From a virus, in IMG/VR virus record IMGVR_UViG_3300038701_000859, positions 1-43,522 of that record: a stretch of DNA of 43,522 nt; one strand, given 5' to 3'. The notes beneath the pieces are model-generated. The model ran no database searches and was not told where the DNA came from. It worked only from the letters and a program-made list of their open reading frames with translations. Position numbers and translations under genes: made by a program. Shown piece by piece: positions 1 through 43,522 of the stretch. Each line of letters opens with the position of its first letter. Positions within the stretch are counted from its first letter, which is position 1.

Positions 1-510
1 AGTCTTGCTGACTACGAGTACCAGTTTTATACAACGAATGCGGGTAAAGAGCTTCTTACTGTCGAGGAGGCAGATCTTGAGGACGGTGATGTTCTTGCTT
101 ATGATGCTGCGGAACAAAAGTGGAAGAATTCTAATACTGATTCGCTTGTAGGCCCTCCGGGTCCAGAGGGTCCTGCCGGTCCTCAGGGTCCTGCTGGGGC
201 TGATGGTGCAACAGGTGCTACTGGTGCTACTGGTGCTACTGGTCCGCAAGGTCCACAAGGGCCTGCTGGTGCTGATTCTACGGTTCCAGGACCTACTGGA
301 CCGCAGGGACCTCAAGGCGAGACGGGGGCTCAGGGTCCGACAGGTCCTCAAGGCCCTGAAGGTGACACTGGTCCTCAAGGGCCCCAGGGTGTTCAAGGTC
401 CGCAGGGCGATCCGGGTGTTGTGGCTGCTACCGCTCCGTTGACTTACAATAGTGAGACGCAGACAGTAGCGTTGGGTGCGGTTACGTGGGGAAATTTGGC
501 CGGTTCGTAG
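1..510 (+). CDS. Collagen-like fibre protein, 3' part (continues from 43344 across the circular join)
   Basis: Open from the first base (frame 1), stop TAG at 508-510. After a leader also encoded at the window's end, bases 151-414 encode 14 Gly-X-Y triplets, a four-residue break (STVP) and 14 more triplets, rich in GPQ, GPA and GAT. Such repeats form trimeric collagen-like rods in phage fibres. The C-terminal tail of about 30 residues (from [11 protein letters not shown]) may seed trimerisation or end the fibre. Joined through the 122-bp terminal overlap to the GTG start at 43344, the full protein would be about 187 aa. Its N-terminus shares LPEGLS-x-x-DY with the preceding gene at 42817. Likely a virion fibre or head decoration; the exact site is unknown. 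Confidence 0.8.
3..124. repeat. Left copy of 122-bp terminal direct repeat
   Basis: Identical to 43400-43521. The flanking bases differ (positions 1-2 and 43522). The repeat lies inside one reading frame, so it is best read as the overlap of a circular or circularly permuted genome. Confidence 0.9.
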
Positions 511-512
511 GC

Positions 513-524
513 TAAAATTTACGT
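513..524 (+). promoter_or_regulatory. Candidate leaderless promoter (-10 box) for the 525 gene
   Basis: TAAAAT at 513-518 is followed by exactly six bases and then the ATG at 525, placing the expected transcription start on the A of ATG. No Shine-Dalgarno is present. The box sits just after the stop of the collagen-like gene. Confidence 0.45.
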
Positions 525-995
525 ATGATTACTTCACTAGGACAATCCCCGCAAGTGTACAACGCCGATTTGGGTGAGTTTGTACGTGACGACCATGTAA
601 GGTTTGCAGAAATTTTGCACGACCTGAAACCAACCTACAATTTGGTGTACATCCCACAGAAGGATCGGTCAGCCCCCGAAGAGCACCAAAAACCGTGGGC
701 CATCCTCGACAGGCCCGACAACGCACCCGAATACATTGTGCGTTACCTGTCGGAAGAGGAAATGAAAGAACCACACAAAGTGTTGGCATGGTTGTTTGAT
801 GGTGACATTGTGCGCCACGGTGCTGAGAACGTGTTTAAACGTATTGAAGCAGAAGAGCAAGCTAAACAGTTGTTGGATTTAAAACGGCAGGAAGACGAAT
901 TAGAAGATAGAATGGAACTTGCCGAATTTTTGGTTACAGGTGGGCGGGATAAAAAACACACGTTTAGTCATAATGGAAAGAAGTACGAACGATGA
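525..995 (+). CDS. Hypothetical structural-operon protein, 156 aa
   Basis: I do not recognise this protein. It lies between the collagen-like fibre and the head-tail adaptor and overlaps the adaptor start by 4 bases (ATGA), which suggests translational coupling. The N-terminal 90 residues look globular (VRFAEILHDLKPTYNLVYIP). A charged helical stretch follows (about residues 100-140, rich in E, R, K and L, coiled-coil-like), then a basic tail. The start lacks a ribosome site but has a TANNNT box six bases upstream. A virion assembly role is inferred only from position. Confidence 0.7.
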   Translation: MITSLGQSPQVYNADLGEFVRDDHVRFAEILHDLKPTYNLVYIPQKDRSAPEEHQKPWAILDRPDNAPEYIVRYLSEEEMKEPHKVLAWLFDGDIVRHGAENVFKRIEAEEQAKQLLDLKRQEDELEDRMELAEFLVTGGRDKKHTFSHNGKKYER

Positions 996-1645
996 GTTAC
1001 GCCGCTCCCACTAAAACAGTGCAGAACGTTATTGACTATGTTGTGCGTATTTTTGGTGACGAGTCAGGCGTGCAGTTAAGTACGACAGACATTATTCGGT
1101 GGATCAACGAAGCACAGCAGGAGATCAACCGACAGAACGCTGTCCTCCAACAGGTGGCTACTACGACGTTGAATGCGGATCAAGCCGATTATGACCTGTC
1201 AGGTATCAGCCCGCCCATTTATGAGATCAACAGCCTCCTGATTAATGGTCGACGTATTGGCAACATTTCGGTGTCCCAAGCTGAAGAGTCAATTTCGTTG
1301 GCTGACCCTGAAAGTGAAGAAACAGGGGCACCCCAGTTTTGGTACGAATGGGCACACCAAATTAGTTTCTGGCCGGTGCCCAGCACTGCGGGGACAATCA
1401 AAATTCGTTACACAGCAATTCCCGACAACATCGCGGCAGGTAACGATGTTCTGTCGTTAGCTGACGAATACTTTATGGACATCATCAACTATGTGTTGAA
1501 GATGGCTTACGAAATGGACGAAAACCCCGAAATGATGCAAATGAAGGCCGGGGAGTTTAGTCAAAGTTTGGCGGAACGTGGCGAACAGAACCGTAACGCA
1601 CAACACATGACTTACCCCACGATGACGGTATACGAACTGTTTTAG
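992..1645 (+). CDS. Head-tail adaptor / tail tubular protein A-like, 217 aa
   Basis: The N-terminus (NVIDYVVRIFGDE...TTDIIRWINEAQQEINRQN) matches the helical opening of podovirus adaptor proteins of the T7 gp11 / P22 gp4 type. A beta-rich centre (YEINSLLINGRRIG; FWPVPSTAGTIKIRY) and a C-terminal helical domain (YFMDIINYVLKMAYEMDE) follow. Length fits the roughly 190-220 aa family range. In these phages the adaptor forms a ring beneath the portal and carries the tail tube. It overlaps the upstream gene by 4 bases and is followed 9 bases later by the tube-like gene, the usual order. Confidence 0.65.
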   Translation: MSYAAPTKTVQNVIDYVVRIFGDESGVQLSTTDIIRWINEAQQEINRQNAVLQQVATTTLNADQADYDLSGISPPIYEINSLLINGRRIGNISVSQAEESISLADPESEETGAPQFWYEWAHQISFWPVPSTAGTIKIRYTAIPDNIAAGNDVLSLADEYFMDIINYVLKMAYEMDENPEMMQMKAGEFSQSLAERGEQNRNAQHMTYPTMTVYELF

Positions 1646-1654
1646 GAGCGGCCT

Positions 1655-3196
1655 ATGCCAGGTCAGGCTATACAGGTAGGGCCGTTTATTGGTGGCCTCA
1701 ATACGTTCAGCGACCCTTCTGCAATTGCGGACAACGAACTTGCGGTGTGTGAAAACTTTGAATTGGATCTGGACGGTTCGTTAAAGTCACGGCCACCATT
1801 TGTTGACACGGAAGCATCGTTCCCTTTGTCTTCGACAGGTAACATCAACTTGTTGGGTTACTACTATGACGGCAATTCTGTACCTTATTTGATTGCCAGT
1901 GACGGTGACAGTTCAACGTATTACTACAACGGTACTTCGTGGACATTAATCACAAGCGCACTGTCGGCAGCTGCTTTTGCCCAATTTGATGACAAAGCGT
2001 GGCTTACTGCCAAGGTTGGTTCGACTCAAACTGGTGGTTATTGGGAACCTTCTGGTTCTTTCACAGCAGATGCCAACATGCCTGAGGGCGAAATCATTAC
2101 AGTGTTTAAAAGCCGCATGTGGATTGCGGAGGGGCAAAACAGTACCAATAATGGTACGCGTTTGTACCGTTCTCAAACTTTAGCTGACCCCACATTGTGG
2201 GAAGCAACAAACGATTTTGTAGACATTGGTTCTGGTGACGGTCAAAACATTGTCAACATTGCTGTGTACTTCAACACGTTGCTTATTTTTCGTACTAGCT
2301 CAATTTATGGTTTGCAGTATGCGACAGATCCTGCCTCCGCAGTGGTTGCTTTGGTTGTCCCCAACGTGGGGTTGGCAGCTAAAGATGCGTTAGACCAGTT
2401 TGAAAGCTTTATTTACTTTATGTACGAAGATAAAGCTTACGAATTTAGTAACAACCGTGCAGCACAAATCAACGTAAAAGTTCCATTTGAGTCTGAGCAG
2501 CCGTCTAACATTTATTTGCCTTTCGCTGTGTCGGAATTTAACCGGCGTGTCATTTTTTCTTACTACGAAAAGTTGTTTGTGTATAGCCTCCGCACGAGGA
2601 CGTGGACGACGTGGAAGTCTGAAGAGTTTGGTGCGATTGGGAGGATTATTAAGCAGGATAATCCGACAGGTATTGCTACGGGTGTGGCTCACAAGTCGGT
2701 AAGTGTGCCTGCTAGTGGTTCTCGTTCGACTCCGACGTTGGTAATTACTGATGAGGTGTCTACGGCGTCTGAGGATATGACGTGTGTGATGCAGACGAAG
2801 AACTTTAACTATCAGGCTAGTTCGGTGTATAAGCGCTTGTTTTGGTGGGGCATTGATGCGTCGTTTAAGGAAACGGTTGTGGGTATTGCGAGCCCAATTA
2901 CGTTTAACTTTACTTCTAAGTGGGAGGATTTGTTGCCGTTGACGTGGGGTAGTAGGTCAACGTTTACGTGGTTTAGACCTCGGAGTGAGACTCCTGTCGT
3001 GGAGACAGATATTGATATTACGGGGTCGTTGTTTGGCCGTAAATTTATTAAGTTTTTTAAGAGTCTTCGGTTTAGGCAAATTTTTTACCGTGTTGAGTTC
3101 CCGACAGATGGCTCTATTGACACTGCTCCGGTAAAATTGTTTTCGTTAATGACTTACGTTAATCCGAAAGAAACTGTTTCTCGTTCTGTTAGCTAA
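1655..3196 (+). CDS. Tail tube / stopper-like protein (tail tubular B-like), 513 aa
   Basis: Good ribosome site (TAGGAG) 8 bases before ATG. The N-terminus, with GPFIGGLNTFSDPSAIADNE and then N-F-E-L-D-x-D-G-S-L-K-S-R-P-P, is the hallmark of beta-propeller tail-tube proteins of short-tailed phages. The rest is dominated by short beta strands (YYDGNSVPYLIASDGD, LFWWGIDASF). These proteins form the tail nozzle or tube below the adaptor. Its place directly after the adaptor-like gene supports this. Confidence is high for a tail structural role, lower for the precise tail tubular B assignment. Confidence 0.7.
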   Translation: MPGQAIQVGPFIGGLNTFSDPSAIADNELAVCENFELDLDGSLKSRPPFVDTEASFPLSSTGNINLLGYYYDGNSVPYLIASDGDSSTYYYNGTSWTLITSALSAAAFAQFDDKAWLTAKVGSTQTGGYWEPSGSFTADANMPEGEIITVFKSRMWIAEGQNSTNNGTRLYRSQTLADPTLWEATNDFVDIGSGDGQNIVNIAVYFNTLLIFRTSSIYGLQYATDPASAVVALVVPNVGLAAKDALDQFESFIYFMYEDKAYEFSNNRAAQINVKVPFESEQPSNIYLPFAVSEFNRRVIFSYYEKLFVYSLRTRTWTTWKSEEFGAIGRIIKQDNPTGIATGVAHKSVSVPASGSRSTPTLVITDEVSTASEDMTCVMQTKNFNYQASSVYKRLFWWGIDASFKETVVGIASPITFNFTSKWEDLLPLTWGSRSTFTWFRPRSETPVVETDIDITGSLFGRKFIKFFKSLRFRQIFYRVEFPTDGSIDTAPVKLFSLMTYVNPKETVSRSVS

Positions 3197-3222
3197 CTAA
3201 AAGGAGTTAGGGTAAACTTACT

Positions 3223-3426
3223 ATGGACCGTGTACGTATGGAATTCAGTAAAACTCCTCAAGCGGGGGGTGGCTTTAATCCTTACGCTGCGGGCAAGAAA
3301 CATTATGGATCAGGTCGTCCCATGCCAACTGTGGGTCGGGTTAAAGACAAAGTAGGTTATGGCGTTCGTGACGGGAAGGCTGATGCTAGACGCGAGGCTA
3401 TGGTGCGTCGGCTTGGAAGGAATTAG
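3223..3426 (+). CDS. Small basic protein, 67 aa, shares C-terminal motif with the next gene
   Basis: Basic, Gly-rich hypothetical protein (KTPQAGGGFNPYAAGKKHYG). It ends DARREAMVRRLGRN, closely matching KARREAMMKRLSSN at the end of the next small gene, so the two look like diverged tandem relatives. An AAGGAG site lies 16 bases before the ATG, which is long. The internal ATG at 3238 is an alternative start. Function unknown; position suggests a minor virion or assembly protein. Confidence 0.6.
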   Translation: MDRVRMEFSKTPQAGGGFNPYAAGKKHYGSGRPMPTVGRVKDKVGYGVRDGKADARREAMVRRLGRN

Positions 3427-3428
3427 TT

Positions 3429-3575
3429 ATGCGTAGAGGTTATGGTAATCAGGGTAACCGTTTGGCTCCTCAGCGTGATGAGATGGATGCTCGTGGTGAT
3501 ATGGATGATGAGCGTAAGAAGGCTCGCCGTGAGGCGATGATGAAACGTTTGTCGTCGAATGGTGGTGGTTACTAA
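3429..3575 (+). CDS. Small basic protein, 48 aa, relative of the 3223 gene
   Basis: ATG at 3429, stop TAA at 3573-3575 overlapping the next ATG (TAATG), so translation is probably coupled. The sequence is Arg/Asp-rich and Gly-rich, with the C-terminal ARREAMMKRL motif shared with the preceding gene. It is short but fills the interval exactly and sits in a chain of coupled genes. Unknown function. Confidence 0.6.
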   Translation: MRRGYGNQGNRLAPQRDEMDARGDMDDERKKARREAMMKRLSSNGGGY

Positions 3576-4468
3576 TGGCTAATCCTTGGGATACTTCTGT
3601 TGTTCAAGAACGTAATCGACAAACTAAAAAAAGCGCTGCTTTAAAAGCGCAAGCAGCTAGTCGCGCTAGTGGTATGGACCCTAACAAATCTATTATTGGC
3701 GGTAAGATTGTTGGCGGTAGTGGATCGCCAGCAGCGGAAAGGCCCCGCAGTTCTAGCAATAATAATAATAATAATAACGACAGGGACGACAGCCCTCCCC
3801 CGCGTCAAGAAGAACGTTACTGGTACCAACCAGACTGGCGAGACAGCGCCTACAACCAACAACTTGCCTCCATCAACCGTGCCCTCGCAGACTTTGAAAC
3901 CGAACTCGGTTTGCAAGGTCAACGTTACGGTACCGACTACACGCAAAGTGTGCGTGAACTAGGTTACCGACCCGGGGAAGGTTTCTCCCCGACAGTTGAT
4001 GTGCTAAACCTGCCCGGTACCGCAATGGCTAGGACCGCTGGTGGTACACCGTCAGGTGCTGACGCCCTGTCGGCAATCCAACAAGCAATGATGCCTGTTA
4101 CCGGTTACGATCAGAATGAAGCTGGGCCGATGGCTCGCAGTGCTACACCAAAATACAGTGGTGGGCAGTGGGACTATGAGGGCGATTTTAACCCCTTTAG
4201 TGCCGCTTCTCGGGGTACTCGTAGTACTCGTGATGATTTTGCTGGCCGTGGCATGATTCGTTCTAGCGATTTTGCTCAAACGTATGCTGATTTCCAGGAC
4301 CGTATGCAAAACCAGTTACAGTCGATGGAACGTGGTCGTACACGGTTCTTTGAGGATGCTGCTTTGGAGGCTGCTCAGCGTCGTAGTTCTGCTGAGGAGC
4401 GTCGTCAGGCTGCCCGTGTTAATGCGATGGCTCGTGCTGCACAAGCCGGAGAGTATAGGACTCGATAA
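3575..4468 (+). CDS. Probable internal virion protein, 297 aa, with Asn-repeat linker
   Basis: Unrecognised. The N-terminus is basic (residues 1-45), then comes a low-complexity linker of Ser and seven Asn encoded by AAT repeats at 3758-3778. A central domain with YRPGEGFSPTVDVLNLPG follows, and a C-terminal Arg/Ala/Gln-rich helix (AAQRRSSAEERRQAARVNAMARAAQ) that should form a coiled coil. It is one of three consecutive helical proteins before the NlpC/P60 hydrolase. That arrangement resembles the ejection-protein block of T7-like phages. Ejection or internal head role is inferred. Confidence 0.6.
   Translation: MANPWDTSVVQERNRQTKKSAALKAQAASRASGMDPNKSIIGGKIVGGSGSPAAERPRSSSNNNNNNNDRDDSPPPRQEERYWYQPDWRDSAYNQQLASINRALADFETELGLQGQRYGTDYTQSVRELGYRPGEGFSPTVDVLNLPGTAMARTAGGTPSGADALSAIQQAMMPVTGYDQNEAGPMARSATPKYSGGQWDYEGDFNPFSAASRGTRSTRDDFAGRGMIRSSDFAQTYADFQDRMQNQLQSMERGRTRFFEDAALEAAQRRSSAEERRQAARVNAMARAAQAGEYRTR
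3758..3778 (+). repeat. AAT trinucleotide microsatellite inside a coding gene
   Basis: Six AAT units plus AAC encode seven consecutive Asn. Slippage by whole units keeps the frame and would change the linker length. Confidence 0.9.
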
Positions 4469-5586
4469 TGGCTACTAACGAAGTAAGAGTAAAAACAAGA
4501 GACGACTATCTTCGACCACCCACGCCTACTGGCGAAGAAAAAAACTACACGAGCGAAAAATACGATGTTCCAGTAGCTCCGGTAGATTCTAGGGATTTCT
4601 TTCCAAATCTTTTACCTGAAGGAACTTACGAAGAACGGATAAGACAAGAAGCGTTGGAACGTGCTTTAGAGGAAAGTCAAAATGCAGCTGCATCAGCACC
4701 TTCTGAAGAGCTGATCCCTGGCCCAATTGTTCCTGGAGATCCTCGGTGGAGCTACGAAGAAATGATGGCAGGTCGGGGCACACCAGTTAATCCCCGCGGG
4801 CAAACATTTACTGACATGGTTGCACAAAATCAGTTTGATGGCAGCCCTTACGATCAAGCCGCTGATTACATGATGGAACGTCGTGAGGCACAGATGCGTG
4901 CTATTCAAGATATGTACAACCAGTATGCTTCCGAAACCCAAGCTAACGTTGACCGTATTGGTGACATTTATGGTGGCGCTTCCGCGGGTGTCGGCCAAAC
5001 CTACGACAGTGCAACGGGCAACATTCAAGATGCTTACAGTTCTGCCCAACAACAGGCTGCCGATCAGATGGCCCGTTTGGGTATTGAGGAAGCCGCTCCG
5101 ACAGTTATCAACCCAATGGCACTGTCGCAGGCGGAGGACCTGTCGAGTCTTGAAACTAACCGTGCGTCTACTTTGGGTGCTACGGAACAGTTTGGTGCAA
5201 CTGCGGGTGGTTTTGCAACGAACATGGCTCAAGTTGCCCAGCAGGGTGCTTTGGAAAACCAACGTGGTGCGACGGAACAGTTGGCTGACCAGTTGTTTGA
5301 GTTAGAAATGCAGCGTGCTCAGGCTCAGCAGGCGTTTAACCCGTATCAGCGGGCTTTGCAGGAGATGGAAGCTGAGCAGGCATTTAACCAATTCTATAAC
5401 CCACAACCAGATACAGAAGCTGCTCAAAGGGCTGCTGAACTGCAACTTGAAACGACACTTTCTCGACAAGATAAAGTACTACAATTGTGGTCAGATATTA
5501 GACAGGATTATGACAGCGATGAGGAAGCTTTTGCAGCAGCTCAAGCCGCTATTCAGCAAGCCGAGGCACTGTTTCCCATCCAGTAA
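4468..5586 (+). CDS. Probable internal virion protein, 372 aa, helical Gln/Ala-rich
   Basis: Starts in a TAATG overlap with the preceding stop. The first 130 residues are charged and Pro-rich. From about residue 140 to the end the protein is almost continuous helix rich in Ala, Gln and Glu (AADYMMERREAQMRAIQDMY; QLADQLFELEMQRAQAQQAF), typical of phage internal core or ejection proteins of the T7 gp14/gp15 kind. It is followed after 9 bases by the 1745-aa internal protein with a strong AAGGAGG site. No enzymatic motif is seen. Assignment rests on composition and context. Confidence 0.6.
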   Translation: MATNEVRVKTRDDYLRPPTPTGEEKNYTSEKYDVPVAPVDSRDFFPNLLPEGTYEERIRQEALERALEESQNAAASAPSEELIPGPIVPGDPRWSYEEMMAGRGTPVNPRGQTFTDMVAQNQFDGSPYDQAADYMMERREAQMRAIQDMYNQYASETQANVDRIGDIYGGASAGVGQTYDSATGNIQDAYSSAQQQAADQMARLGIEEAAPTVINPMALSQAEDLSSLETNRASTLGATEQFGATAGGFATNMAQVAQQGALENQRGATEQLADQLFELEMQRAQAQQAFNPYQRALQEMEAEQAFNQFYNPQPDTEAAQRAAELQLETTLSRQDKVLQLWSDIRQDYDSDEEAFAAAQAAIQQAEALFPIQ

Positions 5587-5595
5587 GGAGGACGA

Positions 5596-8500
5596 ATGAC
5601 CATCACGCCTCCTCCTTCAGATAATTTTTCTAATTACTATTCACAGTATTTAAGTCAGATTAGTCCGCGGCGGGGTACGCCCGCATCGGTAGAGTTCCCC
5701 GAGCGGACAAACCAATCACAAAATCTTGGTTTTCTTGGGCGCACTATTGACATTTTGTCGAGGCCGCTTCGCATTGTCAGCAACCCGGTGATGAAAGCTG
5801 TCGAGCTTCCTGAAAAGTTTGATGAAATTAAAGAACGTGAAGCTGCTGGTGAGGATGTTAGTGCCGGTGAAAAGTTTGCTCCTGTTGGCGAACTTCTGGC
5901 TGCGCCGTTTACGGGTTTCTTTTCAGATGACCCTAGTAATAAGCCTTATTGGGCTGACATTATTGAAAAAGCTGAAGATGTTGAGAATCGTAACGACCCA
6001 AATTATGTAGATGTTGCAAATAACGTTAATCCTACGTATAAGGGTGTAGTTGGTTTTTTGGGTGACGTTGTTCTTGATCCACTTACGTGGGTCCCTGGCG
6101 CTGCGCTTGCTAAAGGTTGGGGAAAAGCCGGAGAAGTTCTCCGAGGTGCTAGTAAATCATTACCAGGTGCGTCTAGTAAAGCAGCTAAAGAAGCTGCCGA
6201 GTCTTCTGCGGCCAGAGTTATTCGTGAAGCTCCGACACCCCCACCTACGTTAGACGATGCGACTAAGACACCTAACCCCGCTCAGGCCGCCCAGTTTATT
6301 CGGGAGAACATTGACGCAAGTAAGCCTGCTAAAGAGGCAGCTATTTCGCCTTTGCGGAAACTTATTAACGATAACAAAATTTTTCCGAAGGGTGCTTCGG
6401 GTGGTTTGAAACGTCGTAACCAGATGGATAGTTTCTTGAAGAAACTTCAAGAGCCGATGCCTGTACCTAAAATTACGGTACCTAGAGAAATTCTTGATTT
6501 TGATCAGTGGTCTGACGAAGTTGCTAGCCTTGCGGAAGCTGGAAAACTTGACGACATTGCCATTCCGTTTGACGAAATTGGTGGCGTGAAACTGGAAAGC
6601 CCCACTTTACAGGGCCTTGAGAACACTATTAACAAGTTGCCTAAAGCTGAGTACGATCGGTGGCTTGATGAAAACATTGACACTATTGATTCGATTACTG
6701 AACCGTTGTATCAGAAGTATCGTCAGGCGGCTGAGACTAACCCTGGTGTTAATTTGTTTGGGGAACTGTCGGATGATGCACCAGTTGTTCGCGGGGCGGC
6801 TGCGGCTGTTGCTCGCCTTGCGGAAATGGAAGGCGTTGAGCTAGAGAACGCTAGGTTTATTTTCGACACGGGCGGTAACCGGTTGTTTGATGCTTTGCGT
6901 CAGATGGATGAGCCACAGTTTGCGAAGTTTTTGGATGATGCACAGTATGTGTTGTCTCGTAATGGCGTTGTGGAAGCAATGGGTAACGTTGTGGGCGGTA
7001 GTTCTTCTGCGAAGCTTTTGAAATCATTTGATATCAGTGTTCCACAGTTTAGGAATGCTCAGCAGGACATGGTTCAACGGCTTGCTGCGGTTGTGAATGG
7101 TGCTCCTCCGGCCCCTGTCGACGAGGCTGCTGAGAGTCTTGCTAATGATGATGGTTTTGTTGAGATGTTGCGTGCGATGCTCAGTCGGGACAACATCCGA
7201 GTTAACAGGATGAATTTTGATAACACGGATGTATTGCAGGACATTGTTCGTGCAATGTCGCAGGCTGGTGCGATTACGATGCGAACTAATTTTGATGAAG
7301 CGTATTTGAAGAAGAACTATAAGTTCATTCTTGAGAATGGTGTGTTGAAAGTTCTTAAAACGGATCCTGTTAAGGGTGGTGGTGTTGCTCGGGTTCAGGA
7401 TACTTATGGTTCGTTTACTCAGATGACTTTTTACCAGAATCTTGGTAAGGGTATGAGTGTTTTGTTTAGGGGTATTCCTGAACGCGACGCGGCGGGCCGT
7501 GTTTTGCGTGATGCGGAAAATAAGCCAATTTACATTGAACCGCCTAAGTTTTTGAAGGGTGTTAGGAAGCGTAATGCGTGGCAAGGTTTTGACCTGTCGG
7601 CTAACTTGGAGTCCGCAACTTTGCAGTCGATGCGTGCCTGGAATGATTGGGTGTCGGCTCGCGGTATTCCTATTACTATTGATGCTTTTTATGGTTCTGA
7701 GCGTGTCACTGAGGCGCTTCGTTTTGAAGACATTTACGAAGTGTTGGGTCGGAACGTTGATGACATAAACCGTATGCGTCTTGTCATGTTTAATGGTGAT
7801 ACGGGTATGGATGTAACTTTGTTGGGTGATGCGACTATTGCTGCGATGCGTGGGGCTAGTCAGTCTGAAGTGTTTGAGATTTTGCGCCGCGGAACTAACC
7901 GTTGGAATGATAAGCCGAACAATAACTGGTTAGCTAAAGACACTCCCGCTAACCCAGAAGATGTTACGTACTATTTTGGTCACCGAGCTGGTGCTAACAG
8001 GCCGACAGATGGTGACGGCTTCCGTTGGGTACCTAACAAAAACGAAAAGGGCGAAACTATCGGGCATTATGCCCAGTGGGATCCGGTTCGTAATGCGGAG
8101 ATTCTTGCTGACGCGATTGTCCGCAGCCGGGGTACGTTAGATGAGGTTGCTCAGATTCGCAAGCAACAGTACCTTGCTCGGGATATCACTGATTTCCAGA
8201 CGGTTTCTCCGATGGTTGCTCAGAACCTTGTCGACATGTTGAAAGATCCGACACGCAATGCGGAAGCAATGTTGGCTATTCGCAACGTGGGCAAAATGTT
8301 GAAAGATTTTATTGCACCGATTGATGTGAGTGAGGTTGGTGCAGTGTTTTCTGCGGAGGCTTTGCGGGCTGCTATTCCTCAGTCGGTTCGTAATGCGGTG
8401 AAGGCTGCTGAGGATATTGTGACTGCCCGTAAAACGGGTAACCGCAATGATGTGTTTGAAGCTCGTCAGAAGGCGGTTAAGAATGACCGTAAGGCTGCTG

Positions 8501-10833
8501 AGTCTATTAAAGAAGATGGCCTTCGTGCAGCTGACGAGGTTCAGGCTAACCCGAGTGGTTTTGATGATGCGATGCGTGACCAGGCTGAGTCGGTTAAAGA
8601 ATACCAAGACACAATTTTGGAATATAACATTGCTAAGGCTTCTTCTGGTTTAGATCCGATTACGGGTATTGCAACTTCTCGTGAACGTGTCCTTAGTGCT
8701 CTTAATAGTCGTTGGCGGATGGGTACTCGTGACCATTTAAGTGCTTTCTTAAAGTTTTTGGCTCCTAACCGACAGGCGCAAAACTGGGCAAAGCAGATTG
8801 AAAAACGGTTACGTGTTATTAAAAATGACAAAGCCCTTGGAGGCACTGTTGCCGCCCGTACACCTATCCTTGTTCAAGCGATGCGTAACATTCAAACAGG
8901 TAATAAAGCTGCCGACGAAGCTAATGATTTGGTTCGTTACGCACAAACGTTGTTGGAACGTGAAACCGCTCCGTTGTTTGGTACAGCTAATGATTTAATT
9001 AAGACAATTGCGGATACTGGTTTTGGTCGAAGTGGTGCCACTATTGAGGAGATTGCTAAGTCTCTTGAGTCTCACGCAGTGTTGGGTAAAACGGGTACTG
9101 GCATGGCTCGGTTGCCGGAAAATGGTGCATGGTTTGATATAGACCTTGCTGAACGTGTTGCCGCAGAGGAAGGAATTGACGTTGTGTCGGCGGCTCTTCG
9201 GCAGTGGTCAAACTGGGGTGACATTGAGGACCCGGTTGGGTTTATTGCCAGTGTAAACGCGGCAGTGTTTAATGTGGCAACTAAGGCAGCTTTTATTGAC
9301 AATTTTGTGTTGGATATGGCACCTAAAGGTTTGCTTACTCGGAGTGCTGCGGAAGCAAAATCTAAAGGCTTTGTGCAACTTGTCGCTGACGGTAAAACAG
9401 CTTTCGGTGCTTACCTCCCGGACAATTTGTATGTTGACCCCGAGATTGCGTACATTTTTGGTCGAATGGATGAAGCGTTTAGGACGTCTCGACAGTTGGA
9501 GTCCGAGTTTGGTCGTTGGTGGACCGACACGATGGATCCGTTTATGTTGACGTGGAAGTACACGGTTACTGTTATTCGCACTGGTCACCATATCCGTAAC
9601 GAAATTGGTGGTCAGTCGATTCGGTGGGTTGCTTTGGGTACGAATGGTTTTGCTCGCGGGGAACGCAATGCGTACAAGATTATGTCGTTTGACAACAATT
9701 ACAAAGATGTGGACATTCTTCGCGGTTTAACCCAGTTGGGCGAGCAAGCACCTGCCGGTGGTGAAACAGTGATTAGCGGTCGCTTAGGTAAACTTACCGC
9801 TAACGAAGCTTTGTCGGACTACAACAACTCTTTGAAAGCTGTTGGTAGGCGAGCGGAAGACATTTACGACGAAGGTTTAGACGGTATTGCAAAACGTATT
9901 GCAGACGTTGGGGGTGCTGCGGTCACCCTCGGTCTTGGTACTCGCGGTGGCCGTCTAGAGCAACTTGCTTTGGGCGTGTCGGAGTTTGTAGAAAACAAAG
10001 CTAGGCTTGCCCATTACTCACAAGTGATGGATCAACTTAGCCAGGTTACTGCTTCTGGTAAACCCCGACAGTTTGTTCGAGGTTTGGGTAACGTTGTTAC
10101 TCCTAAGACGATGGCTGAAGCAAGACAAATTGCTATCGAGTCGGCTCTCAAATACCACCCCGACCCTGCTTTGCTTACTGCTTTTGAGGCAAAATACATG
10201 CGTCGTATTTTCCCCTTCTACAACTGGTACAAGCAAGCCCTTGTTGCTTTGGTTGAATCTGCCATGATCAACCCCGCAAGGACGCTAACCACTATTCCTA
10301 AGGCAACCTACAATGCCGCTATCGCTGCGGGTATTGACCCTTACTCGCTATACGATCCTTTCCCCGAAGATCAAATGTTCCCCAGCTTCCTCACAGAAGA
10401 CATGACTGGGCCTCAGTTCCAATTTGAGGGTCAATACATTGCGATAAATCCTGGTTTTGCCAACATTGATGTGTTTAGCGACACGTTCTCTGACCCAGTA
10501 GCGGGCATCGTACAAATGACTAACCCCATTATTCGCACACCTATTGAATTGCTTGCAGGTTCTAGGTTGGGTACTCAAGCACCTATTCGTGACGTCAGCG
10601 ACTTTATTGACTCGTCTATCCCTGGTATCAACTATGTGTCGAACATCACTGGTCGCAGTGTGACGGGTGGTTTTGAGGAACAATCTCGTATTGCTTCGGG
10701 GGATAAGCAAGCGTTTGACCAATGGTTGTCGGCATTCAACTGGGCGTTTGGTCTTGGGGTAAGGAACTATAGTAGACCTAGTTACATTAATTACGCCGAA
10801 ATTGAGGCGCGAAACGAGGCGGCTAACCAATGA
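5596..10833 (+). CDS. Giant internal virion (ejection) protein, 1745 aa
   Basis: The largest gene in the genome. The N-terminus includes a hydrophobic stretch (YKGVVGFLGDVVLDPLTWVPGAALAKG). Long helical regions follow (AESIKEDGLRAADEVQANPS). The C-terminal third contains WKYTVTVIRTGHHIRNEIGG and FEAKYMRRIFPFYNWYKQAL, and the tail is Asn/Pro-rich. This architecture recalls large internal or ejected proteins of marine phages, comparable in role to T7 gp16. I see no transglycosylase Glu motif or protease triad I would trust. It overlaps the NlpC/P60 hydrolase gene by 4 bases (ATGA), suggesting the two act together during DNA entry. A tape-measure role is less likely because no long-tail genes are present. 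Confidence 0.65.
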   Translation: MTITPPPSDNFSNYYSQYLSQISPRRGTPASVEFPERTNQSQNLGFLGRTIDILSRPLRIVSNPVMKAVELPEKFDEIKEREAAGEDVSAGEKFAPVGELLAAPFTGFFSDDPSNKPYWADIIEKAEDVENRNDPNYVDVANNVNPTYKGVVGFLGDVVLDPLTWVPGAALAKGWGKAGEVLRGASKSLPGASSKAAKEAAESSAARVIREAPTPPPTLDDATKTPNPAQAAQFIRENIDASKPAKEAAISPLRKLINDNKIFPKGASGGLKRRNQMDSFLKKLQEPMPVPKITVPREILDFDQWSDEVASLAEAGKLDDIAIPFDEIGGVKLESPTLQGLENTINKLPKAEYDRWLDENIDTIDSITEPLYQKYRQAAETNPGVNLFGELSDDAPVVRGAAAAVARLAEMEGVELENARFIFDTGGNRLFDALRQMDEPQFAKFLDDAQYVLSRNGVVEAMGNVVGGSSSAKLLKSFDISVPQFRNAQQDMVQRLAAVVNGAPPAPVDEAAESLANDDGFVEMLRAMLSRDNIRVNRMNFDNTDVLQDIVRAMSQAGAITMRTNFDEAYLKKNYKFILENGVLKVLKTDPVKGGGVARVQDTYGSFTQMTFYQNLGKGMSVLFRGIPERDAAGRVLRDAENKPIYIEPPKFLKGVRKRNAWQGFDLSANLESATLQSMRAWNDWVSARGIPITIDAFYGSERVTEALRFEDIYEVLGRNVDDINRMRLVMFNGDTGMDVTLLGDATIAAMRGASQSEVFEILRRGTNRWNDKPNNNWLAKDTPANPEDVTYYFGHRAGANRPTDGDGFRWVPNKNEKGETIGHYAQWDPVRNAEILADAIVRSRGTLDEVAQIRKQQYLARDITDFQTVSPMVAQNLVDMLKDPTRNAEAMLAIRNVGKMLKDFIAPIDVSEVGAVFSAEALRAAIPQSVRNAVKAAEDIVTARKTGNRNDVFEARQKAVKNDRKAAESIKEDGLRAADEVQANPSGFDDAMRDQAESVKEYQDTILEYNIAKASSGLDPITGIATSRERVLSALNSRWRMGTRDHLSAFLKFLAPNRQAQNWAKQIEKRLRVIKNDKALGGTVAARTPILVQAMRNIQTGNKAADEANDLVRYAQTLLERETAPLFGTANDLIKTIADTGFGRSGATIEEIAKSLESHAVLGKTGTGMARLPENGAWFDIDLAERVAAEEGIDVVSAALRQWSNWGDIEDPVGFIASVNAAVFNVATKAAFIDNFVLDMAPKGLLTRSAAEAKSKGFVQLVADGKTAFGAYLPDNLYVDPEIAYIFGRMDEAFRTSRQLESEFGRWWTDTMDPFMLTWKYTVTVIRTGHHIRNEIGGQSIRWVALGTNGFARGERNAYKIMSFDNNYKDVDILRGLTQLGEQAPAGGETVISGRLGKLTANEALSDYNNSLKAVGRRAEDIYDEGLDGIAKRIADVGGAAVTLGLGTRGGRLEQLALGVSEFVENKARLAHYSQVMDQLSQVTASGKPRQFVRGLGNVVTPKTMAEARQIAIESALKYHPDPALLTAFEAKYMRRIFPFYNWYKQALVALVESAMINPARTLTTIPKATYNAAIAAGIDPYSLYDPFPEDQMFPSFLTEDMTGPQFQFEGQYIAINPGFANIDVFSDTFSDPVAGIVQMTNPIIRTPIELLAGSRLGTQAPIRDVSDFIDSSIPGINYVSNITGRSVTGGFEEQSRIASGDKQAFDQWLSAFNWAFGLGVRNYSRPSYINYAEIEARNEAANQ

Positions 10834-11594
10834 GTATGACGGGTTCCAACAACACTGGTAGGAAGAATCCTTTACAGTCTGTTCGAGATTTTGTTAAGAA
10901 TGATCCGACAGTAAGCAGGGCTGACACGTTTAGTGGTGTGTTCCAGCCTGCTACACGGCCCCTTGAAGAGCCGATGACTGCTGGTGAGCAGTCTTATGGC
11001 AGTAATGATTTGTTTGATCAGAGGATGCAGCAGGCTGATGATCTTGGTGCTACAGCGTCTGAGAATGCTGTGCAGTTGGCTGAGAAGCGTGAGCAGGAGA
11101 TGCTTCGCCAACGTGCGAAAGAAATTACCAATGCTCAGCAGGGTAATGCTTACACTGGTCAGGGCGGTAGTTCTGCGGGGTTTGCGTCAAGTGAGCAGGG
11201 TGATTTTGAGGTTGATGGCAACCTGTCGCAGAGTCGACAGGATGTTGTGCGAAGTGCTCAAAGCTACGCTGGGACGCCTTACCAATTGGGTGGTAAGACT
11301 GCTCAGGGTATTGACTGTTCGGGCCTTGTGATGGCCGTGTATAACCAGGCGGGATATGACATCAGTCAGCATTCTGCGGGTTGGCAGGGCCGCAACATTC
11401 CTGGTGTGCGTACATCTCTGGACAACTTACAACCTGGGGACATTGTGGGTTGGAAAGACGGCAGCCACATTGCGATTTACGCAGGCGATGGGATGATCAT
11501 TGACGCTTCGAGTAGCAAGGGAACTTCTAGGCGACGTTTGTGGGCTCCCGAATCAGCCGTGTACGGAATTAAACTAAGATTCCCTGGAGATTAA
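10830..11594 (+). CDS. NlpC/P60 family virion-associated peptidoglycan hydrolase, 254 aa
   Basis: The C-terminal domain (about residues 135-254) shows the NlpC/P60 cysteine peptidase pattern: AGTPYQLGG, catalytic Cys in GIDCSGLV (C163), and the His of DGSHIAIYAGDG (H213). LQPGDIV precedes the His, as is typical. The first 130 residues are a polar helical extension with no signal peptide. The family cleaves stem-peptide bonds in peptidoglycan. Its place as last gene of the structural operon, coupled to the giant internal protein, suggests a cell-wall opening enzyme for infection rather than the lysis enzyme, which is better matched by the M23 gene at 33495. Confidence 0.85.
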   Translation: MSMTGSNNTGRKNPLQSVRDFVKNDPTVSRADTFSGVFQPATRPLEEPMTAGEQSYGSNDLFDQRMQQADDLGATASENAVQLAEKREQEMLRQRAKEITNAQQGNAYTGQGGSSAGFASSEQGDFEVDGNLSQSRQDVVRSAQSYAGTPYQLGGKTAQGIDCSGLVMAVYNQAGYDISQHSAGWQGRNIPGVRTSLDNLQPGDIVGWKDGSHIAIYAGDGMIIDASSSKGTSRRRLWAPESAVYGIKLRFPGD

Positions 11595-11596
11595 AA

Positions 11597-11626
11597 CACC
11601 CCTAGTCAGGACGGTAACTAGGGGTG
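11597..11626. terminator. Bidirectional terminator between convergent operons
   Basis: Perfect 10-bp stem (11597-11606 with 11617-11626) and a 10-nt loop. It lies between the stop of the plus-strand virion operon and the stop of the minus-strand replication operon. On the minus strand the stem is followed by TTTT; on the plus strand by a T-rich run. Confidence 0.85.
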
Positions 11627-11638
11627 CATTAGATTTTA

Positions 11639-12049
11639 TCACAGTGGTTTAGGTTTAAGCAGACCTTTGGTTTCAAAATAGTAGTATCCGTGGTTGTAGG
11701 CGTCTACGTCGTGGCTTTCTTTGTGGTTGCTGGGGCGTTTCACTCCCGAGTGCAAAGCGGCCACAGAGAGCACACCAGGTTGTTGAAGTACGAAAGTTGC
11801 TCTGACACGTTTGGAGTAAGCTTTCAATGCACCGATGACTTGCACGGCAAGGAACCGGCTGCCTGTTTGCACCATTTGTTTGCCCTGTCGTAGACGGTAA
11901 TCTTCGCACACAATAGTTTTTACGTCGTCAAGGGTTTCAAGCCGGTCGACAAGTTGGTCGAAGGTAAGCATTTCTTTTTCAACAAACTCGCCTTGGTCAG
12001 TCCAGTAGGCGATACCTGTCGTATCTCCGGGGTCTACGCTGATTACCAA
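11639..12049 (-). CDS. RuvC-like Holliday junction resolvase, 136 aa
   Basis: RNase H-fold resolvase signature: SVDPGDTTGIAYW near the N-terminus (D6), acidic IVCED (E49), and a C-terminal HDVDAYNHG segment (D114/D116), the usual last acidic pair. The start is TTG at 12049, with AAGGA about 8 bases upstream and a 7-base overlap with the small zinc-finger gene. An internal ATG would delete the first catalytic Asp, so TTG is strongly preferred. The enzyme probably resolves branched DNA before packaging. It is the last gene of the replication operon. Confidence 0.8.
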   Translation of the reverse strand: MVISVDPGDTTGIAYWTDQGEFVEKEMLTFDQLVDRLETLDDVKTIVCEDYRLRQGKQMVQTGSRFLAVQVIGALKAYSKRVRATFVLQQPGVLSVAALHSGVKRPSNHKESHDVDAYNHGYYYFETKGLLKPKPL

Positions 12050-12147
12050 AATGTTCCTTGATCGTCTGTGCAGTGTGATTCTGCCAGTTCCCGGTCAATG
12101 TCTCGGTAACCGCATTCGGGGCATTGGTAGTAGCCGATCTTACTCAT
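12043..12147 (-). CDS. Tiny zinc-finger protein, 34 aa
   Basis: ATG at 12147 lies inside the end of the polymerase gene, and the stop at 12043-12045 overlaps the resolvase start. It encodes C-P-E-C near the N-terminus and H-C about 17 residues later, a plausible zinc ribbon or knuckle. Coupled overlaps on both sides support translation. Role unknown; a cofactor of the polymerase or resolvase is only a guess. Confidence 0.55.
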   Translation of the reverse strand: MSKIGYYQCPECGYRDIDRELAESHCTDDQGTFW

Positions 12148-13906
12148 CTACCCAGTATCCCACATCGACATCGAACTTGACGTCAAAGGTTATGTCGCCG
12201 GTGACAGCGTTGACGTCTTCCATTACATGTTGGATCTTGTGAATGTATTCGTCTGCCAGCTCTTCTTTTACTTCAAACGTGATGGAGTCGTGTACTTGTA
12301 GCAGGATCCGACAGTCATCTGATTCGAGTTCTTGCCATGCTTTAACCATGATGCGTTCTACAATGTCTGCTGCTCCGCCTTGGATAACACTGTTCATGGC
12401 TTTGTAGGCTTCGGTTTTGTCGTCGAAGTGTCGGTATCTGCCGGACCATAGTTTGATGATGCCTGTCTGTTCGACTCGGGCTGTGCATCGTTCGTTGAAT
12501 TGTTTAAAGTTGGGGTAGGTGGCGAAATAGTTTTCCCGTATTTTTCGGGCTTCTTGTTTGGTTACTCCGAAGGCTGACATGAGGCGTTGTTCTCCGGCAC
12601 CGTATTGCATTGAGTAGACGAGGGTTTTAGTTTCGTGCCTGGTCATGCCTAACTGTTTGGACATTTCGGTGAAAATGTCTCGACCTTCGTTGAATACTTG
12701 TTTGAGTTCTTCTTCACCTGCGTAGGCTGTGGCGAGTCGTAATTCGAGTTGGCTGAAGTCTGCGTTAATGAGGACGTAACCTGGTTGGGCGATGAAGCAT
12801 TCTTTGACTTTGCCGTTCCAGGCTTTGTCGGATGTTTTGGGGATCTGTTGCAGGTTAGGTTCAGAACACGACAGGCGGCCTGTAGCTGTTCCGTGTGTTT
12901 TGTATGAGCATCGTAATCTTCCATCAGAGTCGACAAGCTCTAGGTAGGGTTTGTAGGAGGCGCTGACGGCTTTCTGCCAGCCTCTGAAGTTTTTGATGAG
13001 TTTTGCTGTGGGGTTGTTCATTTTTTCGAGCAGCTGGTCGTACATGCCCATTGCTTCTTTGTCGAAGCTGGGTGATCCGGTGCGTGGGCTTGTTTTAACA
13101 ACGGGTAGGCCCAGTTGGTCGATGAGTAGTTCTTTGAGCTGTTTGGGGCTTGCAGGGTTGACTTGCAATTCGTCTATGATTTGTGACATTTCTGAATTTC
13201 CGATGTCTACATATTTGGATGCAAGTTGTTGATCAATTCGTACCCCGTGTCGTTTCATGGACATGAGTAGCCGGATCAGGTTTTGTTTGTGTTCCCAGAA
13301 ACCTTCAGGGAGGTTACCCCATTCGGGGGTTTTCGACAGGTGGTCGTAGAGCCGCCAGGTAAGTTCTGCATCTCGAATGGCGTAGGGCCACATTTGTTCC
13401 CAAGTTGTGTTGGGCCAGCCCAACTTTTTTTCTTTTTCAAGTTCGTCGTCTACATATTTGCCGACGTCTTTGAGGTAGTACTGTGCGAGTGAGTCGAGCC
13501 CTTTGTTGTAGGGTTTGTTTTCGTTGATGAGGTGGGCCATTGTGGGGACGTCCACAAAGTTTTTGTCTGCTACTTCAATGCCCAGTTTTTCGAGTGCGAG
13601 GATGTCAAATTGGGCATTTACGAACACTAACGAAAAATTTGAGTCCGTGAGAGCCTCTCTAAGCGCCGATTTCACTTCGTCGGTACAATTATGCCCTGTG
13701 GGGTGGTCGAGCGGTATGTAGTGGCTGTACGCCCTTCCTGAAGCATAGGCCGCGAAACTCACTCCAATGGTGCGTGTTTTGGGGTCAAAAAGGCGCAAAC
13801 CTGTCGTCTCAGTGTCCACCGCCACAAAATCAGGTTCAGCTGCCACCAAATCCGACAGCACCTGCAAACTTTGCTGGTCAATGTCTTCAAATATCAATGT
13901 CGCCAT
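12140..13906 (-). CDS. polA: Family A DNA polymerase with 3'-5' exonuclease, 588 aa
   Basis: The N-terminal proofreading domain has DTET (D31/E33), NAQFD (97-101) and YAIRD (175-179). The polymerase domain has TATGRLSCSEPNLQQIP, motif A NADFSQLELR (D383), motif B RHETKTLVYSMQYG (423-436) and motif C QVHDS (H539, D540). There is no 5'-3' exonuclease domain, as in T7. The residue aligned with E. coli Phe762 is Tyr431, the T7-like state. It is the replicative enzyme of this phage, encoded with helicase, primase, SSB and clamp candidates. It overlaps the helicase gene by 20 bases. Confidence 0.95.
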   Translation of the reverse strand: MATLIFEDIDQQSLQVLSDLVAAEPDFVAVDTETTGLRLFDPKTRTIGVSFAAYASGRAYSHYIPLDHPTGHNCTDEVKSALREALTDSNFSLVFVNAQFDILALEKLGIEVADKNFVDVPTMAHLINENKPYNKGLDSLAQYYLKDVGKYVDDELEKEKKLGWPNTTWEQMWPYAIRDAELTWRLYDHLSKTPEWGNLPEGFWEHKQNLIRLLMSMKRHGVRIDQQLASKYVDIGNSEMSQIIDELQVNPASPKQLKELLIDQLGLPVVKTSPRTGSPSFDKEAMGMYDQLLEKMNNPTAKLIKNFRGWQKAVSASYKPYLELVDSDGRLRCSYKTHGTATGRLSCSEPNLQQIPKTSDKAWNGKVKECFIAQPGYVLINADFSQLELRLATAYAGEEELKQVFNEGRDIFTEMSKQLGMTRHETKTLVYSMQYGAGEQRLMSAFGVTKQEARKIRENYFATYPNFKQFNERCTARVEQTGIIKLWSGRYRHFDDKTEAYKAMNSVIQGGAADIVERIMVKAWQELESDDCRILLQVHDSITFEVKEELADEYIHKIQHVMEDVNAVTGDITFDVKFDVDVGYWVDE

Positions 13907-15128
13907 CCTTATTTTTGTACTGATCGTACAAGTGAGCCAAGTCAGTAGTGAAGCTCAGGTTCTCCGGGTTGCGAGTAATTTGAAACGCATCCAACGTGGG
14001 ACCTAAACGGTTCTTCAGCACGTCAACCTGCAACAGGTCACCTTCCACTACTTTCAACGATATCGCGAAATCAACATCTGTCGTGATATAGGTAGATCCA
14101 TATATGTCCGACAGTTCCACACCTTTCTTCTGACCGTCATTTGGTTTCTTACGGTTGTGGTGAATGAGCACCATAGAACACTTATACTTCTCCCGCACCA
14201 CCGACAGGTAATGAATCAACGTCTTCACAGCCTGCTCATCGGTCAGCTCCTTCGAGCTAATCTTCTGCAATGAGTCGATCACAATCACGTCAGGCATGTG
14301 GTCATTCATCAGCTGATCGAAAAACACTTGTCCTTCGGGTGAATCTAAATGGATGGGCATACCAAACGGTGCCACCATGAAGTTCCTGTTCAACGTGTTC
14401 TTGTCAGGGTAGGCCCCACCAATCGTGCCCATAAAAAGGTTCAATGGGGCGGCACTCATCTCCAACGACAGGAACATGACTTTCTTTGACCCAGCTTTGT
14501 TATCCCACTTCAAAAACTTTTTCTCACCTAATGCTAAATGTGCTGCCAACGCAATAGACAACTGTGTCTTACCCGTCCCAGGGTAACCCGTAATCAAACC
14601 AAACCCCGACTGAGCCAACAACCCGTCAAGGATCCACTCCACTTTAAAATCAGCATCAACAAAATCTTGATACCCGTACACCAGTTTCGATTCGCCCAAC
14701 ACACCACCAGTGCTCGTGGCGGACTGCATCATCGACGTCAGGTCAACGTTCTGCAACGAATTGTAACCATGCTTTTGCCTAGCACGGTTAATGAAATCGA
14801 CAATGCGACGGTCACGGTCATGACGAGTCTTATACTTGCCCCACCTGTCGTCAGCGTCATACAAAATGGTTGCTATTTGTCCATCAGACCAACCAAGCTC
14901 AGCACCAAGGTGCGCCAGTTCAGACATGGCAGCTGAACGGTCCCGCTTAGGCGGTCCCGCAAAGTCAGCCGGTCCTCTACCGAACTTCTCCCAAAGCTCT
15001 GTCGTCCAATGCGCCAGTGTGCGAACTTCATCTAACGGTGGTAGTTCCCCCAACACCAAGTCGCCTTTAACAATGCGACGTGCTGAGGGGATGCGGTCAA
15101 AGTCTTCAATGCTGTATGTCTTCGTCAC
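13887..15128 (-). CDS. RepA/DnaB-like replicative helicase, 413 aa
   Basis: Residues 1-125 form a helical N-terminal region reminiscent of primase C-terminal or helicase-loading domains (LGAELGWSDGQIATILYDADD). The C-terminal RecA-like ATPase has Walker A GYPGTGKT (181-188), Walker B VIVIDS and a sensor-like VLIHHNRKK. I prefer the GTG at 15128, which overlaps the primase stop (GTGA) and has AAGGA 9 bases upstream; TTG at 15137 lies too close to that site. This fits RepA-type hexameric helicases that unwind the phage fork. Its neighbours, polymerase and primase, support this. Confidence 0.8.
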   Translation of the reverse strand: MTKTYSIEDFDRIPSARRIVKGDLVLGELPPLDEVRTLAHWTTELWEKFGRGPADFAGPPKRDRSAAMSELAHLGAELGWSDGQIATILYDADDRWGKYKTRHDRDRRIVDFINRARQKHGYNSLQNVDLTSMMQSATSTGGVLGESKLVYGYQDFVDADFKVEWILDGLLAQSGFGLITGYPGTGKTQLSIALAAHLALGEKKFLKWDNKAGSKKVMFLSLEMSAAPLNLFMGTIGGAYPDKNTLNRNFMVAPFGMPIHLDSPEGQVFFDQLMNDHMPDVIVIDSLQKISSKELTDEQAVKTLIHYLSVVREKYKCSMVLIHHNRKKPNDGQKKGVELSDIYGSTYITTDVDFAISLKVVEGDLLQVDVLKNRLGPTLDAFQITRNPENLSFTTDLAHLYDQYKNKDGDIDI

Positions 15129-15673
15129 CTCTCCCAATCCTTCACAATCACAGGCATGTCACGTTTCTGATTAGTTGTCCGTATCGGTCGCAGGATTTGG
15201 TCAGCATCCCAGCCTGACGTGTCCGCATGCATCAGGTAAGCCAATGCACGGTTGCGATCCTCCAACTGTTCAATGTCGGTAAGGAACTTATCCAACTTCC
15301 AATAACAATGCTCATGCCCTTCAATCGATGACTGCACCACCAATGTGGGTTTCGGTGCAATGTCTTCATCCCATTCTTTTGGTGCGTTGCCGTCAAAGTC
15401 GACCCACAACGACCAACTGCCTAACACGTTTTCTTTCACCGGCTTAGCTGCCTTGTAGATAGCTGGTGAGAAAAACACGTTGGCGTGTACTGCCGCCCAT
15501 TTGAGTGTGTGCCTGACGACAGCTTTACGTTGCCTGGGCCACGCGAACATGTAAGGCGTCCATTTGCCTTCATATTCGACAGGGGTGTACACGTATGTGG
15601 GGTCAATGGATACTTCCTCAACGCCCCACAAGTAGTCGTAAAACTCTGTAAGTTCTTCTTCTGCCTGTTCCAT
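15125..15673 (-). CDS. AEP-type (RepB-like) DNA primase, 182 aa
   Basis: Two motifs of the archaeo-eukaryotic primase fold are visible: an hhhDhD element in SWSLWVDFDG and an S-x-H element in QSSIEGHEHCYWKL. A downstream ADQILRPIRTTNQK segment resembles the basic third motif. The start is ATG at 15673 with AAAAGGA upstream; the open frame runs further 5', but that part would cross the SSB-like gene's 3' end and a strong hairpin. It would make primers for the family A polymerase. It is coupled to the helicase by a GTGA overlap. Confidence 0.7.
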   Translation of the reverse strand: MEQAEEELTEFYDYLWGVEEVSIDPTYVYTPVEYEGKWTPYMFAWPRQRKAVVRHTLKWAAVHANVFFSPAIYKAAKPVKENVLGSWSLWVDFDGNAPKEWDEDIAPKPTLVVQSSIEGHEHCYWKLDKFLTDIEQLEDRNRALAYLMHADTSGWDADQILRPIRTTNQKRDMPVIVKDWER

Positions 15674-15691
15674 GATCCGTCCTTTTAGAGT

Positions 15692-15730
15692 GGTGGCCCC
15701 AAGGGAAGGGAGAGAAACCTTGGGGCCACC
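15692..15730 (-). other. Strong intercistronic hairpin without U-tract
   Basis: A perfect 13-bp stem (15692-15704 with 15718-15730) and 13-nt loop sit between the SSB-like stop and the primase ribosome site. No T-run follows, so it is more likely an mRNA stability, processing or translation element than a terminator. Confidence 0.6.
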
Positions 15731-15740
15731 GTGCCCGAAG

Positions 15741-16232
15741 CTACGCGAAGGGGTTAGACGCAGCTGTCTGTCGGGCTTCCTTCGACTTAGGCTGGGCAGC
15801 AGCCGAAGGAGTTTTACCAACCTTTACATTCTTAATGTTCTGGTACATTTTACCAGCGTTTGCACCCTTACCCGCTTGGGAGTAAAGCTGAAGCGTGCCA
15901 CGAAGACCAACCAAGTCTTCATCGCCAACGTTGTTGACTTCTTCACGCGGAATGCCCAGGTCAACAAGGCGTGACACGTAATAGCCGAGGCGTTGTGTCT
16001 CCTTGTCGGTCATGTTCTCTGGATCTTGGGGAAGTTCAAAAAGTTCCGACTTCCGTAGGCCAGTGTCACCGATGATGTATTCGATGATGATCCAAGAACG
16101 GTCAGGGTGTGCCTTTGACCCTTCTTTGACATACACACTACCTACCTCGAATTCGTAAACACCGTCCTCAAGTTCAGTACTGGGGATATCAATTTCATTT
16201 GCATCAATGCCGAAATCAGCTAGCAATGCCAT
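15741..16232 (-). CDS. Probable single-stranded DNA-binding protein, 163 aa
   Basis: The beta-rich N-terminal part (GVYEFEVGSVYVKEGSKAHPDRSWIIIEYIIGD) resembles OB-fold DNA-binding proteins of phage recombination modules (DUF669-like). A helical segment follows (ETQRLGYYVSRLVDLGIPREEV), then a flexible Ala/Pro/Lys-rich tail ending NPFA. It lies between the Sak4-like ATPase and the primase, where phages often carry their SSB. Start ATG with AAAGGAA upstream. The SSB role is inferred from fold-like pattern and neighbourhood. Confidence 0.55.
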   Translation of the reverse strand: MALLADFGIDANEIDIPSTELEDGVYEFEVGSVYVKEGSKAHPDRSWIIIEYIIGDTGLRKSELFELPQDPENMTDKETQRLGYYVSRLVDLGIPREEVNNVGDEDLVGLRGTLQLYSQAGKGANAGKMYQNIKNVKVGKTPSAAAQPKSKEARQTAASNPFA

Positions 16233-16251
16233 TATTCATTTCCTTTCGTTG

Positions 16252-17148
16252 TCATTCGCCAGAGTAAGCAGGCTCGTCATCTTCAGTGAATTCTTCAGAG
16301 ACGGGGATGCCTTCGTCCGGCAGTTCATCAGATGCTAAACCTTGTGGTTCAGCAACAACACCTTTAGATCCGTCGCCTAGCCAGTCGGCTACTACGGCAA
16401 CAAAATCTTCCGGTGAAGTCATAAGCGGCAAGCCACCAATACGGCTCTTCGCATCCACCAACGCACTCGGGTGTGACTGTACAAGACGTTCATACGTCGT
16501 GTTCTTACCAGCACCTTTGATTTCGTTGGTGACGTGAGCAGTGATGTGCATGAGCTTCTGCAAAGAATCGTTGTTCTTTGGGGTAAACCCAGGCTTAATC
16601 ACTTTCACTTTGCGGTGGTCCACAACTTCCCGTTCGTGTGCAACGAGGATGACGTGGATACCTGCAAGGTTTTGGAACAGTTCGACAGCACGTCGACACG
16701 CATCCTGCATAGGCTTATACAGTTTCGCATCCAACACTTCTGTCGGGATCACGTCCTTCTGAGCCCCCACGTCTGCACGGAACAGGTCGTCGAGGAGCAT
16801 GTCAGCTGCGGTAGAGAACTCGTCGATGACGACAGCTCCCACTTTACCGAGGCCGTGTTCTTTGTTAGCAATCGCGTTAGCGATCACTGCCAGGTCGTTG
16901 AACGATTCGTAGTTCATGCGAACCACATCTTTCAACAAAGCCGAGTGGTTCTCCAAGGAGACCCAACCTTCTTTGGTGTCAATGTAAAGGACCTTCTGTC
17001 CTTTCTTGACAATCTTCTTTGCTAAACCAACCGACAGGACCGTCTTGCCAGTACCTGGCTTGCCATAAAGCATTGCCATTAGGTGTTTACTGACCTTCTC
17101 GGATCCTAAGTCAGTCATCCGCTCAAGCAGAGAATCTAACTTATTCAT
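16252..17148 (-). CDS. Sak4-like RecA-fold ATPase (recombination mediator), 298 aa
   Basis: Walker A is YGKPGTGKT at about residues 28-36, Walker B VGAVVIDEF, with a later VILVAHERE element. The fold and size match the AAA_24/Sak4 class of phage RecA-like single-strand annealing ATPases. The acidic tail (EEFTEDDEPAYSGE) is typical of proteins contacting SSB or DNA partners. Of two adjacent ATGs, the second (17148) has the better spacing from AAAGG. It overlaps the Cas4/RecB-like nuclease gene upstream and precedes the SSB-like gene, a classic recombination trio. Confidence 0.75.
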   Translation of the reverse strand: MNKLDSLLERMTDLGSEKVSKHLMAMLYGKPGTGKTVLSVGLAKKIVKKGQKVLYIDTKEGWVSLENHSALLKDVVRMNYESFNDLAVIANAIANKEHGLGKVGAVVIDEFSTAADMLLDDLFRADVGAQKDVIPTEVLDAKLYKPMQDACRRAVELFQNLAGIHVILVAHEREVVDHRKVKVIKPGFTPKNNDSLQKLMHITAHVTNEIKGAGKNTTYERLVQSHPSALVDAKSRIGGLPLMTSPEDFVAVVADWLGDGSKGVVAEPQGLASDELPDEGIPVSEEFTEDDEPAYSGE

Positions 17149-18064
17149 CATTGCCTTTCATTGGAGAAGATAAGGAAAATTCCTTACGCTGTCTAATTTT
17201 GTATTCAGTTTTCTTCATTAACTCAACGTTGCCGCCCATCAGCTCTGTCGAACACAAATCTCTGAACGAACAGGATTGGCACACCATTTTGTTGGCTGTG
17301 CGGTAAGCCCGTTTGTCTTGCTCTTCGATCGGTAGTTCTTTCAGTGCTTGGATTTCAGCAGCAACGCCTAACTGTTCCATGAACGTGTTAACTACCCGAG
17401 TGTTATTGGGTTTCAATATCATCAGATAGTTGTTGCTCTCAACAGTAGGCTCTTTAATTTTCCTGGTGCGAAGCATGTTGTAGGCACCGTAGGAAACTTC
17501 GTGTCCGAGTGCTCGCAAAGCCCCAATGTATTTGGGAATCTGTGGTTGCAGGTCGGTTTGTTCTGGCGTGTAAAAGTCGTACACAAACTTGTGATCGATG
17601 ACTACATAGTTACCGTCAGTGTCTTGCACAATCATGTCCACCACGAACGGGTAGCTTGCTTCAGTGTCGTCGTCGTACACCAGGTTAAATTCGGATTCGA
17701 CAGCAAGCACACGCCAACCCTTGTTGATAAAGAATTCGTTAGCGAAGTAACCGTACTCTTCGTGGAAAAGAATGTCGTGTAGTTTCGCTCGACGATCGTT
17801 GTCTTGGTAACCCTCGTCAACAATTTCCTGGTACACGTTCTTCGCCAAAGCTAAGGCAGCATCAAACGCTTCAGCTTGCTCTGCCGCTTCGATACCGTTG
17901 TCCAAGATGTGCTTGTAAAAGCTTTCAAGGATCTTGTGCCCAGCAACCCCTGTTGCAAGAGCTGCCGATTCGGTAACCCTTTGCAGGCTTAACCCGTAAC
18001 CGTAATAGTGTTTACGTCGGCAAAGAAGGTAGTTGTCTACTTCACTGTGACTTACGCTGGGCAT
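17141..18064 (-). CDS. Cas4/RecB-like PD-(D/E)XK nuclease with Fe-S cysteines, 307 aa
   Basis: Opens with SHSEVDNYLLCRRKHYYGY (first Cys at residue 15), continues with GHKILESFY, then acidic PFVVDMIVQD and VVIDHKF (the D...hDxK core of the PD-(D/E)XK fold). It ends with CQSCSFRDLC. One early and three late cysteines are the pattern of iron-sulphur Cas4/AddB-type nucleases. ATG at 18064 has GAGG nine bases upstream and overlaps the preceding gene. It likely resects DNA ends for Sak4-mediated recombination. No cas1/cas2 or CRISPR array is present, so it is not an adaptation protein here. Confidence 0.8.
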   Translation of the reverse strand: MPSVSHSEVDNYLLCRRKHYYGYGLSLQRVTESAALATGVAGHKILESFYKHILDNGIEAAEQAEAFDAALALAKNVYQEIVDEGYQDNDRRAKLHDILFHEEYGYFANEFFINKGWRVLAVESEFNLVYDDDTEASYPFVVDMIVQDTDGNYVVIDHKFVYDFYTPEQTDLQPQIPKYIGALRALGHEVSYGAYNMLRTRKIKEPTVESNNYLMILKPNNTRVVNTFMEQLGVAAEIQALKELPIEEQDKRAYRTANKMVCQSCSFRDLCSTELMGGNVELMKKTEYKIRQRKEFSLSSPMKGNDE

Positions 18065-18623
18065 CGTTATCATCCTCAATCTCATCAACCAATAAATTCA
18101 TCATGTTCACATATTTGCGGGCCAACTTGTAGCTGTCCTGCACATCGTTGTAAGCCCTGTGTGTACTGCTGTACTCACGTTTGGCATAGTCGTAGTAGCC
18201 GAGACTGTTGAAGAACATCATCAACGTGCTGGCATCAAAATGCCGGTGACTGAGCTGGTCGTCAAGTCGTGGCATGTATTTGCGAATGAAACTACGATCG
18301 AAATGCACTGACGAGCCCGCCAAAATGGGCACCACGTCTTGATCGTTGTTTCGGTGCAAGTCTCTCAGAATCATGTCTTCGATATCTTCGAGCAGCACTG
18401 TACGGTTCCACAACAAATCTGCCATCAGCAGGTTGTCGTAGTGAACTGTTTGAGCAAACATGTCCTGCTTAATCAGTTCAAACGTGTCACGCGTAGGTGT
18501 GACGACGTGCGATTTCACGTTGGTCAGCAGCTCCCAGTTGTCGCTGATAAACCACGCTACTTCGAGTATTTCTCCCGAGTCGGGGTCAAGCCCGACAGTT
18601 TCTAGATCCAGCCATAAAAACAT
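18042..18623 (-). CDS. Oligoribonuclease/DnaQ-like 3'-5' exonuclease, 193 aa
   Basis: DEDD-family motifs: FLWLDLETVGLDP (D6, E8), AGSSVHFDRSFI and HRAYNDVQDS near the C-terminus. The SVHFDR and HRA-x-x-D elements are closer to oligoribonuclease (Orn) than to polymerase proofreading domains. The length (about 180-195 aa) also fits Orn. Orn degrades short oligonucleotides to mononucleotides, so a phage copy could recycle host RNA. The ribosome site AAGGACGG precedes the ATG. It sits between the Cas4-like nuclease and the HNH gene. Confidence 0.75.
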   Translation of the reverse strand: MFLWLDLETVGLDPDSGEILEVAWFISDNWELLTNVKSHVVTPTRDTFELIKQDMFAQTVHYDNLLMADLLWNRTVLLEDIEDMILRDLHRNNDQDVVPILAGSSVHFDRSFIRKYMPRLDDQLSHRHFDASTLMMFFNSLGYYDYAKREYSSTHRAYNDVQDSYKLARKYVNMMNLLVDEIEDDNDAQRKSQ

Positions 18624-18651
18624 GGTTTCCGTCCTTTCTTATTTGACCTTA

Positions 18652-19233
18652 TCACTCAGTACTGACATCGGCAAGCAACTCGCGGTTACCAGCCCACCAG
18701 CTTTCGTTTTTTTCGATTTCTTCTTCAGTTGCTTTTGTTTCTGGGTCGTGCTGCTGCCAATCATACTCTGGCAACGGTTCGTAGGGTTCGTCTGTTGGTG
18801 GCCGATCCCCATAATACTTGTTGTTCTTCGCGTGCCAGCGGTTATGACACTTAGAACATACCCTGTGTACGTTTTGTGGGCTGTTGTTGATGACGTTTTT
18901 GTCTGGCCCGTGATGTCTATCACCCTTGTCGGGTCCTTTGCTTGGTTGAATAATGTTGCCTGCACAACCAATGATTGGTTCAACACCACCCCCAGCGAAC
19001 TTAAGTCCCGCCCACTCGCAGGTCATGTTCTTAAAGATCGGGTACATCATGGCGGCACGTTTACGCCCTGTCGACGTAATGTCAGTGATATCACTTGGTT
19101 CTGACATTGGCCTGCCCACACCTTGCTTCTCAATCTCAATGACCGTGTAGTCGTCTTGGTGTGGTTCGTAGAGGACATAGTTGGCGTTGCCCCAAAAGTC
19201 ATCCAACTCATCAGCAAAAGGATCCTTGCTCAC
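18652..19233 (-). CDS. HNH endonuclease, 193 aa
   Basis: The HNH core is at about residues 103-136: GDRHHGPDKNVINN, then VHRVCSKCHNRWHAKN, with additional zinc cysteines upstream (TCEWAG, IIGCAG). GTG start at 19233 with GGAG upstream, overlapping the helicase stop. The flanks are acidic and specific to this protein. HNH enzymes in phages can be free-standing nucleases or DNA-processing partners. Its in-line place, coupled to a SNF2-like helicase, favours an operon function over a selfish homing gene. Confidence 0.8.
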   Translation of the reverse strand: MSKDPFADELDDFWGNANYVLYEPHQDDYTVIEIEKQGVGRPMSEPSDITDITSTGRKRAAMMYPIFKNMTCEWAGLKFAGGGVEPIIGCAGNIIQPSKGPDKGDRHHGPDKNVINNSPQNVHRVCSKCHNRWHAKNNKYYGDRPPTDEPYEPLPEYDWQQHDPETKATEEEIEKNESWWAGNRELLADVSTE

Positions 19234-21152
19234 AGTATTTCTCCATTCCGCATCGCGTCAGCAAGACTATCAGCCGACAAGTCATTTTTATCCGTCACCG
19301 TATTAGTAAATGCCGAAACCATCTGTTCTTTGCGGTGAATCGTGTTGCTCATCCATGTATCTATGGATGCTGGTATCCGGTAAATATAGACGTCGTTTTC
19401 CAGCTCTTGACCAATGCGGTCTGTCCTCGCGTAAGCTTGGTCGCGCTTGCCAGGGTTCCATTCTTCGTCGATGATGTGCGTCGCACTGGCAGCAGTCAGA
19501 TTCAAACCCGTCCCACCCGTTTTGTAATTGCATAACACAATGTCCCATTTCGGGACTTCCTCCTTAGCTAAATAAAAGTTGTCCTTAATCTCCTGCCGAA
19601 GCTTACGTGGCGTCTTACCTGTCAACAATGCCACACGTAGGCCCGCAGCTTCCAAACGTTCACCAAACGCCGCCAAAGCAGTACTGAACTGACTAAACAC
19701 CACCTGTCGTCGACCCTCAGCATGGATCTGCATAATCAGCTGCTCAGCTTCATCAAACTTCGCAGACTCCCTCACTTCGCTCCCAACAGAAAACACCACT
19801 TCCCCTTCACTGTCTTTCAGCTCGATCCCAGCAGGCCACACGTTCGCTTGCCTTTTACGCGTGATCAAGCTGATTAGGTGCATAATTGTCATCGATTCAC
19901 CACTATCCAACATGATTTGTGCACGTTCACTCAGTTGACGAACCACCTTATGTTGCTTCGGATAGCTTTCCTTCTCCAAATCGACACGCACAACATGTTT
20001 ACGCTGTGTCGGCAACACAATGCCCGCATCCTCACGTGTCCGAGCAATAAACCGACCCTCAATCAGCGGCTTCAACGCTTCCAACTGACCAGGTTTAAAC
20101 TCTGTCTTACCCGAATGGTAATTCTGTACCGTAAACGCCGACAGAAACCGTGCCTTCGACTTAAACAACACCGGATCGCACAAATGCAGCAAAGCGTAAA
20201 TGTCCAAAGGACTATTCAACAACGGTGTACCCGTCGTAAAACACAAATTCTTCATCGACTTCGTTTCCAACTTCTCATCTAACAAAAACTGATACTCAGG
20301 ACTGTCACCCTTTTTCCATTCGCACGAAGCACACGGCTTAGGCACCAACCGAGGCTTATGAGCCTCACTATATAAACCGTCCAACAAACCACCACACTGT
20401 GGGCATTGGTTATCCGCCATCACCAACTGTTCGATATACCGGTAGTTCGACGTTGACGTGTTTTTCAAATTGTGGGCCTCATCAACAATGATCGAATCAA
20501 TTTGCGCCATCATCATCTTTGCCAACAAAGGCTTATCTTTACGCCAAATTTCAAAGTTCACCACCACAACAAAAGATTCCTGCCGCATCGCCTCATCAAG
20601 CAAAGCGTGACGTCTCTTCGGTGTCTTCTTGTACAAGTTGTACACGTCACGGTGTGGAGCCAACGTCATAATCTCCCCAGCGAACTGATCCGACACGTCC
20701 GCTTGACACACCACCAACACACGTTTCGCTTGCACCAAATCCAACCAACCAATGCTTTGACGTGTCTTCCCCAGACCCATCCCGTCCCCGAGGATCCAAC
20801 GTCCCGCAGCAGCCCCAAACATGGCACCATGCCATTGGAACGGCAAAATCTGCCCCACTTCATCGTTACCCGTGTACCACACCTTGTCGTAAGCCCTGTC
20901 GGTGTAAAACTGTTCAAGCTGTGACCGATCCGACTCAACCTGCTCAGCCTGACGTTTCGACTCATCCCGTAACTGTTCATCTTCAGCACGACGTTTCAGA
21001 TCCGCAAGCTCACGTTTACTTTGCAGCTCAGCCTTATCTGCCTGCTCCAGCTCACCAATAAGTTGTGCAATTTGTGTGCGTTTTTGCTCAGCAGACTCCA
21101 AGTATTTGTTTCTGCGAGCTTGCAGATCCGAAACGTCCTTAAATAACGACAC
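19230..21152 (-). CDS. SNF2-like superfamily II DNA helicase/translocase, 640 aa
   Basis: Residues 10-80 form a charged coiled coil. The helicase core begins with WILGDGMGLGKT (Walker A, about 119-130), DEAH box VDEAHN (about 228), an inserted zinc finger (CPQCGG...CASCEWKK) and FTTGTPLLN. The second domain has VVFSQFSTAL, TGGTGLNLTAASATHIIDEEWNPGKRDQAYARTDRIGQ. The last stretch is a signature of SNF2-type translocases. Start GTG at 21152. Phage members may remodel replication or recombination intermediates. Coupled by overlaps to the HTH gene upstream and the HNH gene downstream. Confidence 0.9.
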   Translation of the reverse strand: MSLFKDVSDLQARRNKYLESAEQKRTQIAQLIGELEQADKAELQSKRELADLKRRAEDEQLRDESKRQAEQVESDRSQLEQFYTDRAYDKVWYTGNDEVGQILPFQWHGAMFGAAAGRWILGDGMGLGKTRQSIGWLDLVQAKRVLVVCQADVSDQFAGEIMTLAPHRDVYNLYKKTPKRRHALLDEAMRQESFVVVVNFEIWRKDKPLLAKMMMAQIDSIIVDEAHNLKNTSTSNYRYIEQLVMADNQCPQCGGLLDGLYSEAHKPRLVPKPCASCEWKKGDSPEYQFLLDEKLETKSMKNLCFTTGTPLLNSPLDIYALLHLCDPVLFKSKARFLSAFTVQNYHSGKTEFKPGQLEALKPLIEGRFIARTREDAGIVLPTQRKHVVRVDLEKESYPKQHKVVRQLSERAQIMLDSGESMTIMHLISLITRKRQANVWPAGIELKDSEGEVVFSVGSEVRESAKFDEAEQLIMQIHAEGRRQVVFSQFSTALAAFGERLEAAGLRVALLTGKTPRKLRQEIKDNFYLAKEEVPKWDIVLCNYKTGGTGLNLTAASATHIIDEEWNPGKRDQAYARTDRIGQELENDVYIYRIPASIDTWMSNTIHRKEQMVSAFTNTVTDKNDLSADSLADAMRNGEIL

Positions 21153-21423
21153 TAGGTGTAAACCCTTTCAACCATTTGCGGACAACCTTAGGCTCCACAC
21201 CAAACAAACGGGCAATGTCCTTAACGTCTTGACCCATCTGCTCCAACCGGTGCGCTCGGATCTGACACCGCAGCTCAACCATGCCCAAAAGTTCTTTCTG
21301 TGCCTGATATGACCTACCTAAGTCGTTAACTTCCTGCTCAGCGAGGACAATGAGACGTTTCTGCTCCTCCGCTTCATCATATTTATCCAAAATGTCAAAC
21401 GTTGTCTTAGTCATCATCACCAT
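21139..21423 (-). CDS. Small helical DNA-binding protein with C-terminal HTH, 94 aa
   Basis: An N-terminal charged helix (residues 5-55) is followed by a helix-turn-helix: QDVKDIARLFGVEPKVVRKWLKG (residues about 65-88). Likely DNA-binding, perhaps a regulator or helicase partner, since it overlaps the SNF2-like gene by 14 bases. ATG at 21423 with AAAGGG upstream. Confidence 0.65.
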   Translation of the reverse strand: MVMMTKTTFDILDKYDEAEEQKRLIVLAEQEVNDLGRSYQAQKELLGMVELRCQIRAHRLEQMGQDVKDIARLFGVEPKVVRKWLKGFTPSVVI

Positions 21424-21428
21424 TAGCT

Positions 21429-21620
21429 TTACCCTTTCAACTTATCCAATAATTCTTTCGCTGCCGTGTACCGGTAGTAAGCAAACCGATACGCCTTATT
21501 CTTAGAAGCAGGCCCATGTCGAGCCAACCTTTTATAATGATCTGCTTCATACTGAAGCTCCTCGGGTGTCATGTCATAAATGTCATCAACCCAAAATTGT
21601 GGTTCGTTATAGTCCCTCAT
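21429..21620 (-). CDS. Hypothetical protein, 63 aa
   Basis: Acidic N-terminus (NEPQFWVDDIYDMTPEELQYE) followed by a basic Tyr-rich helix (RFAYYRYTAAKELLDKLKG). ATG at 21620 is preferred because AGAGGA lies 6 bases upstream; a longer frame to 21656 would run into the palindrome at 21636-21670. Unknown function. Confidence 0.55.
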   Translation of the reverse strand: MRDYNEPQFWVDDIYDMTPEELQYEADHYKRLARHGPASKNKAYRFAYYRYTAAKELLDKLKG

Positions 21621-21635
21621 TAGTTGTCCTCTCCA

Positions 21636-21670
21636 TAAATGACACTTAGCTGCCACTTAAGTGTCATTTA
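21636..21670. other. 13-bp perfect inverted repeat with 9-nt loop
   Basis: 21636-21648 pairs with 21658-21670 (arm TAAATGACACTTA). It starts at the stop codon of the wHTH-like gene and ends before the ribosome site of the next. There is no U-tract in either direction, so it may be an operator or RNA processing/attenuation hairpin. Confidence 0.6.
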
Positions 21671-22129
21671 ATCCACCGAACCATCAACTTCGCCACGGAA
21701 ATACTCAAACCAATCCATCGTGTCGTCATGGTTCACCGCATCAATCAAATCCTTCGACAAAGTAGAAAACGAAGTCCCCAACGAAGCAAACATTGTCGAC
21801 TTACGCTCCACCTCATCCAAAGACATGTCCTTAGAAATAGCCGTAATACTCACCAACAAAGGTCGGATTTCATTCAACCAAGTGATCCAACCCTCCTCGG
21901 GCCTGTCGTATTGGATCACCATGCGCCGCGTATCAAATTCTGGCGGCATCTCCATAGTGAACCTAGCCGGATACCCTTCATGTCGAACCACGCGGGAATC
22001 AGCAAACACTGTCCTTTTCACAGTGTTGTACGACATGCCGCTGCGGAACTGCATGTCACTAATTGTCAAGGGTTTATCGGAAGTCGCCAACGTAAACAAC
22101 ACAAGGTTGGCGTTTTTAGAACTGTTCAT
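21668..22129 (-). CDS. Winged-HTH-like regulator, 153 aa
   Basis: Residues 1-50 look like a winged helix: NLVLFTLATSDKPLTISDMQ, FRSGMSYNTVKRTV and a wing-like VVRHEGYPARFTM. The rest is helical and acidic. ATG at 22129 has AAGGAG 11 bases upstream and lies inside the preceding 51-aa gene; GTG at 22141 is too close to that site. Possible transcription or replication regulator. Confidence 0.55.
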   Translation of the reverse strand: MNSSKNANLVLFTLATSDKPLTISDMQFRSGMSYNTVKRTVFADSRVVRHEGYPARFTMEMPPEFDTRRMVIQYDRPEEGWITWLNEIRPLLVSITAISKDMSLDEVERKSTMFASLGTSFSTLSKDLIDAVNHDDTMDWFEYFRGEVDGSVD

Positions 22130-22271
22130 CAGGTAACACACTCCTTATTTCTCCAGATACTTGCTTAACCATGCCAGTAGCAATCATGATCTCCCCAGTA
22201 CCATATTGTTCGTCAAAAATTGCATCAGGCAGCATCGTCAGGATCTGCTGCTTCAGCTCCTCGTACATCAT
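22116..22271 (-). CDS. Small hypothetical protein, 51 aa
   Basis: ATG-ATG start at 22271 with GGAG 7 bases upstream; stop at 22116-22118, inside the next gene. Sequence MMYEELKQQILTMLPDAIFD then GTGEIMIATGMVKQVSGEIR. Overlaps neighbours at both ends in different frames. Unknown function. Confidence 0.5.
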   Translation of the reverse strand: MMYEELKQQILTMLPDAIFDEQYGTGEIMIATGMVKQVSGEIRSVLPDEQF

Positions 22272-22389
22272 CTTCCCACTCCAATTCTTTAATCTGTTTA
22301 ATTACGTCGTCTGCATAATCCCAATCGTCGGTGTAAACCCAATCGTCAGGGTTCCACCAATCCTCAGGATCGCCTATCACCAGCGTCAT
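22225..22389 (-). CDS. Small acidic Trp-rich protein, 54 aa
   Basis: ATG at 22389 preceded by GGAGTAAAAG. Strongly acidic, with repeated D-D-W units (PEDWWNPDDWVYTDDWDY). Such acidic phage proteins can mimic DNA and inhibit host nucleases or repressors, but there is no direct evidence here. Overlaps the next gene by 47 bases. Confidence 0.5.
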   Translation of the reverse strand: MTLVIGDPEDWWNPDDWVYTDDWDYADDVIKQIKELEWEDDVRGAEAADPDDAA

Positions 22390-22540
22390 CTTTTACTCCA
22401 TCCGGCGAATAATATGCCCTAGTTTCTGTATCCCAATACCGTGTGCCACGTTTCGCAGCTTCGGCTTTTGCATCATCCAAATTGTAAAAAGGGTTCAATG
22501 TACCCCTACTGGTTTCGACGAACCACATCCGAATAGGCAT
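22364..22540 (-). CDS. Small hypothetical protein, 58 aa
   Basis: ATG at 22540 with AAGGAG 8 bases upstream; stop at 22364-22366. Contains FVETSRGTLNPFYNLDDAKAEAAKRG and a TRAYYSPDG turn. Overlaps the upstream gene by 35 bases and the next by 26. Unknown function. Confidence 0.5.
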   Translation of the reverse strand: MPIRMWFVETSRGTLNPFYNLDDAKAEAAKRGTRYWDTETRAYYSPDGVKDDAGDRRS

Positions 22541-22691
22541 CCCGGCTACTCCTTATCTGCTCGATGTCTCTCATTAGTTGCTCGTGCTCCTCGTTACCCT
22601 TTTGCAGCAAATACTCGATGCTGGCGTTAAGTGTCTCCAGGTCATGCACGAAGTGGTACACGAATTGTTCTAGATCGTGTAATTCTGACAT
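22506..22691 (-). CDS. Small coiled-coil protein, 61 aa
   Basis: Almost entirely helical with heptad-like hydrophobics (LEQFVYHFVHDLETLNASIEYLL) and a charged C-terminus. GGGAG site before ATG at 22691. Probably an oligomeric accessory protein; function unknown. Confidence 0.55.
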   Translation of the reverse strand: MSELHDLEQFVYHFVHDLETLNASIEYLLQKGNEEHEQLMRDIEQIRSSRDAYSDVVRRNQ

Positions 22692-22714
22692 TTTAGCTCC
22701 CTTCTAACGTAGTT

Positions 22715-22903
22715 TTAGCGTATCAGATTGGTTTGCCATTGGGAATAAACATGCCCAGCTTGTTCGATTACTGTCGTGCGAACAATGTCCCCACGGCCAC
22801 CAGCAACCAGCTGCTTAGCAATCTGATCCGCGTCCTCTGGCGAATAATACTCAGTGTGTAACCAACCCGTCTTTTCCGGGGTCTCATACTTAATTTTGAA
22901 CAT
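22715..22903 (-). CDS. Small hypothetical protein, 62 aa
   Basis: FKIKYETPEKTGWLHTEYYSPEDADQIAKQL looks like a small alpha/beta fold of the kind seen in phage accessory operons. GGAG site upstream of ATG at 22903, which overlaps the preceding gene by 14 bases. Unknown function. Confidence 0.55.
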   Translation of the reverse strand: MFKIKYETPEKTGWLHTEYYSPEDADQIAKQLVAGGRGDIVRTTVIEQAGHVYSQWQTNLIR

Positions 22904-23105
22904 CGTCCCGCTCCTTCATTTGTTTGTCGTAGACGTGCTTGAACATGATCGTGTGAACGGTATAAAGCCTGTTACTTGGATTAGCCGTTGCAATTGTTGC
23001 CCAATCGGCTTCGGTCCAATCTGTCGTTTCCACAATGGTGATGTCCATGGCATCACCGAAACTACCGTCGGCAGCAAAATAGGCTGCTTGATACTGTTTG
23101 TCCAT
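22890..23105 (-). CDS. Small hypothetical protein, 71 aa, starting MDKQ
   Basis: MDKQYQAAYFAADG start, acidic centre (VETTDWTEADWATIATANPS) and basic C-terminus. It has no clear ribosome site. Its first codons ATGGACAAACAG match the repeated boundary element near 24700 and 25050, hinting at shared ancestry. Unknown function. Confidence 0.5.
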   Translation of the reverse strand: MDKQYQAAYFAADGSFGDAMDITIVETTDWTEADWATIATANPSNRLYTVHTIMFKHVYDKQMKERDDVQN

Positions 23106-23115
23106 CTCGGTGGTA

Positions 23116-23143
23116 GCTGGGGAACCCCGTAGGGTCCCCCAGC
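23116..23143 (-). other. Intercistronic hairpin with UACG tetraloop
   Basis: 11 of 12 positions pair (23116-23127 with 23132-23143). Read on the minus strand the loop is UACG closed by C-G, an especially stable tetraloop. There is no T-tract. It lies between the clamp and the MDKQ gene. Confidence 0.55.
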
Positions 23144-23153
23144 GTGCTCCTTT

Positions 23154-23780
23154 CTAATTGGTTGGTGTGATATTCGGTTGGATTAATACGACAATTTGAT
23201 CGCCACAGACTACTGGTCGACAAATGATCGGCTTACGTGTCTCCGCGATGCTGAAGATCCACGGCTGGTTACGATCCTGTTTAGCCATTGTCGGCAGAAT
23301 CACTTTGGATAGTTTGGCGACAAAATCGGGCCTAAAAGACACCATGCCACTAGGTTGTGCCGGTGCGGCGTGTACGTCCTCAGGGATCAGCTTATCCACC
23401 GCAGGGTAGCTGCTTGTGATTGTCTCCAACGGGATCACAATATCTGGATTAGCTTTAACAGTGATCGTTTCATCATCGATAACCACCATCGCATTGGGGC
23501 CTACTTTTTTCACCATCGGCAAAAATGACTTAGCCGTTTTGGCATTTAAGTAAACTTCCACCAGCTCCGCTTCGTCTGGCGCTTTGCTGTGATCGGTGTC
23601 TACGTCGTAGATACCACGTGCGAGACAGTAACGGTCGGTGGTGTGAACTACCAGCTGATCCCCTTCGCGTCGTAGCTGTAAATTTTGGATCACTTGTGTT
23701 GTGGGGAAATTGTCAGTGCTCGCAAAGACGTGCAAAGACATAAGGCTTACTAGTTGGTTTGCGGTAATGATCAAATACAT
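23154..23780 (-). CDS. DnaN-like sliding clamp, two-domain form, 208 aa
   Basis: Contains clamp-like signatures: HTTDRYCLARG (compare the conserved ATDRYRLA of bacterial beta clamps), IPLETITSSYPAVDKLIP (compare the phi-P-x-h-x-x-hIP loop) and a C-terminal VVLIQPN resembling the hydrophobic end that lines the partner-binding pocket. Beta clamps have three domains over about 370 aa; this has room for only two, so a trimer as in PCNA is plausible. ATG at 23780 has AAAGGAG 5 bases upstream. It would tether the family A polymerase or other partners to DNA. Confidence 0.6.
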   Translation of the reverse strand: MYLIITANQLVSLMSLHVFASTDNFPTTQVIQNLQLRREGDQLVVHTTDRYCLARGIYDVDTDHSKAPDEAELVEVYLNAKTAKSFLPMVKKVGPNAMVVIDDETITVKANPDIVIPLETITSSYPAVDKLIPEDVHAAPAQPSGMVSFRPDFVAKLSKVILPTMAKQDRNQPWIFSIAETRKPIICRPVVCGDQIVVLIQPNITPTN

Positions 23781-23802
23781 GGTTTCTCCTTTATTGGTTG
23801 GT

Positions 23803-23830
23803 GTGGGGATCCCCGCCAAGGGATCCCCAC
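23803..23830 (-). other. 11-bp perfect hairpin upstream of the clamp gene
   Basis: 23803-23813 pairs with 23820-23830, loop of 6 nt. It lies between the stop of the 23836 gene and the clamp ribosome site and has no U-tract. Confidence 0.5.
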
Positions 23831-23835
23831 AGGGT

Positions 23836-24252
23836 TTAGTTAGTGGTTGTCAGAATCCCGTCCGCTGCGGCATCGCACTGTTTAAGGAAATCGCGTGGCA
23901 ATTCCTCAAAAAGCCAGCTGCTGCCCAAACGGTAGCCGCACTCGGTACACACGTGCTGCGGGTTTGTTGCCCAGGTGAACCCGAGCGCACGCTGGTGCTC
24001 ACACTCTGCCCGCATGTCATTAAGGTGCCAGCGATCCCAAAGCTGCTTAAGGGCTTCTGGTGCTGATCCTTGGGCCTGTCCGCACGCCATTGGGTGTGAT
24101 GAGTGTTTACGGTATTCCTCACCAGTAAAAGACGCGGTAGTTTTGCCGGTCTGTTCGTCGTGTCGTATTTCGAGAGTGATCACTGTTCGATCTCCCATGC
24201 TGTCCCGGTAAGGGCCGTAGGTTCTCGTTACTGTGACATTTCCTCTGCTCAT
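23836..24252 (-). CDS. Hypothetical zinc-ribbon protein, 138 aa
   Basis: First gene of the long replication operon. Beta-rich N-terminus (VTVTRTYGPYRDS... TVITLEIRHDEQTGKTTASFTG), then a helical part with HLNDMRAECEHQ and a C-terminal CTECGYRLGSSW zinc-ribbon half. GGGAGAAG site before ATG; a promoter lies about 45 bases upstream. Possibly a regulatory or DNA-binding protein. Confidence 0.65.
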   Translation of the reverse strand: MSRGNVTVTRTYGPYRDSMGDRTVITLEIRHDEQTGKTTASFTGEEYRKHSSHPMACGQAQGSAPEALKQLWDRWHLNDMRAECEHQRALGFTWATNPQHVCTECGYRLGSSWLFEELPRDFLKQCDAAADGILTTTN

Positions 24253-24294
24253 TTTTGCTTCTCCCTTGTGTCGGTGGCGGTTGCCATATGGAAT

Positions 24295-24322
24295 ACATTA
24301 GCATACTTTTTGCTGTTTGGCA
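24295..24322 (-). promoter_or_regulatory. Minus-strand promoter P1 for the replication operon
   Basis: Extended -10 TGCTAATGT on the minus strand (hexamer at 24295-24300), 43-48 bases before the 24252 start. A TTG-N6-GGCA element (plus-strand reading) lies at 24310-24322. Same layout as three promoters further right. Confidence 0.5.
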
Positions 24323-24425
24323 CTTTGCCACGAAGGTTTGCAATTCGGTGGGCGTGTCGCCTATTCCGGCCCGCAAAATGCACCTTTTTAGATTGCCAAG
24401 CCACTTTGCCAGCTTGCTCCTACTA

Positions 24426-24469
24426 TTTTTCTTAGATACCGTCGAGTCAACGACGGTATCTAAGAAAAA
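24426..24469. repeat. 19-bp perfect inverted repeat
   Basis: Arms 24426-24444 and 24451-24469, 6-nt loop. The T-run is on the left and the A-run on the right, so neither strand has the 3' U-tract of an intrinsic terminator. Better suited to a cruciform, protein-binding palindrome or structured RNA. Confidence 0.85.
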
Positions 24470-24488
24470 ACAAAAAAATAAAGCAACA

Positions 24489-24525
24489 CTGAACGCCCAA
24501 CGCCGCAGAGCGGCTAGGCGTTCAG
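24489..24525. repeat. Compound hairpin (9-bp outer, 5-bp inner stem)
   Basis: Outer arms CTGAACGCC (24489-24497) and GGCGTTCAG (24517-24525); inner arms GCCGC (24502-24506) and GCGGC (24510-24514) with an AGA triloop. All pairs are perfect. Confidence 0.75.
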
Positions 24526-24605
24526 GGCAAGGGACAGAGGAGACGGCCACAAAAGTGGCCTAGACATCATCCAAGGGGACAGAGCTTGGGGGACATCGGG
24601 GGATG

Positions 24606-24660
24606 GATCGATAGGAATTAGGGAATGGATTAGGCAGAATTAGATCGATAGGAATTAGGG
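24606..24660 (+). repeat. 18-bp direct repeats (iteron-like)
   Basis: GATCGATAGGAATTAGGG at 24606-24623 and 24643-24660, 37 bp apart, with a degenerate GGATTAGG copy between them. The second copy abuts TTATCCATA. Confidence 0.85.
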
Positions 24661-24699
24661 GTTATCCATATTTTTATTGCGGCAAATTAAAAGTGTGCT

Positions 24700-24723
24700 G
24701 GCTGTTTGTCCATCTTGATTCCT
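24700..24723 (-). repeat. Boundary element copy A
   Basis: Plus strand reads GTCCATCTTGATTCCT. On the minus strand this is AGGAATCA followed by ATGGACAAACAG, a ribosome site plus MDKQ start. It lies just beyond a terminator. Related copies at 25043-25070 and 25741-25757. Confidence 0.7.
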
Positions 24724-24738
24724 GTAGTAAAAAAAATT

Positions 24739-24762
24739 ACCGGGGCCCCGTAGGGCCCCGGT
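24739..24762 (-). terminator. Intrinsic terminator of the 24773-24940 gene
   Basis: Perfect 10-bp GC-rich stem (24739-24748 with 24753-24762), UACG tetraloop on the minus strand, followed by eight T within AATTTTTTTT. Confidence 0.9.
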
Positions 24763-24772
24763 GTGGTTGTGG

Positions 24773-24940
24773 CTAGTTTAGGCCGTCGCCGCCGTTGTGG
24801 GATTCGTTGTAGAGTGCGGTGGCTTCTTCGCTGTCGTAGCCGATGTACATGTGGTCTAGACGTGGTGTGTCGCATGTGCCGTCGCATCCGATGACGTAGG
24901 CGCCGCTGTTGACTCCGCGTGTGGTTTCGATCTGAAGCAT
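24773..24940 (-). CDS. Small hypothetical protein, 55 aa
   Basis: MLQIETTRGVNSGAYVIGCDG start; later a Cys (TCDTPR) and MYIGYDSEEATALYNESHNG. ATG at 24940 has GGGAG 5 bases upstream. It forms a single-gene unit with promoter P2 upstream and a strong terminator downstream. Unknown function. Confidence 0.65.
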   Translation of the reverse strand: MLQIETTRGVNSGAYVIGCDGTCDTPRLDHMYIGYDSEEATALYNESHNGGDGLN

Positions 24941-24983
24941 GGTGTCTCCCTGTGGTAGGCCCGGTCGCTGCCGGGATGACACC

Positions 24984-25009
24984 AGCTTAGCACGGTTTGC
25001 CAGATGGCA
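24984..25009 (-). promoter_or_regulatory. Minus-strand promoter P2 with palindromic operator
   Basis: Extended -10 TGCTAAGCT on the minus strand (hexamer 24984-24989), 44-49 bases before the start at 24940. A plus-strand palindrome TGCCAGATGGCA lies seven bases further upstream, overlapping the expected -35. Confidence 0.6.
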
Positions 25010-25042
25010 CAGTGTCTAGTGTGGTGACAATTTGGTAACAAT

Positions 25043-25070
25043 GCAGCCTGTTTGTCCATTTGATTCCTCT
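25043..25070 (-). repeat. Boundary element copy B
   Basis: Shares TTTGTCCATTTGATTCCTCT with copies A and C, and TTTGGTAACAAT (25031-25042) with copy C. On the minus strand it provides AGAGG and an ATG opening a 67-codon MDKQ frame (24856-25059) that crosses the P2 promoter. Confidence 0.7.
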
Positions 25071-25089
25071 ACCCCGACAGGGCAAAAAA

Positions 25090-25113
25090 GTACCCCCGCC
25101 GTAGCGGGGGTAC
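25090..25113 (-). terminator. Intrinsic terminator of the 25131-25630 gene pair
   Basis: Perfect 10-bp stem (25090-25099 with 25104-25113), UACG tetraloop on the minus strand, then TTTTTT. Confidence 0.9.
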
Positions 25114-25130
25114 TCCACTGGGAGAGTGGC

Positions 25131-25319
25131 CTAGTTGTCGTGTGTTGCCCTCACAAAGCGGCCACGATCAAAATTCGGGTTAGTCTCTCGAAACACCGAC
25201 ATAAGGTCATCGATCATTAAATCGAATTGCTGTTCGGCTGTGTAAGTGTGTCCTAGTTGAATCGATCGACGATAAGCCGCGAGGACTTTGGCTATTGCAA
25301 TAAAGTGTTTGCGTGACAT
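25131..25319 (-). CDS. Small conserved phage-type protein, 62 aa
   Basis: MSRKHFIAIAKVLAAYRRS, then LMIDDLMSVFRETNPNFDRGRF. This helical pattern (SRKHF-IA-A at the start, NPNFDR-RF at the end) recalls a small protein family widespread in actinobacterial and aquatic phages; its function is not known to me. AAGGAG site upstream; the start overlaps the preceding stop (TAATG). Confidence 0.75.
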   Translation of the reverse strand: MSRKHFIAIAKVLAAYRRSIQLGHTYTAEQQFDLMIDDLMSVFRETNPNFDRGRFVRATHDN

Positions 25320-25630
25320 TACTTGTTCTCCTTAATTTTCAGCAATTCCCGAAGGCCTTTGCCCTTTTCAATTGTTAGGTATGCCATAGTCCCGTACGGG
25401 TAGGCACTAAGCCGATCAACGGCTATTTTCTCCGCGGTGTCGGCTGCCGAATAGTGCTCAGAGGTCCACAGCCGCTGCCACTCCATGCCTTTGTGGTGGT
25501 CGCGGGCAATAATCGCCCGATAGGTTAGCGGCGTGTCCGCCGGGTTATATTCCTGCTCACCTTCACACACTGAGCAGAATGGCGTGCAATCAAAATTGCC
25601 CTCATGATTAGGGCACTGAGTCGTGTCCAT
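25319..25630 (-). CDS. Hypothetical zinc-binding protein, 103 aa
   Basis: N-terminal Cys/His cluster (CPNHEGNFDCTPFCSVCEGE) likely binds zinc, followed by an alpha/beta region (LTYRAIIARDHHKGMEWQRL; TAEKIAVDRLSAYPYGTMAYLTIEKG). ATG at 25630 has GGGAG at suitable distance, better than GTG at 25633. First gene of a two-gene unit under P3. Confidence 0.65.
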   Translation of the reverse strand: MDTTQCPNHEGNFDCTPFCSVCEGEQEYNPADTPLTYRAIIARDHHKGMEWQRLWTSEHYSAADTAEKIAVDRLSAYPYGTMAYLTIEKGKGLRELLKIKENK

Positions 25631-25669
25631 CACTCTCCCTTACTGTCGGAACCTTTCCGAACTACCCCA

Positions 25670-25696
25670 ACACTAGCACAGATTGACAAAAGGCAA
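25670..25696 (-). promoter_or_regulatory. Minus-strand promoter P3
   Basis: Extended -10 TGCTAGTGT on the minus strand (hexamer 25670-25675), 40-45 bases before the start. The plus-strand element TTGACAAAAGGCAA (25683-25696) matches the operator-like motif of P2 and P4. Confidence 0.5.
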
Positions 25697-25740
25697 AGCC
25701 CTAGTTTGGTAACAATCAGATAACGGCAGCCAGCCAAAAA

Positions 25741-25757
25741 GTCCATTTGATTCCTCT
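25741..25757 (-). repeat. Boundary element copy C
   Basis: GTCCATTTGATTCCTCT is identical to part of copy B. It lies between the 25775 terminator and P3. TTTGGTAACAAT recurs at 25705-25716. Confidence 0.7.
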
Positions 25758-25774
25758 GATCAGACCCACGAGAA

Positions 25775-25802
25775 AACCCCCGACCCTTGCGGGCCGGGGG
25801 TT
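25775..25802 (-). terminator. Intrinsic terminator of the 25807-26065 unit
   Basis: Stem 25775-25786 with 25791-25802 (one mismatch), 4-nt loop, then TTTT on the minus strand. It begins 5 bases after the stop of the tiny 21-aa gene. Confidence 0.8.
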
Positions 25803-25806
25803 GTCC

Positions 25807-25872
25807 CTATCCGATGACCGATGCGGCGACTATGGCAATGAGCACCACAGCCAGCTGCCACCTAGCTGGCAT
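25807..25872 (-). CDS. Tiny hydrophobic protein, 21 aa
   Basis: ATG at 25872 overlaps the end of the preceding gene. MPARWQLAVVLIAIVAASVI is a basic start followed by one membrane span. The terminator follows within 5 bases, so it is on the transcript. Short but contextually well placed; possible membrane peptide. Confidence 0.45.
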   Translation of the reverse strand: MPARWQLAVVLIAIVAASVIG

Positions 25873-26065
25873 CAGACACCTCGGCCTCTTCGTAGCCATC
25901 CCAGCCAACAGTGCCCACCTCATAGCCGTAGTAATGTTTTAAATACTCGTCGTGCTCATTACCGATTAGCTGCTTCGCCAACTCAATAGCTGACTCTTTG
26001 CTCTCAGCCTCAACCTGAATGCTGTGGCTAATGACCTCACCCAGCGTCACAATGTATCCGTTCAT
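25862..26065 (-). CDS. Small hypothetical protein, 67 aa
   Basis: MNGYIVTLGEVISHSIQVEAESKESAIELAKQLIGN resembles a small beta-alpha fold common in phages (I-x-V-T-L ... V-E-A-E-S-x-x-x-A-I-E-L-A). Acidic, Tyr-rich C-terminus. GGGAG ribosome site. First gene of the unit under P4. Unknown function. Confidence 0.7.
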   Translation of the reverse strand: MNGYIVTLGEVISHSIQVEAESKESAIELAKQLIGNEHDEYLKHYYGYEVGTVGWDGYEEAEVSDAS

Positions 26066-26105
26066 TTTCTCTCTCCCAATCTGTCGCCACTATGACGACA
26101 CCACC

Positions 26106-26132
26106 AGCCTAACACACTTTGCCAGACGGCAA
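26106..26132 (-). promoter_or_regulatory. Minus-strand promoter P4 with palindromic operator
   Basis: Extended -10 TGTTAGGCT on the minus strand (hexamer 26106-26111), 41-46 bases before the 26065 start. Plus-strand TTTGCCAGACGGCAA (26118-26132) repeats the P2 operator-like element with the same 7-base gap. Confidence 0.6.
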
Positions 26133-26377
26133 CACTAAAACGATGTTGTATCACGGCAACGAATTCTTCTATTTGACCCCTATTTTGTCTTGTGGCTGGA
26201 GAATCTGTGATACGCTAACTGTGTGGCCTCCAGACGGCATGCATGTAAACGCCCTCCGATCTGGGGGCCACTTGCTGTGTACGCTAACTGCCGTGGGTTT
26301 GTATAGTAGGAGGCTGCTGATTTGTATAACAGGTTTTGTATAGTAAGTCGTGCAGTTTTGGTATAGTAGAAGTAATT

Positions 26378-26417
26378 GTTCCCCTCGTTGGCTTCGGCTA
26401 GTCGGGGGGACTTGTTT
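26378..26417 (+). terminator. Candidate terminator or leader hairpin with UUCG loop
   Basis: 15-position stem (26378-26392 with 26397-26411) with several G-U pairs and one C-C mismatch, UUCG tetraloop closed by C-G, followed by TTGTTTTTG. It would end transcripts from the TATAGT boxes. Confidence 0.55.
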
Positions 26418-26556
26418 TTGACAGGATCTGTGTCAGGTGTGGCAGAACTGTACCGGTTTCGGTATAGTTTTGACATTTGTCGGCGTTCGCACACATTAAT
26501 GGTTTGTCGGCGTACTGCTACTTTTGTCAGAACCTTATGTTTTTGTAAAGGTTTGG

Positions 26557-26568
26557 TATCCTGTAGGC
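26557..26568 (+). promoter_or_regulatory. Candidate leaderless promoter for the 26569 gene
   Basis: TATCCT at 26557-26562, six bases, then ATG at 26569. No Shine-Dalgarno. Confidence 0.5.
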
Positions 26569-27588
26569 ATGGTTGATACTTCTTCGCTTGCTGGTGTGCT
26601 TCGTGCATCTAATCAGCGGCGTAGGCGTCCTGCGGGGGAGCCACCTAATCAGACGCGAACACAACGTGAAGAGCGTGTGCCGGTGTCTCCTTATGAGGGT
26701 CAGCCGACGATGGATCAGGCGTATAACGAAACGTTTGAGCGGGAGATTGAGGCTCCTGTCGCTAGGCCGGTTAAGGAAGCTTTTTCTGATTTCTTTTTAC
26801 CGTATTCTGCTCCGGCTGCCCGTAGTGGTGAGTTGGGTTTGGGGGATGTGGCGAAGGACGCTGCGGGGTATGTTGCTGGTGGTGTGATTGGTCGTGGTGT
26901 GACAAAGGGGTTACAGGGTGCGGCTCCAATGTTTGAGGAAGCGGCACGGCGTGTCCCAAGAAACGTCCCTATTGCTCTTGCCGAATTTTTACAGTTTCCT
27001 AAGACTGGCTATGACAAAAATCTTGTAAGTCGGGCAACAGGTCAATCTAACGTTAAATTGTTTGATGATTTTTTCGGGCAGACTGATGAGATCATTCCTC
27101 GGGGCACTGAGTTGTATCGGGCTCCGACTGCTTCACAAGTTACGCCTTCCCGTTATTCGCAGAGTGTTCCTATGCCACGTGATGTGGGGGCAGAGTTTTT
27201 ACCTGGGCGTGTTCAATCGTTTGGTAATTCGGCTGATTTGAACCGGTTGGGTGCGTTGATGCGTGGTCTTGGCGAGGATACTGGGGGTGCTCAATGGCGG
27301 AACCCTGGAATGGTGTCAATTACGACAATGGATGATATTCCTGGCATTAAAGATTTGCCCCAATTTTTGTCTAGGTATGCGGACGATATTCCCGAAAATT
27401 TGCCGATAGAGAGTAATTTTGTGGGAGAAGGTTTGTTGGGTCCTGCCACTCAATACATTTTGCGTGATTTCAATCCGGGTAACATTCCTGCTTCGTTGCG
27501 TGGTGCGGATGGTCGTTTAACTCAACCGTTGGGCCAAGCGGATTACCAAGTTCCGACATGGATCTTTGAAGCGTTCCGAGGTAACTAA
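26569..27588 (+). CDS. Unrecognised protein, 339 aa, possible ADP-ribosyltransferase-like fold
   Basis: I choose the ATG at 26569 because TATCCT lies exactly six bases upstream; the 15-codon longer frame would begin inside the promoter. Residues 1-60 are basic and Pro-rich (QRRRRPAGEPP). About residues 85-115 form a Gly/Ala-rich amphipathic stretch (DAAGYVAGGVIGRG). About 155-260 contain RGTELYRAP, PGRVQSFG and WRNPGMVSITTMDD, which loosely recall the R...S-T-S pattern of ART enzymes; no secure catalytic Glu is visible. Alternatives are a virion internal protein or a wholly new family. It precedes a double-HTH regulator. Confidence 0.6.
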   Translation: MVDTSSLAGVLRASNQRRRRPAGEPPNQTRTQREERVPVSPYEGQPTMDQAYNETFEREIEAPVARPVKEAFSDFFLPYSAPAARSGELGLGDVAKDAAGYVAGGVIGRGVTKGLQGAAPMFEEAARRVPRNVPIALAEFLQFPKTGYDKNLVSRATGQSNVKLFDDFFGQTDEIIPRGTELYRAPTASQVTPSRYSQSVPMPRDVGAEFLPGRVQSFGNSADLNRLGALMRGLGEDTGGAQWRNPGMVSITTMDDIPGIKDLPQFLSRYADDIPENLPIESNFVGEGLLGPATQYILRDFNPGNIPASLRGADGRLTQPLGQADYQVPTWIFEAFRGN

Positions 27589-27660
27589 GCTACCGTTTTT
27601 ACGTTCGCTACGCTACCGTTTTACACCCTAATACGCTAAAACATGTGGTACTCTAAACTC
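27589..27660 (+). promoter_or_regulatory. Regulator gene promoter with repeats and leaderless start
   Basis: GCTACCGTTTT occurs twice (27589, 27612), then TACGCTAAA at 27632-27640, then TACTCT at 27649-27654 with exactly six bases to ATG 27661. The GCTACCGTTTT pair may be an operator for the encoded regulator. Confidence 0.5.
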
Positions 27661-28185
27661 ATGCAAAACCCCTACGTGAGACTTCGTGAACTGTGCGGCA
27701 TGTCGCAAAAAGCGTTCGCTGCTAAACACGGCTTCGGCAAAATGACAATGGTGTATTTAGAGTCGGGGATGTATACGTCTGTGTCGGATCGTCAAAATGT
27801 GGCGTTGGGGAAGGAATGCTATGAGAAAGGCGTCAACGCTAAAGAGGTACTTTTTGAGGAGTATCAGGTTAGGTCGCTTAATGAAGCATATTATCAGTGG
27901 CGTGTCAGTGAACGTGTGGAACACGCGCCTACCGTTTTGGCTAAGGTTTCGCCTCCTTTTGTGGGCGATTCGGAGTTGTCTCCTGTTGCTTGCCTTGTTC
28001 GTGATACGACCAAATCTCTTCAAGGCTTCTGCAAGGTTTTAAAACTGCCTTCGATCACCATGTCCAGGTATATGCGTGGTGAAACAATTGCAATGCCCGG
28101 TGAGTTGCGTACCGCCCTGTCGGACGCAAAATGGCCGTTCGTGGACGAACTAGAAACGGCGCAAGCAAAATGGCGGGTACGCTGA
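27661..28185 (+). CDS. XRE-family regulator with probable second HTH, 174 aa
   Basis: N-terminal HTH: RLRELCGMSQKAFAAKHGFG then MTMVYLESG, the XRE pattern. A second HTH-like unit lies at about residues 125-160: SLQGFCKVLKLPSITMSRYM then RGETIAMPGELRTAL. The linker is charged. ATG 27661 is preferred over 27643 because of the leaderless -10 spacing. Likely a transcriptional regulator of this divergent region; no integrase is present, so a lysogeny repressor role is unsupported. Stop overlaps the next ATG (TGATG). Confidence 0.75.
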   Translation: MQNPYVRLRELCGMSQKAFAAKHGFGKMTMVYLESGMYTSVSDRQNVALGKECYEKGVNAKEVLFEEYQVRSLNEAYYQWRVSERVEHAPTVLAKVSPPFVGDSELSPVACLVRDTTKSLQGFCKVLKLPSITMSRYMRGETIAMPGELRTALSDAKWPFVDELETAQAKWRVR

Positions 28186-28268
28186 TGGTTTTTATTTTTG
28201 CCGCAATAATTGTGAGCGGTTGTATTACCATGCTGATCGGCATGGTGTTGGAAAAGAAAGGAATGTGA
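28185..28268 (+). CDS. Tiny membrane peptide, 27 aa
   Basis: MVFIFAAIIVSGCITMLIGM is one hydrophobic span followed by a basic tail (EKKGM). Start overlaps the regulator stop. Single-span phage peptides can be toxins or lysis aids; no specific evidence here. Confidence 0.5.
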   Translation: MVFIFAAIIVSGCITMLIGMVLEKKGM

Positions 28269-28270
28269 CC

Positions 28271-28393
28271 ATGTTGGCAGGGTACAAGAAAAAGAAAAAA
28301 GTTCTCGACGTGGCAAAAGAATACACTTCAATGCCTAACGATCAATACGAATGGCGTGTGTATTGGAAAGACATGGGCGAACTGTTAAAGTAG
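28271..28393 (+). CDS. Small basic protein, 40 aa
   Basis: Starts MLAGYKKKKKVLDVAKEY, then aromatic YEWRVYWKDMGELLK. AAAGGA ribosome site 8 bases before ATG. Unknown; possibly nucleic-acid-binding given the Lys run. Confidence 0.5.
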   Translation: MLAGYKKKKKVLDVAKEYTSMPNDQYEWRVYWKDMGELLK

Positions 28394-28397
28394 TCAC
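28386..28397 (+). promoter_or_regulatory. Candidate leaderless promoter for the 28398 gene
   Basis: TAAAGT at 28386-28391, six bases, then ATG; overlaps the end of the previous gene. No clear Shine-Dalgarno. Confidence 0.4.
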
Positions 28398-28754
28398 ATG
28401 GCTTTTTATGTTGCAAAATCACGTACCGGTTGGAAAGTAACCGACGACGACCGAAACCTCATCAGCGACCACGAAACAAAACGTGCCGCACAAGACGAAA
28501 TGGTGGCCCTGTCGGCCGCGCAAGACATGGAAGCTGGCGGTGAAGCAGGTTTACCCGAAAACTACCGACCCGCGTTAGCGGAAGACGTACCCCCAGGTGG
28601 GGCATGTGGAACATGCACATTTTTCGACGAAAGCAAGATCTCCGAAGATGGCACCCAAGCATGGTGCACCAAATGGGACGACTGGGCAGACGGCGGCTTC
28701 TACTGTGACTCGTGGGAACAAAAACAAATGGGCCAAGAAAAAACCCCCGCCTAA
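28398..28754 (+). CDS. Cys-rich protein, 118 aa
   Basis: N-terminal FYVAKSRTGWKVTDDDRNLIS looks like a small beta domain, then a helical part. A C-terminal four-Cys unit follows (GGACGTCTFFDE ... AWCTKWDDWADGGFYCDSWE), likely binding zinc or an Fe-S cluster. The stop codon lies in the loop of its own terminator. I do not recognise a family with confidence. Confidence 0.7.
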   Translation: MAFYVAKSRTGWKVTDDDRNLISDHETKRAAQDEMVALSAAQDMEAGGEAGLPENYRPALAEDVPPGGACGTCTFFDESKISEDGTQAWCTKWDDWADGGFYCDSWEQKQMGQEKTPA

Positions 28755-28766
28755 AGCGGGGGTTTT
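28740..28766. terminator. Terminator overlapping the 28398 gene stop
   Basis: Perfect 11-bp stem (28740-28750 with 28756-28766), loop CTAAA holding the stop codon, followed by TTATTTT. The A-run on the left also suits minus-strand termination of the facing gene. Confidence 0.85.
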
Positions 28767-28775
28767 TATTTTCGA

Positions 28776-28994
28776 TCACATGCGTTGCTGGTTTTGCATC
28801 ATCCGCATTAAAGCTTCCAAACGCGGATCAGCCATAGGTTGAGGCATCTGCCCACCACCCTGCTTCAACAACTCCATCATCATCTCAGTATTCGCACCAT
28901 TACCATTACCGATCATGCCCTGAGAAAAACTACCCTCAGGCATCATCGGCATCTGATTCATAGCGCCCTTACCACTCTTTGGCATATTTGGCAT
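28776..28994 (-). CDS. Methionine-rich small protein, 72 aa
   Basis: Begins MPNMP and contains 16 Met in 72 residues (for example QMPMMPEGS, TEMMMELL, ALMRMMQNQQRM). The C-terminal half is helical. Start overlaps the upstream stop (TAATG). It shares MPNMP and the Met/Gln-rich helical end with its upstream neighbour, so the pair is probably a tandem duplication. No known family recognised. Confidence 0.6.
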   Translation of the reverse strand: MPNMPKSGKGAMNQMPMMPEGSFSQGMIGNGNGANTEMMMELLKQGGGQMPQPMADPRLEALMRMMQNQQRM

Positions 28995-29206
28995 TACATC
29001 GATCCCATTCTGCGTTGCATCGCTTGCATCATCACTTGTTCAGGAATACTCATCGGACGATTAGGTGCAGGCAAAGCCAAATTCACATTCTGACCCATCA
29101 TCGACGGAGCCTGTTGACGACTAGAAGGAGTAGCAGCACTCATAGGACCACGAGTACGTGGCATACTAGAACTCTGAGGGTTCGCATCAGACGGCATATT
29201 AGGCAT
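28994..29206 (-). CDS. Methionine-rich small protein, 70 aa
   Basis: MPNMPSDANPQSSSMPRTRG start and 12 Met in 70 residues, ending in a Met/Gln helix (PEQVMMQAMQRRMGSM). ATG at 29206 is chosen because TACAAT on the minus strand (29213-29218) lies exactly six bases upstream; the frame continues 5' but that part runs antisense to the TerS-like gene. Divergent from that gene. Unknown function. Confidence 0.55.
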   Translation of the reverse strand: MPNMPSDANPQSSSMPRTRGPMSAATPSSRQQAPSMMGQNVNLALPAPNRPMSIPEQVMMQAMQRRMGSM

Positions 29207-29218
29207 AAGGATATTGTA
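29207..29218 (-). promoter_or_regulatory. Candidate leaderless promoter for the Met-rich pair
   Basis: Minus-strand TACAAT (29213-29218), six bases, ATG at 29206. It overlaps the ribosome site of the divergent TerS-like gene. Confidence 0.4.
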
Positions 29219-29219
29219 C

Positions 29220-29945
29220 ATGGACAACCCCACTATTGAGCAAGTAGCCGACGGCATTGTCGTACACGCCCCCGACGGAGAGACAAAAAACATCCCCACC
29301 CCCAAAGGGTACGACACCAAAACATTTCGACACATTGTCATCGCATTCCACACCGCCTACCTCAGGCACGGCAAAAATCCATCCGTAGATCAAATTTACG
29401 AGGTGTGGCCCAAAACCACGAAGAAAAACATCAGCGGCATCATGGGTACGCTAGAGTTTCGGAATGCGTTGCAACACCGAGGCATCCAATACGACCCCAA
29501 AGATGGCCTCTCAATGGAACAACACACCGTCCTGTTGAAACTGGCTGACCCGTTTGATCGGAGGGGCCTGTCGTCAAAACTTAAAGACATGGGTGTCCCG
29601 ATGGCTCGGTTTCAAGCATGGCAAAAACAACCCCTGTTTAGTGAACTATTAAACCAACAAACCAAAGCCAACTATGAAGAAGCCCTACCGGTGATCCGAC
29701 AACGGTTAATTGGTAACGCTGAAGCGGGAGATCAGAAAGCAATCGAACTGGTTTTTGCGATGACGGGTGAGTGGAATCCTCAACAACAACATTTGGATGA
29801 TGCGAAAACTATTATTTTGAAGATTGTTGAGGCTATAATTAAACATGTTAAAGACCGGGACGTGCGGGAGGCAATTCTTGCTGATGTGTCGCTTTACGCT
29901 GGTACACTGTCAGCGGTAGGTTCACAGAAATCCCTGGAGCAATAA
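29220..29945 (+). CDS. Probable terminase small subunit, 241 aa
   Basis: N-terminal helices with a DNA-binding look (KTFRHIVIAFHTAYLRHGKNPSVDQIYEVWPKT), then SSKLKDMGVPMARFQAWQKQ, YEEALPVIRQRLIGNAEAGDQKAIELVFAMTGEWNPQ. The latter strongly recalls phage small-terminase proteins with an HTH plus oligomerisation helices. ATG at 29220 has AAGGA 8 bases upstream; TTG at 29214 is too close to the site. It opens the late plus-strand region, though the large terminase lies 6 kb downstream. The assignment is by pattern only. Confidence 0.55.
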   Translation: MDNPTIEQVADGIVVHAPDGETKNIPTPKGYDTKTFRHIVIAFHTAYLRHGKNPSVDQIYEVWPKTTKKNISGIMGTLEFRNALQHRGIQYDPKDGLSMEQHTVLLKLADPFDRRGLSSKLKDMGVPMARFQAWQKQPLFSELLNQQTKANYEEALPVIRQRLIGNAEAGDQKAIELVFAMTGEWNPQQQHLDDAKTIILKIVEAIIKHVKDRDVREAILADVSLYAGTLSAVGSQKSLEQ

Positions 29946-30929
29946 ATGGCTACTAGTACCTCAAAATTGGGCTTAACTAAGCCTGCTCTGACTGACAACG
30001 TTGATGTCACGGTTTTAAATACAAACTTTGATGAGATTGATACTGCTGCCGGTTTTTCGATTGTGACGTCTGCTACCCGCCCGGCTTCGCCTTGGGCTGG
30101 GCAGATCATTTATGAGACGGACACTGAGTCGTCGTTTGTGTGGGATGGGTCTGCTTGGCAGGGTGTTGGTGGTGGTGGGTCGATTGAGATTGCGGCTACT
30201 GCGCCTTCTTCGCCAAATAGTGGTGACCTGTGGTGGGATTCTGATAATGGGAATCTTTACATTTATTATGATGATGGGGATTCGCAGCAGTGGGTGGCGG
30301 CTAATGGCCCGCAAGTGTTTGTGGGAACGTCTGCTCCTGCGGGGTATCAGGGTCAGTTGTGGTTTGATTCGACTGAGGGTAAGACGTATGTTTATTATGA
30401 TGATGGTTCGTCGGCTCAGTGGGTGTCGGCTATTGGTGGGTCTACTGCGGGGTCGATTATTGCGGTTAAGGATGTGTTGAAGACTGATACTTTTTCTGCG
30501 TCGGTTGCTGCGGGTGGGAATGTTGCGGTGACGGATTTGAGCATTACGCATGAGGTTGCGAATGCTAGTAATAAGTTGATTATTACCGCGGTGTTTGGAG
30601 TTGCTGGCGATAGCGGCCAGGCGGGGAAAGTTGGGATTGGGGTGCATGACGGTTCTTCGTTGATTGGGGTTGGTGATTCTGCGGGTTCTCGAACGCAAGT
30701 TTCAGCAGGGGGTGTTGTGGATATTGCTGGAACTGCTGAAACTGTTGCAAGTCATTCGGTAACTTTTGTTTATACGCCAGGATCGGGCTCCAAAACTTAT
30801 ACGGTTCGGGCTATTAATCCTCGCTCTAGTTCGACAACTTTATACATTAACCGCAGTGAAGGCGACGTTGATACTGTCGGGTACACCCGTGGTGTTTCTT
30901 CGCTTGTTATTCAGGAGGTGGCGGTCTAA
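29946..30929 (+). CDS. Fibre or tail-tip protein with repeated beta modules, 327 aa
   Basis: The N-terminus (STSKLGLTKPALTDNVDVTVLNTNFDEID) is typical of phage fibre attachment segments. Three related modules follow: ASPWAGQIIYETDTESSFVW, SSPNSGDLWWDSDNGNLYIY and PAGYQGQLWFDSTEGKTYVY, each ending near a Trp/Gly turn. The C-terminal 150 residues are beta-rich and could bind the receptor. Start 4 bases after the upstream stop codon begins, with CTGGAG upstream. Probable receptor-binding fibre. Confidence 0.7.
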   Translation: MATSTSKLGLTKPALTDNVDVTVLNTNFDEIDTAAGFSIVTSATRPASPWAGQIIYETDTESSFVWDGSAWQGVGGGGSIEIAATAPSSPNSGDLWWDSDNGNLYIYYDDGDSQQWVAANGPQVFVGTSAPAGYQGQLWFDSTEGKTYVYYDDGSSAQWVSAIGGSTAGSIIAVKDVLKTDTFSASVAAGGNVAVTDLSITHEVANASNKLIITAVFGVAGDSGQAGKVGIGVHDGSSLIGVGDSAGSRTQVSAGGVVDIAGTAETVASHSVTFVYTPGSGSKTYTVRAINPRSSSTTLYINRSEGDVDTVGYTRGVSSLVIQEVAV

Positions 30930-31195
30930 TGGACTATGCACAAATACTTACACGCAAATACCCCGGCCAAGAGTGGACCCTTGATGGGGACAAATACTCC
31001 GGCCTCAAATGGCTTTCCAACACACCTAAACCTAAAAAGGGTGAACTTGACGCGTTGTGGCCTGAAGTACAGGCAGAGATCGCCGCTGAGGCACAGGCTC
31101 GTAGGGATGCGAAAGCTTCTGCGATTGCTAAGTTGGAAGCGTTGGGTTTGACGGTTGATGAGGTTTCTGTGGCGTTTGGTTTGGAGGCTGAATAG
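30929..31195 (+). CDS. Small fibre-associated protein (XkdW-like), 88 aa
   Basis: MDYAQILTRKYPGQEWTLDG...YSGLKWLSNTPKPKKGELDALWPEV followed by an Ala-rich helix. This matches small proteins found next to tail fibre genes in many phages (XkdW-like), perhaps chaperones or fibre connectors. Overlaps the fibre stop (TAATG) and has GGAGG upstream. Confidence 0.65.
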   Translation: MDYAQILTRKYPGQEWTLDGDKYSGLKWLSNTPKPKKGELDALWPEVQAEIAAEAQARRDAKASAIAKLEALGLTVDEVSVAFGLEAE

Positions 31196-32142
31196 TGTCC
31201 ATGATTGATTTCCCCGACAGTCCCGTCAATGGTGAAACTTTTGATTTGTGGAAGTGGAATAATACTCGCAGTGTGTGGGATTGGAACGTTGTCCCTGGGC
31301 CGGGAAACGAAGTCGAGTATGTTGTTGTCGCTGGTGGTGGTGGGTCATCGTCTACAGCCAATGCTGACGGCGCTGGTGGTGGCGGTGCTGGTGGTTACCG
31401 GTGTTCAGTTTCGGGTGAGTCTTCTGGGGGCGGTGCCTCTGCTGAGGCTCCTTTAGCACTTTTAGGGACTTACACTGTCACCGTTGGGGCTGGTGGCCCT
31501 GCTACTACCAACGGTGGCGGCAGCGCGGCCGGTAGTAACAGTGTATTATCTACGATTACGTCAACTGGTGGTGGCGGTGGAGTCTTCCAAAACGACGGGG
31601 AATCTGGCGGTTCAGGTGCTGGCGGTGCTCAAAATAGTGTCGGCGGCTCTGGTGCGGCGTCGCAAGGTTTTGATGGTGGTGATGGGAGCGGTTTTGCCTC
31701 TGCCGGTGGTGGTGGTGGGGCTAGTGAGGTTGGCGCAAACGCGCCAGCTAATACTACCGGGGGTGCTGGTGGTGACGGTGTAGCCTCGTCCATCACAGGC
31801 TCAAGTGTTACACGAGCTGGTGGTGGTGGTGGTGGTGCGGGGTCGCTTAGTGGCGGTTCAGCCACTGGCGGTGCCGGTGGTGCTGGTGGCGGTGGTGCTG
31901 GCGGTGGAAACGCTAACGGTAACTCTGGAACGGTCAACACGGGTGGCGGTGCGGGTGGCTCTGGAGCAATTCAAAGCGGCTCAAGTACGGGTGCTAACGG
32001 CGGTTCTGGTGTTGTGATCATCAAATACCCTGCATCGCGTACTATGACTCCTGGTGTGGGTCTCACATCTTCAACAACCACTATCGGTGACTTTAAAGTA
32101 ACCACGTTCACTGCCGGTTCAGACGACATCGTTTTCAGTTAG
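31195..32142 (+). CDS. Glycine-rich fibre protein 1, 315 aa
   Basis: GTG start at 31195 with GGAGG 7 bases upstream. N-terminal attachment segment (IDFPDSPVNGETFDLWKWNN), then VEYVVVAGGGG and long Gly/Ser/Ala runs such as AGGGGGGAGSLSGG, typical of polyglycine-helix receptor-binding tips of phage adhesins. The C-terminus has GSGVVIIKYPASRTMTPGVG and ends TTFTAGSDDIVFS. Its tandem neighbour has the same layout. Variation in the Gly-rich loops would retune receptor choice. Confidence 0.75.
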   Translation: MSMIDFPDSPVNGETFDLWKWNNTRSVWDWNVVPGPGNEVEYVVVAGGGGSSSTANADGAGGGGAGGYRCSVSGESSGGGASAEAPLALLGTYTVTVGAGGPATTNGGGSAAGSNSVLSTITSTGGGGGVFQNDGESGGSGAGGAQNSVGGSGAASQGFDGGDGSGFASAGGGGGASEVGANAPANTTGGAGGDGVASSITGSSVTRAGGGGGGAGSLSGGSATGGAGGAGGGGAGGGNANGNSGTVNTGGGAGGSGAIQSGSSTGANGGSGVVIIKYPASRTMTPGVGLTSSTTTIGDFKVTTFTAGSDDIVFS

Positions 32143-32152
32143 GAGACAACTG

Positions 32153-33103
32153 ATGCCCCTCGATTTTCCCAACTCGCCCACTGATGGTGACACGTTTGAC
32201 CGTTACAAGTGGAACGCTACTGACACGGTGTGGAACTTGGACCTACCCGAATATGTGCAGGTGTACGATTTTGAGTATGTGGTTGTTGCCGGAGGTGGTG
32301 GGGGCGGGGCTGATAATTCTCAAGGAACATTTTTTTCTGGCGGCGGCGGGGCTGGAGGTTACCGTTCATCAGTAATTGGAGAAAATTCTGGTGGTGGAGC
32401 GTCCGCTGAAAGTGTTGCTCGTATTGTTTCTGGTGAAGTAGCTTCTATTACAATTGGTGCTGGTGGCGCGGGAGGGGCCGCTAACACTGACGCCGATAAA
32501 GGAGATAACGGAGAGCAGTCGGTTTTTAGCTCAATTATTTCTATTGGGGGAGGTGGTGGGGGTGTCTTATCAACTGCCGGATTGCCGGGCGGTTCGGGCG
32601 GTGGTAGCGGAACCCTCACAGATGCCGCTGGCGGATCGGGAGTAGTTGGCCAGGGTTTCTCCGGTGGGGCTGGGCCAAACAATGACCCTGTTGGCGCACC
32701 CGCCGGGGGTGGTGGCGGGGCCGGGCAGGCCGGTTCGACTAGCGGAGAAGCGGGAGACGGTGTTGCTTCTTCTATTACGGGTTCTTCTGTCGCCCGCGCC
32801 GGAGGCGGCAATGGTGGAGGAAACACTACAGCTACTACGGGTGGCGGGGGTATTGGATCTTCTAGCAGCTCAGTGTCAGCGGAAAATGGGGACGCGAACA
32901 CTGGTGGCGGTGGGGGCGGTGGTGCTGGTGGTGGTGGCAACGGAAGCGCGGCGGGTAATGGTGGTTCTGGTGTGGTTATCCTCAAATACCCCGCAACCGC
33001 AACACTCGACATCGGAGCAGGACTCACCGCAACAACCACAACATCCGGCGACTTTAAAATCACAGAATTTACTGCCGGTTCAGATACAATAACAGTCATC
33101 TAA
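32153..33103 (+). CDS. Glycine-rich fibre protein 2, 316 aa (paralogue of 31195)
   Basis: The N-terminus LDFPNSPTDGDTFDRYKWNA parallels the previous gene, as do FEYVVVAGGGG, GGYRSSVIGENSGGGASAE, the GSGVVILKYPATATLDIGAG segment and the end TEFTAGSDTI. The central glycine-rich modules differ in order and length. ATG 10 bases after the preceding stop with GGAGACAAC upstream. Tandem duplication followed by divergence is likely. Confidence 0.75.
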   Translation: MPLDFPNSPTDGDTFDRYKWNATDTVWNLDLPEYVQVYDFEYVVVAGGGGGGADNSQGTFFSGGGGAGGYRSSVIGENSGGGASAESVARIVSGEVASITIGAGGAGGAANTDADKGDNGEQSVFSSIISIGGGGGGVLSTAGLPGGSGGGSGTLTDAAGGSGVVGQGFSGGAGPNNDPVGAPAGGGGGAGQAGSTSGEAGDGVASSITGSSVARAGGGNGGGNTTATTGGGGIGSSSSSVSAENGDANTGGGGGGGAGGGGNGSAAGNGGSGVVILKYPATATLDIGAGLTATTTTSGDFKITEFTAGSDTITVI

Positions 33104-33115
33104 GAAGGAAAAACA

Positions 33116-33508
33116 ATGGCTCATTACGCGTTCATAAACGACAACAACCGCGTCACCCAAGTGATCGTCGGCAGAGACGAAAACGACCTCCCAGAAGGTG
33201 TTACTTCATGGGAAGACTACTACGGTGCACGGCACAACCAACGATGCCTACGCACCTCATACAACACCCGTGCCGGTGAACACGTCGAAGGTGGTACCCC
33301 GTTTCGTGGAAACTATGCTGGCGTAAATTACACGTACGACGAAGATTTAGACGCTTTCCTGCCCCCACAACCGTACCCTTCATGGACGTTGAATGAAGCA
33401 ACGTACAGTTGGGATGCACCCGTCGCGTACCCTTCTGATGGTGGGGATTATGTGTGGAATGAGAACCGTAAAGAGTGGGAAGCCGTAGTTACTGATGAGG
33501 CTTTATAA
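33116..33508 (+). CDS. Conserved marine-phage fibre-associated protein, 130 aa
   Basis: HYAFINDNNRVTQVIVGRDE, then GTPFRGNYAGVNYTYDEDLD, FLPPQPYPSWTLNEATYSWD and APVAYPSDGGDYVWNENRKE. This sequence type is widespread in cyanophages and other aquatic phages beside fibre genes; its role there is not settled. It contains LPEG near residue 24, also present in the fibre genes at 42817 and 43344. AAGGAA site upstream. Confidence 0.8.
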   Translation: MAHYAFINDNNRVTQVIVGRDENDLPEGVTSWEDYYGARHNQRCLRTSYNTRAGEHVEGGTPFRGNYAGVNYTYDEDLDAFLPPQPYPSWTLNEATYSWDAPVAYPSDGGDYVWNENRKEWEAVVTDEAL

Positions 33509-34040
33509 TCCTTGGCCGGAACCGTATACGATCAATGCGAGGAGCCCTTGGGGCCCTCGCAAACATCCAATTACGGGTCAGCCTGGAAAAATGCATCACG
33601 GCGTGGACGTAGCTCTTCCTGTTGGCACGCCGTTGATTGCTGGTGCTGACGGAACAATTGCTCACAAAGGCGCTGGCGCATCTGGCGGGTACACTTTGCT
33701 TATTAGGCACACAGGTAATTTTCACACCGTTTACTACCATTTACAGAAACCTTCACACCTTAATGTGGGAGAACGGGTAAAAGCTGGGGAAGTGGTTGGT
33801 CTATCCGGCAATACTGGGCAATCGACAGGGCCCCACCTCCATTTTGAAGTAAGACCACGTTCACGAAGTTGGGGCCGCACCGATGATCCGGTTAAGTATT
33901 TGCAGGGCCCGTTTAGAGAACGACCTCAAAGACCCGCACGACCTTCCCGTATTGGCCGTGTTTCACCCGGCCTTGAGTCGCTCAGCAGGTCATGGATGGC
34001 GCGTGGTGCCCACGCTATTAGGAGAGGACTAGGACGATGA
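33495..34040 (+). CDS. M23-family peptidase endolysin, 181 aa
   Basis: Zinc metallopeptidase motifs: H-x3-D in KMHHGVDVALP (H34, D38), YYHL (H82) and H-x-H in GPHLHFEV (H114, H116). The domain occupies residues 15-125; the tail is basic (RPQRPARPSRIGR) and could bind the wall. There is no signal peptide, so export needs a holin, three candidates for which follow directly. LytM/lysostaphin-like enzymes cut peptidoglycan cross-bridges. It overlaps the upstream gene by 14 bases. Likely the lysis enzyme, distinct from the virion NlpC/P60 hydrolase. Confidence 0.85.
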   Translation: MRLYNPWPEPYTINARSPWGPRKHPITGQPGKMHHGVDVALPVGTPLIAGADGTIAHKGAGASGGYTLLIRHTGNFHTVYYHLQKPSHLNVGERVKAGEVVGLSGNTGQSTGPHLHFEVRPRSRSWGRTDDPVKYLQGPFRERPQRPARPSRIGRVSPGLESLSRSWMARGAHAIRRGLGR

Positions 34041-34276
34041 GTGAAACTAGTTCAACCGGAGGCGTTCGCGTATCAATGCAAACAATTTTTGAGGAAGTGC
34101 AACGCCAAGGAAAACTATTAGACAGAATCGCCAATAGTTTGCCCGACACGGAAAAGCAGGTGTCGGACCACGAACAACGTCTCCGCAAACTGGAAACCCG
34201 CATGGGTTGGCTATTTGGTGGTCTCGGGTTGCTGTCTGCCCTTGTCGGCGTGTTTTCGGTATCATTGGCACCGTGA
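34037..34276 (+). CDS. Holin-like membrane protein, 79 aa
   Basis: Cytoplasmic coiled coil (MQTIFEEVQRQGKLLDRIAN; QVSDHEQRLRKLETRMG) followed by one C-terminal membrane span (WLFGGLGLLSALVGVFSVSLA). This layout is common in small lysis-cassette proteins downstream of endolysins. AGGAGAGG upstream; overlaps the endolysin end by 4 bases. Confidence 0.7.
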   Translation: MSETSSTGGVRVSMQTIFEEVQRQGKLLDRIANSLPDTEKQVSDHEQRLRKLETRMGWLFGGLGLLSALVGVFSVSLAP

Positions 34277-34500
34277 AACCTGATGCTAACGACCGGTGGA
34301 AAGTTCGCCGGAAACTAATCTTCGGCGCAGTACTTTTTGGTGCGTTGATGATTGTTGCGGGTGCGTTTGGTTTGTTTCAAGACAGGTTTACTGGCGAATT
34401 AGTGTATTCTGGGACAGCAATTATTACTGGCGCAATTAGCGCGTATGCTGGTTTTGCAACATATGACGACAAATGGCACGGAGGTAGCCCCGATGGATGA
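34273..34500 (+). CDS. Holin-like protein with two membrane spans, 75 aa
   Basis: GTG start at 34273 overlaps the preceding stop (GTGA). Basic N-terminus (RWKVRRK), then two spans: LIFGAVLFGALMIVAGAFGL and LVYSGTAIITGAISAYAGFA, with a polar tail. Size and topology fit small phage holins. Confidence 0.7.
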   Translation: MKPDANDRWKVRRKLIFGAVLFGALMIVAGAFGLFQDRFTGELVYSGTAIITGAISAYAGFATYDDKWHGGSPDG

Positions 34501-34747
34501 GTTTTTTACGGAAAAGTTTTGGAACGCTGAGAAGCGTGCCTGGTTGTACAAAGTTGCTGTCGCTGGAGTTCCCCTGCTTGTTGCAATTGGAACCGTGACT
34601 GGTGATATGGCGCAACTGATTTTAAACGTGCTTGCTGCTTTGCTCGGTGTGGGCGCTGGTGGTATGGCGTTAACTAATGTCACTCCTGACAATGTGTTTA
34701 CTATTGCTGTGCAGGAAGAAGATCCTGACGGAGAACTCGAAGAGTAA
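34493..34747 (+). CDS. Small membrane protein of the lysis cassette, 84 aa
   Basis: Starts MDEFFTEKFWNAEKRAW, followed by two hydrophobic segments (VAVAGVPLLVAIGTV; LILNVLAALLGVGAGGMAL) and an acidic tail. GGAGG 8 bases upstream. Resembles holin-type proteins of actinobacterial phages. Last gene before a strong terminator. Which of the three small proteins is the holin cannot be told from sequence. Confidence 0.7.
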   Translation: MDEFFTEKFWNAEKRAWLYKVAVAGVPLLVAIGTVTGDMAQLILNVLAALLGVGAGGMALTNVTPDNVFTIAVQEEDPDGELEE

Positions 34748-34751
34748 AAGA

Positions 34752-34775
34752 AAAAGCCCCCAGATGGGGGCTTTT
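34752..34775. terminator. Terminator after the lysis cassette
   Basis: Perfect 10-bp stem (34752-34761 with 34766-34775), AGAT loop, TTTT included in the right arm. The left A-run makes it usable on the minus strand too. Confidence 0.9.
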
Positions 34776-34776
34776 C

Positions 34777-34854
34777 TCATTGGCAACTATCGCACATTAA
34801 GGCTTCCATTGGATCTGTAGGACAGGCGTATCCAGCGACAATTTCGTTATCCAT
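34777..34854 (-). CDS. Possible tiny Cys-containing protein, 25 aa
   Basis: Minus-strand frame starting MDNEIVAGYACPTDP and ending CDSCQ, immediately followed by the bidirectional terminator. Three Cys could bind metal. The ribosome site is weak. Low confidence; it could be chance. Confidence 0.3.
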   Translation of the reverse strand: MDNEIVAGYACPTDPMEALMCDSCQ

Positions 34855-34869
34855 ACTTTTTCTCATTTC

Positions 34870-34880
34870 TACGCTAAACT
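34870..34880 (+). promoter_or_regulatory. Candidate promoter of the exonuclease/terminase operon
   Basis: TACGCTAAACT after the lysis terminator, 16 bases before the ATG at 34896. TACGCTAA recurs at 26211, 26280 and 27632 in other non-coding regions, so it is probably a phage -10 element. Confidence 0.5.
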
Positions 34881-34895
34881 TCTCCGAGGAGAATC

Positions 34896-35624
34896 ATGAA
34901 AATACTTTTCTTAGACCTTGAAACGTCACCTAACATGGCATACGTGTGGGGCCTTTGGCAACAGAACGTGTCAATAAACCAAATGGTTAACTCGACAGAG
35001 GTGCTCTGTTTCGGTGCTCGTTGGTACGGGCAACGTAAGGTCTATTTTAAGTCAGTTCACCACGATGGTAAAGCTGAAATGCTGAAATCGATCCACGAAC
35101 TTTTGGATGAGGCCGATGCTGTCGTGGGGTGGAACAGTGCGGCGTTTGATATGAAACATTTGCGTCGTGAGTTTGTGGAGAATGACATGTTGCCTCCAAG
35201 TCCGACTAAGGATATTGATTTGTTGCGTGTTGCACGCCAACAGTTCAAATTTCCATCGAACAAGTTGGATTATGTGGCTCAGAAGCTTGGTTTTGGGGCG
35301 AAGGTGAAACATTCTGGGTTTGATTTGTGGATTGGTTGTATGGCTGGGGATGAGAAGTCGTGGCGTGAGATGAAGAAGTATCAAATTCAGGATGTGAATT
35401 TGTTGGTGGGTTTGTATGAGAAGTTTTTGCCGTGGATTAAATCGCATCCGACACATGCTTTGGAAGGCGATTCGTGTATTAATTGTGGTTCTGGGCATTT
35501 GCAGTCTCGTGGTTTGGCTAAAACAAATACAGCGGTGTATCAGCGGTATCAGTGTCAGTCTTGTGGGCGTTGGATGCGTGGTAGTAAAGCGTTGTTGACG
35601 AGTAAGATGAGGGCAGACAATTAG
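34896..35624 (+). CDS. DnaQ-like 3'-5' exonuclease with C-terminal zinc ribbon, 242 aa
   Basis: RNase H-like exonuclease: FLDLETSPN (D6, E8), VVGWNSAAFDMKHL and a late YQIQDVNLLVGLY (Asp of Exo III). The last 50 residues form a zinc ribbon (CINCGSGH...YQCQSCGRW) that may bind DNA. It has its own promoter and GAGGAG site, separate from the replication operon, and lies just before the terminase gene. A role in DNA end processing or host DNA breakdown late in infection is inferred. Confidence 0.75.
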   Translation: MKILFLDLETSPNMAYVWGLWQQNVSINQMVNSTEVLCFGARWYGQRKVYFKSVHHDGKAEMLKSIHELLDEADAVVGWNSAAFDMKHLRREFVENDMLPPSPTKDIDLLRVARQQFKFPSNKLDYVAQKLGFGAKVKHSGFDLWIGCMAGDEKSWREMKKYQIQDVNLLVGLYEKFLPWIKSHPTHALEGDSCINCGSGHLQSRGLAKTNTAVYQRYQCQSCGRWMRGSKALLTSKMRADN

Positions 35625-35633
35625 GAGGCTCGG

Positions 35634-35984
35634 ATGAGCATGTCTGAGATGGGCGGTAGCCCGTTTAGTAGTGTTTCTGACCTGTCGGATAACCCTACGG
35701 GTGGTTTTCTGCCGGATGAGAATGAGAAACCTCCTTCGCAGGTTGTTGACGATTTCCACACGTATAGCGACGTAGATGCCCGCTCAGAGTCCCAACATCA
35801 CACTTTGGGGGCTAACCCTACCCAGGCGTCTCCAGGCGACCACACGCACGATGGTGGCGACTCCGTGCTACTTCTGGAGGGGTTCACTATTACGGGTGCT
35901 CAAACGTCGGAAGCGTGGGCTCAATCAATTAATGCTATTCTTGTTCGTCTTGGCGCGATCGATAATTCAACTCCTGCACCCTGA
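35634..35984 (+). CDS. Small structural-type protein, 116 aa
   Basis: Polar N-terminus, then SQHHTLGANPTQASPGDHTHDGGDS, a His/Gly/Pro motif recurrent in phage virion proteins, and a C-terminal helix (SEAWAQSINAILVRLGAID). AGGAGG site upstream; stop overlaps the terminase ATG (TGATG). Possible head decoration or neck protein. Not a clear small terminase. Confidence 0.55.
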   Translation: MSMSEMGGSPFSSVSDLSDNPTGGFLPDENEKPPSQVVDDFHTYSDVDARSESQHHTLGANPTQASPGDHTHDGGDSVLLLEGFTITGAQTSEAWAQSINAILVRLGAIDNSTPAP

Positions 35985-37576
35985 TGGTTACTAAACAAAG
36001 ACAACCGACAGCTAATGAGTTGTTGCAGCTTGCTGTTGCCGAGTTGGATCAAAGTATCCACAAGCCCAACATTCTCAACTATGGGGAAAAAGATTACCCT
36101 GAACAGTTGAGGTTTCATAAGTCTCAAGCTCGCGGACGGTTTATTTCTGGAGGTAACCGTGGGGGAAAAACCGACGCTGAAGTCGTTGAGTCTATCTGGT
36201 GGGCAACTGATACTCACCCATATCTTGAACGACCGCCTCATTGGGGCACTGGACCAGTACAGCTCCGTTTTGTCGTCGTCGATGTAGCTAAAGGTATTGA
36301 GCAAATCATTCTGCCGAAAATGAAACGGTGGATTCCCCGTTCGTATCTTATTGATGGTGATTGGACAAAAAGTTGGGACAATACGAACTACATTCTCACG
36401 TTCGACAACGGGTCCACGATCGACTTTGTGACGTGGGGCATGGACATGATGAAGTTGGGCGGTGTCCCAAGACATGGCATCTTTTTCGATGAGGAGCCAC
36501 CTCAAAACATTTTTAACGAATCGATGATGCGTCTTATTGACTACAACGGTTTTTGGGTAATTGCGGCCACTCCGACAAAGGGTATGGGGTGGACGTTTGA
36601 TTTGTTGTGGGAGCCCGCCCAAGAAGGCAAAATTGAAGGTATCGACACTTTCACCCTGTCGGCGGAACAAAACCCGTACATTGAAGCTGACAACGATGAC
36701 ATGAATTTTTACATGATGGGTATGGATAAAGAGGAAAGGGAGATCCGTGAGAAGGGTAGTTTTGTTGCTCGTAGTGGTTTGGTATTTCCTGATTTTGGTC
36801 AAAACATTGAACGTTACATTGTAGATTTCAACCCTGGCGATGTGCCGCCAACGTGGGCAGTTTACGCTTCTGTCGACCACGGGCTTAATAACCCGACAGC
36901 GTGGTTGTGGCACGCAGTGTCACCGCAGGGTGATATTGTGACGTTTGCTGAGCATTACCAATCAAACATGGTTGTTGCGGAACACGCCAACGTGGTGAAA
37001 GAACGGGAACGTTCGTGGGGGCGCAAACCTGACGATGTGGAACGTATGGGTGACCCTGCGATGCGTCAACGTAACGGTGTGACAGGTACCAGCATTGTGC
37101 AAGAGTATGCACTCAACGAGGTGTACATCAACGTGGAGGGTATTCCCCACGATGTGATGATCGGTATTGAAAAAATGCAAGCATACCTTCGCATCCGTGG
37201 TGACAGTTATTGGGGTCCTGACCGCCCCAAATGGGTTATTTCTCGTAATTGTCCTAACTTTATTCGTGAGATGAAGAAGCTGCGGTGGGCGTCGTATGCG
37301 TCAGATAAGACGTCGTATGAGATGAACAAGCAAGAAGTGGTGCATAAGAAGGATGACCACGCTTTTGATAGTGCCCGCTATTTTGCGACGACACGCCCCG
37401 ATTTGAAACCGTATGTGGATCGGTTGGCTACCAAAGATAAGCCAACTACGCTAAGCTATGAGGAGATGTGGTTGAAACTTCGCAACGATCCTGCGGTGAC
37501 TTTTGCGGAGGACCAAGGCACAGGGGACGGACCTTTGTGGACTACGGAAAGAGATTACGGAGAGTTATATGACTAG
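35984..37576 (+). CDS. terL: Terminase large subunit, 530 aa
   Basis: ATPase: Walker A SGGNRGGKT (55-63), Walker B GIFFDEE (D169, E170), coupling motif ATPTKG (195-200). Nuclease: SVDHG (D298), RMGDPAM (D357) and KKDDHAFDSARY (about 456-466), the RNase H-like acidic set. Length is normal. It cuts concatemeric DNA and pumps it through the portal, whose gene follows two small overlapping genes later. The start overlaps the preceding stop. Confidence 0.95.
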   Translation: MVTKQRQPTANELLQLAVAELDQSIHKPNILNYGEKDYPEQLRFHKSQARGRFISGGNRGGKTDAEVVESIWWATDTHPYLERPPHWGTGPVQLRFVVVDVAKGIEQIILPKMKRWIPRSYLIDGDWTKSWDNTNYILTFDNGSTIDFVTWGMDMMKLGGVPRHGIFFDEEPPQNIFNESMMRLIDYNGFWVIAATPTKGMGWTFDLLWEPAQEGKIEGIDTFTLSAEQNPYIEADNDDMNFYMMGMDKEEREIREKGSFVARSGLVFPDFGQNIERYIVDFNPGDVPPTWAVYASVDHGLNNPTAWLWHAVSPQGDIVTFAEHYQSNMVVAEHANVVKERERSWGRKPDDVERMGDPAMRQRNGVTGTSIVQEYALNEVYINVEGIPHDVMIGIEKMQAYLRIRGDSYWGPDRPKWVISRNCPNFIREMKKLRWASYASDKTSYEMNKQEVVHKKDDHAFDSARYFATTRPDLKPYVDRLATKDKPTTLSYEEMWLKLRNDPAVTFAEDQGTGDGPLWTTERDYGELYD

Positions 37577-38099
37577 CCCGTTTAGTGTTGTACAAGCACC
37601 ACCAAGGGAACCTGGACATTGTTGGTTCACTAAAACAGCTGTAGGTCCTTTTGTGGACACTGGGGTTGACCTTAGTGTGGCTCGTATTGACCGTGGACGT
37701 ATTTACATTTCTTTTGATGCGTTGAGGGAAATGGCCCGTGTGGCAGGAATTTTGGACGAAGAAGAACCTAAAACGGTGGGGCTTCGTAAAAAGCAATGGT
37801 ATGAAGAAGGTTACAACGACGCCGTAAAGGAGTTTTCGGATGGTTCTGTCGATCGTTTTATTGAGCACATTAGCCGTAATGTTGTTGGGGCTTCTGTTGG
37901 TGCAGCAGTGGTGGCATCAGAGAGTCATCACTCGACTGCTGGAGCAGCAATCCCAGAACCTGTCGACACAGCAGGAATGGAACAACAAGTCGACGAAAAT
38001 GTTGACGGATTTGAACAGCAAGGCACAGAATCTATTGTCCTCGAAGGATCCGCTAGCCTTTCAGCAGGTCCAAGCGATGACGGAAACTTCCGACTATAG
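37569..38099 (+). CDS. Hypothetical protein, 176 aa, heavily overlapping the next gene
   Basis: ATG at 37569 overlaps the terminase stop; GGAGAG upstream. Residues 1-100 look like a folded domain (PGHCWFTKTAVGPFVDTGVD; RIDRGRIYISFDALREMARV; WYEEGYNDAVKEFSDG). From about residue 91 the frame overlaps the 37840 gene for 260 bases and becomes acidic and low in pattern (MEQQVDENVDGFEQQGTES), so the tail may be a by-product of the overlap. Unknown function. Confidence 0.6.
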   Translation: MTSPFSVVQAPPREPGHCWFTKTAVGPFVDTGVDLSVARIDRGRIYISFDALREMARVAGILDEEEPKTVGLRKKQWYEEGYNDAVKEFSDGSVDRFIEHISRNVVGASVGAAVVASESHHSTAGAAIPEPVDTAGMEQQVDENVDGFEQQGTESIVLEGSASLSAGPSDDGNFRL

Positions 38100-38256
38100 T
38101 AGTTATAGCGATTATGACCCCTCAGATGAGGCCGAATTAAAGCGAATTGAGACACGCAACCCAAACTTGGTAGCAGGAGAAGACATAGATGGCCGAGAAG
38201 CCCGACAGCTATTTGCAGAACTCACAGGCATCGATCCAGAGTTCTACGGTAATTAA
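37840..38256 (+). CDS. Membrane-anchored helical protein, 138 aa
   Basis: Strong AAGGAG site 7 bases before ATG. One N-terminal span (VLSIVLLSTLAVMLLGLLLV), then a Gln/Asn/Lys-rich helical stretch and an acidic C-terminus (YSDYDPSDEAELKRIE). It overlaps the upstream gene by 260 bases and the portal by 68. Type II membrane topology resembles inner-membrane spanins, but the location between terminase and portal is unusual and no outer partner is seen. Function unknown. Confidence 0.6.
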   Translation: MVLSIVLLSTLAVMLLGLLLVQQWWHQRVITRLLEQQSQNLSTQQEWNNKSTKMLTDLNSKAQNLLSSKDPLAFQQVQAMTETSDYSSYSDYDPSDEAELKRIETRNPNLVAGEDIDGREARQLFAELTGIDPEFYGN

Positions 38257-40360
38257 ATTACCTGAGGACGGGCTCAACATTGATAAGTATCGTCAGTCGA
38301 AGGAAGCTCAAACTCTTGTAGCGTGGGTTCAATCTGAGTGGACTAAGGCGAAAACTGCTCGCAGTCAGAAACAGTTGCAGTGGTTTAATAACATGTCGAT
38401 GTTTTATGGGCATCAGTGGGTTGAGCAAACTCGGGGCAGTTTCCCTGAGGACCATCGGGATAAACTGTTTACACCCCGTAAACCGTATTACCACCAACGT
38501 AAAACGATTAACCGTGTGCGTTCTTATGTGCGTTGGGAAATGTCGAAAATGTTGTCGTCGTTTCCCACGGCTCAAGCTATTCCTTCGTCTAGTGAGGATC
38601 AGGACCAACGGGCTGCTTTCGCTGCTGAACAGGCGTGGACTTCTATCAGTGAGGCTAAGAAACTTCGTTACCACATGTCGCGGTCTATTTGGTGGACCAT
38701 TGTTACGGGTAACGGTTTTCTGAAAACCCATTGGGATCCGACATGTATGGACAAAGTGTCGAAAGAGATGGGTGATATCAAATATGGTCACGTCACCCCG
38801 TTTCACTTGTTTGTGCCGGACATTCGTGAGCAGGACATTGAAGATCAACCGTTTGTGATTAATGCTTACACGAAACCTGTCGAGTGGGCGCAACATTATT
38901 TTGCTGACGAATTGGGTGATATCAAACTGTCGCCTTCGACGAGTGCGGCTAACCAAATTATTGACGAAGCGTATTTGAATTTGGGTAACAGTAAAGCACC
39001 TGACAGTGTGATTGTGTATGAGACGTGGGTTAAACCTGGCGCACACAAACTGATGCCTAACGGTGGGGTCATTATCACTGTCGATGATGTGCTGATTAGT
39101 GTGTATAAGGATGGTTTCCCTTACCAACACAACATGTACCCGTTCACTAAGTTTGAGCACATTCCGACAGCAACGTTTTACGCTGACAGTCCCATTGTTG
39201 ACTTGTCACAGTTGCAGAAAGAATACAATTCCCTGCGTTCTGAAATTAGTGAAGCAGGTAGGCGCATGGCTAAGCCACAACTTATTGCACCACAGGGCAG
39301 TATTGTTCCATCGAAGCTGACTAATGAGCCTGGTTTGGTGATTCAGTACAAGCCAGGTATGGCGGCACCGCAACCTTTGCCGTTACAACCGTTGCCTCAG
39401 TATTATTTGGATCAGCAGGATCGTGTGTTGAATGACTGGATTGATATTTCTGGTGAACGTGAAGTGTCTCGTGGTTCGACTCCTCCTGGTGTGACTTCTG
39501 GTACTGCGATTAGTTATTTGCAGGAAGCGTCTAACCAGTATTTGACTCCGCAGTTCCAAAGCATTGAAGCGGGTGTGGAGAAAATTGCGACACAGACCGT
39601 TGAATTGTTTGTGCAGTATGTGGACATTCCGAGGAAGATTCGCACGATTGGTGCTGATGGTGCGTTTGACACCATGTTGTTGCAGGGTGCTGATGTTGCT
39701 TCGGGTACGGATATTCGTATTGAACCTGGTTCGAGTTTTGCGAAGTCTAAGGCTGCTCAAGAGGCCCGTGTGATGGATATGTTTGCTGTCGGAATTATTG
39801 ACCAGCAGGCTGCTGTGCGGATGCTTGAAATTGGTGGTGTTCAGAAGATTATGGACACGTTGAGTGTGGCTGAGCGTAAAGCGCAACGTGAGAACATTAA
39901 GATGAAGATGTTGACTGCTCAGGATGTTCAGCAAGCGCAGATGATGGCTCAGCAGGAAATGATGTCTCAGTTGCCTCCTGAGGCTATGCAGGATCCTGAA
40001 GTGTTGATGGAGATTCAAAATATGCCTGCGCCTCCGATGATTCCTGTCGATGATTTCGATATTCACGAAATTCATATTGAGACGCATAATAAGTTCCGCA
40101 TGTCGCAAGAGTATGAAATTTTGCCGGAAGAGGTGAAGCAACAGTTTGCTTCGCATGTGGCTGAGCATGAGAGAATTGTTCAGCAGAAACAGTTGATGAA
40201 TTTCTTGGAGATGATTCCGGGGGACGGTTCGGAAGAAGGTGGCGCTCCTTTGGGCGGAGATAGCATGGAAGTGCCTATTCCTGGCCCTGAGATGGGTCCA
40301 GGCGCTACAATGGCTCCTAACGGAGCTGTACCCGATATGACCCCCGAACAAGGAGTATGA
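38189..40360 (+). CDS. Portal protein, 723 aa
   Basis: Large acidic-polar protein with portal-like features: N-terminal helical region (WVQSEWTKAKTARSQKQLQW), YKYTP-like beta segments, ADSPIVDLSQLQKEYNSLRS, the long helix region around GVTSGTAISYLQEASNQYLTP and a Gln/Met-rich C-terminus. Length agrees with portals of P22- and N4-type short-tailed phages. AGGAGA upstream of ATG. It follows the terminase and precedes scaffold and capsid genes, the standard order. The dodecameric portal would be the DNA entry and exit channel. Confidence 0.85.
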   Translation: MAEKPDSYLQNSQASIQSSTVIKLPEDGLNIDKYRQSKEAQTLVAWVQSEWTKAKTARSQKQLQWFNNMSMFYGHQWVEQTRGSFPEDHRDKLFTPRKPYYHQRKTINRVRSYVRWEMSKMLSSFPTAQAIPSSSEDQDQRAAFAAEQAWTSISEAKKLRYHMSRSIWWTIVTGNGFLKTHWDPTCMDKVSKEMGDIKYGHVTPFHLFVPDIREQDIEDQPFVINAYTKPVEWAQHYFADELGDIKLSPSTSAANQIIDEAYLNLGNSKAPDSVIVYETWVKPGAHKLMPNGGVIITVDDVLISVYKDGFPYQHNMYPFTKFEHIPTATFYADSPIVDLSQLQKEYNSLRSEISEAGRRMAKPQLIAPQGSIVPSKLTNEPGLVIQYKPGMAAPQPLPLQPLPQYYLDQQDRVLNDWIDISGEREVSRGSTPPGVTSGTAISYLQEASNQYLTPQFQSIEAGVEKIATQTVELFVQYVDIPRKIRTIGADGAFDTMLLQGADVASGTDIRIEPGSSFAKSKAAQEARVMDMFAVGIIDQQAAVRMLEIGGVQKIMDTLSVAERKAQRENIKMKMLTAQDVQQAQMMAQQEMMSQLPPEAMQDPEVLMEIQNMPAPPMIPVDDFDIHEIHIETHNKFRMSQEYEILPEEVKQQFASHVAEHERIVQQKQLMNFLEMIPGDGSEEGGAPLGGDSMEVPIPGPEMGPGATMAPNGAVPDMTPEQGV

Positions 40361-40361
40361 A

Positions 40362-40562
40362 ATGGCAGATTATGATGTGATTGCGGATCCGACTCCGCAG
40401 TTAGAATTTGCACCGACTCGTAACTATGGTCGTAAGACTATTAGTGAGTTGAAAACTGAGCTTCAGGCTAAAGATGACACAACGTACACCGATGCGGCCA
40501 TCCTTGAGATGACTTACAATGATTTGGTGCACGCTATTCGTGTAACACCTGACGCAGAATAA
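40362..40562 (+). CDS. Small hypothetical head-region protein, 66 aa
   Basis: YDVIADPTPQLEFAPTRNYG then KTISELKTELQAKDD and a short helix. AAGGAG upstream. Lies between portal and scaffold; possible head completion or regulatory protein, unproven. Confidence 0.6.
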   Translation: MADYDVIADPTPQLEFAPTRNYGRKTISELKTELQAKDDTTYTDAAILEMTYNDLVHAIRVTPDAE

Positions 40563-40640
40563 CAAATTTATAACTAAATACAGTAAACTATAAACCAAAC
40601 AGCTAGGGCCCCTTGGGGGTACGGCGAAAAGGAGTATGTG

Positions 40641-41492
40641 ATGGACGAAACTACAGGTACAGAGGTCGAAACTTCGACGGAAGTTCAAGAGCCTTCAGGG
40701 CCAGTAGAAACAGCGGAACCTACCGCTGATGTCGAAAGTGAGTCATCGGTAAATCCCGCTTGGGAATCCGTGCGTACAAAACTAGATCCTGTGAGTTTTC
40801 ACGCAATTCAAGACGAGTTGAAGAAATGGGACCAGTCCGCTGAGTCTCGTATTTCTTCACTGAACCAGCAACTTAAGCAGTACAACGAGCTTGGGTCGCC
40901 GGACCAATTGCAAACATATGCAGCGATTGCTCAGAAGCTTGATACTGAGCCTGAAACTGTGTATAGCGCTCTTGGTGAGTTCTTGAAGCAAAATGGTCGT
41001 ATGCCCGAAACGCAGAAAGAAATGCAGGACGCGGTAGACGAGCAGGAAGAAAATGCAGAATCTGAAGAAAATCCGTTGGATCCTCGAATTGCACAATTGG
41101 AGGACCAGCAGAGGCAATTGCAGGATTTTCTTGCTCAACAGGAGCAGGTAAAAATTCAGCAGGAAGCCGATCAGGTTCTAGATCAGGAAATCCAGGAACT
41201 CCGACAGAAGATGCCTGACTTCACTGATGATGATGTGAAGGAAGTGTTGATGCGGGCGGCGTTCCAACTTCAGAGCGGTAACAACAAGGTGAAACTTGCT
41301 GATGTTGCTCAGGAGTATATGGATAAGACAGTAAACCGAATTCGCGCAGTACCGCGCCCAGGAGATTCGGCCCCCCGTTTACTTCCAACGTCTGGTGGTG
41401 TCCCGCAGGGACAGCAGAAAACGCCGTTGGGCAAGATGTCACGGACGGATGTGCAAGATTATATTGCCGCATCTTTGCAGCAGGGTAGATAA
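40641..41492 (+). CDS. Capsid scaffolding protein, 283 aa
   Basis: Acidic disordered N-terminus (residues 1-45, Glu/Thr/Ser), then long helices (AIQDELKKWDQSAESRISSL; QLEDQQRQLQDFLAQQEQVK) and a basic, Pro/Gly-rich C-terminus (RAVPRPGDSAPRLLP), which in scaffolds contacts the capsid shell. Immediately upstream of the major capsid gene, where scaffolds normally lie. ATG 40641 has AAAAGGAG 6 bases before it. Confidence 0.8.
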   Translation: MDETTGTEVETSTEVQEPSGPVETAEPTADVESESSVNPAWESVRTKLDPVSFHAIQDELKKWDQSAESRISSLNQQLKQYNELGSPDQLQTYAAIAQKLDTEPETVYSALGEFLKQNGRMPETQKEMQDAVDEQEENAESEENPLDPRIAQLEDQQRQLQDFLAQQEQVKIQQEADQVLDQEIQELRQKMPDFTDDDVKEVLMRAAFQLQSGNNKVKLADVAQEYMDKTVNRIRAVPRPGDSAPRLLPTSGGVPQGQQKTPLGKMSRTDVQDYIAASLQQGR

Positions 41493-41494
41493 GG

Positions 41495-41521
41495 GATAGT
41501 TCTCCTTAACTATCGAAAGGA
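41495..41521 (+). promoter_or_regulatory. Leader hairpin and ribosome site of the capsid gene
   Basis: Perfect 7-bp stem (41495-41501 with 41508-41514) whose loop is CTCCTT, complementary to purine-rich ribosome sites, directly followed by AAAGGA (41516-41521). Confidence 0.5.
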
Positions 41522-41529
41522 AATATGTA

Positions 41530-42750
41530 ATGCCTGCAACTCTTGCAACGATTGAGTCTTACCTCAAGGAGGTGTACCAGGGTCGTATCCGCGAGCAGCT
41601 TAACGACGAAATTGTCGCTTTGAAGCGTATTACTCGTAGTGGTTCTGGTGTCACCAACGAAACTGGTGGTAAGTATGTAACCTTCCCGATCCACACTCGC
41701 CGTAACTCGGGTATTGGTTCGCGGTATGAGTCTGAAGCGCTGCCGACTCCTGGTCAGCAGGGTCACGCTGCGGCTCGTATTGGTCTGAAGTATGCTTACG
41801 GTGGTGTGCAGTTGACTGGTCAGGCTATCAGCCTGTCGGACACTGACGCTAAAGCGTTTGCTAAGGCTTTGGACACTGAGGTTGAGGGTCTGAAGAATGA
41901 CCTGAAGAAGGACATGAACCGTCAGATTTACGGTACCGGTAACGGTGCTATTGGTGTTGCTTCTGGCGCTAACACTGGTGCGGTTGTGCCTGTGTATGAT
42001 GCTCGCCTGTTCCAGGTGGGTATGGTTGTGGACACTCAGACTGGTGCCACTGTTGACAACTCTGATCTTGTTGTCGCTTCTGTGGACCTGACTGCCGGTG
42101 CGAACACTGTTACTTTGACTACTACTCCTGGAACTGCTCTTGCTGACGGTGACATCATCGTCCGTGCGGGTTCTGGTGTGGGTGCTTCTGGTAACCGTGA
42201 ACTTACTGGTTTGGCTGCGATCATCAGCGATTCGGGTACTTTGTACAACATTGACCCGTCGACTGAGCCTGAGTGGAAGTCCACTGTTGACTCTAACGGT
42301 GGTACCAACCGCGCCCTGTCGGAATCTTTGATGATTAAGATGACTGACGACATCCGCGTTAAGGGTGGTTCTACTTCCCTTATTTTGCAGTCGCTTGGTG
42401 TTCGCCGTGCGTACTTCAACCTCCTGTCGCAGTTGCGTCAGACGGTTAACACGCAGGAGTTCACTGGTGGGTTCACTGGCCTGGCGTTCACTACTGACCG
42501 TGGTGAGATCCCTGTCGTGGCTGACCCGGATGCTCCGCTGAACAAGCAGTGGTTCATCAACGAGGATGCGGTGACTTACTACCGCGACGAGGACTGGCAC
42601 TTCATCGACCGTGATGGTTCGATGTGGAAGCAGGTCCGCGACTCGAATGGTGACTATGACGCATACTACGCTCGTATGGTGGAATACCACGAGCTTGGTA
42701 CTGACCGTCGTAACACTCACGGTGTTATTGAGGACATTACTGAAGCTTAG
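41530..42750 (+). CDS. Major capsid protein, 406 aa
   Basis: N-terminal helix (TLATIESYLKEVYQGRIREQ), VTNETGGKYVTFPIHTRRNSG and GLKYAYGGVQLTGQAISLSD resemble HK97-fold capsid proteins of podoviruses. TEVEGLKNDLKKDMNRQIYG supplies the long helix region; the middle Thr/Ala-rich beta stretch (DLTAGANTVTLTTTPG) could be an inserted domain. It follows the scaffold gene with a strong ribosome site. The high share of in-frame Gly-GGT and Thr-ACT codons fits heavy expression. Confidence 0.9.
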   Translation: MPATLATIESYLKEVYQGRIREQLNDEIVALKRITRSGSGVTNETGGKYVTFPIHTRRNSGIGSRYESEALPTPGQQGHAAARIGLKYAYGGVQLTGQAISLSDTDAKAFAKALDTEVEGLKNDLKKDMNRQIYGTGNGAIGVASGANTGAVVPVYDARLFQVGMVVDTQTGATVDNSDLVVASVDLTAGANTVTLTTTPGTALADGDIIVRAGSGVGASGNRELTGLAAIISDSGTLYNIDPSTEPEWKSTVDSNGGTNRALSESLMIKMTDDIRVKGGSTSLILQSLGVRRAYFNLLSQLRQTVNTQEFTGGFTGLAFTTDRGEIPVVADPDAPLNKQWFINEDAVTYYRDEDWHFIDRDGSMWKQVRDSNGDYDAYYARMVEYHELGTDRRNTHGVIEDITEA

Positions 42751-42763
42751 TCTTCGTTCTCAG

Positions 42764-42798
42764 CGGCCCGTCCCCTATAATGGTTGGGGGACGGGCCG
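42764..42798 (+). terminator. Hairpin after the capsid gene, possible partial terminator
   Basis: Perfect 12-bp stem (42764-42775 with 42787-42798); the 11-nt loop contains TATAAT. Followed only by ACCTTTT, so termination is probably partial, or it trims the capsid mRNA. Confidence 0.55.
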
Positions 42799-42816
42799 TC
42801 ACCTTTTGGAGTTCTA

Positions 42817-43335
42817 ATGGAATTTGAATACCCGTTCTATGCGACAAGCACGGTTTTGCCGGAGGGTTTGTCAACTGACGATTACCGTCACGAGTTTTAC
42901 CGCAATAACCGTTATATGGGTATTGAGCAGGAGTATACGGTTGCGGGTGGTACTTCTGGTACTCAGCCTACGTTTGATGGTGACCCGCTTTTTTCTGGAC
43001 ATTATGTAATTTTGGGTAGCACTGTGTATTTTGACGTGCAGGTCGATTTTGACAACATTACGTCTTTTGGTACGGGCCAGTATTATGTGTCGCTTCCGTT
43101 TGCGTCGAAATACGGGGCAATGTTTCGCGGCGGATGTTTGCACGATGCTAGTGAGACACGTGAATATCACATTTCTGGACATGTGGATGCTGGTTCTAAT
43201 GAGTTGCAGTTGTTTACAACAGATCTCTCTGGTCAGAGGTTGTACGATTTTGCTTTTTCTCAGGGGGAACCGGTCACGTTGACGACAGCGGACAATTTTC
43301 ATATTGCTGGTACTTATATTGTGGATGACAGTTAG
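42817..43335 (+). CDS. Virion fibre/decoration protein, 172 aa
   Basis: ATG at 42817 has TTTTGGAG upstream. N-terminus includes VLPEGLSTDDYRHEFYRNN, close to the next gene's [19 protein letters not shown], so both may dock at the same site. The rest is beta-rich (HYVILGSTVYFDVQVDF; TREYHISGHVDAGSNELQLF). Directly after the capsid gene, hence head fibre or decoration is a reasonable guess. Confidence 0.6.
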   Translation: MEFEYPFYATSTVLPEGLSTDDYRHEFYRNNRYMGIEQEYTVAGGTSGTQPTFDGDPLFSGHYVILGSTVYFDVQVDFDNITSFGTGQYYVSLPFASKYGAMFRGGCLHDASETREYHISGHVDAGSNELQLFTTDLSGQRLYDFAFSQGEPVTLTTADNFHIAGTYIVDDS

Positions 43336-43343
43336 GAGTAGTC

Positions 43344-43522
43344 GTGCAGGATAAAATTGTCTTTTTTCAGTCCGCTTCGGAGTTGCCGGAGGGTTTGTCT
43401 CTTGCTGACTACGAGTACCAGTTTTATACAACGAATGCGGGTAAAGAGCTTCTTACTGTCGAGGAGGCAGATCTTGAGGACGGTGATGTTCTTGCTTATG
43501 ATGCTGCGGAACAAAAGTGGAT
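43344..43522 (+). CDS. Collagen-like fibre protein, 5' part (continues at base 1)
   Basis: GTG start with AGGAG 5 bases upstream. Encodes DKIVFFQSASELPEGLSLAD and onward; the frame runs off the window in the 122-bp terminal overlap and continues in frame from base 4 into the Gly-X-Y repeats. Serves as attachment domain of the collagen-like fibre. Confidence 0.8.
   Translation, partial: MQDKIVFFQSASELPEGLSLADYEYQFYTTNAGKELLTVEEADLEDGDVLAYDAAEQKW
43400..43521. repeat. Right copy of 122-bp terminal direct repeat
   Basis: Identical to 3-124; see that entry. Implies a unit length of 43,397 bp if closed. Confidence 0.9.

Follow-up and report, generated by a model that had tools for sequence, protein, structure and literature searches.

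The window analysed here is the entire stretch of 43,522 bases from IMG/VR virus record IMGVR_UViG_3300038701_000859 (positions 1 to 43,522). Judged by its protein sequences, it is an actinophage related to Microbacterium phage Shocker (57% identity in the major capsid protein, 49% in the terminase); the same two proteins relate it to Cellulosimicrobium phage DS1, to Arthrobacter phage Jasmine, which is a podovirus (PMC5513430), and to the metagenomic ctEqG8. A replication module is encoded on the minus strand. It comprises a family A DNA polymerase (PolA, 12140-13906), which is the expected primer extender, a RecA/DnaB-like replicative helicase (13887-15128, with a probable GTG start at 15128; Pfam AAA_25, 1e-22, and DnaB_C, 2e-9), an AEP-type primase catalytic domain in a gene of its own (15125-15673, 182 residues, ATG at 15673), an AAA/Sak4-like ATPase (16252-17151), a Cas4-like exonuclease of the PD-(D/E)XK type (17141-18088), and an SNF2-type helicase (19230-21152).

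The product of 15125-15673 is predicted to have the AEP fold. Its AF2 model (pLDDT 95.7) was compared with 350,542 PDB chains using Foldseek, and all matches with E<=1e-3 were AEP primases, namely the cyanophage S-2L PrimPol (2.4e-7) and RSF1010 RepB' (4e-7 to 7e-7), followed by the CRISPR-associated PrimPol CAPP (1.3e-3). The protein carries the motifs VDFDG, HCYW, and LRP..TTN; among 34 relatives, VDFDG, QSS...HxYW, and D..GW.. LRPP.T.N are nearly invariant and correspond to the D-x-D and S-x-H motifs and the later acidic residue of AEPs. The window primase gave no hit to the Pfam RepB_primase or Prim-Pol families, and its relatives score 14-19 bits against them, below the cut-offs of 22.8-24.3. 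The first ~120 residues of the helicase ORF (about 14730-15119) form a predicted helical domain with a weak resemblance to the helix-bundle/PriCT domain found in AEP primases, and PriCT domains are common partners of such enzymes (PMC5862659). The model of this domain is all-helical (pLDDT 85); its first fold match is pRN1 PrimPol (probability 0.90 but E 0.32, by itself not significant), and RepB' and the pRN1 helix bundle are within the first seven matches. The start of the helicase ORF overlaps the primase stop. A frameshift was first suspected to explain this split, but the idea was dropped because the same split is seen throughout the clade and the two ORFs share an overlapping GTGA. The separate ORFs are taken as real.

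The window is strongly enriched in the word CTGTCG. Counting both strands, it contains 98 copies (54 CTGTCG and 44 CGACAG), compared with 23.6 expected for the pair under an order-2 and 36.0 under an order-3 Markov model, and the pair ranks first among all hexamers of the window under both. The core prefers C on its 5' and G on its 3' side (C-CTGTCG-G): CTGTCGG/CCGACAG occurs 41 times and the octamer CCTGTCGG/CCGACAGG 16 times, all close to the figures of about 97, 40, and 15 given in a preliminary description of this sequence. One-base neighbours are often rare (CTGTCA 14, CTGTCC 12, CTGTCT 14, CTCTCG 2), and copies occupy several reading frames, both orientations, and genic as well as intergenic positions. 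When synonymous codons were shuffled inside each gene, preserving proteins and per-gene codon usage, 200 shuffles yielded 18.9±4.3 copies in genes (maximum 31) compared with 90 observed (z about 16), and the excess was present in both sense (49 versus 9.3) and antisense (41 versus 9.6) orientation. The excess is thus real and exceeds both codon and Markov nulls. The preliminary description had judged codon bias alone an unlikely cause and had proposed a third-order Markov or codon-shuffled null with similar counts as the refutation; both nulls fall far below the observed numbers.

The copies, which are the proposed primase start sites, span positions 59 to 43461. On the plus strand, CTGTCG starts at 59, 747, 1451, 1961, 2994, 4067, 5122, 5140, 5798, 6766, 7115, 7594, 11223, 11885, 12016, 13801, 14078, 14845, 14999, 15768, 16740, 17245, 19068, 19704, 20896, 21903, 22771, 23021, 24831, 25643, 26081, 26756, 28117, 28509, 29568, 30874, 32787, 34557, 35119, 35682, 36656, 36870, 37846, 37960, 38877, 38927, 39078, 39786, 40044, 41833, 42316, 42424, 42512, and 43456. 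CGACAG, which places the word on the minus strand, starts at 338, 707, 1083, 1130, 1833, 2322, 2664, 3102, 3778, 3787, 3990, 5004, 5099, 8003, 8770, 9490, 10066, 10906, 11235, 12309, 12869, 13334, 13853, 14109, 14202, 14466, 15517, 15577, 16683, 16830, 17032, 17698, 18593, 20139, 25075, 31215, 33823, 34993, 36006, 36894, 38203, 39165, 41202, and 43283. Ten octamers lie on the plus strand (CCTGTCGG; 746-753, 4066-4073, 7593-7600, 20895-20902, 28116-28123, 28508-28515, 35681-35688, 36655-36662, 41832-41839, and 42315-42322) and six on the minus strand (CCGACAGG; 337-344, 2663-2670, 8769-8776, 14201-14208, 17031-17038, and 25074-25081).

Unbiased word counts in the relatives revealed that the word exists in several dialects. 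The top word is CTGTCG in DS1 (116 copies, 28 expected), CTGTGG in Jasmine (101, 16 expected), CTGTAG in ctEqG8 (98, 28 expected), and CTGTAAAG in Shocker (45, about 0 expected), so that the words of the window and its relatives all match CTGT-spacer-G, with the spacers C, A, G, or AAA. A close relative of the capsid protein is encoded at 61 IMG/VR loci, many of which, among those of greater length, have CTGTCG as one of their top hexamers; searching with the primase domain added 80 further loci. Each of the 35 full or partial genomes in which dialects were counted has one clearly enriched spelling. CTGTGG was found in three Jasmine-like contigs, three Shocker-like genomes with CTGTAAAG retain an approximately two-fold excess of CTGTCG, and none of the 35 is clearly dominated by CTGTTG. 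In alignments of the window with its relatives, the word is retained ~1.5 to 2 times more frequently than control hexamers that were matched in composition and compared at equal identity (0.31 versus 0.16 at 70-75% identity), while other copies were gained and lost. This pattern in the aligned sequences indicates that selection acts at the level of single sites, with some turnover among them.

The word is associated with the primase gene, also far beyond the close relatives. We examined distant phages that encode a homologous primase, have different annotated virion genes, and infect hosts in Actinobacteria and Proteobacteria. GTGTGG is the top hexamer in Gordonia phages Cozz and Orla, Serratia phage Serbin, and Pseudomonas phage Lebethron, and it is also the word of Huwbert. 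The corresponding words are CCTGTG/CTGTGG in Brevundimonas phage Strzyga, TGTGGC/GTGTGG in Microbacterium phages Golden, AxiPup, and Eleri, CTGTGC in Curtobacterium phage Yappy, and TGTGCC(T) in Clavibacter phage CMP1, with synonymous-shuffle z values of 2.7 to 13.5 across these phages. In a survey of 58 genomes, a word of the class TGTN[GC]/TGTAAA, a class drawn up once the dialects were known, ranks first in 33 of the 49 genomes with the primase and within the top three in 45 of them. In the nine genomes without it, the best rank of the class is 4 to 83, and none has a top-ranked class word; the control phage Abba is a partial exception (TGTGGG, 21 versus 4 expected). Among more remote enzymes, KSY1, which has a distant primase, shows a weak TGTAGG signal, and S-2L, whose PrimPol is a remote AEP and leads the fold matches, lacks a word of this kind.

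Other genes of the module follow the word less closely. Homologues of the RecA-like helicase and Cas4-like genes were undetected in Yappy, and those of PolA, the RecA-like helicase, the Sak4-like ATPase, and the Cas4-like gene in CMP1, both of which carry primase and word. Conversely, D29 has homologues of PolA, the helicase, and the Cas4-like gene and possesses neither such a primase nor the word. Among the genes tested, the primase alone is present in all word carriers, and the SNF2 helicase nearly so. Phylogenies are less discriminating: the dialect requires four changes on the primase tree and four on the capsid tree, so this comparison does not set the primase apart. Where dialects switch, primase and helicase show just a slight excess of protein divergence. 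Within the helix bundle, the residue after W-x-K is Tyr in all inspected CTGTCG and CTGTAAAG phages, including the separate lineage G001, and Phe in the CTGTGG/GTGTGG phages and in most that use CTGTAG; it is treated as a lead only, because Tyr also occurs in G028 and G029, which are CTGTAG phages.

The distribution of the word along each strand provides a further line of evidence. Across the 35 genomes, dialect words are spaced more evenly on each strand than chance would give, at 0.92±0.02 of random expectation compared with 1.17 for matched control hexamers (P 2e-13, a value that overstates independence, since the genomes are related). Huwbert is a clear example, with 37 sites on one strand (minimum gap 630 bases) and 26 on the other (minimum gap 1058), coefficients of variation of 0.31-0.32, and no match in 20,000 random draws. 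The word is the most even hexamer of the genome in Huwbert, Golden, AxiPup, Eleri, CMP1, and Jasmine. In most genomes, the joint evenness of both strands equals the expectation for two independent strands. The word is supplied on each template strand, and this independent per-strand evenness points to a signal that is read on single strands. A methylation or nucleoid-protein site, which the preliminary description had also listed, would be read on double-stranded DNA and does not predict such a pattern. In the window itself, evenness is seen jointly (0.85, P 0.03) and is absent per strand (1.02, P 0.63), because minus-strand sites are scarce between 20 and 34 kb. Serbin, Lebethron, and Strzyga likewise show no per-strand evenness, and the spacing argument therefore rests on the relatives. 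An orientation bias near the terminase (~0.65 of sites co-oriented) is within the range of control words and was discarded as evidence.

We consider it likely that the phage's own primase begins primer synthesis on the template at this word, and that selection keeps the word spread over both strands. The preliminary description had offered four meanings without choosing among them; primase start sites gain support from three observations: the word accompanies the primase gene, it is evenly spaced per strand in the family, and the primase model has an AEP fold. Mechanistically, the AEP catalytic domain (15125-15673) and the helix-bundle domain of the helicase ORF (13887-15128) would together read single-stranded 5'-CCTGTCGG-3', in which GTC-G may play the part of the GTG of pRN1 ORF904 and the GTGG of NrSPol. 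The primer would start at the word or just 5' of it and would then be extended by the phage PolA. Per-strand distances between sites are ~0.8-1.0 kb in the window, compared with 1.8-2.6 kb in Huwbert, and would bound the length of Okazaki fragments. Dialects may arise when the specificity of the reader drifts and the sites in the genome follow. More tentatively, and with rather less than even confidence, we propose that lagging-strand synthesis in a large group of phages with AEP primases starts at fixed, selected positions, that the even per-strand grid of words sets Okazaki length, and that primase and grid switch dialects together, giving each lineage a private replication code.

The word could alternatively act as a Chi-like signal that regulates a phage nuclease-helicase (Cas4-like, SNF2) or a host nuclease of the RecBCD/AddAB/AdnAB type and thereby protects or recombines phage DNA. 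Chi sites are likewise short, strand-specific, and over-represented, and the Cas4-like exonuclease and Sak4-like ATPase are found in the replication module of most carriers. However, CMP1 has an evenly spaced TGTGCC with neither of these genes detected, Yappy carries its word without a Cas4-like gene, and D29 and S-2L have Cas4-like homologues and lack such a word. A host-encoded Chi would also not be expected to yield words that vary within one host genus, yet are common to phages of different phyla. This meaning, which the preliminary description had included, is retained as an improbable one. It is quite improbable that the word is instead bound by another protein of the replication module, for example the SNF2 helicase, or a packaging or nucleoid protein that binds DNA. 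The SNF2 helicase accompanies the word in almost every carrier, including CMP1, but it was undetected in the carriers G030 (42.4 kb) and G017, whose contigs may be incomplete, and independent per-strand evenness suits reading of single strands. No helicase of the SNF2 kind is known to read words of this sort.

That the excess merely reflects a codon, mutational, or host-wide bias and serves no phage function is very improbable. The order-3 Markov model does lower it from four-fold to under three-fold, whereas the synonymous shuffle leaves it intact and equal in sense and antisense, one-base variants are not raised alike, and spacing in the family is more even than random. Two genome scans yielded no host locus. 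A host-wide word is further contradicted, indirectly, by Microbacterium phages, which use different words, by the sharing of one word between phages of Gammaproteobacteria and Actinobacteria, and by TaeYoung, a control phage of Jasmine's host, in which Jasmine's CTGTGG is not raised (synonymous-shuffle z -2.3).

The primase start site remains the preferred reading. The open-access literature yielded no previous account of a primase start word distributed genome-wide. Finding primase sites usually takes laborious biochemistry, and such sites are regarded as short and plentiful; this phage appears to have a start signal of 6-8 bases, so strong that the entire genome has been moulded to provide it, and in many relatives it recurs evenly along each strand. 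Since related phages spell the word differently, the priming code may be readable from the genome. If the proposal is correct, sequence alone could reveal the specificity of the primase in many uncultured phages, the length of Okazaki fragments would be predictable and testable in cultured phages such as Jasmine and Huwbert, and the family would provide natural cases in which a single primase lineage has switched the DNA word that it reads (C, A, G, or AAA spacer). The proposal further suggests what over-represented words in phage genomes that lack an explanation may mean.

Several AEP primases have defined template sites, including GTG for pRN1 ORF904, where it is read by the helix bundle, GTGG/GTGA for NrSPol, the phage NrS-1 polymerase, and CCTG for hPrimPol and others (PMC8718748), as well as TTTGGTTA, also for the NrS-1 polymerase, and CCAAC for GP55 of lactococcal phage 1706 (PMC8718748, PMC12205980). 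The system described here resembles those of pRN1, NrS-1, and 1706 in its predicted AEP catalytic fold, putative helix-bundle partner, and short G/T-rich template signal, and the GTGTGG and CTGTGG dialects contain the GTGG preferred by NrSPol. The known sites were found by biochemistry, and the cited papers describe no genome-wide excess or even spacing; the phage word, in contrast, is longer, strongly over-represented, even per strand in many relatives, and variable in spelling among phages. The T7 gp4 primase uses GTC, extended to (G/T)2GTC (PMC12839067), and is similarly a phage primase-helicase that makes primers at short words of the lagging-strand template. Unlike the window primase, however, gp4 is a DnaG/TOPRIM-type enzyme with a zinc domain, and in T7 we found no AEP homologue and no hexamer with joint excess and evenness. 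Chi sites, HIP1, and DNA uptake sequences are short chromosomal words of cells that are strongly over-represented genome-wide. The word described here differs from these in being apparently phage-specific, in tracking a phage primase, and in changing its spelling among phages of one host genus.

Comparison of the helix-bundle-like domains, covering entries L070–L073 (L070 being Microbacterium phage Shocker) and the contigs G001–G030 of related phages, revealed a residue that varies with the spelling of the proposed primase start word. Directly after a W-x-K motif, the inspected CTGTCG and CTGTAAAG phages carry Tyr, and the CTGTGG/GTGTGG phages and most CTGTAG phages carry Phe, with two exceptions (G028 and G029). 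This position is a possible specificity residue.

Within the window, the word is unevenly distributed on the minus strand, with 34 copies in the first 20.2 kb and only three (25075, 31215, and 33823) strictly inside positions 20139–34993. Plus-strand copies are spread roughly evenly. Fork direction may be the cause of the minus-strand scarcity.

TGGCCA occurs once in the whole window against 14.5 copies expected under an order-2 Markov model, which looks like restriction site avoidance. The gene end at 125–480 codes for a collagen-like Gly-X-Y repeat, whose DNA shows a short match to Klebsiella phage tail fibre genes. Shocker contains a second repeat, TACCCTA (25 copies, 0.8 expected; for example at 522, 538, 695, 721, 879, 1915, and 1927), which is intergenic in 21 cases. 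This repeat probably has a regulatory role, with no relation to the proposed primase start word. In Arthrobacter phage Abba (L329–L331), which lacks the primase found in the window, TGTGGG reaches 21 copies against 4 expected.

Primase and helicase are encoded in the window (13887–15673, minus strand) by two genes with a stop/start overlap at GTGA. Such separate, overlapping genes are found in most of its clade, whereas the other relatives have a single fused primase–helicase protein.

Follow-up and report, generated by a model that had tools for sequence, protein, structure and literature searches.

The replication operon of this phage is headed by a perfect 19-bp inverted repeat, H1, whose left arm contains a sigma-70 -10 box, and a covarying hairpin of this design, in conserved synteny, was found in 17 phages, among them the cultivated Microbacterium phage Shocker. 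A -35 element is kept at promoter spacing outside the stem, and an intrinsic terminator follows the hairpin in about half of the relatives. The reading ranked first, tentatively and at somewhat less than even chances, is that H1 is a hairpin-gated promoter (P+) of a short RNA that would control, or prime, replication. A replication origin is ranked second, and both may be true.

The element and its genome context

The window (the whole stretch of DNA analysed, 43,522 nt) is the whole phage genome: its ends (1-124 and 43399-43522) overlap by ~124 bp, with the last bases mismatched, and the record can be closed into a circle. The gene joined across the overlapping ends encodes collagen-like repeats. 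The plus strand carries the structural genes, while the replication operon runs leftward from about 24252 to 11639 and encodes DNA polymerase I, an AAA_25/DnaB-like helicase, a Sak4-like annealing protein, a second DNA helicase and a primase-like protein that matches phrog_10514 (DNA primase). As the initial annotation had stated, the H1-H2 region lies directly upstream of the minus-strand gene starting at 24252 and thus of the leftward operon. No relatives of the helicase were found in the bacterial genomes searched. The features of the element are:

24414-24419, plus strand: -35-like hexamer TTGCTC of the rightward promoter P+, 17 bp from the -10; weak (3/6), supported by comparison
24422-24450, minus strand: possible overlapping leftward promoter TTGACT-17-AATAGT, with its -35 within the H1 loop and its -10 at the left foot of H1; tentative, with a similar pair in ~10 of 15 genomes
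24426-24469, no strand: H1, perfect 19-bp inverted repeat (arms 24426-24444 and 24451-24469) with the 6-nt loop AGTCAA; covarying, centred on the predicted P+ start
24437-24442, plus strand: -10 hexamer TACCGT of P+, in the H1 left arm; TAnnnT in 17/17 elements
24449, plus strand: predicted P+ transcription start in the H1 loop, placed from the -10 position
24489-24525, no strand: H2, two-tier hairpin with 9-bp outer arms and GCCGC/GCGGC inner arms
24545-24560, no strand: H3, small hairpin GGCCAC-AAAA-GTGGCC
24606-24623, plus strand: 18-mer repeat GATCGATAGGAATTAGGG, copy 1
24643-24660, plus strand: 18-mer repeat GATCGATAGGAATTAGGG, copy 2, identical to copy 1
24651-24666, plus strand: block GGAATTAGGGGTTATC; a similar AGGGG..TAT block occurs in relatives
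24662-24670: DnaA-box-like word TTATCCATA
24705-24723, no strand: family motif GTTTGTCCAYTTGATTCC, beside terminators on the minus strand
24739-24762, minus strand: intrinsic terminator serving the minus-strand gene on the right; marks the element's right border

The palindrome, the hairpins and the pair of 18-mers that the initial annotation had described at 24426-24670 are all present, far beyond chance; for the 18-mer with up to 3 mismatches, 0.02 occurrences were expected per window and two were found. Folded as single-stranded DNA, 24420-24540 gave -36 kcal/mol, compared with -10.4 for shuffled sequence (z = -10.9). It had also been noted that H1 cannot be a normal terminator on either strand, and this was borne out: in place of a GC stem followed by a T-run, the T-run is on the left and an A-run on the right, and a terminator scan of the window did not list H1. 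A protelomerase-type site at H1 was ruled out, as the centre is not palindromic.

Several other conserved or repeated sequences were seen around the element. The motif GTCCAYTTGNTTCC occurs in the window at 24705-24723, about 25051-25069 and about 25738-25756, and in the early regions of the relatives; family-wide, it lies ~20 bp beyond the minus-strand terminators of early genes. The conserved block GGGCGTGTCNC, at about 24340-24365 in the window and also in relatives, lies ~60-90 bp to the left of H1, with leftward promoter-like sequences close by. Two more perfect inverted repeats, at 21636-21670 (13 bp) and 23802-23831 (12 bp), are near the ends of the genes at 21668 and 23819.

Distribution and covariation of the hairpin

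The family consists of actinobacteriophage-like phages. Syntenic contigs were gathered by searches with the DNA polymerase and the helicase and were scanned for inverted repeats, with no promoter criterion. Eight genomes had a long hairpin in the equivalent position, ~3-4 kb upstream of the helicase gene (the window, G002, G010, G011, G013, G015, G016 and G023). A hairpin-plus-promoter pattern scan added L091, L110, L118 and Shocker, and a covariance model added L093, L119, G022, G020 (also seen in the inverted-repeat scan) and L136, for a total of 17; several of these are close relatives, so the sequences are not independent and the counts are not counts of independent events. Each genome had one strong H1 match, matches on the opposite strand being the same palindrome. 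The covariance model found no H1 match in Jasmine, Brad, DS1 and several distant contigs. Comparison of the region with known phages by DNA similarity gave no match, and the exact palindrome was not found in viral contigs. No counterpart of H3 was noticed in the relatives. In Arthrobacter phage Jasmine, a ~700-bp gap among the early genes (L133, 6180-6420) contains many CTATC repeats and hairpins unlike H1, and is possibly the origin of that group. In L055, L057 and L067 (G011, G013 and G015) a second unit of promoter, hairpin and terminator lies ~130-150 bp left of H1; one example of this smaller unit of the same design is TAGCATGAGTCC-TTGAG-GGACTCATG.

Comparison with relatives for compensatory changes had been proposed as a check, and such changes were seen. 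The letters of the H1 arms vary among the 17 sequences, yet the arms stay complementary, with 15 of the 18 pairs double-changed. The covariation score was 0.603; shuffles gave 0.164 and slid pairings no more than 0.226. The alignment had been fitted to the covariance model, so some bias towards structure is expected, but the same covariation was obtained when 12 sequences were folded independently and their pairs lined up on the -10. G-C and C-G pairs are freely flipped, while an AT-rich foot and a GC-rich core are kept, which fits conservation of a structure rather than of a sequence that is read. Wobble is rare (4 G-T among 222 predicted pairs), in agreement with pairing in DNA. The left arm would be absent from the P+ RNA, so that pairing of the arms must take place at the DNA level or else in some other transcript. 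Extrusion of H1 is estimated to require a critical superhelix density of -0.03 to -0.056, assuming 3 kcal/mol for the junction, which places the estimated thresholds within the physiological range. By inspection, most elements have a bulge or mismatch beside the -10, and the right arm of most has a one-base insertion. The arm sequence had matches of only 9-10 nt elsewhere in the genomes, the same as random 19-mers, and an antisense immunity RNA pairing with the arms was ruled out by these chance-level matches.

The putative promoter in the stem and its predicted RNA

The conserved -10 box inside the palindrome, with a -35 just outside it, was overlooked by the initial annotation. The fixed letters of the stem are those of a sigma-70 -10 box, TAnnnT, in the left arm, and a TTG-type -35 lies outside the stem 16-18 bp away. 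In an alignment of 12 sequences (A2) the invariant columns were TTG at -35 and the T, A and T of TAnnnT; four of these 12 had been chosen by a pattern demanding TTG and TAnnnT, so the unbiased set is the eight inverted-repeat hairpins. All eight, found without a promoter criterion, have TTG 16-17 bp upstream of TAnnnT. TTG and TA...T are the strongest positions of the sigma-70 hexamers. The consensus score of P+ was 7.5, compared with 5.7 in shuffles, and none of 200 shuffles scored as high. Variants of the -35 in relatives include TTGACA, TTGACC and TTGCCC; L093 and L119 have no TTG at this position. The spaced hexamers conserved in relatives are weak in the window itself, where the -35 and the -10 each have 3/6 and a simple promoter scan misses P+. 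The same scan calls a minus-strand promoter in H1, at the chance rate.

An intrinsic terminator follows H1 at about +30 to +60 in about half of the relatives. A strict plus-strand terminator scan after H1 was positive in 7 of 17 elements (G011, G022, G016, G023, L119, Shocker and L118, with terminator ends at roughly +40 to +65), compared with 0-5% in shuffles, and found no T-run terminator in the window, G002, G010, L091, L093, L110 and G020. Imperfect terminators follow H1 in G013 and G015, and in L136 the TTTT that follows H2 gives it the look of a terminator for the P+ RNA. In G011, G013, G015 and G022 the terminator stem includes the right arm of H1 itself. These terminators point to a non-coding RNA about 45-90 nt long, transcribed rightward, as the likely product of P+, predicted from the sequence, with no open frame behind it; on the plus strand of the window no clear gene was found right of H1, up to 26.5 kb. 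An R-loop formed from a U-poor linker was ruled out because the composition is too variable among relatives.

In the proposed mechanism, P+ would be a rightward sigma-70 promoter built into a cruciform-capable hairpin. The left arm would contain the spacer and -10 box and the right arm the first ~20 bases transcribed, with the start in the loop between them. The short non-coding RNA would consist of the right arm, a purine-rich linker and a terminator hairpin, either H2 or one of its own. RNA polymerase would use P+ on relaxed or freshly opened DNA. Negative supercoiling, or melting by the polymerase at about -11 to +2, would extrude H1, locking the -10 in the stem and turning the promoter off, so that P+ would act at the start of the early/replication region as a self-limiting switch that senses DNA topology. 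A stricter version, in which opening by the polymerase nucleates the -10-locking cruciform and the terminated primer RNA starts replication once per template, is unlikely. Cruciform gating leaves the bulge or mismatch beside the -10 unexplained.

Alternative readings and known systems

The initial annotation had proposed a replication origin or a new structured RNA here. A structured element next to the replication operon was upheld and is conserved; the DnaA box and iterons that accompanied the proposal are not. In the origin reading, transcription from P+ would open the DNA, an R-loop or short primer would form, and primase and helicase would load at H1 and H2 folded on the exposed single strands, as in RSF1010 and pRN1. 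This is doubtful but has to be taken seriously, given the primase-like protein and the DnaB-like helicase of the neighbouring operon, a combination reminiscent of replicons with stem-loop origins; the operon also encodes the Sak4-like protein and DNA polymerase I. In pRN1 and RSF1010 (ssiA/ssiB), covarying or essential stem-loops are likewise paired with primase and helicase genes, and in Bordetella phages with such proteins a stem-loop origin has been proposed (PMC4234260). H1 keeps its structure while its sequence is little conserved, as in the pRN origins, and is present once per genome. Against an origin, the 18-mer pair is found in the window only, relatives keeping at most one related block (a single AGGGGTWAT-like block between H2 and the GTCCA motif, once each in ~10 relatives), whereas RSF1010 has iterons; and TTATCCATA is not kept in relatives, such words being common in the window, where TTATCCACA with at most one mismatch occurs 15 times. 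GC skew, suggested earlier as a check, is uninformative here: it tracks gene strand, reaches its detrended minimum at 26.3 kb and does not switch opposite H1. Likeness of the primase-like protein to archaeo-eukaryotic primases was not established: it matched no solved structure, reached only a weak E of 0.035 against Pfam, and gave a poor structure model (pLDDT 46). An origin alone also leaves the -10 inside the stem unexplained; the stem-loops of pRN1 and RSF1010 are not described as promoters in the available text, unlike H1 with its promoter-like site. In the literature searched, no paper mapping an origin in phages of this group was found.

The dyad of H1 is centred on the predicted start, which would suit an operator bound by a phage regulator of P+ and the overlapping leftward promoter, the arms covarying as the specificity of a symmetric dimer drifts. 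The leftward promoter-like pair shares H1 and scored 7.8 against 6.4 in shuffles (~10 of 15 genomes), a result whose weight is limited by a loop sequence shared by descent. However, complementarity of ~18 bp per arm is unlike a dimer reading fixed half-sites, and the equal-strength G-C/C-G swaps and the one-base right-arm insertion in most elements misfit a dimer, making an operator improbable. Placed just after it, and similarly improbable, is a structured RNA with antisense control, in which H1 and H2 would belong to a leftward leader regulated by the P+ RNA, an antisense transcript begun in the H1 loop, much as plasmid copy number is controlled in ColE1 and pIP501. Antisense RNAs are often directed against hairpin loops in their targets. 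Partly covarying hairpins like H2 follow H1 in the relatives, and in most of these the minus-strand fold is the more stable, so H2 may have a role as RNA; but no conserved leftward promoter was found right of H2 by inspection, G-U pairs in H1 are very few, and an Rfam search of the element, with H1 and H2, gave no match reaching the gathering score.

The hairpin-gated promoter has its closest parallels in two systems. To our knowledge, cruciform-regulated promoters are known mostly from N4 and laboratory constructs. One E. coli promoter controlled in this way is reportedly a laboratory construct, unlike H1, which is conserved by covariation in natural phages and for which gating is here proposed. 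In that promoter, as proposed for P+, cruciform extrusion switches transcription off (Horwitz and Loeb 1988, as cited in PMC6060812). The early, virion RNA polymerase promoters of N4 resemble H1 in having an inverted repeat within the promoter that can be extruded under supercoiling, and stem letters that may partly vary as long as they pair; when an N4 hairpin was inserted between the rrnB -35 and -10, transcription was abolished until gyrase was inhibited (PMC4496689). The N4 hairpins are short, recognised by the phage polymerase and activating, whereas H1 is ~18 bp long and spans a host-type -10, which it would be expected to block. Cluster A mycobacteriophages (L5 and D29) make abundant small non-coding RNAs, comparable to the predicted P+ RNA; unlike for P+, no hairpin-embedded promoter is described for them in the available text of PMC5712189.

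A host-type promoter inside a covarying hairpin is kept in 17 phage genomes, and the element is the best localised origin candidate in this phage family. Cruciform control of promoters becomes testable in a natural system, and since Shocker is a cultivated relative that carries the element, RNA mapping, hairpin probing and deletion are feasible.
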